From Henricia sp. BOLD:AAB3569 (Eukaryota; Echinodermata; Asteroidea; Spinulosida; Echinasteridae): a stretch of DNA of 64,000 bases. The stretch is taken from NCBI GenBank assembly GCA_037783545.1, contig JBBELK010000164.1, positions 1,054,001 through 1,118,000 of the forward strand, written 5' to 3'. The notes below the pieces were generated by a model. The model ran no database searches. It saw nothing but the letters and a program-made list of their open reading frames with translations, and was not told where the DNA came from. The position numbers and the translations under genes were made by a program. Each line of letters starts with the position of its first letter. Positions within the stretch are counted from its first letter, which is position 1. Positions 1-64,000 of this stretch are shown piece after piece.

Positions 1-123
1 TTCGCATGTGTGTGACGTAACGTTTCCACCACCTGGGAGCACCAGGGACGAGCGCTCGAAAGCAGCCCTAGCTGCACTGCGCGCGTGACGTACTTGCCAG
101 CTGGGATAAACACACGCGACGTG

Positions 124-738
124 AATAAACCTTATCGACGTTCGCAATGCATCATGGTATTGGATGACAAAATTGCCCGGATAATTGTGCATAAACCTAT
201 GGGGCGGACGCAAACTCGACAACCTTTTTGCTAATTTTCACGAAAACCAAAAAGAGTTCAAGAACCAACCTCCCACCACTTTATCTCCAATACATATCAA
301 ACATACTGACAAAAATGTTGCAAATGCGAGAAATCATCGGGGATTTCCTTCGTAGTGGGGGAGTCCGTGTACCGCGCTCGCAGCTCGGTATGCGCAATGC
401 AACACGCGGCGTGGTTGGATTGAGTGTTCTGCATGCACTGCGAGTCCATGTCTGATGTTACACGGAGTCCATGTTACACGGACTCGCCAGCCACGAAGGG
501 AATCCCCGATGATTTCTCGCATTTGCAACATTTTTGTTTCGGGACATGTTTGTCAGTATGTTTGATATGTATTGAAGATTAAGTGGTGGGAGGTTGGTTC
601 TTGAACTCTTTTTGGTTTTCGTGAAAATGAGCATAACAGTTGCCGAGTTCGCGTCAGCCCCATAGGTTTATGCACAAATTGCCAGGCAATTTTGTCATCC
701 AATACCATGATGCATTGCGAACGTCGATAAGGTTTATT
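124..738. mobile_element. Foldback element with ~245-bp arms
   Basis: AATAAACCTTATCGACG at 124 returns as its reverse complement ending at 738. The arms match over about 245 bp each with scattered differences; the loop is roughly 370-490. No coding capacity. Confidence 0.75.
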
Positions 739-1530
739 ATGCATATTGCACAGTTAGCCGGGCTCCTTGACGTCTCATGATCGAGAAGCGCCATGGCATA
801 TCAGCTAAGATGGCGTCGCCCAGGGAATGCGGCTCAGAACGTTGTCCGAAATTTGTCCAATGTTTCCAGACATCGTAGATGGCCAAATTGACGATTCCGT
901 AAGCGTTAGCGTTATTTTATGAAACACTAGACTCTCAGGATTGCAATGGTGTATGTGAAAGTGCTCTGGTCTGATGTGCTTCGGACGATATTTGTAGTGG
1001 AACTTTGTCAGATTTGAGCAGTTTGAGACTTGGTATTGTCGTACATACCTCAATTAGGGCTGTGAATTTGCGACTGTAATAAGTCAGATTTGAAAAGCGA
1101 GCAATTTACCGCCCTAACTTTAGGGCTAGGTCGAGGGCACATCATGCTCCTGATTGGCCTAACCACATGCGTATGTGTTCAAATTGTGTTGCATAAAACA
1201 TCTCGGCACGAGAGGGATATTTAAAAAAAGGTAAATCAAGTCTGGAAATAGAGGGCGTTCTACGTTTCAACTTTATTCGGTGTCCAGAGGGCGCTTTTAA
1301 TTAACGAATTCACGGCAAAGTTGTGCTTTCGACCGCAAGAGGGCGCTCCTCTTCCGTCTTCCATCCCGCGTCTTCGAAGTTCTCTCCTCGGTCACTTTGT
1401 ACTTCGGAGATTTGTTTTATTACGAAGTCACGGCAAAGTGATACTTTCGCAAACCAAAGGGCGCCGTCTCTTCGATCACATCGTCTCCGTTCGTCTTTGA
1501 AAAGGTGCTGTCGCGTGGGCCCTGTATAGT
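739..1530. other. Intergenic, no gene seen
   Basis: No exon with plausible splice sites on either strand. The stretch at 1240-1500 has several AGAGGGCGC/AAGGGCGCC motifs but no recognisable unit. Confidence 0.5.
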
Positions 1531-2132
1531 GATGTCCCCTAACTTGGCGCACTTCGACAACTCACTGGAAATCCGCTCACCTTATAGCAAAACCCCCTAG
1601 CAGAATTAGTTCAAACTTACACACCATGTAGTATAATTCATAGGCTCCAAGAAAAAGTAATACTTTAATATTTTGACTCATCAACAAGTACAAAATAACA
1701 CAAACAATCAGGACAAAACGATGAACACTTTTTTCCCGAAATCGCCCGGACTGTCCCCTAACGTGGAGCGCGTCGCTGATTGGCTGAAACGGTTTGATGC
1801 CTTACTACGATGGCCCACAAAGACCACTTGCACGCACACACTGTGACACTGTACACAACGCCAGTATGCCTGGTTTTATTCACGTGAAATGCCTATTACA
1901 GGCTTCCGTGTATGGTGTCATTACAACCTGAAGCGAACGGCGATGCCTTCACATTCCGGTGAATTTCTAGTAACTGAATTATTCTTCTCCGTATTTTAGT
2001 TTTGGAATTTATGAAGGTACTTGAGAACTTTATTTCCATTAAATGCCAAGTGCAACAGATTGTTTATTGCCCTAAGAGAGAACGGAAAGTAAAGCCCGCC
2101 ACGTTAGGGGCCGCGCCACGTTGGGGGACATC
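1531..2132. mobile_element. Putative ~600-bp element with terminal inverted repeats
   Basis: GATGTCCCCTAACTTGGCGC at 1531 and GCGCCACGTTGGGGGACATC ending at 2132 are imperfect inverted repeats; a related GTCCCCTAACGTGG lies inside near 1750. No transposase reading frame. Confidence 0.45.
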
Positions 2133-2771
2133 AACAATATTCTATAGTTACTCCCAAAGCACCACTTAGGCATACCTTTATCTGAAAATGCATTTTGTGC
2201 TTCATATTTACCCCACAGTCGACAGATTTTGCACTCGTTCTACTGCACTGGTGCTGGTTTTCAAAAAGCCCTGTCAAAAAATGTCGTCTGCACGTGTCAA
2301 AAAGCGCATTTTTTATTTCGCGCGCGCGCAGCGCCACCATGCGACGTGCGCAACATCAAAAGTAGACTGATTCCCAGTCCAAGAGCTGCGTGCGAATCAT
2401 TGACGTATGACCGCAACCAAATTCTTTCGTTGTTATACAAAAACAAGATAGGAATTTCAAGGACATTTGGGTTTTTTTGCGCCTTTGTGCAATTTACTTG
2501 CTGTTGAGCTAGTTCTACAAAAAGGACTATTTTTAGCGACATGAAAAACATTTTAAAGTGAAGGCTTAGTCATGGCTACAAAATGAATTTGATTTATTAA
2601 ACTTTTTTGACGAAACTTTTTGGACCAATCTTCCAGTCCAGTATCAAAATTACTTCATTGCCTTTTGCTTTTTCGTCAGCGAATAACTTGGTTATAAATT
2701 GTCAACACTTTGCGGCGAATACAGATGACAAATTACAATTTACTTCAAATCTTGATGAGTAGGCCTACACG

Positions 2772-3058
2772 TGACCCGCTCTGGAAAAAGGTAGCATAAG
2801 TCGTGCAGGCTAGATCGAGTTTTCGCGACCAAAAGTAGAAATCTGCGGCAGATCCACGCTCATTAAAATACAAAAACACAACGGATATTCCTGGCGGTGC
2901 CCAGATACCGCCTGCAATGTCCGTGTGGCTAGAATTTCCATTGTGTTTTGGTATTTTAATGAGCGTGGATCTGCCGCAGATTTCTTCTTATGGTCGCAAA
3001 CTTGAACTCAACCTAGCCTGCGCGACTCATGCCTTTTTCCCAGATCCAGAGCGGGTCA
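2772..3058. mobile_element. Foldback MITE, ~290 bp
   Basis: TGACCCGCTCTGG at 2772 pairs with CCAGAGCGGGTCA at its right end. The inner arms include CTGCGGCAGATCCACGCTCA and its complement. Confidence 0.7.
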
Positions 3059-3439
3059 TTATATAAAAAGAAAGCGTTGCCCTTTTATGATAACTACAGC
3101 AAATAACGTATTATTGCATATTATGTAAAAAAAAAAAACAGGCTTTACTCTGGGATATATGTCACATGTACATACATAACGTGATAATTATATGTAAATA
3201 CATTTACAAAAGCATATAGAAAGGGTAAAAAGAAAGATAATTTTACAAATAAGAATGTCGCATTTGAAGTTTTGAATGATTTATATTTATGTATTTGTTA
3301 TTTATTTCTTATTTATACTGGGGAACCCATTCAGTTTATAAAAACTGTTCTCCCACAGTTAAAATATATAAACAAACAAATTTATACACACGGTAACATT
3401 TTTAACTCGCCTTATATTGGCTGATGCAAATCGTCCACC

Positions 3440-3580
3440 CTGGGCTGCTTTCGAGCGCGGTACTAGGTGCTCCATGGTGCTCCATGGTGCTCGCCCGAAA
3501 GCATGTGTAAGCATGTGTGTGACGTAACGTTTCCACCACCTGGGAGCACCAGGGACGAGTGCTCGAAAGCAGCCCTGGTA
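3440..3580. repeat. Dispersed repeat, second copy of window start
   Basis: A stretch containing TGTGTGACGTAACGTTTCCA and CTGGGAGCACCAGGGACGAG recurs from base 1 to about 70. It is internally foldback (GCTTTCGAGC and GCTCGAAAGC). Confidence 0.6.
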
Positions 3581-3730
3581 GAAATAGGCACTATAGGCAA
3601 ACAAGACTATAGTATAAGCACAATCTGCGTATTTATAACATGGATAGTTTTAGGTCCCCGTTCCTTGTTCTTCATTTTTGATAATACAAGCAAGGTTCCT
3701 GTTTATAACACGGTAATCTGCATCCGTTAA

Positions 3731-4172
3731 AGTTGCACTGCCCGAATTTGGGCCGATTTGGGCGTCAAATTTGTTTTTAAAAGTCAAATAGGTATTTTTC
3801 TAGAATAGAAAAAGTTATCAGCTTTCATTTGGTACCAAGAACGTAAAAATCCGTCAAGGATTAATGCCAGTCGATTAAAAACAAGAAATTATTAAAAGGC
3901 TGGCAGGTCAATTAATCGACAGGGTTATGACGTAAATGTACATGTGCGCGTACATGTGTACATTGTACACATACTATGTACATATGAGCGTACGCGCACA
4001 TGTACAACATGTGAAGCACGTTTCAAGAAAAAGGCTTGTATCTCCCATTGCCGACGTCGGAAATTTAAGTTTTTGATATTTTTCGTTACAGAGACACGTA
4101 AGCTTTCTAAATTCGTTCGCTTGTGTAAATTAATTTTTAAAATCCTTTCACCGAAACACGGGCAATGCAACT
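3731..4172. mobile_element. TTAA-flanked MITE, copy 1, in the gene A 3' flank
   Basis: 442 bp with inverted ends AGTTGCACTGCCCG and CGGGCAATGCAACT, flanked by TTAA at 3727-3730 and 4173-4176. It is almost identical to 18599-19039. It begins 10 bp beyond gene A's stop codon, so it probably forms most of its 3' UTR. A TTAA target is typical of piggyBac-like elements (inferred). Confidence 0.82.
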
Positions 4173-4186
4173 TTAATTGAATCCAT

Positions 4187-5267
4187 TTAAAGTTCGGTTA
4201 CTGGATGTTCGATGAATCCTTCGTCGCCGCTACTTGGCGAATCGGGCTGTTTAATGCCCGTTTCGGGATCTTGGTTTGTGGCATTTGGCACTCGGCTAAC
4301 CTCGGCATACAGTCCCTCGATTCCGTCCGTCGGGGGAGGGGAGGGCGGGCTGAAGTTACTGCTGATAGTGGTAGAGGCAGTGGGTCTATCCGAGTTGGTG
4401 CGAGCAGGTTTTGGGGCCGTGGGGAGGGGGTTCGGTTTAGTGGTAGAGCCAGGTCGATTTCGGTTGGTTTTGTCAACCTCCGCGTACATGCTTTCTGCTG
4501 CTATCACGCTAGATCGAGTAGGCGATGTTGATTTTGGTGGGGACAACTTCTTGGGGGTGATGTGGGTAAGCAGATCATCTAAATCAGCGGGTCTACCGCG
4601 AGGCCTGGCCCGTGCCTCGGCGTCTTTGATCCTGGGCGGCCAGCGCTCAGACGCCCGCTTGACCTTATTGATCTTGGCGTACAGTGCGTCGGTGTCGCCG
4701 CCGTATGAGCGTACCGAGGCCGACCTGTCCTCAAACATCGGGGGTGAAGTGACCGGGCGCACCCTGGCGCTACCTCCGCCGGACGACGCGTCGGAAGGCC
4801 CCCGTCTGGCTCGCTTGAGCGGCCGCTCGATGTTTCCGTACGGGTTGATAGTTTCGGCTTCGCCTTCCGGCTCTTCCCGTTCGATCTCAATCAGCTTGTC
4901 CCTGCTATTACCTGCCTGTGGATCGCTCGGCACCATACCATTTAGCATATCATCCCTATCAGCCTCGGTTGCGTCCCCCATGGCTGCCGCGTTTGCATAC
5001 ACGACCCCTCCGTTAGCCGTAGCCGATATATTGGCGTGTGGCATCTCATTGGTAGCCGTAGCCGGTGAGTTTGCATAGTGGACTTCGACATCGGTCTGGC
5101 TCCCAGGGGTATCATCCTCCTCTATGGCAACGATGCGTTGACTTAGAGGCAAACTGTCCATTGCCATATTAACCACACCGTCGTTATCGTCCTCGCGGTG
5201 CCCGTCTATGACTTCTGACACGTTCAGTGACGTATCATACATGGCTTTCTTCCGCCGCCTCGTATAC
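4187..5267 (-). CDS. Gene A terminal exon: cytoplasmic tail with YxN, YAxI and YAEV motifs
   Basis: The acceptor is TTTTTACTCAG at 5268 and completes an Arg codon split from the TM exon. The 359-residue tail is Ser/Pro/Asp-rich and GC-richer than its flanks. Tyrosine motifs in order are MYDTS, VHYANS, VVYANA, NPYGNI, DALYAKI, ESMYAEV and EGLYAEV. ESMYAEV fits the ITIM consensus (S at -2, V at +3); YANS, YANA and YGNI fit pYxN, the Grb2-SH2 type. SH2 partners are inferred. This is the longest tail in the cluster. Confidence 0.85.
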
Positions 5268-7935
5268 CTGAGTAAAAATGCACACAAACAAGTTCACTTC
5301 AACAGACCTAAGGCATAATGAAGTCACAGTTTGTTTACATGTACGCTTTCTTGTGGCTCTGAAAACCGTCTGCTTCCCTAAAGCGGGCCTCCCACTGTGC
5401 GATTTTTGCCACGAATAAAGTACGATTAGCTACGATTTGGTTACGATTGTGTATACTCTATAAATACACAATCGTAACCAAATCGTAGCTAATCGTACCT
5501 AATTCGATCGTGGCCAAAATCGCACAGTGGGAGGCCCGCTTTAGACCCTCAAGAAAATGCGCGCATGTGGAGTGTGACGTTATGTCTCTGGTCTACAGAC
5601 TAAAGTGCAAGTCATTCCTAGTAATAGCTGCATGGGGGGACCCGAATGAGTATACCACTGTACCTCATAGCTCAGCTGGTAGAGCATCTGCCCAGTGAGT
5701 TGGTCACAGTTCAAACATTTTATCCATGAGCACACATTCAAGTTAATAAATAAATAAATTTAAAAACTAAATAAACACAAACTCATACGTTCTCTTTTAT
5801 TACTAAATTGTGTACGTACCTACTCCAGACGAGGAATGTAAGCAGTAGAAACACAAACAGCACGATTAACATGATGACGATGGCTATGATTAACGTCAGG
5901 ATATCTATAATATATTTTAAAATGCACAAACAAGATTTTTAGACTTTATGTCCACAATTTCCCCAGTATTAATGTACTTAAAAAAAACATTATACCCACA
6001 CTTTGCCAACCTTCTCCACTGCACTAGACACAATGCTTTGTTAGATGGCAACTAATTTTGTTCACTGCTGTCGCTGGCATCTCGTGATGTCATTATATGT
6101 TTCAGGTTTGTAAAAAAACTCCTACATTTCGCTATAAATCGCTTGAAGGATGCTTACCAATTCTGCAAGTTTCTTCCGGTTCAAATTCGCCAGTGTCTCC
6201 ATTGCAAACTGTAGTGTAGTTATTGACCGACCGGAAACCACGGTTACACAAGATGAGGACTTCCGTGCCGTCTACGTAACAGTCGGCGACAAGCGACGGC
6301 AGAATATCCGGCCTTTCGCTCAGTGTTTGCTCCGGATGCGGACACCTGTTGCTCATACATTGTGCGTTTGAAAGTCCTGTGTCAAGAAATTAAATGCCAA
6401 AACTTAATTTATAATTCTTTCATGACGAACCTACCTAAAAGATATATTACAGAAATGCAATCACTACCATTTTGAGGCAAACGAAAGAAGGCACGCCATT
6501 GGTTTAATCAAGCGTTGCGCGTGACAAGAATACGCACAACGCGCACGCAAGTCGCTCAACCAATAATGAACGTCATTGAAGCATGTCTTCACGTTGGCTT
6601 CCAAAAATATTCTTTGCACATATTTCCATACCGTCTATAGTTCTGTGACATCACCACACAAAAATTGCGAACATGAATATTAATTTTCTTCGATGTGAAT
6701 AATAAATCAGTAGCACCTGTAGAATGAAATACGTCATGAATGCATAATGATGCTGAATGAATATTAAATTAGTAGCCCCTGCATCGGTTGTTGCAGCACA
6801 TTACTCATCATTATACATGCTGATGACTTATGATCTTGTAATGGTCTCTTTTTCTACACGTTATGATAATCATGCAAAGATCCCGTGCACACGGAAGTGA
6901 AATAGGCGTTGTGCGTTTTGGAGGAACCAGTGTACCGTACCATTACAGTTGTTGACATACAGTATGCCCCACAAAGTAATCAAAATGCTATTAGTAGACC
7001 TACTATGGTCATATTTATATGCAGAGGGTTGTATAATATTTGTACAAAAATGTCATTACTCGGTTCGCCAAAAGGTAGTTCAAGCTGAATTTACGTTTTG
7101 TATTCAAAATTAAAACCGATTTAAAATCAATGGAAAATTAACCTTATTATGCGAGGTTGCTGAGGTGTATTGGTAACATTAAATTACTTTAAAAAGATTA
7201 TTTTAAGATAAAGTATTTGTTCATGCAGGTTTAACGTTTGAGGTTCTGCAGTAAGTAAGCCAAATTCCTACATAACAAAATAATGAATGAATTAATATAT
7301 CAGTTCAAATATCTGTACGATGGCGGCCATTTTGAATATGCAGTACTAATTACATACATTGGTAGGAATTTAGTGTTTAAACTATCACTATTCTAACGTT
7401 TGAGGTTCTGCAGTAAGTAAGCCAAATTCCTACATAACAAAATAATGAATGAATTAATATATCAGTTCAAATATCTGTACGATGGCGGCCATTTTGAATA
7501 TGCAGTACTAATTACATACATTGGTAGGAATTTAGTGTTTAAACTATCACTATTCTTTTCTTTAAATAAAATTGCACTTTTAAAGGAAAAACTCAATTTT
7601 AGGAGGGAGGATATGACGTTTTAGTATTTTCTTCAATTAATTTTTTCAATTACCACTGGTATACCATGCACATGACGAAAATATCTGCGCCACTTTCTAA
7701 AAACAACACAAAACATATTTTAATCCCTACGCCATGGCGCCAACAAGGCAACAAAATCTCATCCAACCAATCGATACGATTTAATTACTTGTACTTGGTG
7801 ATTCACGCTTGTATAGCCTTTCTCCATAGTCTTACCTGACACCATCTGCACAACGATCCAAACGAAAATCACCTGTTGAAAAATGCAGACGAAATGGAAT
7901 GTCCGCCCTAAATCACGCACACCTACAACGGACAT
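4187..7935 (-). CDS. Receptor gene A: signal peptide, one CCP domain, TM, long tyrosine-rich tail
   Basis: Four exons: 7836-7935 (signal peptide, ATG at 7935, donor G|GTAAGA), 6158-6376 (CCP), 5820-5904 (TM, donor AG|GTACGT) and 4187-5267 (tail, stop TAA). Phases are 1, 1 and 2 and join without a frameshift, giving about 494 residues. Residues 1-34 are hydrophobic late (FVCIFQQVIFVWIVVQMV); 35-106 form a CCP; 108-134 form a TM helix (ILTLIIAIVIMLIVLFVF) followed by basic YTRRRKK; 136-494 are cytoplasmic. The protein is predicted to be a type I plasma-membrane receptor. Its CCP is closest to those of genes B, C and D, but its signal peptide, TM and tail are its own. An upstream in-frame ATG exists in the first exon; 7935 was preferred because it gives a conventional signal peptide. 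Ligand and function are unknown. Confidence 0.85.
5382..5540. mobile_element. AGCGGGCCTCCC MITE, copy 1
   Basis: Terminal inverted repeats of about 35 bp (AGCGGGCCTCCCACTGTGCG...). The right flank is TTA, the left TAA. Lies in the TM-tail intron of gene A. Confidence 0.8.
5662..5765 (+). mobile_element. tRNA-derived SINE fragment
   Basis: The A-box-like TAGCTCAGCTGGTAGAGCAT is followed by a degraded B box (GGTCACAGTTCAAA) and an AAATAAATAAATT tail. Lies in the gene A TM-tail intron. Confidence 0.55.
6158..6376 (-). CDS. Gene A CCP exon
   Basis: A 219-bp phase 1-1 exon: acceptor TTGACACAG, donor ATTG|GTAAGC. It has four CCP cysteines (RCPHP, LILC, TTVC, EETC) plus an extra pair (NAQC and ADCY) seen also in genes B to E. 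The usual CCP tryptophan is replaced by Phe in GEFEPEE. One N-glycosylation sequon lies in NNYTT. Confidence 0.88.
7232..7555. repeat. Essentially perfect 162-bp tandem duplication
   Basis: 7232-7393 repeats at 7394-7555 with no difference seen by eye. It lies in the gene A signal-CCP intron, and the near identity implies a recent event. Each unit contains GATGGCGGCCATTTTGAAT. Confidence 0.85.
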
Positions 7936-8961
7936 GTTTAGGCAGATTTTGCAGCATCTACGGGAAGAAATATCATTTCCAAATAGAGCTCCGACTGAAT
8001 ACGGTGGTAACGTTGCCGTAACATCACGATATAAAAATCCACGACTGTGAGACACACCAATCCGCACAATCCTCGATTTCGTGACAGCTTCGTTTCTCAT
8101 AGGCATACACACGATCAATTATTATTAATCAAATTTGTCACCGCAATTTCCGTCATTCCCGTATACGGTTGACACGCTCCAGTGGTCGTCAAAGCCACCT
8201 TGCGAGCGGTGCTCTTTTGTGCGGCAACTGACGTCACGATTTGTGTTATGCCCTCTGTGTTTGTATCGATATATCCAATGTCATCCTTTCAAAAATTGAC
8301 AATAAGTGATGAATAACACGACATGCATGTGATTTTTTTGGTTGTGCACTTTCGCTTGGGTTGACCTTTTTATTTGCAGCCATATTTTCTTATACGTGTT
8401 GCAGCTTTAGACTAGCCCAGTCCTATACCACAAGACAACCTTTTCTGCATCTGCAAAGGATTAGGGGACTGTATTATGTCTATTAATAGCTTTTTGAAGT
8501 TTGCCATAAAGTTAAATACAGAAAATCGTTTGCAAACGATTTAAAAAAAAACACCGCATCTTCAGTTGGCAATTTATCCCACAAAGGTACCATTTACACG
8601 GGAAAATCGTGTGGTGTTTGCTAACATTAGCATCAACACTTTTTGTCAGGTTTTTCTTGTCAACCCACGAAGTAAAATTTTGGGTCACAATTTTTACAAT
8701 GATGTACAGGCCTAAAGCACAAATGTTAATTGTGGGTAAAATGCAGTCTAATTCCGGTCACATTGTGTAGAATACTACCAAGTTTTTAAACTTTTCAGAC
8801 TGTCCTGAGCTAGTATACGATACGATACTAGATCTTATTTACAGTTACTTAAAACATACTAAGACATGTGCAGCACAGTGTATCAAATAGATGACAAAAA
8901 AATCATTGACAGATTTGACCAAAATGTCCTTGCAATATACTGTACTACAGTGTCAGACTTA

Positions 8962-9112
8962 AGCGGGCCTCCCACTGTGCGATTTTTGCCACGAATTAGC
9001 TACGATTGGGTACGATTGGCTACGATTGTGTGTAGAGTCTATAGGCAGTCTCCGATAATCGTACCAATTCGTAGGGGAATCGTGGCAAAAATCGCACAGT
9101 GGGAGGCCCGCT
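8962..9112. mobile_element. AGCGGGCCTCCC MITE, copy 2
   Basis: Same inverted ends, with TTA on both sides (8959-8961, 9113-9115), consistent with a 3-bp target duplication as in Harbinger-type elements (inferred). Between genes A and B. Confidence 0.8.
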
Positions 9113-10330
9113 TTATGTGAACCTTTTTTCCACCTAGCACCAAAATAATATTTGAAAATTTTATGCCTAAGTAGACAAAATGTTACCTAAATTGAGTAAG
9201 ACCCAGTATTTACCGCGCGCTGTGGACAGAATCTACTTCCTTGTATGTGAACAAAGGACCAGTAAATCCACATTTTCTATCGTCTATTCATGGGAACCCA
9301 ACCATAATGTGCCGAAATAAGATCCAAAGTCAACAACTTTGACATTTTTTTGTAAATACTCGACCTGTATGCGCATTCCGGAGTTATAACTTTGTCATGT
9401 TCATGAATAAGTGTTTGGTACTATACTGCAAAATCGGAATATAGAATTAAGTAACGACGAAGACATGCTAAAGCTTTTCGACTTGCACTCATCAGAGCAA
9501 AACGCAAGAATGGCGTAGGTGACGCTATCGATAAGGCTGATGCGCGGCTGTGGCATATACGTTGCTGGATTTACACGGTACGAATACATGTACAGCAATA
9601 TTTCACTTGTCGGCCATATTGAATAAGTCACTTCAGAGTTTGCCAAAAGTGACACGTGCGCATGCCAAGTGAAAACTCCAAAGTTGTTATCGCTTAATTT
9701 AATTTCAGGCAATCACAAATGAACATAAATTTCTCTGATTAATAATTTAAAATTTTAATTAAAAATGTCTGTTTAATTGTGTGATTAAACATAATTTTAT
9801 CGTTGCTTCCAACTAGTCTGGCGCCATCACAACCAGCAGGCAATATTTTACAAACTAGAGTCAGGAGACACGGTTGACTGGGAAGGGCTAATCTGTTTGC
9901 GCCTTCATTGGCCAAAATGTTATACGACACGTAACCACGAGGTCGCGTCTTTTTCTTGTAAACTGACGTAAAAACAATTTTTTCCTGCAGATAAGGTAGG
10001 TCTCGCACACAATACACTCATTGTTTTTCGTAAATTTGATTTTTGTACTTGATATAATACATGTATGAGTGTTAATATATACTATTTATCAATGTTTCGT
10101 CTGGCAGTAAGCAACCCACAATGCTCCGCGCGACTGTATATGTGACCTTTTCGTAACCGGTTTCCGTCACAGAAATTTGTGAAGGCACATCAGTCCGTAT
10201 ACCAGCGCCCAGTATGGGTGGTAGAAACGACCGAAGTCCACTTAAGACGCCACTTCTCTCTATATGGCAGGACAATTTGCGTAGATGGATTCTCCTTCAC
10301 CCGTCTGACATGCCATGTCACTATAATCAT

Positions 10331-10760
10331 GGAGGAAGAAAAAACAAAATGGCCGATAGAAGTAAATTATTAATAATAATTTAATTTTTGCCAAAGACAT
10401 TGTGACTGAATTAATTATTTTATAAGGTGCGTTCGTTTAGCTATACGTCTTTATATACACACCGTCGCCCATAACACAATTCCGCCACCGGTTCTGGCTC
10501 GTCGTACGCCCTGTACACGGAGGAAGAAAAAAACAAAATGGCCGATAGGACAGAATTTGATTCGGACTTGCGTCGGGGAAATTGAATGTTAAGTAAGGTT
10601 GTTTTTATAGGAGTAAATTATTATTAATAATTTAATTTTTGCCAAAGACATTGTGACTGAAATAATTATTTTATAATGTGCGTTCGTTTAGCTATAACGT
10701 CTTTATATACACACCGTCGCCCATAACACAATTCCACCACCGGTTCTGGCTCTTCGTACG
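10331..10760. repeat. Tandem duplication carrying the 3' half of the gene B tail
   Basis: GGAGGAAGAAAAAACAAAAT and GCCAAAGACATTGTGACTGA each occur twice about 190-250 bp apart, followed each time by the end of the tail exon. Pieces recur once downstream of gene C at 14300-14460. Confidence 0.72.
10441..10510 (-). pseudogene. Gene B distal partial tail copy
   Basis: The last 22 codons of the gene B tail (AYDEPEPVAELCYGRR, then CVYKDV and TAG) occur again after a CTTCCTCCGTGTACAG tract that looks like an acceptor in the right phase. It lies in a roughly 190-bp tandem duplication (10331-10517 versus 10518 onward), so the acceptor may simply be the truncated interior of the exon. It is called a partial copy. 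Confidence 0.5.
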
Positions 10761-12518
10761 CCCTGTACACAGCTCGGATGACCGGTTCATTCCTAGCTAC
10801 ATCATTTGGTATGTCGTGGTCCTTCGTTTTGTGACTTATCAACCACAGAAAAAGAAGAATTTAATCACAAATTAATCCTATTGCCTACAGTGCACACCGA
10901 GTGGCGAAAACAATTTCAGATTTTATCACAAAAGAAAGCACGGCTCGGATGACTGGTTCATTCATATTAGCATTTTGTACCTCGTGGACCTTCATTTTGT
11001 GCCTAATCAAAGTAATCAACCACAAAAAAGAGTGAAATTATGAATCTTAATAGAGTTCCTTTGTTGAGAGAGTTTAAGGTAGTATACTTGTTTGGTAAAC
11101 TGTTACACACGGCATAATTTCCACTGGCAGTTAAAGCCTATGTCGAGAAAACTACCTTGTCGAAATTTCAGCCACATAGGCCTAGATGCAGTAATACTTC
11201 AGAAAACTTTTAAAAATCCAATCACGGTTTTGTGACGTGCTGAATGAATGAATGGCTCCAAAGATCGCCTACAGTTTTGTCATTTTGGGGCACTTCAGAC
11301 GAAATAACTTCACAGGATGATTACTATCGTTACCATCTTGATAACAAGTAAGCTTTCAGATAATAATTCAGACTTTGTTTTTGAAAGGGTAATTACAGAA
11401 CAAGTATAGACTACTTTTAAAACATTAACAGTATACATTATACGGTTTACCTTTTGAATATTTGAATGGCGTAGCAAAGAAGTACTGCACCAACTGCAAG
11501 CGCAAACATATCAAGTATTGATGCTACAAAAACCGACAGGAGATCTGCAAAATAAATAATACTAATATATTAATAAAATTATTTAATATCTGAATAATTA
11601 TATGAATAAAATTAATTGAATTGCAAAGTGAAATATATATATATTGAAATATATATATATATATTGAAATCACGAAAATTGTTGATATATAACTGACGGA
11701 CGTTATTGCATGCGTATGTAAGAATTTTGTATAAACATGGGAAAAGAGATTGGCTTATTGAAAATTCACTCAAATTGCTCTGATTAATCAGAATACACAG
11801 TACACGTACTCTTATTGGCTTAAAATGCTAAAGCCGCATTAAGGGCAGAGAGGTGATTGGCTGAAACGAGTATGACTGGTTTAAATAGTTTAAATATGGT
11901 GATTTGTAAAATAAGAAGGACTGTGTCGCTTGTTCGACTAAAATGCACTGTTATTAAAAAAAATCCCAAAAGAAAATCCATCACCTCACTTTAAAGCGGC
12001 TTGTTCTTACCAATTCTGCAAGTTGCGTCCGCTTCAAATTTGCCATTCTCTCCATTGCAAATCGTCGTGTAGTTACTGTTGACCGACCGGAAACCAAGGT
12101 TACACATCATGACGACTATCTTGCCGTCTTCGTAGCAGTCGGCAAGCGACGGAAGAATACCCGGCGTATCTCTTAGTGTTTGCTCGGGACGCGCACACGT
12201 GTTGCTCGGACATTGTGCGTTGGAAAGTCCTTTTAAGAAATGACATTCTAAAATTTAATCTTTATGCACATTCGGTATGAACCGCCTAAAAGATTAAACA
12301 AGAAAAGTTCAATTGCTGCCGCTTTAAGGCAGACGAACTTTGCAAAATAATTATTTTACATGAAATAGATTTAACTATAGCTGTAACACACATAACCAAT
12401 TCCAGTCTTAAATAAAAAGGAACGAAGTTCACCTACCTGCAAAATAGTGCACGCCCAGCAGCACCACACGGAGAAGAATTGTACAAAACTTAGAAGACAA
12501 AAAGTAGCAATCCGCCAT
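10441..12518 (-). CDS. Receptor gene B: signal peptide, CCP, TM, short tail with alternative tail exons
   Basis: Exons: 12437-12518 (signal peptide, MADCYFLSSKF start), 12011-12229 (CCP), 11451-11544 (TM) and a tail exon. Three tail candidates follow: 10885-11002, 10666-10834 and 10441-10510. With the middle one, phases fit and the protein is about 187 residues: CCP at 29-100, TM at 102-131 (LLSVFVASILDMFALAVGAV), tail at 133-187. The CCP and TM exons contain no long ATG-initiated frame, so they are recognised only by splice sites and homology to genes A, C and D. The TM donor is AG|GTAAAC, lacking the consensus G at +5; failure to splice would stop translation at once (AGG TAA). It is a close paralogue of gene C. 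Confidence 0.8.
10666..10834 (-). CDS. Gene B main tail exon
   Basis: The acceptor is GGTTGATAAG; a 55-codon phase-2-compatible frame ends in TAA. The tail holds AVYRAYEEPEPVVEL and RCVYKDV, the two tyrosine clusters also found in gene C. One extra T after GAC GT removes the TAG used by gene C and by the distal copy and adds IAKRTHIIK. No canonical ITIM or ITAM is present. Confidence 0.65.
10885..11002 (-). CDS. Gene B proximal tail exon, probably degenerate
   Basis: The acceptor CTTTGATTAG at 11003 opens a phase-matched frame of 38 codons ending in TAG. It starts HKMKVHEV and contains MNEPVIRAV, matching the first half of the gene B/C tails, then runs into unrelated sequence. It keeps no tyrosine, so if used it would give a signalling-dead tail. 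It is either an alternative exon or a remnant of tail duplication. Confidence 0.5.
11078..11375. mobile_element. Dispersed repeat in gene B TM-tail intron
   Basis: About 300 bp, related to 40217-40555 (shared GTAGTATACTTGTTTGGTAA-like end, GATCGCCTA core and GGCACTTCAGACGAAAT). Confidence 0.6.
12011..12229 (-). CDS. Gene B CCP exon
   Basis: 219 bp, phase 1-1, acceptor CTTAAAAG, donor ATTG|GTAAGA. It shares the six-cysteine pattern of gene A (AQCPSNTC, ADCYEDG, MMCN, TICNG, ATC) and has one more residue before the NYTT sequon (SVNSNYTT). It diverges most at EDGKIVVMM. Confidence 0.85.
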
Positions 12519-12608
12519 TTTGAAAGTTGAAGCCACAATTTATACCCGTTTCCGTTCGTATAGTTGTCAAAAACTGACACAAACAAGATGAACCCATATA
12601 CATTGTAC

Positions 12609-12705
12609 TTTCCTGTCTTTGTGCGATTTCGTACATGATCACATGCGTTTATATGATACACGCATTTGGAATGTTTCACTTCGATGCGTTTGAATATACT
12701 GGGGG
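12609..12705 (-). promoter_or_regulatory. Conserved block upstream of gene B
   Basis: A block of about 95 bp shared with the same position in C and D. Conserved pieces are TTGTGCGATTTCG, ACATGAT, ATTTGGAATGTTT, TGCGTTTGAATA and a GGGGG run. It lies 90-190 bp before the ATG. It is likely promoter or 5' UTR; no TATA box was identified. Confidence 0.45.
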
Positions 12706-13682
12706 AAAACCATTTTCCTTTCGCAACGGTCTTTGCTCCACACCGAGTTCTACAAAACACAGGCTGTATTAGGACACCGGGCTGTTCGACCAATGAGAGA
12801 TACTGAAAACTTTTGACCCAGCACCTTTGACCTTTAATGAAGCCGTTTCGACCAATCATCTCACTCGTTGTATCTGCTCGCGACATCGTAGCCGACAATT
12901 ACCACAATTCCTATGGGGGAGATTTTTTTTAATGTATACACGTATATCATTTTATCGTGCACTTATGTACGCTTGCAGTATAATGTTCGTAACTGAAGGA
13001 AGAATTACTATATATTTCGCTAAAAGCTAAACGCAAATCATCTGAATAAAGTTGTTCTTGTAGTATATGGCACGTATGGCAAACGTAGTGCTCTGTGTGC
13101 CATCTGAATAAAGATAGGCCTACGTATCTTTTGAAAAATGTCCTGACTGTTCGTTTAAACATTAGAAACCCCCTGGTAAAAGGGGTCGCTGCCACTACAC
13201 GGAGCGAGGCATGTGTGAATTACCGTGATTGGCTCTTGCTATTGGCAACAGCGTCCGTAGCTATGATGCAATTTTGAATGTTGCGCAAACGAGGCCTATA
13301 TCGGCACCGTGATGACCGAACAAAAACGATACGCGGTGCGTGATTGGTCAGTTGCGATCACTGTCACTTGCTAATCAATATTCATATAGTCCCAAATACA
13401 AAGGGTTTTGTGAAACTCGGTGTTGAGCAAAGACCCTCTCGACAGGAAGAAGGGGGTGGGGGGGGGGGGGGGGGGGGGACCGGTAAAAAACACCACTACT
13501 AATCTCGGCACTGTATATCGCCTGTGCGTTGGGTTGAATTTCGCATTAAAAATAAAGATTCCGAAATTTGATTTTTGGTTTGTTGTCAGGATTTTTTTTA
13601 AAGAACACAACATTTGGTATATGGTGCCTGATCACCATTGAAATGAAACAACCAAGCTTGGGATGAGAGAAAAATCGTAAGG
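12706..13682. other. Intergenic between genes B and C
   Basis: Unique-looking sequence without exons; a run of more than 20 G interrupted by AC lies at about 13451-13480. Confidence 0.5.
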
Positions 13683-13752
13683 GCCTTATCGGGATTCGAA
13701 CTCGAGACCTCCGACTCACTAGGCAGACGCTCTACTAGCTGAGTTATAAGGC
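13683..13752 (-). mobile_element. tRNA-related SINE head
   Basis: On the minus strand, GCCTTAT pairs with ATAAGGC across 70 nt, with A-box-like CTCAGCTAGTAGAGC and B-box GAGTTCGAATCCC. The anticodon stem does not pair. The flank GGGATGAGAGAAAAATCGTA is repeated at 13848, so it is treated as a SINE, not a tRNA gene. Confidence 0.6.
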
Positions 13753-14084
13753 ACAGTTGGTACAGGCTACTGCCTCAGGTTTTCCCTACGGACCAAATTC
13801 TTCTCTCGGTGTTGCATTGTAGCGCAACTGGGCAAAGAACCAAATTTGGGATGAGAGAAAAATCGTAAGGGCCTTATCGAGATTTTGTTTATTGATCCCC
13901 TTTAGTAATCTCCTACCAGATCTCCTTCTAAAAAATGTTAAGAAAATAGAATACCTTCTTGTAAAAATCGTACATTTAATATTTCTCAGCTATGCCTAAT
14001 GTTTCAAAATTGCAATTATATTACAATAACTGTTCTCTTTTATGACAAATACATATTTTTGTACAGAAACAGTGTGGTAAACCC

Positions 14085-14157
14085 CACAGTGTAATGAGCA
14101 CTATTGAGGAATCCTTGGTATGAATACCAGAAAGAAATAATAATAATAATAATAATA
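14085..14157 (+). mobile_element. 3' end of the same SINE family
   Basis: Shares TGAGCACTATTGAGGAATCC, TGAATACCAGAAA and an (AAT)n tail with 16983-17270; 5'-truncated. Confidence 0.65.
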
Positions 14158-14394
14158 GAGTCAGGGGACACGGTTGACTCTCTCTATATGGCAGGAAGAT
14201 TTTCGTAGATGCGTGCTCCTTCACCCAATGTGTTTTCATAAATTTGATGAAAACGTACAGGCTCCGTCTGACATGCCATGTCACTACAATCAAAGAAAAC
14301 AAAATGGGCGATAGGAGTAAATTACTATTCATAATTTAATTTTGGCAAAGACATTGTGACTGAATTAATTTTTGTATAAGGTGCGTTCGTTTAG

Positions 14395-14548
14395 CTATAC
14401 GTCTGTATATACGCACCGGTTGTCTTGCCGTCGCCCAAAACACAATTCCACCACCGGTTCTGGCTCGTTGTACGCCCTGTACACAGCTCGGATGACCGGT
14501 TCATTCATAGCTACATCATTTGGTATGTCGTGGCCCTTCGTTTTGTGC
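14395..14548 (-). CDS. Gene C tail exon
   Basis: The acceptor follows a T-rich tract (CTTCTTTTTCTG) and ends GTTAATAAG. The 50 tail residues start HKTKGHDIPND and include AVYRAYNEPEPVVEL, FGRRQDNR and the C-terminal CVYTDV. Similarity to the gene B tail confirms the frame. It contains three tyrosines. Confidence 0.7.
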
Positions 14549-17500
14549 CTTATTAACCACAGAAAAAGAAGAATTTAATCACAAATTAATCCTATTGCCT
14601 ACAGTGCACACCGATCAGTGGCGAACAAAAATTCAGATTTTATCACAAAAGAAATCACTGAGAATGTTGATTTACATAACATAATAATTGTAAGAACTCT
14701 GGATGCGGCAATAGGGCGACATTTCGGGAAGACTCTTCCCGGAGACCACCGAAATTTCACCAAGAACCACTCAAAATGACACCTTATTTTTTACCCGAAG
14801 CTTCCAAAAATGCTTCCAGACCTAGGAGAATGCATAGTTCCGACCTGTCAATCAAGCCGAACCCGCGACCAATCACAACAGAGCTAGCAGACGGCGCCCA
14901 CAAAGGTCAAAGTGATGCAATCATCACAAACAATGCACGCGATTTTCTGCCCATACAGTTTGTATGTTGTATGTGCGCCAGTGACCGGGTGAATTTTGGT
15001 TTCAATGTTTGGCGATTCGCTGTTCAAAGGTAGGAAAGCGCAATTTTATGAAAGATATGTCATCCCTGCATTACTAGCCCTTCGCTCAGTGTGTGCTACG
15101 ATAACTGTCGACCCTAAAACATAAATACCTTTGAGTTTTCTCCAATGAATCTGTGCTTTCCATGCCGAGTCCCGTTGCTTTGTACGTAGTCTTGCCCTTT
15201 TTTTGCGATGGCTTGTGAGCACATAGCAACAATATCTAAGGGGCGGGGTTAACTGGGCAATCTCGGAACTATGCAATAAAAATGGTTCTCGATTTAAATG
15301 TCGCCCTATTAAGCATGTCGCCCTAATATAGCTTTTTTACACACAAATTGTCGCCCTATCCTAGCAAACAGAGTTTTTGCGGTTATGCCAACATCTGTTA
15401 TTGTATTATATTCTTTTGAAATTTTAGTTCAATAAACAGGAAGTGATATTATTATATAAAATGAAGCTTTTGCGGACAACGTGCGTTTCTGATACTGTGC
15501 ATGCAGCACAGCACAAACCCCAATCTGATGCGTGTGCAGCTGGGCGCACCAAAGCACACGCGTACGTACGCGCGCGTCATGCATCGAGTGAATGGATTGC
15601 GCGTGTGTGCTACGCGTAACAAGTACAGTAACAATAATACTGTACAACAATAACAAAAGCACAAAGACAAAAATCTCGCGGAAATCTTTCAAAACAAAGC
15701 TTCATTTTATATAACAATAATAATATTGGATGTAGGCGCGCCTATGTTCGGATCAGAATATACCGCACTCGTCATGAAAATACCGAACTCGCATTCGACT
15801 CGTTCTGTATTTTAATGACTCGTGCGGTATATTCTCATATCACCCTCAAAGCCATCCAATATTATATAAATTCTCCAAAATTAAGAACATAAAGGTGTGC
15901 GATCGGACGGTTTGTACAGTTGTGGATTTAATTGCTAAAATACGGGTTACCTCTTGAAAATCTGAATGATGTAGCAAAGTACTGCACAGACGGCAATTGC
16001 AAGTATACCCAATACTGCTGCCACAAGAACCGTGAGGAGATCTGCAAAACAATTATCAAATTAATAGAATTACAAAGTCTTAATCTTGCAAGCCAATTCT
16101 TGCATGATGTTTGACCACCTCGTAAAATTGCGTATACCGTTTTTTTTACTCTAATTTTTAAAAATAATTTTGAAAACACGGATACTGTGGTACTTTATAT
16201 GCATGTGACGATATTATTACATGAAGGTCTACCTTGACTCATGGGATAAGGAAATGGCTTATCAAAATTTTGACCAATTAGAACACTTGCTACAAGAAAA
16301 TGCATACTGCACGCACCCTCATTGGTTTAAAATGTCAAAGCCAGAGATATGATTGGCTGATGAAGTGAGTATATTTGTAAAAACAAAAGGTCCGTGCCAT
16401 AAAAGTGTCCGGAAATCGTTCCCTAACGTAGATATAACAGTATAAGACATAGTGACGTCACATTTTATTTACCGTTACGTGTGCGTATTTCTATGGGAGT
16501 CCAAGTTTCAGTGTAAACAGATGTTTCAAAGTTTCGTTATTCAACACAAAACATTCCATCATCTCGTTTTAAACAGATTATGCGGGTCTGCTTACCAATT
16601 CGGCAGGTGCCGCCCGCTTCAAATTCGCCAATGTCTCCATTGCAAACTGTAGTGTAGTTACTGACCGACCGAAAACCATGGTTACACACGATGAGGACTT
16701 CCGTGCCGTCTCTATAGCAGTCGGCGACAAGCGACGGCAGAATATCCGGCCTTTTGCTCAGTGTTTGCTCCGGACGCGGACACGTGTTGCTCACACAATG
16801 TGAGTCTGAAAGTCCTGTAAAGTAATAAAATTTAAACAAAATTATAATTGAGCATGAACCCACCTAACAGATAAAACACGAAATTGCAATCGCTGTCGAC
16901 TTATAAATAAAGCAAACGAGGGACGAGGTTTTGCCATTGGTAGATTGGTCTCCGTACCTTATATTCCACATACGACGAACACGGCTACGGTACCTGTGCC
17001 CTTGGGCAAGGCACTCAACCACACTTGCTCCATCCTTCGGAAGGGATGAAAAGCCGTTGGTCCAGTGTGTTAGGTAATGGTAACGCACTCTAAAGATCCC
17101 AGAGAATTCTTTCGTGAAGAGCAAGGGGGATTATCCCCGGTGTCTCTGGTCATTTCTAATTATAATTCTTCATGGGTTTCCTCACGCTTGCGAGTGACAG
17201 TGCAATGAGCACTATTGAGGAATCCTTGGTATGAATACCAGAAATAAATAATAATAATAATAATAATAATAACACAAAGATCTTCTCAAAATAGTCGGAA
17301 TCTGGGAACCAGACTACGCCATTGGTCCAATTAAGCCTTGCGCGTGCCAATAATACGCACAACGCGCAACGCACACACAGGTCGCTCCCACTTAAGCCCG
17401 CCGCACACCTTTGCGATTTACCGGATAATCGGACCATCGGACCACTTACCGGAAAGGTGTGCGCTGAAACAATTCGGGCCGGTCTTTCCGCACGCTATAG

Positions 17501-17927
17501 ACCGGAGCAAATCAAACTTGTTTGATTTTTTCCGGATCCGATGGTCCGGTGTCCGATGCGCCGGTAAATCGCAAAGGTGTGCGGCGGGCTTAATGAACGT
17601 CGCTTCACCACATATGTCACAGTTTTACATGCCGCACATCTTTGCGATTTTCCGGCCCATCGGACACCGGACCATCGGATCCAGAAAAATCAAACAAGTT
17701 TGATTTGCTCCGGTCTATGGCGTAGCCTACGGCCAGACCGGCCCGAATTATTTCAGCGCACACCTTTCCGGTGGTCCGTGATCCGATTATCCGGTAAATC
17801 GCAAAGAAAACAATAACTGTAATTAAAGAAGGAACAAAGTTCACCTACCTGCAAAATATTGCACGCCCAACACCACACGGAGAAGAATCGCACAGAACCC
17901 AGTAGATAAAAAGTAACAATCCGCCAT
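14395..17927 (-). CDS. Receptor gene C: signal peptide, CCP, TM, short tyrosine tail
   Basis: Exons: 17849-17927 (signal peptide, MADCYFLSTGF start), 16596-16814 (CCP), 15951-16041 (TM) and 14395-14548 (tail, TAG). Phases 1, 1 and 2 match; the product is about 180 residues: CCP at 28-99, TM at 101-129 (VLVAAVLGILAIAVCAV), tail at 131-180. The TM donor is AG|GTAACC, with no G at +5, and an in-frame TAA spans the unspliced junction. Introns carry a SINE, two TTAA hairpin elements and an AGGGCGAC-type element. The CCP, signal peptide and 5' flank are the template from which gene D's were copied. Confidence 0.82.
14711..15359. mobile_element. ATAGGGCGAC element
   Basis: ATAGGGCGAC at the left and GTCGCCCTAT at the right, with a further TCGCCCTA pair inside the right end. 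No coding capacity. In the gene C TM-tail intron. Confidence 0.55.
16596..16814 (-). CDS. Gene C CCP exon
   Basis: 219 bp, phase 1-1, acceptor CTTTACAG, donor ATTG|GTAAGC. Six cysteines are in the cluster pattern (DSHCVSNTCPRP, ADCYRDG, IVCNHG, TVCNGD, GGTC). It is nearly identical to gene D's exon except around RPDILPSLV and the last loop (FEAGGTC). Confidence 0.88.
16983..17270 (+). mobile_element. SINE-like insertion with AACAC target duplication
   Basis: It contains GCCCTTGGGCAAGGCACTCA and ends GGAATCCTTGGTATGAATAC plus (AAT)n. AACAC flanks it at 16978-16982 and 17271-17275. Gene D's paralogous site (21267-21271) has a single AACAC and no insertion. Confidence 0.85.
17396..17589. mobile_element. 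TTAA-flanked hairpin element
   Basis: GCCCGCCGCACACCTTTGCG and its complement are the ends, with TTAA at 17392-17395 and 17590-17593. It is absent from the paralogous gene D intron near 21402. Confidence 0.8.
17630..17806. mobile_element. Second, related hairpin element
   Basis: Shares CCGATGGTCCGG-type core and the GACCGGCCCGAATT segment with 17396-17589 in inverted order, ends worn. It is not present in gene D. Confidence 0.6.
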
Positions 17928-18036
17928 TTTGAAAGTTGAAACGGTGCATGTACAGCAAAATAAATTGTGGCTCATTTCGTTCGTAGTTGTCATTTACTCA
18001 TGCCTGCATTACTCATGCCCGTGTGTAGACGATTTC

Positions 18037-18129
18037 GTTTTCCTTTCCTTGTGCGATTTCGCACATGATTACGTGCGTGTGTCCTTAATTTGGAATGTTT
18101 TCACTTCGTTGCGTTTGAATACATGGGGG
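18037..18129 (-). promoter_or_regulatory. Conserved block upstream of gene C
   Basis: Same block as upstream of B and D, 110-200 bp before the ATG. It is closer to D than to B, as expected from the C-D duplication. Confidence 0.45.
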
Positions 18130-18598
18130 TTAAAAACGGAAAATACACTGCTAATGTGGGTGTCGCCTGTGCATATATGGCCGATTTTAGCTTCGAAAAT
18201 TAACATTCAGAAATCTTTGTTTGGATTTTGTTAGTGACACCTATACCAGATCCCTTCGGAAAAATGCTAAGAAAATATAATACTATCTTGTAAACATCTT
18301 ACATTTAATATTTCTCAGCTATGCATAATGTTTAAAAATTGCAAAATTACAATAAATGTTTTCTTTTATGACAAATACCTACATTTTCGTACAGAAACAG
18401 TGGGGGTAAACCTTGTATAGCCTACGCACTTTGTTCTTTAGAGCATGCGCACACTGGTCGACAAAGGCACCGAAAGTTGGCACAGGGCCAGAATATGCAT
18501 GTACATCAGTTTAAAAGAAAAATTAACAAGGAAGTCATACCGATAAGCAGGACTAAAACTTAATGGTAATCGTTTTATTAAATTAGTTTTACAGTTAA

Positions 18599-19039
18599 AG
18601 TTGCACTGCCCGTGTTTGGGCCGATTTGGGCGTACAATTTTTTTTAAAAGTAAAATAGGTATTTTTCTAGAATAGAAAAAGTTATCAGCTTTCATTTGGT
18701 ACCAAGAACGTAAAAATCCGTCAAGGATTAATGCCAGTCGATTAAAAACAAGAAATGATTAAATGGCTGGCAGGTCATTTAATCGACAGAGTTATGACGT
18801 AAATGTACATGTGCGCGTACATGTGTACATTGTACACATACTATGTACATATGAGCGTACGCGCACATGTACAACATGTGAAGCACGTTTCAAGAAAAAG
18901 GCTTGTATCTCCAATTCCCGACGTCGGAAATTTAAGTTTTTGATATTTTTCGTTACAGAGACACGTAAGCTTTCTAAATTCGTTCGCTTGTGTAAATTAA
19001 TTTTTTTAATCCTTTCACCGAAACACGGGCAATGCAACT
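18599..19039. mobile_element. TTAA-flanked MITE, copy 2, with preserved empty site
   Basis: 441 bp between TTAA at 18595-18598 and 19040-19043. The duplicated segment at 22570-22573 reads ACAG-TTAA-GCAATT without the element, so the insertion postdates the duplication. Confidence 0.87.
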
Positions 19040-19165
19040 TTAAGCAATTTAATCTTAGTTTCTTAACACGATGCGTTTTTATTTTCATAAACGGATTCAT
19101 ATACCGGCGGGTGCTCGTTGAAATAGAATAGCGTTGAATGATAAACATATAGTATTATTCAAAAT

Positions 19166-19313
19166 ATAGACCATATCGATTAGCCGCCATTTCGTGGGGC
19201 ACCTTTTGTTACTTAAACCGTTCAACAATGGAAGCACAATATGTGCAACCATGCATGTCCTCAAGGAACAAAGAAACTGCCCCACGAAATGGCGGCTATT
19301 CGATACGGTCTAT
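19166..19313. mobile_element. Short MITE with ATAGACC ends
   Basis: Ends ATAGACCATATCGAT and ATTCGATACGGTCTAT with GCCGCCATTTCGTGGGGCA and its complement just inside. Copies at 28611-28748 and, diverged, 39645-39780. Confidence 0.7.
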
Positions 19314-19776
19314 TCCTCCTGCTCATGCGACTTAGCTGCGTCATTTTCCTACATTACTGATTTTATAAAATAATAAAAAAAGACGCCAGTTTCGCGCCGA
19401 CGTCCGATCCGGTTAAATAACACACATATATAGATAACACAGAAAATAACATATGTTTATTAAATGTCCAATACATGTATCTGTCCAAATGTGCTTTCCA
19501 ACGCGCCCTTTTTGTTGGCGTGGATGATATGCCATGTCTCGTGGAGAAAATGGTCTATATAGCTTATATGCAGAATTGGCAAATTGTTACTAACGGCGTT
19601 ATGTGTGTGCACAGGCATATTTACATAAATTTATTATTATCATATAAAATATATCTCAGGGTGCATCATTGCATTGTACAGTTAAACCACTTCTATTTTC
19701 CATTTTGAGTGGGTTTGTTTTTCCGGTCAAATTATTGATTACAATATTTTGGGACATTACAAGTTTTATATGGGGG

Positions 19777-19884
19777 TGGGTGTGGGGGCGAGGGGGGGGG
19801 GGGGGGGGGGGGGGTATAGGGTGGGTATGGGGAGGGGGTATGGGGTGGGGGTATGGGGTGGGGTATGGGGTGGGGGGAGGGGGA
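19777..19884 (-). repeat. C-rich tract just after the gene D stop codon
   Basis: On the coding strand this is a CCCCAYACCCC-type low-complexity tract starting 15 bp after the stop, so it would be in the 3' UTR. The opposite strand is G-rich and could form quadruplexes. Confidence 0.7.
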
Positions 19885-19898
19885 GCGGAAGGATCACA

Positions 19899-20163
19899 TT
19901 ACGACTCGTCTCCCTCAAATTCCTGATTCTGGTAAACGTTTCGCTCGTTTGCGCTGTCAATTATCCTATTTGGTCCGGCTACCGCCTCCTCTTCGTCGTC
20001 CGTAAAATCGTCACTGACTATGGACTCTGCGTCGTGTGCTGCGTGCCCCTTTGCGAATGTCTGCCCATTTGGGGATTTGTCGTTTTTCCTCGGGCGGGAC
20101 CGGCCTTTTTTCATCCCCAAGGCCTCAGTGACCTGTTTTCGCTGACGCTTTTTATCTGTACAT
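19899..20163 (-). CDS. Gene D tail exon
   Basis: The acceptor is GATATCTTTCGCAG. The 87 residues begin basic (TDKKRQRKQ, MKKGRSRPRKND), then acidic (DDFTDDEEEAV), and end NVYQNQEFEGDES. The single tyrosine lies in YQNQ, a pYxN Grb2-SH2-type motif. It is about 14 residues longer near the membrane than gene E's tail. Confidence 0.84.
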
Positions 20164-21623
20164 CTGCGAAAGATATCAGAAAGAAGTAGTCCATCTTATG
20201 CTGAAGTTGTCTCCAATGACAATTTAATAAAAACACGTGCTCAAGACGAACGTTTGTCAACGTTCAATATACCTGGGGGAGATAAAATCGCCATCCACGC
20301 TCAAACCATGATGTTATACACCGGACTGGTAGCTTTTAGTGGTTGGGGTACCTTCCGGGGTCTCCCCTTTGCGTCTTCGTGTATTTGTTTGTGCGGTAAA
20401 GCTCAGAGGGTTAAAGGCACAGGCTCGTCAATGCGCGCGTGAGGCCAAATTCGTGCCACGAAATACGCAGCTTTATAGCAAAGGCATGGAGCTGCGTATT
20501 TCGTGACACGAATTTGGCCTCACGCGCGCATTGACGAGCCTTTGCCTTTAATAAATTCACGAAAATGTGTTGTACTTACCGCCTTACGCACAGGATGATA
20601 ACGAACAACAGGAAAATTGCCACCAACGCTGCACTGGCACATGCAATTATGATAAAGATATCTGTAGACGAAAAAAAAAAACGGTGAGCAAAATGTCCCT
20701 GCTTACAGAATGTTCGATTTATACTGTTGTCAATCGAAATTTATTTAGTGTATAACAGCCATAAGATATAATGACGTCACATTTTATTTCTATATGAGTC
20801 CCAGTTTCAGTAGACAGACGTTTCAAAGTTTCGTTATTCAACACAAAACATTCCATCATCTCGCTTTAAACAGACTAAGCGGGACTGCTTACCAATTCTA
20901 CAAGTTTCTTCCGCTTCAAATTCGCCAGTGTCTCCATTGCAAACTGTAGTGTAGTTATTGACCGACTGGAAACCACGGTTACACAAGATGAGGACTTCCG
21001 TGTCGTCTCCGTAACAGTCGGCGACAGCCGACGGCAGAATTTTCGGCGTTTCGCTCAGTGTTTCTTTCGGACTCGGACACGTGTTGCTCACACACTTTGC
21101 GTTTGAAAGTCCTTTCATTAAATTAAATTCAAAAAAATTAAAATTGAGCATGAACCATGATAGATGAAACACGAAATTGCAATCTCTGTCGATTTATAAA
21201 GCAAACGAGGCCTTGCCATTGGTAGACTGGTCCCCGTACCTCATATTCCACATATCCTATACGACGAACACAAAGATCTTCTCAAAATAATCGGAATCTT
21301 TTGGTCTTGGAACCAGACTACGCCATTGGTCCAATTAAGCCTTGCGCGTGCCAAGAATACGCACAACGCGCAACGCACACGCAGCTCGCCCCACCAATGA
21401 ACGTCGCTTCACCACCGAGGTCAAAGTTTTGCATGCGGGTAATTAATGCTTACCCATTTGCGCGGAAGAACATGGGCGCTGCTCAAGTATACATACAGTA
21501 AACTATAACTGTAACTCATAAAAGAAGTAACGAAGCTCACCTACCTGCAAAATATTGCACGCCCAGCATCACACGGAGAAGAATCGCACAGAATCCAGTA
21601 GATATAAAGTAGCAATCCGCCAT
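19899..21623 (-). CDS. Receptor gene D: chimeric CCP receptor
   Basis: Exons: 21545-21623 (signal peptide), 20893-21111 (CCP), 20580-20661 (TM, donor CG|GTAAGT) and 19899-20163 (tail, TAA). The product is about 214 residues: CCP at 28-99, TM at 101-126 (FIIIACASAALVAIFLLFV), tail at 128-214. Signal peptide, CCP and 5' flank are near-copies of gene C. TM, tail and 3' flank are near-copies of gene E. The switch lies in the TM-CCP intron near 20,750. At 1.7 kb it is the most compact gene, and all four splice phases are intact, so it looks functional. Confidence 0.86.
20415..20547. mobile_element. AGGCACAGG hairpin MITE in gene D
   Basis: Near-perfect hairpin of about 133 bp with TTAA on both sides; arms contain TGCGCGCGTGAGGCCAAATT. 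It lies next to the TM donor in the TM-tail intron, at the same site as the gene E copy. Confidence 0.82.
20893..21111 (-). CDS. Gene D CCP exon
   Basis: 219 bp, phase 1-1, acceptor ATGAAAG, donor ATTG|GTAAGC. It keeps the six-cysteine CCP (NAKCVSNTCPSP, ADCYGDD, ILCNRG, TVCNGD, EETC). Substitutions against gene C concentrate in the KETLSETPKILPSAV stretch. Confidence 0.88.
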
Positions 21624-21724
21624 TTTGAAAGTTGAAACGGTGCATGCACACAAAAATAAATTGTTGCTCATTTCGTTCGTAGTTGTCATTACTCATGTGG
21701 CTGCCTGAACTCATGTGTGTGTTG

Positions 21725-21818
21725 CGTTTTCCTTTCCTTGTGCGATTTCGCACATGATTGTGTGCATGTGTCCTTCATTTGGAATGTTTTCACTTCATTG
21801 CGTTTGAATACATGGGGG
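21725..21818 (-). promoter_or_regulatory. Conserved block upstream of gene D
   Basis: Third copy of the block. As D inherited gene C's 5' flank, it would inherit C-like expression while carrying an E-type tail. Confidence 0.45.
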
Positions 21819-22201
21819 TTAAAAACGGAAAATACACTGCTATAATTTGCGTGTCGCCTGTGCGCATGAGGCCGATTTTCGCTTCAAAAATTAACATTCA
21901 GAAATTGCACTTTACTTTGTTACGATTTTGTTAGTGACACCTATACCAGATCCCTTTGGAAAAATGCTAAGAAAATATAATACTATCTTGTAAACATCTT
22001 ACATTTAATATTTCTCAGCTATGCATAATGTTTCAAAATTGCAAAATTACAATAAATGTTTTCTTTTATGACAAATACATAAATTTTCGTGCAGAAACAG
22101 TGGGGGTAAACGCACTTTGTTCTTTAGAGCATGCGCACACTAGTCGACAAAGGCACCGAAAGTTGGCGCAGGCCCAGAATATACGTATACATGCAGTTTA
22201 A

Positions 22202-22490
22202 AGGCACAGGATCGTCAATGCGCGCGTTAAGCGGGCCTCCCACTGTGCGATTTTTGCCACGAATGTCCTACGATTGGGTACGATTTGGTACGATTGTGTG
22301 TAGAGTCTATAGACAGTCTCCGATAATCGTACCAATTCGTAGGAAATTCGTGGCAAAAATCACACAGTGGGAGGCCCGCTTTAGACCAAATTCGTGCCAC
22401 GAAATACGCAGCTCCATGCCTTTGCTATATAGAGCTGCGTATTTCGTGGCACGAATTTGGCCTATCGCGCGCATTGACGAGCCTCTGCTT
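22202..22490. mobile_element. AGGCACAGG hairpin element containing a nested AGCGGGCC MITE
   Basis: The outer element has TTAA at 22198-22201 and 22491-22494. At 22230-22380 an AGCGGGCCTCCC MITE, flanked by TTA at 22227-22229 and 22381-22383, interrupts its left arm. The matching site near 18510 in the other duplicate has neither. Confidence 0.82.
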
Positions 22491-23202
22491 TTAAAAAAAG
22501 GAAGCTTATACTAAAGCAGGACTAAAACTTAATGGTAGGCCTAATCGTTTTATTAAAATAGTTTTACAGTTAAGCAATTGAATCTCAGTTTCTTAACACG
22601 ATGCGTTTCTATTTTTATAAACGGATTCATATACCAGTGCTCGTTAAAATAGAATGGCGTTGAATGATAAACATATAGTAGGTTATCTAAAATATTCCTC
22701 CTGCTTATGCGACTTAGCTGCTTCATTTTCCTATATTGCTGATTTCGCGTCGACGTCCAATCCGGTTAAATAACACAGATATATAGATAACACAGAAAAT
22801 AACATATGTATATTAAATGTTTAATACATGTATCTGTCCAAAAGTCCTTTCCAACGCGCTATTTGTTGGCGTGGATGATATGCCATGTCTCGGGGAGAAA
22901 ATGGTCTAGGCCTATAGCAGATATAGCTTATAGTTTAAATGTGGATTATGCCCTATATGCAGGATTGGCAAATTGTTACAAACGGCGTTGTGTGTGCACA
23001 CGCATATTCATATAAATTCATTATTATCATATAAAATATATCTCAGGGTGCATCATTGCATTGTACAGTTAAACCACTTCTATTTTCCATTTGAGTGGGT
23101 TTTTTTCAGTCAAATAATTGATTACAATAATTTGGGACATTACAAGTTTTGATAAAACTACAGGCTTTAAGTATTGATTGAACCAGGTAATGCTCATTCG
23201 AA

Positions 23203-23277
23203 TGGGGGTGGGTGGGGTATGGGGTGGGGGTGGGGGTGGGGGTGGGGTATGGGGTGAGGTATAGGGTGGGAGAGGGG
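23203..23277 (-). repeat. C-rich tract just after the gene E stop codon
   Basis: Paralogous to the gene D tract, shorter and with a different repeat order, 17 bp after the stop codon. Confidence 0.7.
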
Positions 23278-23293
23278 GAGCGGAAGGATCACA

Positions 23294-23516
23294 TTACGAC
23301 CCATTTCCCTCAAATGACTGATTCTGGTAAGTGGTACGCTCGTTTGCACGGTCAATATTCCTATTTGGTCCGGCTACCGCCTCCTCTTCGACGTCCGTAA
23401 AGTCGTCACTGATTATGGACTCTGCGTCGTGTGCTGTGTCCTCCCTTGGGAATGTCTGCCCGTTTGGGGATCTGTCGTTGTTCCTCAGGCGGGACCGGCC
23501 TTTTTTAGCTAAACAT
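23294..23516 (-). CDS. Gene E tail exon
   Basis: 73 residues with KKGRSRLRNNDRSPNG, the acidic patch SDDFTDVEEEAV and C-terminal TTYQNQSFEGNGS. It is aligned throughout with gene D's tail except for an N-terminal gap. The pYxN tyrosine is conserved, which argues for constraint on it. Confidence 0.82.
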
Positions 23517-25527
23517 CTGCTAAAGATATCAGAAAGAAGTATTCGATCTTATGCTGAAGTTGTCTCTAATGACAATTTGATAAAAACACGTGCTCAAGAC
23601 GAACGTTTGTCAACGTCCAATACCCGGGGAGATAAAAATCGCCATCCACCCTCGAGCCATGTTATACACCGGACTGGCAGCTTTTAGTGGTTGGGGTACC
23701 TTCCGGAGTCTCCCCTTTGCGTCTTCGTGCATTTTTTTGTGCGGTAAAGCTCAGAGGGTTAAAGGCACAGGCCCGTCAATGCGCGCGTGAGGCTAAATTC
23801 GTGCCACGAAATATGCAGCTTTATAGCAAAGGCATGGAGCTGCGTATTTCGTGGCACGAATTTGGCCTCACGCGCGCATTGACGGCCTCTGCCTTTAGGA
23901 AATTCACAAAATCGTGTTGTACTTACCGCCTTACGCACAGGATCATAACGAACAACAAGAAAATTGCCACCAACGCTGCACTGGCACATGCAATTATGAT
24001 AAAGATATCTGTAGACGAAAATTTAAAACAAAAAGACGGTTAGCAACATTTCCCTGCTTACAAAATTTTCGATTTATACTGTTGTCAATCGAAATTTATT
24101 TAATGTGGTGCACCCACCTAGCCTGCAACCACCATCTGGTATCCAGACGCCTCGAGAAACACACTTGACCGTGTAATTGTATGCATTTAGCTGGAACCAC
24201 GCGTTGCACTCTAAAAGCAAGGTCGTGTTTCGTGGGTAACACTCCTCGCTGGCCGTGGACTCGGTGCTTGTTGTCGACAGAGGGCGCTCACACATGCCGC
24301 TTGAACATTGCGCAGATTGGGCTTGTGCTGCGTTCACGGAAAAAACGAACAACAAATTACAATTACTCGGTAATTTGACATTCCTTTAAATTAAACAAAC
24401 ATAAAATACCACATTTTCTTGTTGTTTTTAACTTCCGCAAGAAACATCCATATAGGCATATTAAGTGTGCCTCTACCCTTTAAAATCGGTTCCCCCAAAT
24501 CGGTTATTTTTTACAGGCCAAGCGAATATTTCGCTTTAAAAACCAAACTGGAAGAAAAAGTGGATAATTATGTCACTATATTACAAAGCTTCCAACGCTA
24601 ATGGGATACAAAACAAGATGCAATTTACAAAACCTGCATCTTTTATTCCACAACTTTTCAATTTCATTCTGTCGGTCGCACCTTTTATTCCCACCTTTAA
24701 AGATAGTATACATGATTGGTAAACTGTTACAAATAGTTTTATCCCCATGTGTGATTGAAGATATGCATGATTAAAACCAACCTGAGCAAAAACCAGCTCT
24801 GTACTTCGTCTAACTTTTGAGAAAACAGTCACAAAAGGGTTTCCAGTCATTTCGCCCCAATACCAATTCGCCCTGAACCATTTCACCCTGAACCACGGCC
24901 TGTGAACGAAGTGGTTTTAGGGCGAAGTGGCATTTGGGCGATGTAGTGTTTGGACGAAGTAATTTGGGGCGAAATGGCACTCGGGCGAAGTGGTTTGGGG
25001 GCAAAATGGCACTTGGGCGAAATGGTTTTGGGGCGAATTGAATTTTCGTCTCGTGAGACGAAAACTAATTGTTTTACTAATTTCTCAAAGACTATAGCAC
25101 TTCAAACAAAACCATTCCAGGGGAAGTTTTCTACGGTCATCATGTTTATATTGTGTAAGTTGGGCATAAATCTGTGAACATTTCTGATTTTCGAGATACC
25201 AATTATGTATACTGCCTTTAATGTCAGACAAAAGCTAAACATATTGGCACAATGAGAAAGCTATTTCCCACCTTTATATATTGCTCTGTCGACATGAAAA
25301 TACACACATGATTTATAAGTACATGTAACTTGAAATCATATACGGACTAAAATTGCAGTATGATACATCAGGTTAAAAAAACCACATAGTTTATTCAAAG
25401 CAATCCCGGCACAAACAAACTTACCTGCAAACTTTAACAAAAGACCGGTGTTAAGCAACACGAGAGCGGGGACTCCCCTTTCATACCACCGGGCGAAGGC
25501 TCTCCGAACACCGGCAGGGTTAACCAT
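23294..25527 (-). CDS. Receptor gene E: signal peptide, divergent CCP, TM, YQNQ tail
   Basis: Exons: 25425-25527 (signal peptide), 24118-24327 (CCP), 23927-24008 (TM) and 23294-23516 (tail, TAA). The product is about 205 residues: CCP at 36-104, TM at 106-131, tail at 133-205. The signal peptide is unlike B-D: Arg-rich start (MVNPAGVRRAFARW), core ALVLLNTGLLL. An in-frame upstream ATG lies at 25605. TM and tail pair with gene D, whereas CCP and signal peptide are its own, so E is the parental source of D's intracellular half. The tail exon has no early Met and was found from its acceptor (TTTAGCAG) and homology. Confidence 0.84.
23763..23894. mobile_element. AGGCACAGG hairpin MITE in gene E
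   Basis: Same element and same intronic position as in gene D (following CTCAGAGGGTTAA), so it was present before the duplication. The right TTAA has decayed to TTAG. Confidence 0.8.
24118..24327 (-). CDS. Gene E CCP exon
   Basis: 210 bp, phase 1-1, acceptor GTGAACGCAG, donor CTAG|GTGGGT. It has the six-cysteine layout (SAQCSSGMCERP, EECYPRN, LLECN, VKCVS, GGC) and the canonical CCP tryptophan (RGVWIPDGGC). There are two sequons (RNTT, YNYT). It is strongly diverged from A-D. Confidence 0.85.
24705..25060. repeat. Composite repeat with GGGCGAA minisatellite
   Basis: GATAGTATACATGATTGGTA and GTGTGATTGAAGATATGCAT are followed by a run of GGCGAARTGG-type units and GTCTCGTGAGACGAAAACTA. Lies in the gene E signal-CCP intron; recurs at 57085-57380. 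Confidence 0.65.
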
Positions 25528-26075
25528 CGCGATCTGCTGTTCCAAATTCTCTCTCGATGTAATGTCAACCAAATTTCGTCCGTTTAAACGCTCGACTCGT
25601 CTCACTAATTTGTCTGCGAATTGGCTCTTCTATGTTTTCGTCAATTTATAATCATTTATTCATAAGAATTTTTAAAAATTCAGTGAAATATAAGCAGTAG
25701 GCCTATAGAGTTTTGATCAAACGGATGTCAACAACAGTTAGTTATGTATGGTGTCACTCAACCGTACCGTTGTATAAGCGGATGGTGACACGCATGCTCA
25801 GAACATTTCTACACTTCATTTCCTTAAAATGAATAATATGTCTGGACTTCCCAAATTGTTTAAAAAAAATCCCTCTCTTGACAAAGTTCAACAATGTGCT
25901 TAGGATTAACCTAATTATTGCTAGGTTTCGCAATGGCGCGTGAACACAGCGTTTGGACATTATTTCCGTGTTGGCCGTATGCAAAAGCTTAATATTAAAA
26001 GGCGGTAACAATTTCTGTATAGGCCGAAGTGAACATAAGTAATATATATATATATATATATACATAATTGTTTTT

Positions 26076-26385
26076 CCCGTATTAGGGCGACCGTTTTGGG
26101 TAGAGAGCTTACAGAGACCACTATATCCCCAAAATTGGCGGGAAGAAGATCCTGAATTGACACTCATTTTCTCGACTTTTTGTTCTCATAACAGCTTTTC
26201 CGATCTAGACGAAAATGGTTTGTGCCCTAATAAAAATGGTGAGAAACCTAATAAAAATGGTTTTTGACCTAATAAAGATGGTTTTTGAAGCACTTGGCGT
26301 TAGGGCGACCGGTAGCCGGTCGCCCTAATACGGTCGGTCGCCCTAATACGCCTTTTTTACCCACATCCGGTCGCCCTATTACGGG
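26076..26385. mobile_element. CCCGTATTAGGGCGACC element
   Basis: 310 bp with 17-bp inverted ends CCCGTATTAGGGCGACC and GGTCGCCCTATTACGGG; contains CCTAATAAAAATGGT repeats. Confidence 0.7.
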
Positions 26386-26395
26386 TTTCAGGAGG

Positions 26396-26430
<35 letters not shown>

Positions 26431-26439
26431 ACCGCCGAA

Positions 26440-26748
26440 CCCCGAATAGGACGACACTTTTGGCTAGAATTCCGCCAGTGACCACTAAAACCACAAAATT
26501 CTCGGTAAAAAGATCGTAAATGGACACTAATTTTCTCCTGAAACTCTCTATAAAAACATTTTTTGCAATCTAGACTAAAATGGTGCGTACCCTAATAGAA
26601 ATGGTTACAAACCTAATAAAAATGGTTTTTGACCTAATTAAGATGCTTTTTGGAGCAATTGTTGTTAGGATGACCGGTGACCGGTCGTCCTAACGCGACC
26701 GGTCGTCCCAACACTCCTTTTTTACCCCATATCGGTCTTCCTATTCAT
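26440..26748. mobile_element. Diverged tandem relative of the AGGGCGAC element
   Basis: Follows the previous copy after an (AT)n run. Same internal order (TAGACTAAAATGGT, CCTAATAAAAATGG, GACCGGT palindromes), with G-to-A-type changes in the ends (AATAGGACGAC). Confidence 0.6.
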
Positions 26749-28610
26749 GAATTAGTAGTAATATATATTCCCATTTCACACATATGGGGTGCTTAAAAAT
26801 AAAATAAAATTTCAAGTTTATGTCCTCTAAGAAACTGTTTAGCAATAACTGTCCGTTATTTGTTATGAAATGTCTTGTGTGTTGGGCATTGTCAAGCTTA
26901 GGTGCACCCGCAAATTCCATTCTGAAAATGTCGTTTTGGAAATATAATATGTTCCTATATGTGTCCCATGCGTAATGCTTTTGCGCGTCAACCAGAGAAT
27001 GTCCCAAGCACAACACAAATTTTGCTGATTTGTCACTTTGATATCTATTACCTGAAAAAAATAATGACCCTGCATGCTTTCAAATACTTATAACTTCTGA
27101 GAAGGTATGGTGTACACTGTTTTAAAATCTGTAAAGATATGATTATTTGAAGTCATTGACAGATAATTCATGTTATTTTGAAACACCCCCAAGGGTAGAC
27201 TGGTTCCCGTCCACATATTCCACATAGGAGAATATTTTCGCAATAAGTGATGGGATCGGGAACCAATCTACCCCAAGGGCGGATCCGGTTATTTTTTCTC
27301 TTACCGGTCGAAAATCCACCACTGGTCAAGTTTTAACACGAATTTATTAAAATTTGTTAAAACCAAAACCACAGAAAACGAACAATATTTGTTTTGCTGC
27401 GGTTCAGGGCCTTTTGCCTTCGTGCAATTTCGTATGGTGTACCTCCATGGTGTGCCGTTGCGTCGTTTCCTCGTCACCTTTCTTGGAGGGCGCCCTCCTG
27501 CGGCAAACAGAAAACGAAAATAAGTGGGAGGTGTCCACTGATATTTATACATGTAACAATGGACTGTTCGTGACTACCTGAATGAAGCAACCGACCGCCA
27601 TCTTACTAAAGGCACCGCAGGTATCTAGCCTATCTGGTTGTACTACTGTCACTATAGAGTACACGAGTTAAATGGAATAGAAGCGATCGTGGATCGGCGA
27701 ACAGTCTAGGCAGATCATTGTCTTTTTTCTGCAGCAAGATGGCCGCCACGTTGCTTCAAATTCTCGCATAGGCATTTGCTTCAATTCTCGCAAAACAAAC
27801 AAGCTAACAATAAAACAGTTTTGAATAAAATTTTCGTTTCTCGAGTCTAAATTTTAGTAGAATTGCATGTATAAACCGTGGTTCCAAATACCATTTTGCA
27901 AGCGCTTCTAAAAAAAAAAAAAAAGGTCAAAACGGGAAGTAACGCAATGTATTATGAAAAGTAATGTTTTTATTAGCGTATCTGCTGATGGCGATATTAC
28001 ATATTGGTGTTATATTACACATATTGCGGTATTATAGAGGAAAATCATACCTACGATTTACAGAAACATGTAGATACAGGATTAGAAAACTGTTACAAAC
28101 GGCGTTATCTTCATGTGTGATTGAGGATGTGTATGATCAAAACCAACCTGTGTATAAGTCAGCTCAGTACCTCATCTATGTTAGATAGATTACAGGATTG
28201 GAAAATTAACTGTTACAAACGGCGTTATCTCCATGTGTGATTGAGGATGTGTATGATAAAAACCAACCTGTGTAGAAGTCAGCCCATCACATCAATTAGA
28301 AAACAACGAAAAACTGTGACCATGCTTTCAAGAAATTGTGCAAAGCCATCGTCCTATTTAGGCTGGTTTCCTGGCGATGCAACACGCGGTAAACGGAGCC
28401 ATAAAACCACGACGTGTAAAAGTTTTTCAATCATGTAATTTTTATCTTCATTAAATTCTAAACACATTATACAGCTAATGGTGTCCATTGGACTTTAACC
28501 CAGAATATTATGCCGCGCCAACGTCTGATCGACAGTAAAAGTCTCAAGACGTAATTACGCCATTTTCATGTGCGGTTTTTCTATGAGAGCCAAGGGCTCT
28601 CGGCCCACAG
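26749..28610. other. Intergenic between genes E and F
   Basis: No exon recognised. It contains an inverted pair around 27190-27285 (GTAGACTGGTTCCCGT and CGGGAACCAATCTAC) and two tandem copies of a dispersed repeat at 28065-28275. Confidence 0.5.
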
Positions 28611-28748
28611 TATAGACCGTATATCGAATATCTGCCATTTCGTTGGGCACCTCTTTTTTTTTACTTAAACCGTTCAACAATGGAAGCACAATATGTGCAA
28701 CCATGCATGTCCTCAAGGAACAACGAAACTGCCCCACGATATTCGATA
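28611..28748. mobile_element. Second copy of the ATAGACC MITE
   Basis: Shares ACTTAAACCGTTCAACAATG and CATGTCCTCAAGGAACAA with 19166-19313. It lies between genes E and F. Confidence 0.65.
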
Positions 28749-29150
28749 TGTTTAAAACAAATGATGTTTAGAGTTGAACATGGTAAGTTGATAGGGGAAT
28801 TACAATTTTCAAAAATGCACTATTTCGTTTACATATTGCAGTTATAGAAAAAGCATTTTGCACATAAAAAAAAATATATACAATTTAGCGCAGTAAAAAT
28901 GGTAAACTTGAATAAATTCATTATAAATTCAAAGTACTCTCCAACGTTTTTAATGCGAGTGTGAAAAGGGTTTTTATAGGTTTGGGTTCGATTTATTTAT
29001 AAAGAAAGCTGCGGATTATTAGCAGTTCTTATATTGTTTTAGTTAAAAAGGGCGAATAAGCCACTTTATTGAATTTTGCTTTGCGCACCCGACTCGGGAA
29101 TAACAAATCACTTATTGTGGTCCTCCCTCTGGAAAAGCATCAGCAAACTT

Positions 29151-29430
29151 CTAGATCCCATTCCACTCTTCTATTTCCGGAGCGTTATTATCGATGGGAC
29201 TCTCGATTTCGAAATTGTTGAGGTCGATTTCTTCCATATCTGCATCCGGCGCCAGACCGGAGTCACTTCGCTCCACGTGGTTTTTCCGAGGCACATCATT
29301 CTGGTACGGATTTTCCGCAGCCCCTCCGGGGCCGTCCGCAGTCCCTCCGGGGCCGTCAATGCCTCGTCTCCCCTCTCGCTCCCTCTGGATTGTCAAGTGC
29401 CGTTCTGCTCGTCGTTTGGCGCGTCTACTT
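29151..29430 (-). CDS. Gene F tail exon
   Basis: The acceptor is TTCGTGCATTGCAG. Two imperfect copies of a Gly/Pro unit (DGPGGTA, DGPGGAA) precede ENPYQNDV, which contains both an NPxY core and pYxN. The last 30 residues are strongly acidic (EEIDLNNFEIESPID). Confidence 0.83.
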
Positions 29431-32400
29431 CTGCAATGCACGAAAATATGACGTCATCATAAACCTTTTTCATAAACCAAAAATGCGCACATGCGCACTG
29501 AAATTGCGAAAAATACTATTTTTGGAGACATTCAGGGACTTTCTATAGAGACAATTCAGGTGCGAATCCAGAATTTTTTTCAGGAGGGGGTTTTGCCACC
29601 AGGGAGGGGTTTTGCCCGTCAGATTTTTATGTCAGCTCGTTTCGGACAGGCGGACACACAAAATGCATTAGGCCTACATTTTATTTGTTGGTGTCGGAGC
29701 AGGGAGGGTGTTTTGACCCCCGCACCCCCTCTGGATCCGCGCCTGGACATAGCTATCATACAAAGGACTGTCGTATAACAAAGGAAAGCCTAAGGCTTTC
29801 ATGTCACCCGCTGAGTTTTACCAATTTGCATACAGTCGGCCTCGACATGTTAAGTTTTGAAGTTCATGCAAACTATCATACATATTTGGCCTAGTTTGTG
29901 TTACACATTATGCTTGGAAAACCTTGACCTAAAATATATTATTTGCCTTTGTTCCGCTTGACTACAGCCGCTCCTCATACATCCAGCTTTCTAGGTGACA
30001 GTTTACATGATTGGAAAAAAAGGTATTTACAGAGCTAAAGAATTATAATGATGATAACTTGAAACTTGCCTTGTAGAAATTTCAGCCACAATAGATACAT
30101 GTATATATACTTGAAAAATCCATGCATGGTTTTTGTGTTGAATGAATGGTTTTAAAAATTCAGACAACTTCAGTTGGCAATTTCTCTCAAAAAGGTACCA
30201 CTTTATACACGAGAAGAAAAATGTGGTGTTTGTTACACTTTTTTGTGTATTGGGGCTTCAATTCTTAAATTCCTTTGAAGAGATGTAGTGTATGTTCGTA
30301 TTAAAAACCAAAATATGATGCGGACCATACCTCAAAATTAAGAAACACGATAAAACAGTAAACACCAAAATGGCGACCAGTGCTGCTCCACAAGCTATGA
30401 CCAGTGACGCTGCATCTGTTTATAAAGCAAACCACCAAAACAGATAATTAAAATCAACATTAAATGACATTTAATGACATTTATTCCGAAAAAAAACCCC
30501 GATATACAATACTGAAATTTGTAAATTGTTGGCACACTGAAGATTAGTCACATACAAACATAATTGATGCAAACAAAACATTTACTCATACAGAAACAGC
30601 AAAGGCCATGATGATGTATTATAGTTGGTGGAAATTTTACAAAAATATATGTTGAAACATTCGAGTGGAATTCGCCAAAAAGCCTCAGACATTCTGTTGT
30701 GTGACTGACTGAAACGCCATTGATACAAAATGACCTTCGATTGTGCATTAATAGTGAGTCAGGCGGGCGAAGCTGTTTTCTTTTCGTTTCAAATTTCAAG
30801 ACTATGAAAAGCGTCCCACTGCGTGAGAAACGCAAACATTTGGGAAAGTTTCGCCCGCGGAAAATATGAGTTTAGCCCAGAATGGCGGCTTTGTTTGCGA
30901 GAAAAAAAAGGGTGATGTTTTTATGTGGGCGACTGGAGGAATGTCAACTCAACACTACATCATCAGGCGAATATTAGAAATTCAAGTGCGTAGTTTAGAA
31001 TAGGCCTTTTGCATTACATGGCTTGCGCTTCAAATTCTTCATTTTCAAAATGAAGGTGCAGTTTAGAAAGTCACATACTATGCTGTTGTTACTGCGTATT
31101 GCAAGCCAATGCTTAGCAACCAACATTCTTGTTGCTTTACGCCATTCTCTCTATACAGCCAACACAGTATTGACGCTGCACTTTACACCTGCCACGTGCA
31201 CCACATAGTAACAACAATTTAGCCTGGACATCTGGATACTGAGTGTGCATGTGACAGGAAGTACATCGATGCACCAGACGCTTTTCATGTAAAACACGCA
31301 AAAGGCCACAAACCAGGCGTTTTGTTAACATATTTTTACCACAAATGTTTTATGTTGCAAATATTTGGTGAGGTGCACCCAAACTGTACTTAACAAGATC
31401 AAAAATTCTCACCAATGCGGCAGACATTGTCAGTACCTGTCCATGTACCATCGGCATTGCACGTTCTGGTTGTGGAGCCGACTATCACGTATCCGAACGA
31501 ACATCTATAGAAGATTTCCATGCCTGGATTAAAGACGGTGATATCTCTCCGTGTGTGGTTGGTCCCGGCAGGGAGGGGAGGGGCGGGACAACTGCCCTGT
31601 GAGTTTACTGGATGGATGGGGAAATCAAACAAAACTTTGACCCATCGCTGTAGGTAATGAAGCTAAGAAATAATGACGTCATAATGACGTCATCGTTTGA
31701 TACATGTGCGTTTTTTTCGAGAGCCTCAGGGAATCGCACATCTAGGACCTGGCTTAGACATGTATGCACATAATTTAGGAGAGGATTTCTCAACTGATCT
31801 AGGCTAATTTGACCCCAAGGAACAACGTGGGATGTGTGCCAAATTCGCTATCCGGGGCGAAATACCCGAAAATGACCACGCCCTTTTAAAGATGGTCACG
31901 CCCCTTTCTTAATCAGAAGTGCTGCTTTCGACATAGTTGTGTCTACTGAATTCAACCGATATGAGCTAATATGACCCCGAGGAACAACTTGGGATATGTC
32001 CCAAAATCTCTACCTGGGGAGAAGTACCCAAAACTGACCACGCCCTTTTAAATGACCACGACCTTCATCAGAAGTGCTACTTCCGACATATCTGTACATG
32101 TATCTACTGAACTTGACTGATATAAGCTAATTTGACCCCGAGGAACAACTTGGGATTTGTGCCAAATTTACTATCGATGGAAAAGTACACAGAAATGACC
32201 ACACCCTTTTAAATGACCACGCCCCACCTTATCAGAAGTGCTATTTCCGACATAGCTAAACTACTGAACTCAACTGATAAGCTAATTTGACCCCGAGGAA
32301 TAACTTGGGATGTGTGTCAATATCGCCACTTAAGTTCCCGAAAATGACCACGCCCTTTTAAAAATGACTACGCCCCACATTTAAAGTGCTACTTTCGACA

Positions 32401-35400
32401 TCGCTGTATCTACTGAACTCGACTGATACAATATAATTTGACCCCAAGGAACAACTTAGGATTTGTGCCAAACTCGCTATCCAGGAAATGACCACGCCCC
32501 TTCTTATCAGAAATGCTGTATCCATCATAGATATACTACTGAACTTAACTGATGTAAGCTAATTTAACTCTGAGAAACAATGTGGGATGTGTGCCAAATT
32601 CGCTATCCGGGGAGAAGTACCAGAAAATGACCACACCCACTTCTTATCAGAAATATGTACTTCTGACATAGTTGTATTTTCTGGGTTGCTCAAAATGTTC
32701 GGAATGGTCATAATGTTTAGGGGATCATAGAAGAGTTTTAAATTTATATTTTGATAGAAATTAGATCTGTACCGTGTATTAGAGGGCAAAGTCTTTGGTT
32801 TGGAGAGAAATATAGCGGTATTTGATGGCAGAGCAAAATTTACTCTCGACTTTGTGTAGCAATCTGATGATGGTATAACTGTTTCTTTTTAGGGTGAGGT
32901 CGCTCTCACTGCTCCTTGTGCTTCACCTTGTTCAAAGTACATGTAGTTAAAAGGTGAAAATTATTCAAAAGAAACAATCTACTCACTATAGCTTGGTGCA
33001 CATTACATGTATTTAAAAATCTAGCTATTCGTGTTAATCCATACTGCTGATAGGGTGCATTGCCTACCCACCCCTAAAACAAATGCTATAATGTCATTAA
33101 GACGGAATTCATAACACGATTTACTCCTGTGTGAGTGCACTATAGAATAAGAAATAGACATTCGTACAATTTAAGCATGGAACGCTTACGTTAATAAATA
33201 TTTGGCAATTTATATATATGTAGGTAGTAAGGGGTAGTATATATGGTAATGGATAACATTTTTGGCAATTTTTCTCTAATTATCAAAATATAAATTTGAA
33301 ACTCTTCTATATGACCCACTAAACACCCAGATACCCAGCTGTAACAGTTTTGAAGATACAGCTATGTCGGAAGTAGCACTGCTGATGAAAAGAAAAAGAG
33401 GAATGTTGTCGTTTTTGGGTACTTCTCCCCTAACAGCGAATATGGCACACACACCAAATTGTTCCTCGGGGTCAAATTAGCTTACATCAGTTGCGTTCAG
33501 TAAATACAACTATGTCGGAAGTAATGCGCTTCTGACGAAAAAAAGGGCGTGTTCATTTTTGGGTACTTTTCCCCCAGGATTTTGGCATACATCCCATGTT
33601 GTTCCTCGGGGTCATATTATCTTATATCTGTTGATTTCAGTAGATAAAGCAAAATTAAAAGTACATGTAGCACTTCTGATAAGAGGTGGTGTGGTCATTT
33701 AAAAGGACGTGGTCATTTTTGGGTACTTATCCCGGATAGGGAATTTGGCACAAATCTGAAGTTGTTCCCTGGGATCAAATTAGCTTGCTCTAGAGTAGAT
33801 ACACCGATGTCGGAAGTAGCAATTTAAATAAGGGGCGTGGTCATTTTTAAAAGGGCGTGGTCATTTGTGGGAACTACTCTCTAGGTGGCGATTTTGACAC
33901 ATATCTCAAGTTATTCCTAGGGCTCAAATTAGCCTTTATCAGTTGAGTTCATTAGTTTGGCTATGTCGGAAATAGCACTTCTGATAATATGGGGCGTGGT
34001 CGTTTAAAAGGGTGTGGTCATTTCCGGGTACTTTTCTATCTATAGTAAATTTGGCACAAATCCCAAGTTGTTCCTCGGGTTCAAATTAGCTTAGATCAGT
34101 CAAGTTCAGTAGATATATGTATAGATATGTCAGAGGTAGCACTTCTGATAAAGGTCGTGGTCTTTTAAAAGGGCGTGGTCAGTTTTGGGTACTTCTCCCC
34201 GGTAGCGATTTTGGGACACATCCCAAGTTGTTCCTCGGGGTCATATTAGCTAATATCAGTTGAATTCAGTAGTAACAACTATGTCGGAAGCAGCACTACT
34301 GATTAAGAAAGTGGCGTGACCATCTTAAAAAGGGCGTGGTCATTTTCGGGCTTTTCGCCCCGGATAGAGATTTTGGCACACATCCCAAGTTGTTCCTTGG
34401 GGTCATATTAGCCTATAACAGTTGAGTTATCCTCTCCTAAATTATGTGCATACATGTCTAAGCCAGGTCCTCTACTAATGTATGAAAGTGGCGTCACTGT
34501 CTTAGGTCTATAGAGCTCGAGATGTGGTCTTATTCAATATTTTGAGTGTTATTACCTTAAAGGCACAGGCTCGTCAGCAATGCGCGCGCCAAATTCGTGC
34601 CACGAAATACGCAGCTTCGTGTAGCAAAGGCATGAAGCTGCGTATTTCGTCGCACGAATTTGGCGCGCGCGCATTGCTGACGAGCCGTGCCTTTAACTAT
34701 ATACAGAATTTTGCCAGAATCAGAATTTTTTTCATTACTGTTCAAAGAGGACAAAATCACTGAAACGAAACAGTCTTAAAAGTGACTCCATTCGTGAGAA
34801 TCCAATTGCTATGTCCAAAATACATCGTCTGCGAAGCATATCCGAAAACAGCACCAAACCTTTCATAGTACAAATAATTGTCACACAGGCTTACAAAGCC
34901 GATGGATAGGCTACTATTATTTTGCCATTTTTGTTTCCCGAGGTCAGATGTACTTTCTTTTTTTAATGCAAAGATTGGACAGCAATGGCCTTGTGTATCA
35001 CAAATAGTCTTTAACAAAATCCTACTTGAGTGGAGCTCATTTTTAGGATTCCGCATTTTATAGCTATAGCGATGGAAATCCCCCATAACGAAGTATGTAA
35101 ATGTTCCCCCCTTTCACAGACATTTCTAAAAAAAATAATATTGGCCATGCAAGCCAAGGACCTGGGTTCGAATCCAAATCGGTGCACTACAATTTTCTCG
35201 TGTTTCTAAATTCATCTTTCAATTATCAATCCTGACATATATATACCTTCAATATATAATATTGACCTCTATATAGTGAATGTGTTGGCATGGATTCTTC
35301 CCCCGCCCCCATGTAGGTAAGACCTCTCTTCCCGACAGCCCATCAGTGTAGCCAATAGACTACTAAAGTGTGACGTCAGTTGCCATGGTAATTGGGTCTA

Positions 35401-36378
35401 AACATTCGCTGGTAATCTGAAAAGTCTATTGGTGCAGCGCAGGGAAACAGTTCACTGGTTTTAGTGTAGACCCAAAAACCATGGCAACACACGAAGGGTG
35501 ACGTTTTCACTTTAGTAGTCTATATTGGTTGGCATGGATTTGCCCCACTGCATTGTTGGAAAGAGAGAGAGACAAACACGAGATTGTTGTGGTGCTCCGG
35601 CGAGATGCCCAGATAGCTCAGTTGGTAGAGCAATTGGACATGAATCCCAGTCGGGACTCTGCAATTTTCTCGTGTTTCCGAGTTCATCTTTCAAAAAGAT
35701 AATATGTAGGCCTACGCACATCTGTTGGAAACTGGAAGGATAATGGTGATAACTTGTTCGTCCAATGCTTTGGCACAGGGGTATATATAGCTGAACAAGA
35801 ATGATGGCACTCACAGAACCCCGTAGGCCACCTGTCAGATTAAGTTTAAATTATATCTGGGTCTTTCCACAGTAATGGGGTACATTTAAAAGACGAGTCA
35901 ACAATTCCTTTTAGATGTCTTTAGTTTATCTCAAAATTAAAGAAATTCCCTTGTACTGTTCTCGGGAGATAACTTTTGCCCCAAAAGGTAAGAAACTGCT
36001 GCCACAACATACATTTCTGAAAAGCTTGTGTACACATTTTCCCTTTACGTATATAACGTGGACAGACCAATTGTGACATTTTTTGTCTTTGTGCACGGGG
36101 TTTTAACAAATGTATGTTGTATGACTATTTGTTTTCTTACTCCTTGATACAAAAGTTATTTCATCAGTTGAGCTGCATAATTTAAAGATAAAATTAAGAC
36201 ATTTGAAGTGAACTGGGACCTAAGATCTTGAAGGTCACAGAATTGTACCCCGTTACTGTGAAAAGACCCATTTACGAAAATATCATGCAAATGACGGTAA
36301 AGGCAACAATGACTTACCTTTAATGACAAAGGACATCGCAACAAAAAGCGTTGTCACAATCTTTACGAACGTCTCCAT
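29151..36378 (-). CDS. Receptor gene F: signal peptide, canonical CCP, TM, NPYQN tail
   Basis: Exons: 36318-36378 (METFVKIVTTLFVAMSFVIK), 31413-31607 (CCP), 30331-30415 (TM) and 29151-29430 (tail, TAG). Phases are 1, 1 and 2; about 206 residues. CCP at 22-85 has four cysteines and the conserved Trp (DGTWTG). TM at 87-113 (SLVIACGAALVAILVFTV) resembles D/E. The tail at 115-206 is basic near the membrane (SRRAKRRAERH), then acidic, with one tyrosine in NPYQND. The first intron is 4.7 kb and contains a 2.7-kb foldback of tandem repeats plus a TTAA hairpin element and two SINE fragments. Confidence 0.85.
29557..29745. mobile_element. Short element with CAGGTGCGAATCCAG ends
   Basis: Ends CAGGTGCGAATCCAG and CTGGATCCGCGCCTG are inverted; the interior has two GGAGGG(G/T)TTTTG units. 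Lies just upstream (plus-strand side) of the gene F tail exon, in its intron. Confidence 0.6.
31413..31607 (-). CDS. Gene F CCP exon
   Basis: 195 bp, phase 1-1, acceptor CCATCCATCCAG, donor ATTG|GTGAGA. It is a textbook four-cysteine sushi domain: GSCPAPP, FYRCSFGY, TRTCNADGTW, DNVC. It lacks the extra cysteine pair of A-E. One sequon lies in TNHT. Confidence 0.9.
31744..34471. mobile_element. 2.7-kb foldback built of ~160-bp tandem repeats
   Basis: Ends AGGACCTGGCTTAGACATGT and the complement. The left arm has GACCCCGAGGAACAACTTGG-like units starting at 31811, 31973, 32134, 32289, 32440 and about 32565. The right arm has seven in reverse orientation up to about 34400. The spacer is roughly 32700-33400. 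Inside gene F intron 1. Confidence 0.82.
34561..34692. mobile_element. AGGCACAGG hairpin MITE in gene F intron 1
   Basis: TTAA at 34557-34560 and 34693-34696; arms carry GCTCGTCAGCAATGCGCGCG and the complement. Confidence 0.8.
35145..35290 (+). mobile_element. tRNA-derived SINE fragment
   Basis: B-box GGGTTCGAATCC followed by AATTTTCTCGTGTTTC and TTCATCTTTCAA, a body shared with 35608-35745. Confidence 0.55.
35356..35522. mobile_element. Foldback element with TAGACTACTAAAGTG ends
   Basis: The ends pair with CACTTTAGTAGTCTA. The interior has CCATGGTAATTGGGTCTA and its inverted match. A diverged copy lies at 63045-63215. Confidence 0.65.
35608..35745 (+). mobile_element. tRNA-derived SINE
   Basis: A-box-like TAGCTCAGTTGGTAGAGCAA, then the same AATTTTCTCGTGTTTC body as the copy 460 bp to the left. 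Inside gene F intron 1. Confidence 0.6.
35858..36270. mobile_element. MITE with TGGGTCTTTCCACAGTAA ends
   Basis: About 410 bp; the right end reads TTACTGTGAAAAGACCCA, and GGGGTACA/TGTACCCC also pair. It sits 48 bp from the gene F signal-peptide donor. Confidence 0.68.
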
Positions 36379-39085
36379 AATTATTGCGGCACTCGTCCGA
36401 CCGACCAAAGCCAAGAGAACGCCGGTGTTCGAACGTTTCGCACGGTAGTCCTCTTCGGTCGGTTCTCGCTCAAAATGCCTTTGTCGAAGTTTGAGTCAAA
36501 CCGCAACTTAAAACAAATTTTGGCAAATCACAGCTACCAAAGTGCGTGTGTAACCAACATTTTCTCCAGATTAATTTTGATGTGTGGTTGAAAATGGTTC
36601 GAGCACTGTATTATGCGATGTGGAAACGATATTGTATGCGATACACGTAGAATTCCACGCATGAAAAACGCCCAATAATGGGTTTTTTTTTGTCAGGTAA
36701 CCCAGACACAAATCAATCACAGGCTCCCCTTGAACTAAAACCAAGCATATTCGGTTGTGGCTGTTAAAATTTGGAATTCAAAACTGACTAATTTTTTTTT
36801 AATTCCGTGGACGCTTCAGCGCCTCCAGCGTGCTACACCCATACCAAATTCCGCACAGTGCGCGCACATTCCAAGTCCTTGAAAGTTGCAGCGATGACGT
36901 CAGAAGATTTCAGACCATACTCTTCTCTGATTGGTTAGTTTCTTTTAGGAATAACCTTTGACGTCTGCTGTACTCCCGTGTTATTTTACTCACGAAACAA
37001 AGATTTCCATGAAATAGACAGATCCAAAATGTATTCAAATCGAAAGTTTATTTTATACAATTGCATTTTCTTTAGTATTTTGTGGCTTTTATTTTGCGGA
37101 AAAACTTGCGCATGCGCCGGAAAACTTTCGAAATTAACGAGACAGCTTGAAACTCAAACTAAGGGATTGTTTGGTTTGCCCATTCAGGGATAAAAAAAAC
37201 CCACACAGACTTTTTTTTCTTTCCGTGCCGCCAAGTTGTGTATCGAGTCGACAAAAGTCGGTCATTCGTTCATTGACAAATCGGTCAGTCGTTATTTTCT
37301 TGCGAGAAGAAAATTCGATGTTATCAATTCCCAGGGCCAAAAAAATAAAAGTGCATTCGTGGATTCAAATTCCTTGGCCGACTTTTAAAAAAAATCTTTT
37401 ATCAAATTGATAGAACATATTGTTGTTGTGGTATTTCCAATACAGTGGCGTCAAAGGTGTATGTCCTTAGGCACGGCACTTCGCCACAATCTGGGGACTT
37501 GCAAGAGGGACTTGCAAGGGTAGTGAAGGTGTTGTGTCTTATTAGCTCATGAGTGCCTAACAGGCAGCTGGGGCTGCATGCTCACCAGGGAGCTGAGAAA
37601 GTTAGATTAAGGAATGTTATTAAGAGCCCAACGACCAGGGATAATAACTGTGTGGTACAAATGTTGTCTCGGTTTTGTCAGCCCCTCGGTTTTGTTATCT
37701 GTCAAACGATGACATTTGAAAAAAAAAACCAATTAAACTTTTTGATAGATTTTTACCTGCGGGAGAACTGGGTTTCAAAAGGCGTTTACAAAAATGTGTT
37801 AGAAATAAGCTAACAAAGGGCATTTCTTGAACTAAGGTGCCCCCAAAAAGGAGCAGTTCATTTGAATATGAAACAAACTATTCAATTCACTAACTTTCAG
37901 TCTGTGGTTGTGGTCGCTCTACAGTGTCTGTGCCGTGGGAGAGAGTACAATGAACAGGCGCTCGCGCCCGCAGTTAGCCATGCGTGCAATCAAATGTCTA
38001 TACGTTAAAAAAAATAAAAAAATAAAAAACCTTGCATAGGTTTCTGACGCCTCGTCGGGAATTCCACAGGCATTATGTTTTGAAAGTTACCAACACTTTC
38101 TTTTCTGTTGGTATTTCCTCCTCCCAAAGAGGATAAACGTAACACCAACAGAGGGCGTAGTTACGCCTACGCGGCCGGACACGCCCATTAGCCACTGATC
38201 ATAAATACTAGATTGATTACGTGGCTCCCTGGGCGAGGCCACCGTTCGCCTTCTAACTCCAGGAAACTAAGGAGGAAATCCTTCCCCAGACTGCTTATAT
38301 CATTACTCAAGTACATGTTTTAAGTGGAAGGCGATCTTGTGAACTGGGGAGCAGTCAAGGCGAAGAATTGTTTTAGCTTTGGCCGACGCGCACGCGCACG
38401 TACGTGCACGCGCGTTGCTTAAATTCTTTCAAAGCCTCTCGCTAGTTGCAAACGACCCAATGTAAAGAGATCAGTGTCCTTAGCAGCAGCAACTGAAGTG
38501 TGACGTCATTCTTATACATGTAGTACTGGCTCTTAACATCAAACATTCCATAAAAGCGCAAGTAACTTTACTGATTTCGAATAATAATAAATATTTATAC
38601 ATGTACCACGATACATGTGCAGCAACCATAGTGTTTATAACAGAGGGATACGAAGTATAAACATAAATGATAAACAATTTATAAAAATCGCAAACGTTTA
38701 GAAAAACGGGATGCAGCCCTACAGCACACAAATCAGCCATTTTGTCTAGTACCCTTAAACATTACGGTGGTAATATTGTGCAACTGTTACTGGAGTAGAC
38801 TGGCTCTTACAAATAGTGTTTTGGCAGAAAACATGTGCAATTGAACCGAAGTTCGGTTCTAAATTTGACTGCGCGCGCAAAACGGGAAATGGTTGCTTAT
38901 CTAATTTTCCCACCTTTTTTAATACACGAAGGTTATAATATATGCATTATTATAGTGCAACAGTGAAACGGTCTGTTGGCAAGATATGTATTTGGAATAG
39001 TGGAACTTTTAAAATTTCCACATGGATCCAAGTTTGTGCAGAAGAAATCTGGTTGTTTTTAGAAGTTCCAAATTCTAAAAACGTT
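36379..39085. other. Intergenic between genes F and G
   Basis: No splice-compatible coding exon found; only the degraded SINE-like repeat at 37455. Probably holds gene F's promoter and gene G's 3' end. Confidence 0.5.
37455..37660 (+). mobile_element. Degraded SINE-like repeat
   Basis: CCTTAGGCACGGCACTTCG, then CTCACCAGGGAGCTGAGAAA and GCCCAACGACCAG; related to 40695-40890, which ends in a (ATT)n run. Confidence 0.45.
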
Positions 39086-39305
39086 TCAGAGTCGTGTCAG
39101 TTCTTCATCCAGCTCGCCAAAATCCTGCAACGCGTTACCGTTCGAGCTAGTCTTGCCCCCCAGCCGCATTTCTCTCATACTGCATTCACGGTCTGTGTCG
39201 TCTGCCAGATCGCCGTGCTCATAGGCAGTGTTGCGGAATCCGACACTCGTAGAGATCGAATTTGCGGCTGGAGTCAAGTGGTAGGTGGTTGTGCTTTTCT
39301 TAATT
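39086..39305 (-). CDS. Gene G tail exon
   Basis: 72 residues: IKKSTTTYHL at the membrane, then VGFRNTAYEHGDL, acidic DDTDRE, and C-terminal DFGELDEELTRL. NTAY fits an N-x-x-Y turn of the kind bound by PTB domains; that role is inferred. A downstream AG (after CTCTACGAG) would also preserve phase and shorten the tail. Confidence 0.72.
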
Positions 39306-42300
39306 CTAATTTAGAGAAAAATGACAAAGGTTTAAATAATGAGCCTGATAAATACATATTAATTGGGGTTCGTTTTGCTCTGCCCGACTTGACTTTAATA
39401 ATAAGTACAGTTATAAGTTTGCCAGAAACTACAGTGCTATAGAGGGCGCCCTTTATTTGCACCGGTGTGGAGGGCGTGGCTTTATAAAAACTGGTACCAA
39501 AAGCAGTGAAATTAACTTACCTGGACTTCGTAAAAATGGCGACAAAGATCATAATGGCGAGTAGAAAGATAAGACCGGCGAATATTAGAATAAGAACGAT
39601 AACTGCAAACAAAGGCAAAATGTAGATATGAAATATCGTGTGAACTGCGGAACATAAGGAAACAAATAACCACCATAATGGGGCAACTTTTGTTGCTTAT
39701 ATTGGTCAACATTGTAAGCACAAAATGTGAAAACACGCATGTCCTCCAGGAACAAAGAAACTGCCCTATGGCACCTGTTACAAGTCAAAAGTGTTTCGCA
39801 GATTTAAATTAAAACAACAAGCAAAAGACTTATTTTAAGTCCTCAAAACTCAACACTTACAAGTTGTTGGGTGAATGGCGGTTGGAAGCGTTCTTTGGCT
39901 CGTTTCAACCGTAGTCACCAGGGTTGACCCGGGGGCTGATGCCGTATGGTTACCCGATGCGGTGGTTTCATTTCCCGGCGGTGTTTGCGTGAAATTGGCC
40001 GGTGTTGATTCGTTCTCGTACATCGGAGTTTCATAATAAGTAATCCCCGTCGATGCTGTATGACAGAAACACGAATGGAACGTTTGAAGAAATTTTGTTG
40101 ATTTTTACCCACTTTACGATTACAATATTTGGTTTTAATTTCTTTAACACTTAAATAGGCATATTCAGCAATTAGGCCTGCCTAAACGCATTTCAAGTTG
40201 CCTTCTTATGTGTTTAAAGGTAGTCTACTTGTTTGGTAACTACCCTCCAAAAAAATTCTGAATTATTATCTAAAAGCGTATACTTGTTATCAAAATGGTA
40301 ATGGTATATTAATCATCCTGTGAAATTATTTCGTCTGAAGTGCCCCCAAAATGACAAAACTATTTGAATCTCCAATGATCGCCTGTATATAGGCGATCTT
40401 TGGGCCATTCATTCATGTACACATTCATTCAGTATTTACTGCATCTACGTGGCTGAAATTCCTACAAGGTAGATTTCTCTACCTAGGCTTTCAATTACCA
40501 GTGGAAATCATGCCGTTTTTAACAATTTACTAAACAAGTGTAATATACCCTTAAAAGCTAAATGAAACAAACGTCTTTACCATTTGTATATTCTTTGGTT
40601 GTAGTTTGTGCATTAACAGGCGTCGATTCTGTTGTGTTTACTTCGACATCTAAAAAAAAAGGGAAAATACATGTATATCATTTTTTGCTAAAGTGGAAAA
40701 TGTGCCCTTAGGAAAGGCATTTTGTCATAAATTACCTCTTTTTACCATCGGGTAAATGGGTATAGCCCGGGTTGTCTTCTCACCATGGAGCTGAGAAACC
40801 TAAATTAATCCGTGTTACAAACAGCCCAATGACCAGATAATTTTGAAGCGAATCAGCGATGTCATATGTGTATTGTTATTATTATTATTATATTTCACTA
40901 GACTTAAAATATAAAAATGTATAAAAATATAAGTTGTGTTAAAGTAAACATTGACAGTGGAGAAGGCAAGGCCGAGGAGGAAAAAATGGTCCTATGACCA
41001 AAAGCCTGCCATACAAAAATGGGAATCCTAGCTCAAAAGACCTACAATGATCCACATTAATATAAATTACGCGAGTTATACCTTCAGTTTCTGTCGTTGA
41101 TGTCCCGTTTTCTGAGAACAATTCCGTTGTTCTTGTCTCATTGTTTGTGAGCAAATCTAAAACAACGAAGAATGTTTATTTTCAAGATAATAAATCACTT
41201 TGAATTCAGTTTTAACTGGCCAAAGCGTACACATTTCAAGCGCCATTTTACTAAAGAAACTTTAAAATACTAATTTTTTCCCCTGAAAAAAAAAAACCTA
41301 CCGTTTAAAAGCACGGTCGAGTTGCCTATTTCCGCTGTTATTTCTGTAACCATCACAGTTTCTGTCAATAAAGATAACACATGTAAATTGATATACCGTA
41401 TATTCATATCCTGATTAAAATGGTAATTTGTACGTTTTGTTGTTATTTTATCCATATCTACACATGCACACACCAAAATAGTTTTTTTTATTGGAAAGCA
41501 TGGCTCTGAGACATCAAAAATAAATTAACTGCTACGTCGAGTTTGGTCACTTTGTAGTATAAAGCCCAATTAAGGTTTTGACCAAGTAAGAATCAACATT
41601 CCCATCTACACTTGATCATACAAAGGTAATATTAAATTTGCGCAACAAAATCCAAATAATAATTTTCCCTGAAAAACGCCTACCGTTTGAAAGCACGGTC
41701 GTGTTGTCCAATCCCGTTATTTCTGTAGCCAGAACTGTCAGATTTTCTGTCAATAAAGATTATATGCAGATTACATGCATTGATATCTTAATGAAATTGT
41801 ATAAAATGCAATTTTTTTTCTGAGAAATACTCACCGTTCGAAAGCACGGTCGTGTTGTCCATTGCCGTTGTTATTTCTGTAGCCAGAACTGTCACAGTTT
41901 CTGTCAAAAAAAGAATATTATTAAAACATAATTATATGCAAATTACATGGACATTTTATGCAAATTAATGCATTGATATCTTGATGAAATTGTATAAAAT
42001 ACCATATTTTTTTCTGAGAAACACTCACCGTTTGAAAGCACGGTCATGTTGTCCAATTCCGTTGTTATCTCTGTAGCCAGAACTGTCATAGTTTCTGTCA
42101 ACAAAGATTATTATAAAAAATAATTATATGCACATTACATGGACATTGCATGCAAATTGCACGTAAAGTAATGTATTAAAATTCTGATGCATATTGTATT
42201 TTTGGTTACTATTTTGTCAGGGTCTTCACACATCAAATTTAGTTTTCAGCTGATTAGTTCGTGGTACACTGAAGCCCACTTAGGTTTTTGTTGCAATAAA

Positions 42301-44874
42301 GAATCAATAATATATCATCTACAATTTTATAGTAATTTTATTCAACAATTTAAATCCCGAATATTATTTTTCTTTGAAAAACGCTTACCGTTTGAAAGCA
42401 CAGTCGTGTTTCCCATTTCTGTTGTTGATTCCGTAGCCATAATTGGTAAAGTTGCTGTCAATAAAAATTAGACGCTAAATAATAAACGATGTATTCCTAT
42501 CCTAATAAATAATTATTAATTGTCACATCGAGGTTTCAGTTGGTTACTTTGTGGTATACACTCAAGCCCAATTAAGGTTTTGCCCAAATAGGAACCAACG
42601 TTGCAGATGATACAATGTTCCTTTAAACACCACTTGTGGTAAAAAATAACTTGACGTACATGTATACATACCGGTTGAAAAATGAGTAGCATTGACGTGC
42701 GATGACGTCATCATTACGTCAGTAGAGTTCGTCTGACCCGAGGATGTGGTCGTGGCATGTGTGGATGCATTGGTGACATTTTCTGGCAAGATTATGCGAA
42801 TTATACAAATATGAAGCAGGCAGACTTGTGTCACATACAGATTAAAGTCACATAAATAAATCTGACGTTTATTGGGACATTATTGCCTATGATGAGCTAT
42901 ATCATTCACCTGTTACTTTAAGTTCGATTTCTATGGTTTGAATTCATTTTGCATACATTACTTGTTGCTAGGTATAGGACAAGCCCCGGCGAAGCTTTGT
43001 GTTCGTTTTGTTAAATAAAGTATATATACAATTTGCATACATTACAAAAATACCCTATTTTACCGCGTATAAGAAAGACAAAACCGCCTGTGGGCGCGAA
43101 AATAATTAACAAAAACAAATTCTCCATGTTCGAATACGTCTTTACATACCAAAGGAATCTAAAATACCTCGCATAATGCGTGAGTTACACGACGATACAG
43201 CTTTACGTGTAATCCGACGCGTGAATACGATTCGTGTGGGTATTCCGCCAGATCAGATGTTGGGAACAGTCTGTTAAATTGCCCAGAGGAGAGGGCGGGT
43301 CCCTTATCCAGAATTCACTGATAATACGAGAATGTAATTTTTGATAAGTGGCTATTTAAAGGGTAACTGTCGGTTACACGATTGGAAAACCGTTGCAAAT
43401 GGATTTTCTCCATGTGTGATTGAAGATGTGTATGATAAAAACCAACTTGTGTATAGGTCAGCTCAGTACCTCATCTACGTTCCGTAAAAACAATGAAAAA
43501 CTGTGTCCACGCTTTCAAGAAATTGTGTGAAGCCACCGTCCTATTTAGACTGGTTCCCTGGTTGTAATGCACGGAAAACGGAGGCACAATACCACGCTAG
43601 TCAGGGGCCTAGTTTCGTTCAACATGGGGTACCCTTAAACAATGTGTATGCACATACATTTATATGAATTCATCATAAATTACCATTTTCTTATAAGCCT
43701 TTAAGATAACATCTCGGGTGGAATCATTGTATTGGACAGTTGGAACCACCTCTATCCTCCATTTGAGTAAGGTTTTCTGATCAATGGTCGATTAAAATTT
43801 GGGGGCATAGCATAATGTATACGGGCATAGGGGATTTTCGCATTCCGCGGCCATCTTGAAAACAGATCCTGAAATCGCTGGCAGCCAATTATTAGCGCCA
43901 TTGTAAATGACGTCAGTCGGTGTCTGCCATTTGCGCTTTTCATTGGCTGCCAGTAATTTGGCTCCCCCTCTACTAGATCTTTTTTTAAAGATGGCCACGG
44001 AATGCGAAAACCCGCAGTTCATATCATTGTGAGATGTGTGGCAGAACGGGTTGAACGACAGCTTCTTGAATCACACCGTGTAGGCCCCTAAGCACTCTTA
44101 TTATGCACTGGGCGTTCGTGAAATTTCCACCGTGTGTCTTTCGGGACAACGTCCCGGCGGAACGCAGGTAATGGACCGCATTAAAAACACAAGTCATCGG
44201 ACACTCTTGCGTATGTCAACCATGACGCAACAGAGATCCGAATAAACACGTCACTTTCGCCTGTTGCCACAAAAGGTGGTGGCTCTAAACACAAATCACT
44301 GAATCGCTTCCCTGTGTGTTTGTATAATGGATGTACAGTATTAACCGACTACTCAATAATTACCACCATCATGATTATTGATGACGTCATGCAAGCATAA
44401 TTTGTACACGACAAGCCGAGTGTGAGTTGTACAACTACAATAAATGTTACAAATTTGTGTGAAAATTTTAATGGGTAAATTTTAATGTATTTTACACCCG
44501 AAAATTCTTACACCCGAACGAAAATTCATTCAATACGAAATGGTGCTATTCTGGTAAAAATTGAGAAATAGGCCATTACTATTTTCCTTCAAAATGACAA
44601 ATATCATGCGTAATGTAGGCCCTATATAAAAATATATATATTATATATACATATAAAATACACAAAACACAGACATTTTTCAGTCTCAAATGTTTTGTAT
44701 ACAAGGTCTGAAGCAATGGTCAACTACTCAATTCCTGCAGGATTATATACGAATGTGAAATAAAGCATACCAAGCATTGTACTAACCTTGCGATACAACG
44801 TGAAAGGCATGGATGTTAATTAGCAGGAACCCCAGCGCCAAGCACCGGGGCCGTAGCTCCTTTGTCCCCGGCAT
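39086..44874 (-). CDS. Receptor gene G: mucin-like N-glycosylated stalk, TM, NTAY tail
   Basis: Twelve exons, all phase-compatible, about 386 residues. Signal peptide 44787-44874 (core CLALGFLLINIHAF). Stalk exons 42672-42782, 42389-42454, 42029-42094, 41835-41900, 41684-41746, 41302-41361, 41082-41156, 40581-40649 and 39861-40055. TM 39521-39602 (VLILIFAGLIFLLAIMIFV). Tail 39086-39305 (TGA). Residues 30-286 are Thr/Ser/Asn/Glu-rich with at least a dozen N-X-S/T sequons and no cysteine, so no CCP is present. It is likely an extended glycoprotein spacer or ligand. The small tail-exon acceptor is placed at TTTCTCTAAATTAG, the only nearby site that restores phase 2. Confidence 0.82.
39861..40055 (-). 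CDS. Gene G membrane-proximal stalk exon
   Basis: 64 codons, acceptor GTCATACAG, donor ACTT|GTAAGT. Thr/Ser/Pro-rich with four sequons (NES, NFT, NET, NHT) and a short tyrosine patch (TYYETPMYE). It leads directly into the TM exon. Confidence 0.83.
40217..40555. mobile_element. Dispersed repeat in gene G intron
   Basis: Second copy of the family at 11078-11375. Its two ends (CTACTTGTTTGGTAA and TTACTAAACAAGTG) are inverted repeats, so it is a full-length short transposon-like unit. Confidence 0.6.
40695..40890 (+). mobile_element. Degraded SINE-like repeat in gene G intron
   Basis: TGCCCTTAGGAAAGGCATTT, CTCACCATGGAGCTGAGAAA, GCCCAATGACCAG and a terminal (ATT)n tract match the copy at 37455. 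Confidence 0.45.
41302..42454 (-). repeat. Five tandemly duplicated 19-21-codon stalk exons in gene G
   Basis: Exons at 42389-42454, 42029-42094, 41835-41900, 41684-41746 and 41302-41361 each encode variants of a unit with core VLATEIT and end (D/G)N(T/S/M)TVLSN. Each has an N-glycosylation sequon near its end. All are phase 1-1, with donor context AACG|GT and acceptor TGACAG, so any number can be skipped or added in frame. The flanking introns are repeated too. Confidence 0.88.
43833..44015. mobile_element. Foldback element in gene G intron 1
   Basis: GATTTTCGCATTCCGCGGCC and the complementary GGCCACGGAATGCGAAAACC. The inner arms TGGCAGCCAAT and ATTGGCTGCCA also pair. Confidence 0.62.
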
Positions 44875-46249
44875 GGTCAGGCAGTGGCGCCCGGTGAAAC
44901 CCAAGTCCGTGTTCCTTCCATTTATCCGTGAAAAAACACTCCGCGTTTCAAAACAAAACACACGTCTTTTGTGCCAGAGGAGAATTTTATAATGGGTGCA
45001 ATGTCACTGCGTGCGTTGCTTCATGTTGAGTTTACGCGTTATGTTGAGTTTGTTGCAAATGATGGTACATCAAACGACCGACGTAAAACCAAGCTTCGGT
45101 ATTCACACTTTTCTATATATGTAACCCTCCTCTATCTAATTCAATTTACATATATTCTGGATATATCTTGACTAGAACAAATACCTCAAGCTGAATAACC
45201 AGTTCGTTTACGGCTTTAATTTCTGAACTCCACCAATTCACATCCAACGTCAATATCAGCCGTTTCGAAAACGCCTACTTAATATTATCATCAAGCAATT
45301 CGAGTATGGACACTGCTCGCTATATACGTTATTTACGAAGCAGAGAAGTCAGGGAGTCACGCATTAATATTACGTCCTTGGGAATTATTCATGGCGTATC
45401 TCGTACATTGGTTGTCACTGCATAAAATTACTGTAATATACAATAAAAAGTAACTGCAAAAGTGCAAAAATAATTAAATTTTAATGGTGATTGATGTAGA
45501 AACGGTGAATGGGAAAATGCCTCAGTATACTATAGAATACCCAATAAAAAGCCCGTATTTCCGGACTAAATTATTTATGTGTTTTCAAGGATCAATTCAC
45601 CTTCAAAATATAAATTGGAATAAAACTGATTAATCTTTCGAATAAAACGTTGTTATGATCCACTGACGAAAAAGTACTAATATAATAATAATTTATATTA
45701 ATTTAAACGTCGGGTAAAGGCAAAACAAACCTTAATTAACATTCAGTTTCCCCGACGCAAGCTAAATCAATTTCTGAATAATTTATAAATTATTAAAAAA
45801 TTAACAAACAAATAAATTAGAAAGGTTAATTATATAATCGTTAGAAACCGAATAAAAACAAAAATGTCAAAAAATTATAGCATGTAAAAAATTTCGTTCA
45901 CGGAAATGTTCTGGCGGCCAACATTTTGTTCATATAGGCCTAACGCTTATATGTTTAACGTTATAAATTACGGAACTCAGTCCAGTAAAAATACAGTTTT
46001 TGTTTACAGTGTGTAGTAGGCCTACATGTACTGCAAAATAACCCATAAAATGCAAATTAGGATAAAAAACATTTTGGAAAATTACACACGAAATTGTGCG
46101 TATACCAGCATAACTACGCGGTTTTTTTTACAAGCATAGTTTAATAAGCATTATAGTTATCTTTTATATGAAAAACTGGGCAATTTATAACATGTGATCA
46201 ACAACAATTTTCCATAAAGCTATAATGTCTTTGTGCAATGCACGTCTGT
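44875..46249. other. Intergenic upstream of gene G
   Basis: AT-rich, no exon seen. It would contain gene G's promoter. Confidence 0.5.
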
Positions 46250-46500
46250 CTAAGGCATAGTCTTTGTGAAAGACTGTCTTACGTTGCTTGGTTTGTGTAC
46301 CGCGCGGTCGACATTGCACCGTGTGGACAGGGTACTAGTTTATGCGCTATCTGGGTTCTGTCTGTAAGACAAACACTACCCATAAACTAGTTCCCTGTCC
46401 ACACAGTGCAATATCGACCGCACGTACGGCGCATAAACTAGTTCCCTGTCCACACGAACCAAGCAACGTTAGACCGTCTTTCACAAAGACTATCTAAGGC
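46250..46500. mobile_element. MITE between genes G and H
   Basis: Ends CTAAGGCATAGTCTTTGTGA and the complement. The interior repeats ACTAGTTCCCTGTCCACAC. Confidence 0.65.
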
Positions 46501-46650
46501 ACTGTGCAGTGATACAATGTGAAAGTTAACCAATAATAAGTCACGTGATGCCATTGCACAATATACATTCAATCTCTGAGTGATAAGTTTGCACCATATT
46601 TATAGTGTAAAAACATTTTCAATGCATTTTTAAACGATTCACATACCAAA

Positions 46651-46889
46651 ACTGCAAAAACTGTGGTGTTAAATTAACACCAGTGGTGTTGTTTTATATA
46701 GATACCAAGCCTGTTGTTAAGTTTTAACACCACAAGTATTGGTTTTAACACCTAGGGTGTTAAAAATAATGCATTTATTCCAATTGAGGAATAAAAACTA
46801 ACAGCCATGGTGTTAAATGTTAACACCATGCTTGGTATCTATATAAGACAACACCACTGGTGTTAATTTAACACCACAGTTTTTGCAGT
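46651..46889. mobile_element. ACTGCAAAAACTGTGGTGTT hairpin MITE
   Basis: Near-perfect 239-bp palindrome with multiple GGTGTTAA/TTAACACC units. Confidence 0.75.
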
Positions 46890-47510
46890 GTACTATATAC
46901 GCGAATAAAAAAGCCGGTGCGTGTATACTGTAACGAAAGTGTTACAAAAAATGCACGCATATAAAATAAAATGCAGTTTATCCTGCTGTATTGTCATGAT
47001 AAAGAATCGAACAGTTACGTCATTGTAATAGCGAGGGTCCTAAACACCCGCGGTCAGCTGAACGGTCATAGAAAAAACATGTAGTAAAACAGTTGAGTGA
47101 CTTTTGTTCAGACCCGTTTCATACCAGAGTTGCGCCGAACTAAATCATCCCAGAATTAAGTTCGACATATGAAACAATTTGGAGCGACTTGGTTCGCCAG
47201 AAGTCGAAAGATCGACAGTTTCAGTCGGTCAGACGTCGATCTTCAGTGTGCGCACGGTTCGCATTATATTATGAAACGCCTGTCTGAATCCAAATTTTAA
47301 TCGGAGCGACTCGAGTCGCTCTTAATACAATTAGTTCGGCGCGACTCTGGTGCGCCTGTAACGGGTGGGACTGACGTTCAGTTTGGTTCTTTATACTTGA
47401 GTGAAGGGTAATACATACATGAACTTTTTTTGTGCAAAGTTTGATATTGAAATGCATTCGTTAGCTCGATTCAATTCACATTATAAGTACGACACATATA
47501 TGCACAATCT

Positions 47511-47961
47511 TCAAAGTTTTGTAACAAGTTCAACATACGAATCCCGCGTCGCCATGTCGTAGTCTGGTTCCGGAATATCAGCCGCATACAGCGATGGTGT
47601 CGTCCCCGCCACGCCATTAACAGCGCCCTCATTGCCGCCATGAAGCGCCACGTGCACAGGTGATGCATATTCATTAGGCACCACCGCCCCTGATTGGCTA
47701 GCGGGGTAGGCGGGGCTAACAGGTTTTGCATACGTATACTCCGAGTCATTGTTGTTCTGGACGGTTATTTCCTGTTGAGAGTACAGCGTGCTGATTCTGA
47801 TTGGCGAGCCCGTTTGCGAATCGGTCGTCGTCTGGCGGCCATTTTGGTTTGGTCGATCCGCCCCGTCAACCTCGTACGCGTAATTTAAATGTGACATGTC
47901 CTCAACTTTTGGCGTTTCTAATTCCCCAATAAAGTTTATTGGTTGGTCTCGCTTAGCCTTT
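47511..47961 (-). CDS. Gene H cytoplasmic tail exon
   Basis: 149 residues. Tyrosine sites are NYAYEV, TLYSQQ, YTYAKP, AYPAS, NEYASP, SLYAAD, PDYDMA and, near the C-terminus, DSYVELVTKL. None is a strict ITIM and there is no ITAM spacing, but YAxP/YAxD motifs resemble those in genes A and I. Acceptor ACCGACAG. Confidence 0.85.
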
Positions 47962-50900
47962 CTGTCGGTAGAATGACGTGAAATGAAATAAATATTATAA
48001 ACGGGGTTTGGTCAAAGTAAAAAAAAAAAAAAACAAGAATGTTTACTGTGATGTCATGCCGGCAAGTTAATGTTGGTACTTTAAGATAGTTTGGCAGCTA
48101 CGTGTATATAAATGCACGCGTCTTAGCGTTTTGTGAACCCCCCCCCCCCCCCTCCCCCCCCCCCCCCCCCCCCCCTCCCCCCGGTCACTATTACGCCAAC
48201 CCGACTGCATAATGTATTGCATCAAATTATATGGGTGGTTGGGGGGATACATTCAATACACTGGTGTTTTAATAGTGTTTGTTTTTAATTAAATCAGAGA
48301 TATATTATTTTAAAAATCCAACAAAATACTTACTTTTTGCAGCCAATTATCACAGCAAGCGAAACAACAAAGATGAATAAAGCCAGGGAAACGGCGATAA
48401 TGATTATAAGCCATAGCATGATCGATGGGCCTGAGACAAAAACGGAGAAAGAACAGAAAATGTCAGCAACTTTGCAGTTGAGATAATTTGGGCCGTTAAA
48501 ATTATGGTTGTTAGAAATATGACTTGTACTGCCGAGACAGATGATTATACGTGTGTTCTGTCGTAATGGCGAAGCACGAATGCTATTATTCATATATACA
48601 CGCATACAAAACAATCGTATTACAAATCACAGCTCGATCGCCTCTGACAAGATTATGATACTAAAAATAGTTATTGATCGAAATCTCCAAATTTGTACCG
48701 CGATGACAAACAGATGGGGATAATTAGGAGCAGGTGTTTTGGGTACAGCGCCACCTATTGTCCATTCAAGGTAAGGAACAAAATCGTACAGGGAATGAAT
48801 AAAAAATAACAATTTAAAAAAAAAGTCAATCAATAAATACAAATCATTTTCTGGGTCATGCACGTTCTGCCAGATGACCAGGTATTGGGCAGCCATGTTG
48901 GAATTCTTAACCAATCAGATTGCATGTAAGCCGGGAGACTTTGTTTTGTCTCTTGATAGTTAACACTTGAATGGACAATCTTAGAAAATGATCGGCTTAC
49001 TTTCTGAGCACCATCTTTATAACTAGCTCAAAAATTAGATGTTCCATGATTCTACTTCAAACCTAATCCATATCTTTGGGTTTTCTCGGTACAAAGTACA
49101 TTCAACTAGAAAAGTTAAACTTTATTTTTCCTCGAGTACGCATATGTACATGTACTTGAATTTTCTTTCAACAAGGACGATAAGAATATATTTGTGCAGT
49201 TTGGTAATATATGAACAGGGAATAACTTAACGAGAAAGGAAAGCAATGCATTTTTGGGATGGATAACAACATTATAAGCACTTAAATGAAAACAAGGATC
49301 TTAGAAGGTAGACATTGGATGCATTTATTTTGAGTAGGCCTACTTCGACTGGTCTCCGGAGGGCCCTGTAAAAATGCCACTGCCATCGTAACTTGGATGA
49401 TTCAATTCGAATTGCAAATGAAACACGCGCGTTCTGCTGTTTTGATTGGCCACACCCACCTGAGCGTGCATATTTGGCCATCGTCGTCGTCATGCCTCCC
49501 TGCCATGGCGTTTCAGTGACGTCATCTGTTCGTATTATCGTCTCCCCGTCTGTTACTGCTATTTCTGTCTCCCCGTCTGTTACTGCTATTTCTGATACAG
49601 ATTTAAGACAACATTTAGGAAACTTGCTGTCAGAAACAAACACATTTCCAAAACAATTTTAAATTGATAGCTTTCTCATGACGTCATGTTGTGTGTCAAA
49701 TAATGCCGCGTCATTGTGGAAGCAATGTGCGTGCGCGTTGTGTGTGTCCATAGCACGCGTAACGCTCTGTACTAAGGCGCCCATTGGTGAACTAAACCGC
49801 GCTACGCCCACCAGAGACACACGCAACGCGCACGCACATCACTTCCACAATGACTCGGCATTATTTGACCGACAAAATGGCGTATTCGCACGTGGTCGAA
49901 AGCTATCTATTGGAAAGGACAATATGAGACAATACTAAAATAGAACTTACTGTGGCCAAACAGATGAGGGCGCTGTTTTAACAAACTATGTAGAAATATC
50001 TGTTCATGTATCATAATATTTCTATCTCAAGCAAATCAGTGGGTTAATTAAATCTGACTTTGATGAGGGACGTTGTATGTCAACCCCAAACACGACGAGT
50101 GGAACCAGCAACCTTCTTAACTTACACCGAAGTGCACAGGGGAACCCTAAACACGACGGGTGAAGCATGCACCAGACTCCTAACTTTGAGAAATCAGACA
50201 TTTTATGTCAATTGTTTTATACGTTCATTACGGTCAAATGAGCTTGATTTGCAGAAAATGTCGCATTGATTGCCCACTCCTACTACTAGTAACACACTGA
50301 TCTAATTGTTGGTATGACATTTAACATTCACTAAGTACACAAAGTAAATTGTTTAGGACATATAGGCCTATATACGTGTCCATATCTCTATGTTTTGGAA
50401 TTTGTAACAAAACTGGGTGTACATGAAATGTATACACCAATCCGGTAACTAAGGTCTCCTTCCCTGTACATCCGCCATAGCTGGGGGGCTTCCACTGAAT
50501 GAACTGTATGTTTTTGCTGTTGCTGAAGCTGCATTTGTTTACTTCCAACAAGTTGCGCGTCTTTGTAGGGTTGCGTGTACGCGAAGGAGGCGCGTCGCGT
50601 GCACGCGGAGGGGGCGCGTAATGTAATGGATGAGCGCTTTTCGTTCTAACAGCAACACAAAACGCACAACAAATGCATTGGACGCCCCCCAGCTATGGCG
50701 GATATACAGGGAAGTAGACTTTCGTTACCGGATTGGTCTATAGGAATAACAAAAAATGCATCCTTACCGTTTGTACTTTGTGTATTAAACATTTCAGTTG
50801 CAAGAGAGGTTATAAAAACAGTCATTTGCAATGTTTGAATCTCAGTTGGCTGCTCAACCGTTGCTTGATTTTCCGTTGGGTCAATTTTCGTGGGTTGTCC

Positions 50901-53900
50901 ATCCGTCGGTTCAATTTCTGTGGGCTGCACATTCGTGGTTGGCCGTTCTGTGTGTGGCATTTTCGTGGAATATACATGTATTTCTGTAGTGGAGAAAAAA
51001 AGAACCCTCGTTTTTAAAAGCTCATTAAAACACACATAGTTCGATTAAAGCACTCTAGTATACCGTTATACGTTGGATACAATTTCAAGTACAATGTAGA
51101 TCAAATATATTAGTCTAACACACAATGCTCAAACACGAACTGAGGTATGAAGTCCTATGTACATGTGTGTCTCGTCCCAAAATGCAAACTATATTTGCTT
51201 TTAAACAATCAAGCAAGAATTATTATTTATTATTATTTTGTAATTTTAAATATCGTAACACTTTCACTGTGCTCCTACCTTGGCAAGTACCATCTATATG
51301 CCACCTTCCCTCCATACACGTGAGGTTCAAGACCACATCGGTGACGTCACAATCAAACTTCAACTTGTCCCCTCCTTTAAATTCCGCATTTATTTCAGAG
51401 GCGTTCCCCTGGAGTGTCGCCCCTGGCGGCACCTCGGGCGGTGCGCAGACGTCTGGGAGACAAGATGGCGGCGGGTGATTCCATTCACCCAGAGGGAGGC
51501 ATGTAAGTTCGGCAGGACCGGTCAGAAAGAAACCGGGTTGGCAAGAAATATTCAAGTTTTGACCGACCTCGAAAAACTCTTTGGCGGGAGATGATAATGT
51601 CGCGTTCGGCGGAGTATCAAACGGGAGACAGCCTATTAAAAATATAACAGAGACTTTTTAGTACAAATTACGTAACGCCCTCTTTTGACGCCATTTTCGG
51701 TTCACACGAAGGTATCCCATTGGTCAGAATTGAGATGCGCCCGCGCGTTGAGTGTAAACCTGTGTGGGTGCACAAGGCGCTTTTTTCACTAATAGGGAGG
51801 TTTCGGTCGCATACGGTTAGGCAAAACGACGACTATTAGTGAATTTTACGTCATCGATTTGTGCGTATATACTTGTGGCGTTTACACAAATATCCCAAGT
51901 GTTGTTTTGTTGTTTACACTGATAGCAACGCCTCTACACCTTAGTGAAAAACGGACAGCGAAAGGTAACGATTTTGAGGTTTGGCTAATCGTAGTCGTAA
52001 TCACTAACCGTGCACACCGAAACCTAACTAATGATACGCATCATTACGTACATAATTAGTCTTTTGTGCCGATTGCACGTACAAGTAACGTAAGCTACAC
52101 ATATATAACAAAATATAAAATAGCATTATAAATACATTTTAACAAACGAACCGATTTCATAAATCTCCATCCGTAAGGCCGTGCCACAGCTTTGGGTGGG
52201 GTCGCCACTGCAGTTAGACTTGCACAAGTCCTCGTTGGGCTCCCGGCCGTGCGTGGCATACATTGCGGATTTATCGCCACAGAAGCATTGATTTTCCGTT
52301 TGCACGCCCGCATAGATGAAGTTTAGGCGGGAACAGATGTTGACGCAGTTCGAGACGGACATACTGGCGCTCTGGCAGTAACTGAAGTCGGAACTGCAGT
52401 AGTTGTTACATAAGGATCTAAAGTCTGAACAGGAGGTTAGGCCAGACAGGGCTCGATCGTGACTGTAGTCATAAAAGCAGCCCAAATAGCGAGAATCTGC
52501 TGTTGAAAAGAAACAAACATCAACTTAAAGTTAACTGTAAAAATGCCATATTTCTGAGGAATCGACAATGTTTACAAAAACAATGCCCTGTAATTTTACG
52601 GACTAGTAACAAATACAAGGAATCTGCATTCGATTAGCACGACCACAATATAGATAACCAACATTTCTGTAAAATTATGGATTTAGGCCTATTCCGTGAA
52701 ATCACAATTGCTTTTGTCAAAAAGTGCATTAACACATTCCCATCCTCCAAGCAAAAGGGGAATGCACTGCATGACAATAGCAGTGGATTTTGTGACATTT
52801 CACTTTCCACCCACCCCTGTATTCCGCTATACTGCACATCCCCCAATTGATTAATCATAACAAATGACACATCACTGTAAAGAGGAATAACAAGGCTTTC
52901 CAATGATACCAAATTCAAGGAAAATGATTTAGTAACAAGAGAGAAATCGTCAGTCAAACTTGACTTTCCGAACGTTTTTTGAGGAGTTTATATGTAAAAC
53001 ACGACAGGTGTCATATAAATTTGTCGATTTTTCGTTTCGAACATCGATCAACTTATGCATCGCAAACAAAATGCTATTTTGAATTTTAAATACATGTTTA
53101 AAATATAATTACCAGATGTTGCATGGTTCAAAACATTTCCGAGTGTAAACGGATTTTGCAACGGATAATGATTGTTGTGTAATCAAGTGTGAGCGGGCTT
53201 TGACACACAAGGCCTGATATAAGCAAATTACACGTTATTTGCTATTTAATTTCACGATTTTATTTTCAACATCACCTGCGCGCAGGTTTAAATTGGATTA
53301 CTCCAGCCGGCAATATTGATATGAAATGGACAGTCATGCATTTAATGACGATCAAATTTAATGGCAGATGTTACAAAAGTACTACATGTCTGCTGTAGAA
53401 TATGACTTTCAACATTTCCAACCTTCACAAAAATTCCCGTGTTTGTTGCAAATATTTATCGAAATAATATTTGAGTTTAAGTTCATTCTATGATTTAATT
53501 GCATGCTGTATTCCATGCGATATTTCGCTAAACTTTATTTCGCGCCAAAATGGATGCGGTCGTGGAATTCGTTGACATTTTAGTTTTTCGTTACTATTTT
53601 CCGTGTGTTTGATATTTGAAAGGAAAATATTTACACTTGCAATAGCTATGTGGAATCAGTGTTAATATTGGGGATAACACTACTTATAACCACACAGAGA
53701 ACACGATTTCTTTAATATGCTTTTTAACGATTTCGTACGATTTCTTACGATTTCTAGTTACGACAGTTTATTCGGCCAACTCGCAACAAAAAGGAATGCA
53801 GTAATTTGTTGATTTTTGTGATTATGCTCGGTGTCTTGTTTGTTTTCTTGTCAGAAATACATGTAGGCACTCTATACGTCCCTGAATGATCCGTCAGCGG

Positions 53901-56900
53901 ATGGCCAAACGAAAGGTTCAATTGTATCCAAGGTCTCATCTTGAGATGTATCTACTCTGCAATTTTCACATGCATTTAGCTTAGCCACAATGTCACTGAA
54001 AATCTCAAGTCGTTTACTGCAAAGACGCACTTGAGAAAATGTCAAATTATGTTTTATTCTCTGTCCATCTGAGAGATATTAAATGTGTAAGTATAGCTTT
54101 TGTGTGTTTGACCTGAACAGTGTCTGGTGCACTGACGTACTTCCTTTCACATGTACATTTAAAATCCACTTCACCAGACTAAATTGTTGTTGCTATGTGG
54201 TGCACGCAGCATGTGTGAAGTACAAAATCAACACCGTGTTCAGCGTAGGACAGAATGGCATAAGGCGACCAGACTGTTGGCTGCTAGGCAATGGCGTGCA
54301 CCACGTAGCAACAAAAGCGTAGTATGCGACTTTCTAAACTGCACCTCCATTTGAAAGTGAAGAATAATTTCGGGATGCTCAACGACGGATCGATACCTTT
54401 AGTATTGATTTGGATCCATACCTTATTGGAAAACTAATGGCTTTGGCAACCCGACAAAAGTATCGATTGTTAATAAATTGTATGTTTCAACGAGCATCCG
54501 ACCCTGGACATGTACAAGCAATTAATATACCTTCAACGCAAGGAAACGATTATTTCTGCACGGCAGCACAATAAGTCAATGCCACCATATAAAAACAAGA
54601 ATGCCCAGTAAAAGATGAAGTTATATGCAGATACTGGTTTGAACTCAAGATTAAATCCAGATCACGAATCACCTTGTACAAACATTGCTCCATTGGCACG
54701 CACGGCCCAATTCATTGTTATATTTAGAAGCGAAATACCCAATCCTATTCGATCTATACTAATAGCAACAAAAGAAACGCAAAATATTGCTCCACTTTTT
54801 GATCATGAGAAGGCAGTCAATCTGAGAGTGGGAAATTTCAGCACACAAGATTTGTGCAGTTACGCATAATGCATATGAAGCTGTTGTACAAATATTTCGA
54901 GGTCAACTTAAAGGAAGGGGGACAACGCTCGACTGTTTGAAGTTATCGAAAGATGGCGACTTACATGAAGCGTACAGAGTTAGGCAACCCTTTGCAAGTG
55001 TTGTACCTTCCTTTAATTACAAAAGAAATTCTCAAATTTTGATTAAACTGATTCATTTTGTTGCTCGATATACATCATGTCACACTAAAAAGACGTCAAG
55101 CAGAAAACTATATTTTAATGAAATAGTTCGGCCTGAATTTCAATTTCGAATTGAAATCGCTGGAACTTAAAGGTACATCATGCCATTCTGCCTTGATATC
55201 GCTGGAATAATAGTGTACTTTAAATCCATAATTTTTTTGAAATTTTACGACAGTGTTAATGTTACGTATACGCAATTAGGCTGCAGATTCAGTCAACCCA
55301 AAACTACATTGTGCTTGCGAAAGCTGTATAGACTTGTTCCATAATAAAGATTTATTTTTCAAAATCGAGCCGCCAAACCGCTGGCGCCACTTAGATGCTG
55401 GTACCGCGTACTACGTAAACAAGTAGGACATGAACAAAAGTTGGCAGCGTGCCAGCCATGATCTTTTCATTGGCGGGTAAATGTCGCGATAATAAGAGAC
55501 TAGCACCTTAGGATGAACATGTGCATGGTTCTATATAAACTCCACTAGGCCTATATGCACCACTATATAACCGCCAAACGAAATATTTGGAAGGAACACT
55601 TATGTGAATAGTCCTTGTCTACTTTTGACTATCTTTTAATTTTATGGCATCGTACACACGTGACCTAGGCCTATATTTTAAGAAGAATATATTTTAAAAA
55701 AATTTAAAAAGAGTAAAATTGTCTTCAATCAACGTGGGGGAACAAATTGCAACTGGAAACTGAATTAAGAAGCGAGCTATACAATCAATTTTTGGTTCAC
55801 GCGAACACTGATTAATCAACTAGTCCTGGAAAATAAATTGAATTTTCTTTTCGCGCCACTAGAGAGCGCAAAATGCGTTCTGGTGTGTGGCAAACAGCCA
55901 AAACAAAATGTCCCCCATTTGAAACGTTCGGCAGGCATATTCACCCAACCCAAACCACATATTTGTATGCAGAATACAATTTACCCTACTTAATATTTAA
56001 TTGAAGTCATTTAGGCGATGCATTATTTTGCTGAAGCGCTGCAATTGTGGTTGTGTATTATTTCTTTCATGCGGGATAATTTCAGCGAAACACTGATGCG
56101 TCTATCATTCGCGTATACGTCACGATACCCAATTAAAACAAAACCATGAAACCATTTCTGCAAAATGTATGTCTTTGAATTCCCCAGTCCTTTTGTAATT
56201 GTCGATTTGGTTTGGTTTTCTTTGTGATGGACAAAACTAGAATTCCCATACAGGAACCAGTACAAAAATATTGAGAAAGCTGACGACAATATTATGCAGC
56301 AACATACAATGTATACTATATAGTATTATGTGCGGCAAAGAAAAGCTTTGCAACTAAAATCTCATTTAATTACAACAGCGTATAGGTTGTGAACCACCTT
56401 TCCGTCAATATGCTAATAATGCCTGTAAATGTGATCGTCTGTCAGTTTGACATATTGAGGCAAAAACGAAATTGACAAGCACTTATCTTATTGTGTGAAA
56501 TATGCTTCAAGAACAAGTACATGATGTACATTTATTTACATTGCAGTGTTAACAAATGGGCGGCAATTATATTTATAATAATAGATTTTGTTCGCGTATA
56601 TTACAAACAATACAGCACAATTGTGACACACGGACTTCCCTTTATATACATGTACCTCAATACGCCCTGAACATCAATTCCCCCTGAGAACATGAACTTA
56701 AGCAATTCCTTTAAAATTGCTATGATGTTTGAGACACAATGGGGGAACAATGGAAAGCGCGACCTGGCCTTCTGCCACAAGTCATGTGCACCAAATGTAT
56801 ACAATGTTGTAATTGTTGGTATGGATTGGAGGGCACATGCCTAATTATGCATGCCTAATTATGATCTTTAAAGGCACAGACTCGTCAGCAATGCGCGCGC

Positions 56901-58231
56901 GCCAAATTCGTGCCACGAAATACGCAGCTCAATAGCAAAGGCATGGAGCTGCGTATTTCGTGGCACGAATTTGGTGCGCGCGCATTGCTGACGAGCCAGT
57001 GCCTTAAAGACTACATTTACAACTTGCCAGAACGAAGTGATGTCGATAATTAAAATGGTACTTTTTCTACAGAAGATTGATTAAAGATAGTATACATGAT
57101 TGGTAAACTGTTACAAATAGTTTTATCCCCCTGTGTGATTGAAGATATGCATGATTAAAACCAACCTGAGCAAAAACCAGCTCCGTACGTCGTCTAACTT
57201 TTGAATAAACAGTCAAAAAAGGGTTTGCAGTCATTTCGCCCCAAAACCACTTCGCCCTGAACCATTTTGCCCTGAACCACGGCCTGTGCACGCACGAAGT
57301 GACTTGGGGCGAAATGGCACTCGGGCGAAGTGGTTTGGGGCGAATTGATTTTTCGTCTCATGAGACGAAAACTAATTTGCGCGCGCCAAATTCGTGCCAC
57401 GAAATATGCTGCTCCATAGCAAAGACATGGAGCTGCGTATTTCGTGGCACAAATTTGGCGCGCGCGCATTGCTGACGAGCCTGTGCCTTTAAACAGCAAA
57501 TTGCCTTCTCGTGTAGACGATATGATATCTACTGTGTATACGGCGCAGCTAATTAGTTTATACGGTATAGCGATCTCGTTTAAATTGCATTTCTAGGTCA
57601 TTTAAAGGAGACAGCTCAGCTGTGTCCTTTTAATCAAATAGGACGTCGTTTAAAGGCACATGACTGTTTGCTATGACTGCCTATTTTGTGGCACGAATTT
57701 GGCCTCACGCGCGCACTGACGAGCGCATGAGTATCGCACAGGATAGATATGCGCACCATATAGCCTAAGATGCCATTATCATAATCGTCATCATCCCATT
57801 CGGAAAGAATTTAGAAGTTGATCATGGTTTTAGAACCTCTGTGCGAACCATACAGACCTAAAACAGGTTGAAAACCTTTTAGGTGTTTTCTCACAAAATC
57901 TTAAAATTTTCTCACTTCTAAATTAGGGTTTTGCCATCTAATCTGCACCTACCGATGCTTGATGAGTCATTTTAAAGAAAACAAAATATGATCAACTTTT
58001 AAATTCTTACCTCCCGTTCTATATGATTTCTATCCCGTTTTTTATCCCGTTTTCTATCCCGTTTTCTATCCCGTTTTCTATCCCGTTTGTTATCCCGTTT
58101 AAACGCATGCAAACTCATGCAAACGAAAATACAAGTAAACGTGTTAAAATCTTACCTTGACCGTTTGTGCTGATGGTGGATGCCACTAAAACTAACAACG
58201 CAAAAAGCCGTTTTCCAACAGTCTGAAACAT
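47511..58231 (-). CDS. Receptor gene H: WSC, two CCP, Thr/Pro stalk, TM, multi-tyrosine tail
   Basis: Six exons, about 513 residues: 58156-58231 (signal peptide, core FALLVLVAST), 52152-52499 (WSC), 51279-51632 (two CCP), 50768-50983 (stalk), 48334-48430 (TM) and 47511-47961 (tail, TGA). Phases are 1, 1, 1, 1 and 2. WSC spans 27-141, CCPs 143-259, stalk 261-331, TM 333-363 (LIIIIAVSLALFIFVVSLAVI), tail 365-513. WSC domains are putative carbohydrate-binding modules, known from fungal Wsc sensors, Kremen and polycystin-1. It is the most complex ectodomain in the cluster. The first intron is 5.7 kb. Confidence 0.87.
48138..48182. repeat. C homopolymer tract in gene H TM-tail intron
   Basis: Over 40 nearly uninterrupted C (three T). 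Length is likely unstable and prone to assembly error. Confidence 0.8.
49694..49870. mobile_element. Hairpin MITE in gene H TM-stalk intron
   Basis: TGTCAAATAATGCCG pairs with CGGCATTATTTGAC; the inner arms are GCGTGCGCGTTGTGTGTGTC and an imperfect complement. Confidence 0.65.
50435..50740. mobile_element. Inverted-repeat element next to gene H stalk exon
   Basis: CACCAATCCGGTAACTAAGG and the imperfect complement; CATCCGCCATAGCTGGGGGG also pairs. It ends about 28 bp from the stalk donor. Confidence 0.62.
50768..50983 (-). CDS. Gene H Thr/Pro stalk exon
   Basis: 71 codons with a degenerate repeat of about 9-10 residues: QPTEIEPTDG, QPTKIDPTEN, QATVE, QPTEIQ. No cysteines. It is likely O-glycosylated. 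Donor AACG|GTAAGG. Confidence 0.85.
51279..51632 (-). CDS. Gene H exon encoding two CCP domains
   Basis: The first CCP runs CLPFDTPP, ISCQPGFF, LTCLPLGEW, PSCLP. The second runs VCAPPEVPPG, FDCDV, LTCMEGRWH, GTC. Both keep the tryptophan. Unlike genes A-F, two modules sit in one exon without an intervening intron. It has several sequons (NAT, NIS, NAS, NLT). Confidence 0.9.
51789..52032. mobile_element. Inverted-repeat element between WSC and CCP exons
   Basis: Left GGAGGTTTCGGTCGCATACG, right GTGCACACCGAAACCTAACT, imperfectly complementary over about 60 bp. Confidence 0.45.
52152..52499 (-). CDS. Gene H WSC-domain exon
   Basis: The order of WSC hallmarks is YLGCFYD, CVNICSRLNFIYAGVQ, QCFCGD, EDLCKSNCSGDPTQSCG and MEIYEI. 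There are twelve cysteines; four of them lie in an insertion (SCSDFRSLCNNYCSSDFSYC) not usual for the family. The acceptor is a tandem CAGCAG, which could include or drop one residue. Confidence 0.9.
52500..56871. other. Gene H intron 1, left part
   Basis: No coding exon found between the WSC exon and the signal peptide; only the dispersed repeat at 54186-54316. Plus-strand frames of 77-84 codons at 54615-55170 have no domain and no homologue elsewhere in the window. Confidence 0.5.
54186..54316. mobile_element. Dispersed repeat with GTTGCTATGTGGTGCACG ends
   Basis: The right end CGTGCACCACGTAGCAACAA is the inverted match. A related end occurs at 31196-31222. Confidence 0.5.
56872..57003. 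mobile_element. AGGCACAGA hairpin MITE in gene H intron 1
   Basis: Same family; TTAA on each side, with one terminal base lost on the right. A left-truncated relative follows at 57379-57488. Confidence 0.78.
57085..57380. repeat. Second copy of the GGGCGAA composite repeat
   Basis: Same order of blocks as 24705-25060, with fewer minisatellite units. The 5' block alone also occurs at 28065-28275 (twice) and 43366-43470. Confidence 0.65.
57379..57488. mobile_element. Left-truncated AGGCACAGG hairpin element
   Basis: It lacks the left end and abuts a GGGCGAA-type repeat; the right end GTGCCT-TTAA is intact. A further remnant lies at about 57652-57725. Confidence 0.65.
58017..58100. repeat. CTATCCCGTTTT minisatellite near gene H start
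   Basis: About six units of TCTATCCCGTTTT with minor variation, 56 bp into intron 1 from the signal-peptide donor. Confidence 0.75.
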
Positions 58232-61200
58232 GGTTCTTCTGTTTTCTGCCGCAACTGTACACAGAAATACCACCAGCTCCTACCGACTTCAAACCGGGGT
58301 GTCGCCGGGACGAAACATCAGTCCTTTCCGCTGCAGACGATTTTATGCAGGCGGAAAATCAAGTTTATCGTCTGCCAACTTATGTTACAAATGGTACGTC
58401 TCGTATTTCCGGTGTTTCTTCAAAATTTCAAAACTTTCTCACTTTTGGGACTGCAGACGAACGTGGTTTTTTAAAAAGGCGGGAATTCGGATTTGGAGAT
58501 GGTAAATATCGTTCTCCATTACAATCCACAGGTTGGCACTGCGAGTACGCGTTGCTTCTTCACAATTTCAAAATCGATATGGCAGAAAGCTGCGTAAAAC
58601 AGCAGCCCTGACCGTAGAAAAATCCATACAATGTTCGCCTGTACTCTACACGGTTGCCATTTTCATTCTGCCCGCTGGAACAAAATTGAAACCGACAAGG
58701 CCTTGGTCATAGTGAAGGAATAAAAGCAACGGTGTGAAGTGTTGCAGTGTGATGCCGTGCGTAGTGTTGGAGGACAGACTATTATTATTATTTCATGACA
58801 CACTACTATACCGCGTCCGTTTTGTTGACATGGCAATATGAATTACAAACGAGTAGATGATATCGACGATAGCGCGCCATCATTCGGCGAACACCAGTAT
58901 GGTCGAAACTACACGGTTTTATCGTTAACTCATGTGCTCTGTAATAAACTACACGTTTAAATGTCCCTGAATTAATTTGTTTAAACTAGACTATTAAAAA
59001 TCGCAGTGACTAGCTACTAACTATGAACATCTAACAATGGAAATTGGGCACACACCATTGTTACTAACAATGGGGTTACAATGAACATGTACATGTTTTT
59101 GCTCATAGTGACTGGCGTGGAATGATATTCTAAATGTTTCCTGAAGAGTATATTCTGAAAAATATTGTCCCCTCTCTATGATATCCGGCCGGCTTGACAG
59201 CCATTCCGATCCGTTCTGTATCCCCAATTAGTTTGCACGGGGTGGACACATTCCACACACCAGCAGAAAAAAAGAATTAATTTGCCCAAGCAATCAAAAC
59301 AGAAGTATGCAATAGGCTTTCTGATCTTCAAATTCTACTGACAATGAGGACAGATATGTACTGGTACATAGATGTACCAGTAAATTTGAAGAGAATAACA
59401 TACATCATTTTAATAGTGACAATTGACTATACAGGACAAACACACGCCGGTCTGCCTATGTCACGAATTCCAAGCCACAAGTGCTGCGTTTAATAATTTA
59501 TTGAAATGATATGCGTATATACACTCCTTCATCTGCATAATTCACGGTTCACTGCAAAGGCGAGTTCGGTTTAACAAAATGTCCATTGCAAAATAGCGTT
59601 GACGCCCCGCGTAAGAATTTATCTTTGACATAGGCGTGACACACGTTACCACAATGGACGCCGACTTTTTACCTCATTCAAATGGCACGAATTTCGCAGA
59701 CTAATCGATAATTTGATATCGTAGGAACAGATGCTATTTTAATTGAATATGCAAATTAGTGCCTAAAGTGGGCGGGGCCGTCTCAATAGCGAGATAATCA
59801 TTTTTTTAAATCGATAACATTTCATTAATTTTTAAATGACTCAGCAGAGTACACACCCAAAGGATCCGTTTAAAGGCCCAGTGGATCATTTGCAATGACC
59901 CCAAAAAGTAATCGACGAGATTACAGGGGAAAAGTTCTGAAAGTAAAGATTTAATTAATAGCAACTTCCCAATGAAAGGTTTTCGCTCAAAATGATATAA
60001 TTTTACCAGAAAATAATCTGTAAAGATGAAATTATTTAGATCGTTTGCAAACGATTTACTTATTTTTGGTTCGCATCTACGCGTTCCAAAATGCATGGGC
60101 GCTGTGTACTGTGTGCGTGTTACAACGCGATGCATTTTTATGGATCGCGCGCACACGCAGTATGTCACAGAGTGCATGACGCAAGCCACATATAGTATCC
60201 GATCAACTGAGAACGAATATTTGAAACACCCCGCCAAGACCAGGAAAATGCATATGGATTTTCATGATTTTTTAAAACGTGGTACATTTGACAAAGCTGA
60301 AATTTCTTTGGATGAGTTTGTTGATGTCTTTCTTATGATTTATAATGGTTTTATTCGCAGAATCGCTCAAAAACAGATCATCTACAGGGCCTTTAAAATA
60401 CGATGCACAAAAGTAAAATGATAGAAAATAAAAAAAGTACTTATTGTTAAACGATATTTTCCTTTATAACGTTAAATAGATGGTCTAATCGAAAATCAAC
60501 AATCTTGACTTAAAACGTCTGAACTTTTGTCCTAATTACATTTATACATTTTGTACGAACATTCTGGATATAATAAATGTCTTCATGTGATTATTTACAC
60601 CCGAAAAGAAACCCATCGAATCAGTGTCAATTTCAAACTTTTAAAACTCATTTCATATAGCAAAAGTAAAACTGTTTAGAAAAATACATTGTTTGGAAAA
60701 TTCCGTATTTATACATGAAATTACTTAATTTACAAATTCCTGTACTTGATGTTTTGAAAAGGTTTTCTGCTATTTACAAACGAAAAAAATGCACAATTTT
60801 AAAAGTCGTTTCGTGTGGTACAGTCGATTTCATTCAAGTTTCAATAATGCGTAATATATTGATTACAAAAGTAAGATTACCTGTTTAAAATGCCCTCAAA
60901 ACAAACAAAAACTAAAAAAGAAGGGAAAAAAGAAAATCCATCTTTGTCTTGTTCCCCATAGTACGTGTGGGTACGATCAGTGCATCTAGTTCTGCGCGTA
61001 TAATCTACCGTTGAGAATCACTGTCCACGCTGCGCGCCCTCTTGATAGCGCAACGCCTTTGCCATTGTGACACACACAATGAACAGTTTCAAAACGGGAC
61101 CAAACTATTTTTTTCTGCAAGCCTCGCTGCGTTGATTTTAATAGGGAAAAAGGGAAGATGGCCGCACCGTGATAAAGGTCTATTGTCATCTCGGTGTATC

Positions 61201-61383
61201 CAGACGGTTTTTAATGAAAAGTAAAGTCATTTCCGAGAAAATGTGACTATAGCATGACAGTGCGACATGTGATCTCAACATATTTTTCGGCAATTGAATC
61301 GTGTCCTTTTCCTCTGGCAGATCATACTAAAAACCATTTGCAGCGGATTGTGGGCGCAACGAGTTTATACTTTCAGTAAATGT
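58232..61383. other. Intergenic between genes H and I
   Basis: No exon recognised. An open frame of 131 codons on the plus strand at 60026-60421 overlaps an equally long one on the minus strand and has no domain features. Confidence 0.5.
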
Positions 61384-64000
61384 TCACAGCCTGGTTGCAG
61401 AAGTTTTAGTGGGATCGGCAAAGAATGACTTTTCATTGGTTTCCGAGTCGAGAGTTTCCGAAGACCCCCTTCGCCTGCTCTTATCGACTTGTGCGTACAT
61501 GGCTTTTGTCAGGTCGTTCGGGTTGACTACCGTGTTATCTTCGTTCGACACGTTGTCTTCGTCATCTTCGTAATCGGCTAGAGTCGTTCGCTGGTACAGG
61601 CTGCTCGGCCGACTCCAGCCCACAAGATCCTTGGTTCCCTTGCCGTTCTGCTTCGGGCGATGCCGGTAACTATTCGTGGACGAGTTTCCTGCGGAGTTCG
61701 GCGCGTGTTCGGACGTGACGTACACGTTTCCCGAATCCTGCCGATCGTACCCCGAATTGCCGTTCGGTAGAGCCGCGTCTGAGTTCGCGTAAATTGGACT
61801 CGGTGGGCTAGGTTCTGCTTCGTTTTGATAGATTGGATCCTCTGCGAACGTGGACAAACCAGGCTGGAATTGGTGTTCGAAATCGGCGTTCGGCGACGGG
61901 ATTCCGTTCGTAGGCGAGATAACATCGGGCATGTCAATCTTTGATTCTTCATCTCCATGGAAACCTTTGTTAATGAAAGTCACCTGTGCTTGTTCGGGTT
62001 TTAGGCTAATATCACGCCCACCATTTCCCGTTCGGTTCCTAAACGTATAAGAAAGAGAGAGGATAAAAATCAAGGTTGAAAACGAGACACGTTTAGATTC
62101 GTTTGAAAGTACAAACGATCGAGCGACACTGCTTGACACTAAAACACCTACTTTGTGAATGATGTTCTTTGGCGTCCGATCAATTAACAGACCCTTGAAA
62201 AGTACGGGAAAGAATTCCGTTTACTGGTCGCCACTTATTTTCCTTAAAATGACTAAATAACCACCAAAACATGTTAATATTTTTAAGGAAAGTGAAAAAC
62301 ATTCAACAATTTCCTTGAAAATACTTGAAGGGCCCATGAAATGCTCAATAACTTTATGCACAGTTTTTGCTGCATATGAAGGATTACTTGTGTATAGAAA
62401 GACTGCTGCAGTTTCCAGCCTTATTTTATTTTTTTTTTTGCAACAGGCAACATGTAAAACCAACCTAAACCGTCATGGGTTACAAAAGTTTCAGCAAGTT
62501 GGAGAAAATTGTGGAAACTTTTGTGCACAGTTTGATGAGATTTTCCTGTGTTTTCCTAATGTGACATCACCACTTTGCTCATGCATATGTAAATTTGCAT
62601 TTAGCATAACAATCAAAAACCTTTTTTCACCTCAAAAACAACTTCCAAGTAGGGTTTTTATGATTGTAAATTAATGGACTGGTACCATAGCACAGATTTC
62701 ATTGATAAAAACACCATTTCAGGCCCTTGAAACCTTTTTTTCTGCCCTGTTCCCGTGGTGACCAGTGAATGGAATTTATACCAAAGTACGATTTTAGGTG
62801 AAATTCATTCGAGTGTTGCGTACAATCATCAGTTGCCTTCCCGACAACCACAGGAAATAAACTTTCAGTACCCGAGGCCTTTATTGAGAAACTCAAGTGA
62901 AGCGAGCAAAATGCAATAAATACTGAAAAAGCAAAGCCGAGCACAATAGACGCATTCTTTACTTAGTAAGTTCAACCAAAATCGAAAAAGGGTAAAACTT
63001 ATCGGATCCTTTCAGTGGTCAGTGAAGCGAAAACATCTGAAGAATAGAGTACTAAAGTAAAAACGTGACCCTTTGTGTTGTTCCAAGGTTACTGGGTCTA
63101 CACTACAACCTGTGAACGTTTCCCTGTGGTTTAATAATTAATGTTTTAGATTATCGGCGAATGTTTAGACCCAGTTATCCTGGCAACTGACGTCACACTA
63201 TAGGAGAACCTCTCGACAGGAACTTTGGTTTCTTTTAGGTAATCCTTCGGGCTCCGACTGGTTTCATTTTTTATTTATATATACACTGGGCAGGAGTATA
63301 GACGCCCCATGTAAATTATTTATGTAACGAGAAATGAAATAAATAAATAAATAAAATGACTTGCATGAATGTGTAAATGACATCACATGTATCTGAATAC
63401 AGTGAAACCTGCTATTAAGGCCACCTTGATAAACAGGCCACCTGCATATAGTGGCCACCCACCTTTGGTCCCAAATGCCATGTGTATAATGCTTAAGAAA
63501 CCTCTATAAAGAGGCCACCTCTTTATAGTGGCCAGTTTTTGTTTTTTTTACTATAGACAAGTTTCACTGTATTTTACGTCTTACCAAACTAGGTTTTCCT
63601 TTTTTCCTGTTCACTTACCTTCTTTGGCAAAGACAAATGGCGACTAGGCAGACGATAAGCAGGAAAAATAGCACAGCCGAACCGCCGATAATGTACGGTA
63701 GGAAATCTGGCGGGAAGAATAAAAAATAGGTCTAACTTTTAAACGAACTTCACTTCGTGAACACTTATTTTACCGACTTCTTTGAATGCATTATCGGTCT
63801 TTGTGAAGCATAGTGAATATATGAATTTCTAACGGGAAATATAATTGGGGTACAGCCTTGTCCCTGTAGGCCTACAGCACAAAATAATTTGTTTTTAAAT
63901 GTTTACCTGTAATTGTGCTTGGAGGCAAGGTCGCTGGAGTCTCCACGTCGGCTAATGTCGTCGTCTCCACTACGGGATCTGGGGAAGTAGCTGCCAACAG
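61384..64000 (-). CDS. Receptor gene I, partial: stalk, TM, long tyrosine tail
   Basis: Exons: 63907 to beyond 64000 (Thr/Pro stalk, cut by the window edge), 63619-63706 (TM, IIGGSAVLFFLLIVCLVAI) and 61384-62038 (tail, TGA). Phases are 1 and 2. The 5' part (signal peptide and ectodomain) is off the window. The 217-residue tail contains DPIYQNEAEP, SPIYANSDA, GNVYVTS, SSLYQRTTL, LADYEDDED and KAMYAQVDK. YQNE and YANS fit pYxN. YAQVDK closely parallels YAEVDK of gene A, suggesting distant common origin of the A and I tails. Confidence 0.85.
63400..63569. mobile_element. 170-bp MITE with TA target duplication
   Basis: CAGTGAAAC at the left and GTTTCACTG at the right, flanked by TA at 63398-63399 and 63570-63571. 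The interior has GAGGCCACCTCTTTATAGTG. TA target and ends fit Tc1/mariner-pogo-type MITEs (inferred). In gene I TM-tail intron. Confidence 0.72.

Follow-up and report, generated by a model that had tools for sequence, protein, structure and literature searches.

How does a row of neighbouring receptor genes in a sea star come to present different ectodomains and tails on one common scaffold, and what might such receptors do? We addressed this question with a 64,000-nt stretch of the genome of Henricia sp. (the window, which is without any N; positions are counted from its first base). The whole analysis concerns one genome assembly, and the gene models are predictions from DNA. The mitochondrial code read from this assembly (AAA=Asn, AGR=Ser), which flatworms share, and the gene order match those of a sea star.

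Nine genes built on one exon plan

Reconstruction from splice sites and phases gave a row of nine receptor genes, A to H and J, all on the minus strand and all following the single exon logic proposed in the original prediction: a signal-peptide exon, then phase 1-1 ectodomain exons, a transmembrane (TM) exon and a single tail exon. The TM exon runs from phase 1 to phase 2 in nine genes out of nine (A, 5820..5904; B, 11451..11544, with an Asp within the membrane segment; C, 15951..16041; D, 20580..20661; E, 23927..24008; F, 30331..30415; G, 39521..39644; H, 48334..48430; J, 63619..63706). The exon borders listed are AG..GT and preserve the predicted phases, the acceptor of the J stalk being scored as AG. 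Several of them are weak: the TM acceptor of gene A (score 0.3), the TM donor of gene C (2.4), two stalk donors of gene G (2.1 and 2.2), the WSC donor of gene H (GTTCGT, -3.2) and the CCP acceptors of genes B and D, both of which were missed by the splice scanner and positioned via homology.

Signal-peptide exon candidates were found for seven of the nine genes: A (7836..7935, of marginal hydrophobicity), B (12437..12518), C (17849..17927), D (21545..21623), F (36318..36378), G (44787..44874, with a donor score of 3.8) and H (58156..58231). Gene E has two candidates, neither convincing, and a search for the signal-peptide exon of gene J found none.

The row continues for ~24 kb beyond the window with three further WSC-CCP genes, judged from exon order. 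Gene J itself belongs only partly to the window: its tail, TM and stalk (63907-63990) exons are inside, but its CCP (C164:1118474-1118683) and its WSC (in frame C164:1118990-1119586) lie past base 64000. CCP exons on C165 were set aside, a scan of 50 kb there having turned up no TM exon.

Ectodomain classes

The three types of ectodomain originally predicted (single CCP, WSC-CCP-CCP and Cys-free stalk) were recovered with Pfam and by exon reconstruction of genes F, H and G. The Sushi profile scored above its curated cut-off for four of the seven CCP exons, i.e. those of A (6158..6376, six cysteines, phase 1-1; 23.2 bits), C (16596..16814) and F (31413..31607; 45.5 bits), and the double-CCP exon of H (51279..51632; 50.2 bits). 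The exons of B (12011..12229) and D (20893..21111), both submitted as untrimmed frames, fell below it. The divergent exon of E (24118..24327), alone among the seven, gave no Pfam match; it aligns with those of A-D at six of six cysteines and is 34% identical to that of A. An AlphaFold2 model of the A CCP, made from a five-row alignment, had a mean pLDDT of 54.1, a value below what a usable model needs.

The WSC profile was above cut-off for H (52152..52499; 47.7 bits) and J (C164:1119071-1119271; 49.9 bits). Gene H also has Thr-rich stalk exons (49460..50983, consisting of 50983-50768 and a candidate at 49591-49460). The stalk of gene G (39861..42782) is Cys-free and made of 8 small phase 1-1 exons, as obtained with a filter for Thr/Ser/Asn-rich exons, with five similar 60-66-nt units. 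Among the ten stretches submitted to Pfam, which did not include G or the stalks, none was assigned an Ig domain. The ectodomains are most likely of CCP, WSC or mucin-like type, carried by one-pass type I receptors.

A chimeric gene and the junction behind it

Genes C, D and E are linked by a tandem duplication. Copy 1 (16433..20750) contains the CCP and signal-peptide exons of C, a spacer, and the tail and TM exons of D; copy 2 (20751..24106) contains the CCP and signal-peptide exons of D, a spacer, and the tail and TM exons of E. The two copies abut and are colinear in eight blastn blocks, with 2747 of 3235 aligned bases identical (85%); one part of the unit aligns poorly (windows of 50-71%; 18447-19030 in copy 1). 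The junction, 20750/20751, lies inside the CCP-TM intron of gene D, where the corresponding introns of two neighbours are joined, and the outcome of such a duplication is a chimeric gene: judged from its DNA, D is a C-type signal peptide and CCP joined to an E-type TM and tail. The D CCP exon taken by itself is nearer to that of A (91.3%) than to that of C (85.8%); its probable C-type origin is based on the flanking introns, the signal peptide and the colinearity. Exon-identity values for tails and TM segments were discarded, since permissive gaps gave the D tail a score of 93% even with tails A and B, to which it is unrelated. The claim that ectodomains and tails are exchangeable was supported, with the DNA junction behind one chimera now located; so was the claim that genes may share an ectodomain and differ in their tails, the C and D heads being in duplicated units and their tails different.

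A second case involves gene J and its neighbour K, the tail of which is decayed. Their ectodomains form one blastn block (91.2% identity over 962 columns), which ends at C164:1118465, nine bases past the J CCP exon; in 200-column windows identity is 91-94% within the block and 42-75% beyond. J and K are thus a second instance of an ectodomain block kept alike, with TM and tail diverged.

Locus specificity and rate of change

The genome was searched (E <= 0.001) with the tails of A, D, H and J and the CCPs of A and E. The A-type CCP was found at 4 places, genes A-D, and the E CCP at 1, itself. Tails A and H each matched only themselves (tail A DNA was likewise found once), tail D matched 2 places (D and E) and tail J 2 (J and K). 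Values of dN/dS were 0.63-1.58 for the CCP exons (6 pairs among A-D, five of them below 1; these exons are short and offer few sites); three signal-peptide pairs gave 0.18-0.60 and two TM pairs 0.31-0.37. The value of 1.05 for the D/E tail could reflect weak constraint.

Tails and their tyrosine motifs

The tails vary in length, from 19 to 359 aa, and in tyrosine motifs (YxN and YAxV/I among them), as had been predicted. Tail A (4187..5267, 359 aa) has three YxN together with YAxV/I motifs; the probability of 359 stop-free codons is ~3e-8 under equal codon use, and this open frame is not due to chance. A search of the PDB with tail A gave no match up to E = 1. The others are B (10260..10320, 19 aa, IYAN), C (14184..14283, 32 aa, IYEN twice), D (19899..20163, 87 aa, YQN), E (23294..23519, YQN; two acceptor sites 3 bases apart, the inner one giving 73 aa), F (29151..29430, 92 aa, YQN), G (39086..39305, 72 aa, probable), H (47511..47961, 149 aa, ten tyrosines) and J (61384..62038, 217 aa, YQN, YAN and YAQV).

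The Y-x-N motif is present in seven of the nine tails, H and G having none. It occurs at 11 of the 35 tail tyrosines against 2.4 expected, a figure reached in 0 of 1000 shuffles (9 against 2.3 when tails B and E are excluded), bearing in mind that the motif was chosen after the tails had been inspected and that seven patterns were tried.

Possible function and alternative explanations

Taken together, these features make it probable that the locus encodes tandem one-pass recognition receptors which evolve fast and recruit Grb2-type adaptors via their tyrosine-motif tails. Since the rebuilt ectodomain exons are phase 1-1 and phase 1 is also where the TM exons begin, a crossover within the CCP-TM intron would yield an in-frame receptor with a new head-tail pairing, and by this means the locus would re-pair sensing heads with signalling tails. 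Upon ligand binding, the tails could be phosphorylated by a Src-family kinase; phosphorylated Y-x-N would then attract Grb2-type adaptors, with Ras/Cbl output, and the YAx[V/I] sites of A and J might dock a second SH2 protein, e.g. Csk. The ligands are presumably variable, either microbial or self/non-self, because the heads appear to evolve fast and the tested parts are locus-specific. Re-paired sensing and signalling halves are also seen in immune receptor families of other animals; an immune role is inferred here.

Of the competing explanations the best is a non-immune one, which we regard as possible, though clearly less probable: adhesion or developmental receptors which arose by ordinary tandem duplication, with growth-type Grb2 tails and with CCP/WSC heads that would serve tissue adhesion or gamete recognition by binding to matrix or to glycans. 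CCP and WSC are general binding modules, with 147 Sushi and 53 WSC matches in the genome-wide Pfam profile listings (where, from the window, the Sushi listing names F and H only), and Y-x-N is a Grb2-type motif, a category which is not specific to immunity. What argues against such receptors is the fast turnover suggested by locus-specific heads and tails and by head-tail re-pairing, and a dN/dS nearer to 1 for the heads than for the signal peptides or TM segments.

A more specific version of the immune reading is rather doubtful, namely that of a self/non-self or pathogen recognition complex, similar to fester/FcoR or KIR and independently built from CCP/WSC heads and Y-x-N tails, in which the phase-1 introns would be the seam for head/tail recombination and germ-line pairings would differ between individuals.

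It is unlikely that these are true ITIM/ITAM paired immune receptors, with activating and inhibitory tails. The similar heads on differing tails (A, B/C, D), the short tail of gene B combined with its Asp in the TM segment, and an ITAM-spaced tail-like frame at another WSC + CCP locus, L043, would fit. However, ITAM is found in none of the nine tails (0.06 expected) and ITIM-fitting motifs number 1 (1.39 expected), with no excess over shuffles. As the enriched motif is Y-x-N, ITAM is absent and ITIM is at chance level, we rejected ITIM/ITAM pairing; the analogy with paired immune receptors first put forward holds for the architecture but not for the tail motifs.

Finally, it is very improbable that the assembly placed two haplotypes end to end and so produced the D duplication or the cluster itself, or that some genes are pseudogenes: C428 and C922 do resemble a haplotig pair with equal Sushi scores, C955 is a mitochondrial concatemer and K has its decayed tail, but the ~15% divergence between copies, far more than expected of alleles, and the absence of N led us to reject an allelic or assembly origin of the duplication, tail A DNA is single in the genome, and the exon frames used in the gene models are all open.

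Comparison with known systems

In their tail motifs, the recognition receptors proposed here resemble the LAT/LAX/NTAL/PAG adaptors, the tails of which have Y-x-N (Grb2) or YxxV sites; unlike them, those adaptors are without ligand-binding ectodomains. Human KIR differ from the sea-star row by their Ig ectodomains, their ITIM or adaptor-linked signalling and their HLA ligands. As far as the consulted portions of the sources go, the KIR are like the row in being tandem genes diversified via duplication, unequal crossing over and hybrid genes (PMC3489906, PMC3606631). In primate Siglec-11/Siglec-16, gene conversion keeps the ectodomain region alike, and J/K may be the same case; these are inhibitory and activating sialic-acid-binding Ig-like lectins with assayed binding (PMC5701461, in the part available).

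The fester/FcoR genes of the Botryllus fuhc locus are, in the sections at hand, clustered Sushi-bearing receptors like those of the sea star; uncle fester, a partial fester duplicate with an unrelated 5' end, parallels the head-tail re-pairing, and FcoRs also have tyrosine-motif tails (PMC12065747, PMC3549757). FcoRs have Ig domains and ITIM/hemITAM in these same sections, in contrast with the CCP/WSC heads or stalk and Y-x-N tails of the sea-star genes (PMC12065747, PMC3549757). The likeness to a single-CCP fester, initially suggested, proved weak: in the excerpted description, fester, which comes from another phylum, combines Ig and Sushi domains with three TM segments, against one TM exon found in each sea-star gene (PMC12065747). 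Ciona vCRL1 is CCP-bearing too, variable and a proposed individuality marker; the available text describes it as one polymorphic gene and mentions no tandem single-CCP array (PMC5465252).

The kind of system is known (KIR, Siglec, fester); the combination of parts is new. Accounts of echinoderm immunity usually centre on Toll-like, NOD-like and scavenger receptors, complement-like molecules and lectins; a 2026 review lists the same classes in the passages available, and the terms sushi and CCP are absent from its main text (PMC13428168). Among the papers listed from the literature searched, which left out most subscription journals, none describes a cluster of CCP/WSC receptors in sea stars. 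A seam at which heads and tails recombine would be a further, testable route to receptor diversity in animals that lack lymphocytes. The D junction shows how one such new receptor arose, and makes the shuffling model testable across individuals by PCR.

Nine genes on a common exon plan

The genome searched comprised 740,731,340 bases in 2104 contigs, and the window corresponds to C164:1054001-1118000 (C164 being contig JBBELK010000164.1). The original prediction of nine same-strand genes with one exon plan (signal peptide, phase 1-1 ectodomain exons, TM exon from phase 1 to phase 2, single tail exon) held: all nine were rebuilt, on the minus strand and with the same phases, in the order A, B, C, D, E, F, G, H, J from low to high coordinates. 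Genes A to E each have a single six-cysteine CCP (Sushi) domain, F a single CCP, G a cysteine-free stalk, and H a WSC domain, one exon holding two CCPs and a Thr-rich stalk. The stalk exon, TM and tail of J lie inside the window, its CCP and WSC just past the window end.

Signal-peptide candidates were present in seven of the nine genes (marginal in A, with a modest donor in G); no candidate was settled for E, and a signal peptide looked for in J was not found. The Pfam Sushi profile placed genes A, C, F and H above its cut-off and B and D below. Pfam named no domain in the E CCP exon, whose six cysteines all line up with those of A-D. The CCP exons of B and D have weak acceptors, and their borders were set by homology; the donor of the H WSC exon is poor. 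In contrast to its sister C, gene B (window 10260-11544) ends in a tail of 19 aa and carries an Asp within the TM segment.

A few oddities were seen. The plus strand opposite the gene A tail carries an open frame of 295 codons (4191-5078), which base composition probably explains. Intron 1 of gene A holds a 162-base tandem duplication (7232-7556), probably very recent since its copies are exact, and intron 1 of gene F two 160-bp satellite arrays in opposite orientation (31789-32481 and 33541-34425).

Re-pairing of heads and tails

When the window was compared with itself, 16.4-20.75 kb matched 20.75-24.1 kb in eight colinear blocks of 85-93% identity. By end alignment, copy 1 (16433-20750) and copy 2 (20751-24106) abut to within one base; a 4402-column alignment pairs 3235 bases, 2747 of them identical, with windows at 50-71% in a poorly aligned part of copy 1 (18447-19030). 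Both ends of copy 1 lie in CCP-TM introns: it starts in that of C and ends in one that formerly belonged to an E-type gene. At the junction an E-type tail and TM are joined to a CCP and signal peptide from the C-type gene, which makes gene D a fusion, in frame because both joined introns are phase 1. The signal peptide of D and the introns flanking its CCP are C-like. Against a simple C-type origin, the D CCP exon is nearer A (91.3%, dS 0.065) than C (85.8%, dS 0.181); later conversion of this exon by A would explain its A-likeness, but only three silent changes underlie the A-D dS. Separately, a 451-column repeat, 97% identical, links 3726-4176 and 18594-19043, and a similar frame was seen by eye near C164:1140686.

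Gene J and its neighbour K share a single blastn block (91.2% over 962 columns, C164:1119413 to 1118465) running from the WSC exon to nine bases beyond the CCP exon. Identity windows were 60-76% before the block, 91-94% within it and 42-75% after it, a profile that fits gene conversion or head exchange.

Five of the eight exons of the gene G stalk (39861-42782), picked by a filter for Thr/Ser/Asn-rich exons, are similar 60-66-nt phase 1-1 units, with three others beside them. By its exon pattern the stalk is a duplicating array, its length thus also being set by exon duplication.

Tail motifs and evolutionary rates

The nine tails contain 35 tyrosines. Y-x-N, a Grb2 SH2 site, was counted 11 times, where shuffled tails averaged 2.42 (none of 1000 shuffles had as many), and stands in seven of nine tails, the pattern having been selected post hoc after viewing the tails, as one of seven tried. 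Leaving out tails E and B, the count was 9 versus 2.33 expected (0/1000 shuffles). Y-x-N was absent from tails H (10 Tyr) and G (2 Tyr). Y[AG]x[VI] (YAx[VI] resembles Csk-type sites) was found five times versus 0.56 expected, in tails A and J only. Across the nine tails ITIM showed no excess (1 versus 1.39), Yxx[LIV] was found 7 times versus 4.82 expected, and ITAM, ITSM and YxxM were each at 0 (expected 0.06, 0.24 and 0.61). The motif excess suggests that the tails may signal via Grb2-type adaptors.

CCP exon dN/dS was 0.84 (A/B), 0.84 (A/C), 1.58 (A/D), 0.63 (B/C), 0.71 (B/D) and 0.85 (C/D). Since these values exceed those of signal peptides (0.25, 0.60, 0.18) and TM (D/E 0.31, B/C 0.37), the heads seem to evolve faster than both; the values do not establish positive selection. 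The D/E tail gave 1.05 and the B/C tail has no silent change.

Extent of the row and related loci

Beyond the window, exon order gave three further predicted genes, K and M on the minus strand and L on the plus strand. Each has WSC, CCP, TM and a tail, the tail being decayed in K; the L CCP is at C164:1130080-1130229, and M has several CCPs. The row reaches C164:1142041, which gives it a length of about 84 kb and at least 12 genes, of which nine were rebuilt. Just outside it lies a 1482-codon retroelement-looking frame (C164:1154952-1159397, minus).

The genome was searched with the A-type CCP, the E CCP and tails A, D, H and J (E <= 0.001). Among the best candidates scored, the A-type CCP matched four genome places, A-D; the E CCP, tail A (by DNA and protein) and tail H matched themselves alone, tail D matched D and E alone, and tail J matched J and K alone. 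Sushi and WSC are widespread, with at least 147 matches (best 150 of 225 candidates scored) and at least 53 (68 candidates scored), respectively.

Rows of WSC exons on three other contigs, C3:2359969-2406683 (7), C826:29127-116036 (8) and C192:1215194-1373222 (4), are probable tandem families of WSC-CCP genes, a listed CCP following within ~1.2 kb after 13 of the 19 exons. Elsewhere on C3, locus L043:747-3244 (C3:3577154-3580399) has WSC and CCP exons, an upstream frame that looks SRCR-like by eye, and, on a contig other than that of the receptor row, a tail-like frame in which ten residues separate YEDL from YTAL, the spacing of an ITAM.

In the mitochondrial contig (16,221 bases), COX1 is open under the echinoderm/flatworm code (AAA = Asn, AGR = Ser), these codons falling at what we take to be conserved places. 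The gene order (F, 12S, E, T, inverted 16S-ND2-I-ND1-tRNA block, COX1, R, ND4L, COX2; non-tRNA genes named by eye) is presumably that of sea stars. Contig C955 (48,576 bases), with three COX1 copies spaced 16,221 bases, is a mitochondrial concatemer and likely an assembly artefact.

Comparison with known systems

The predicted exon structure and head-tail re-pairing were borne out at the DNA level by the rebuilt exons, the D junction and the J/K block. As described in excerpts of two papers (PMC12065747, PMC3549757), fester combines Ig and Sushi with three TM segments, the tails of FcoR carry an ITIM or hemITAM, and uncle fester is a partial duplicate of fester whose 5' half is unrelated. Gene D reflects an event of the same kind as uncle fester. 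The J/K head block resembles the ectodomain conversion between Siglec-11 and -16 outlined in an excerpt of PMC5701461, and hybrid genes are known, from similarly partial sources, at the KIR locus. From these parallels, as far as the excerpts go, the kind of system is already known; among the papers listed, our literature search found none with this CCP/WSC domain set, Y-x-N tails and host. We infer that the receptors recognise variable ligands, in an immune or allorecognition role.
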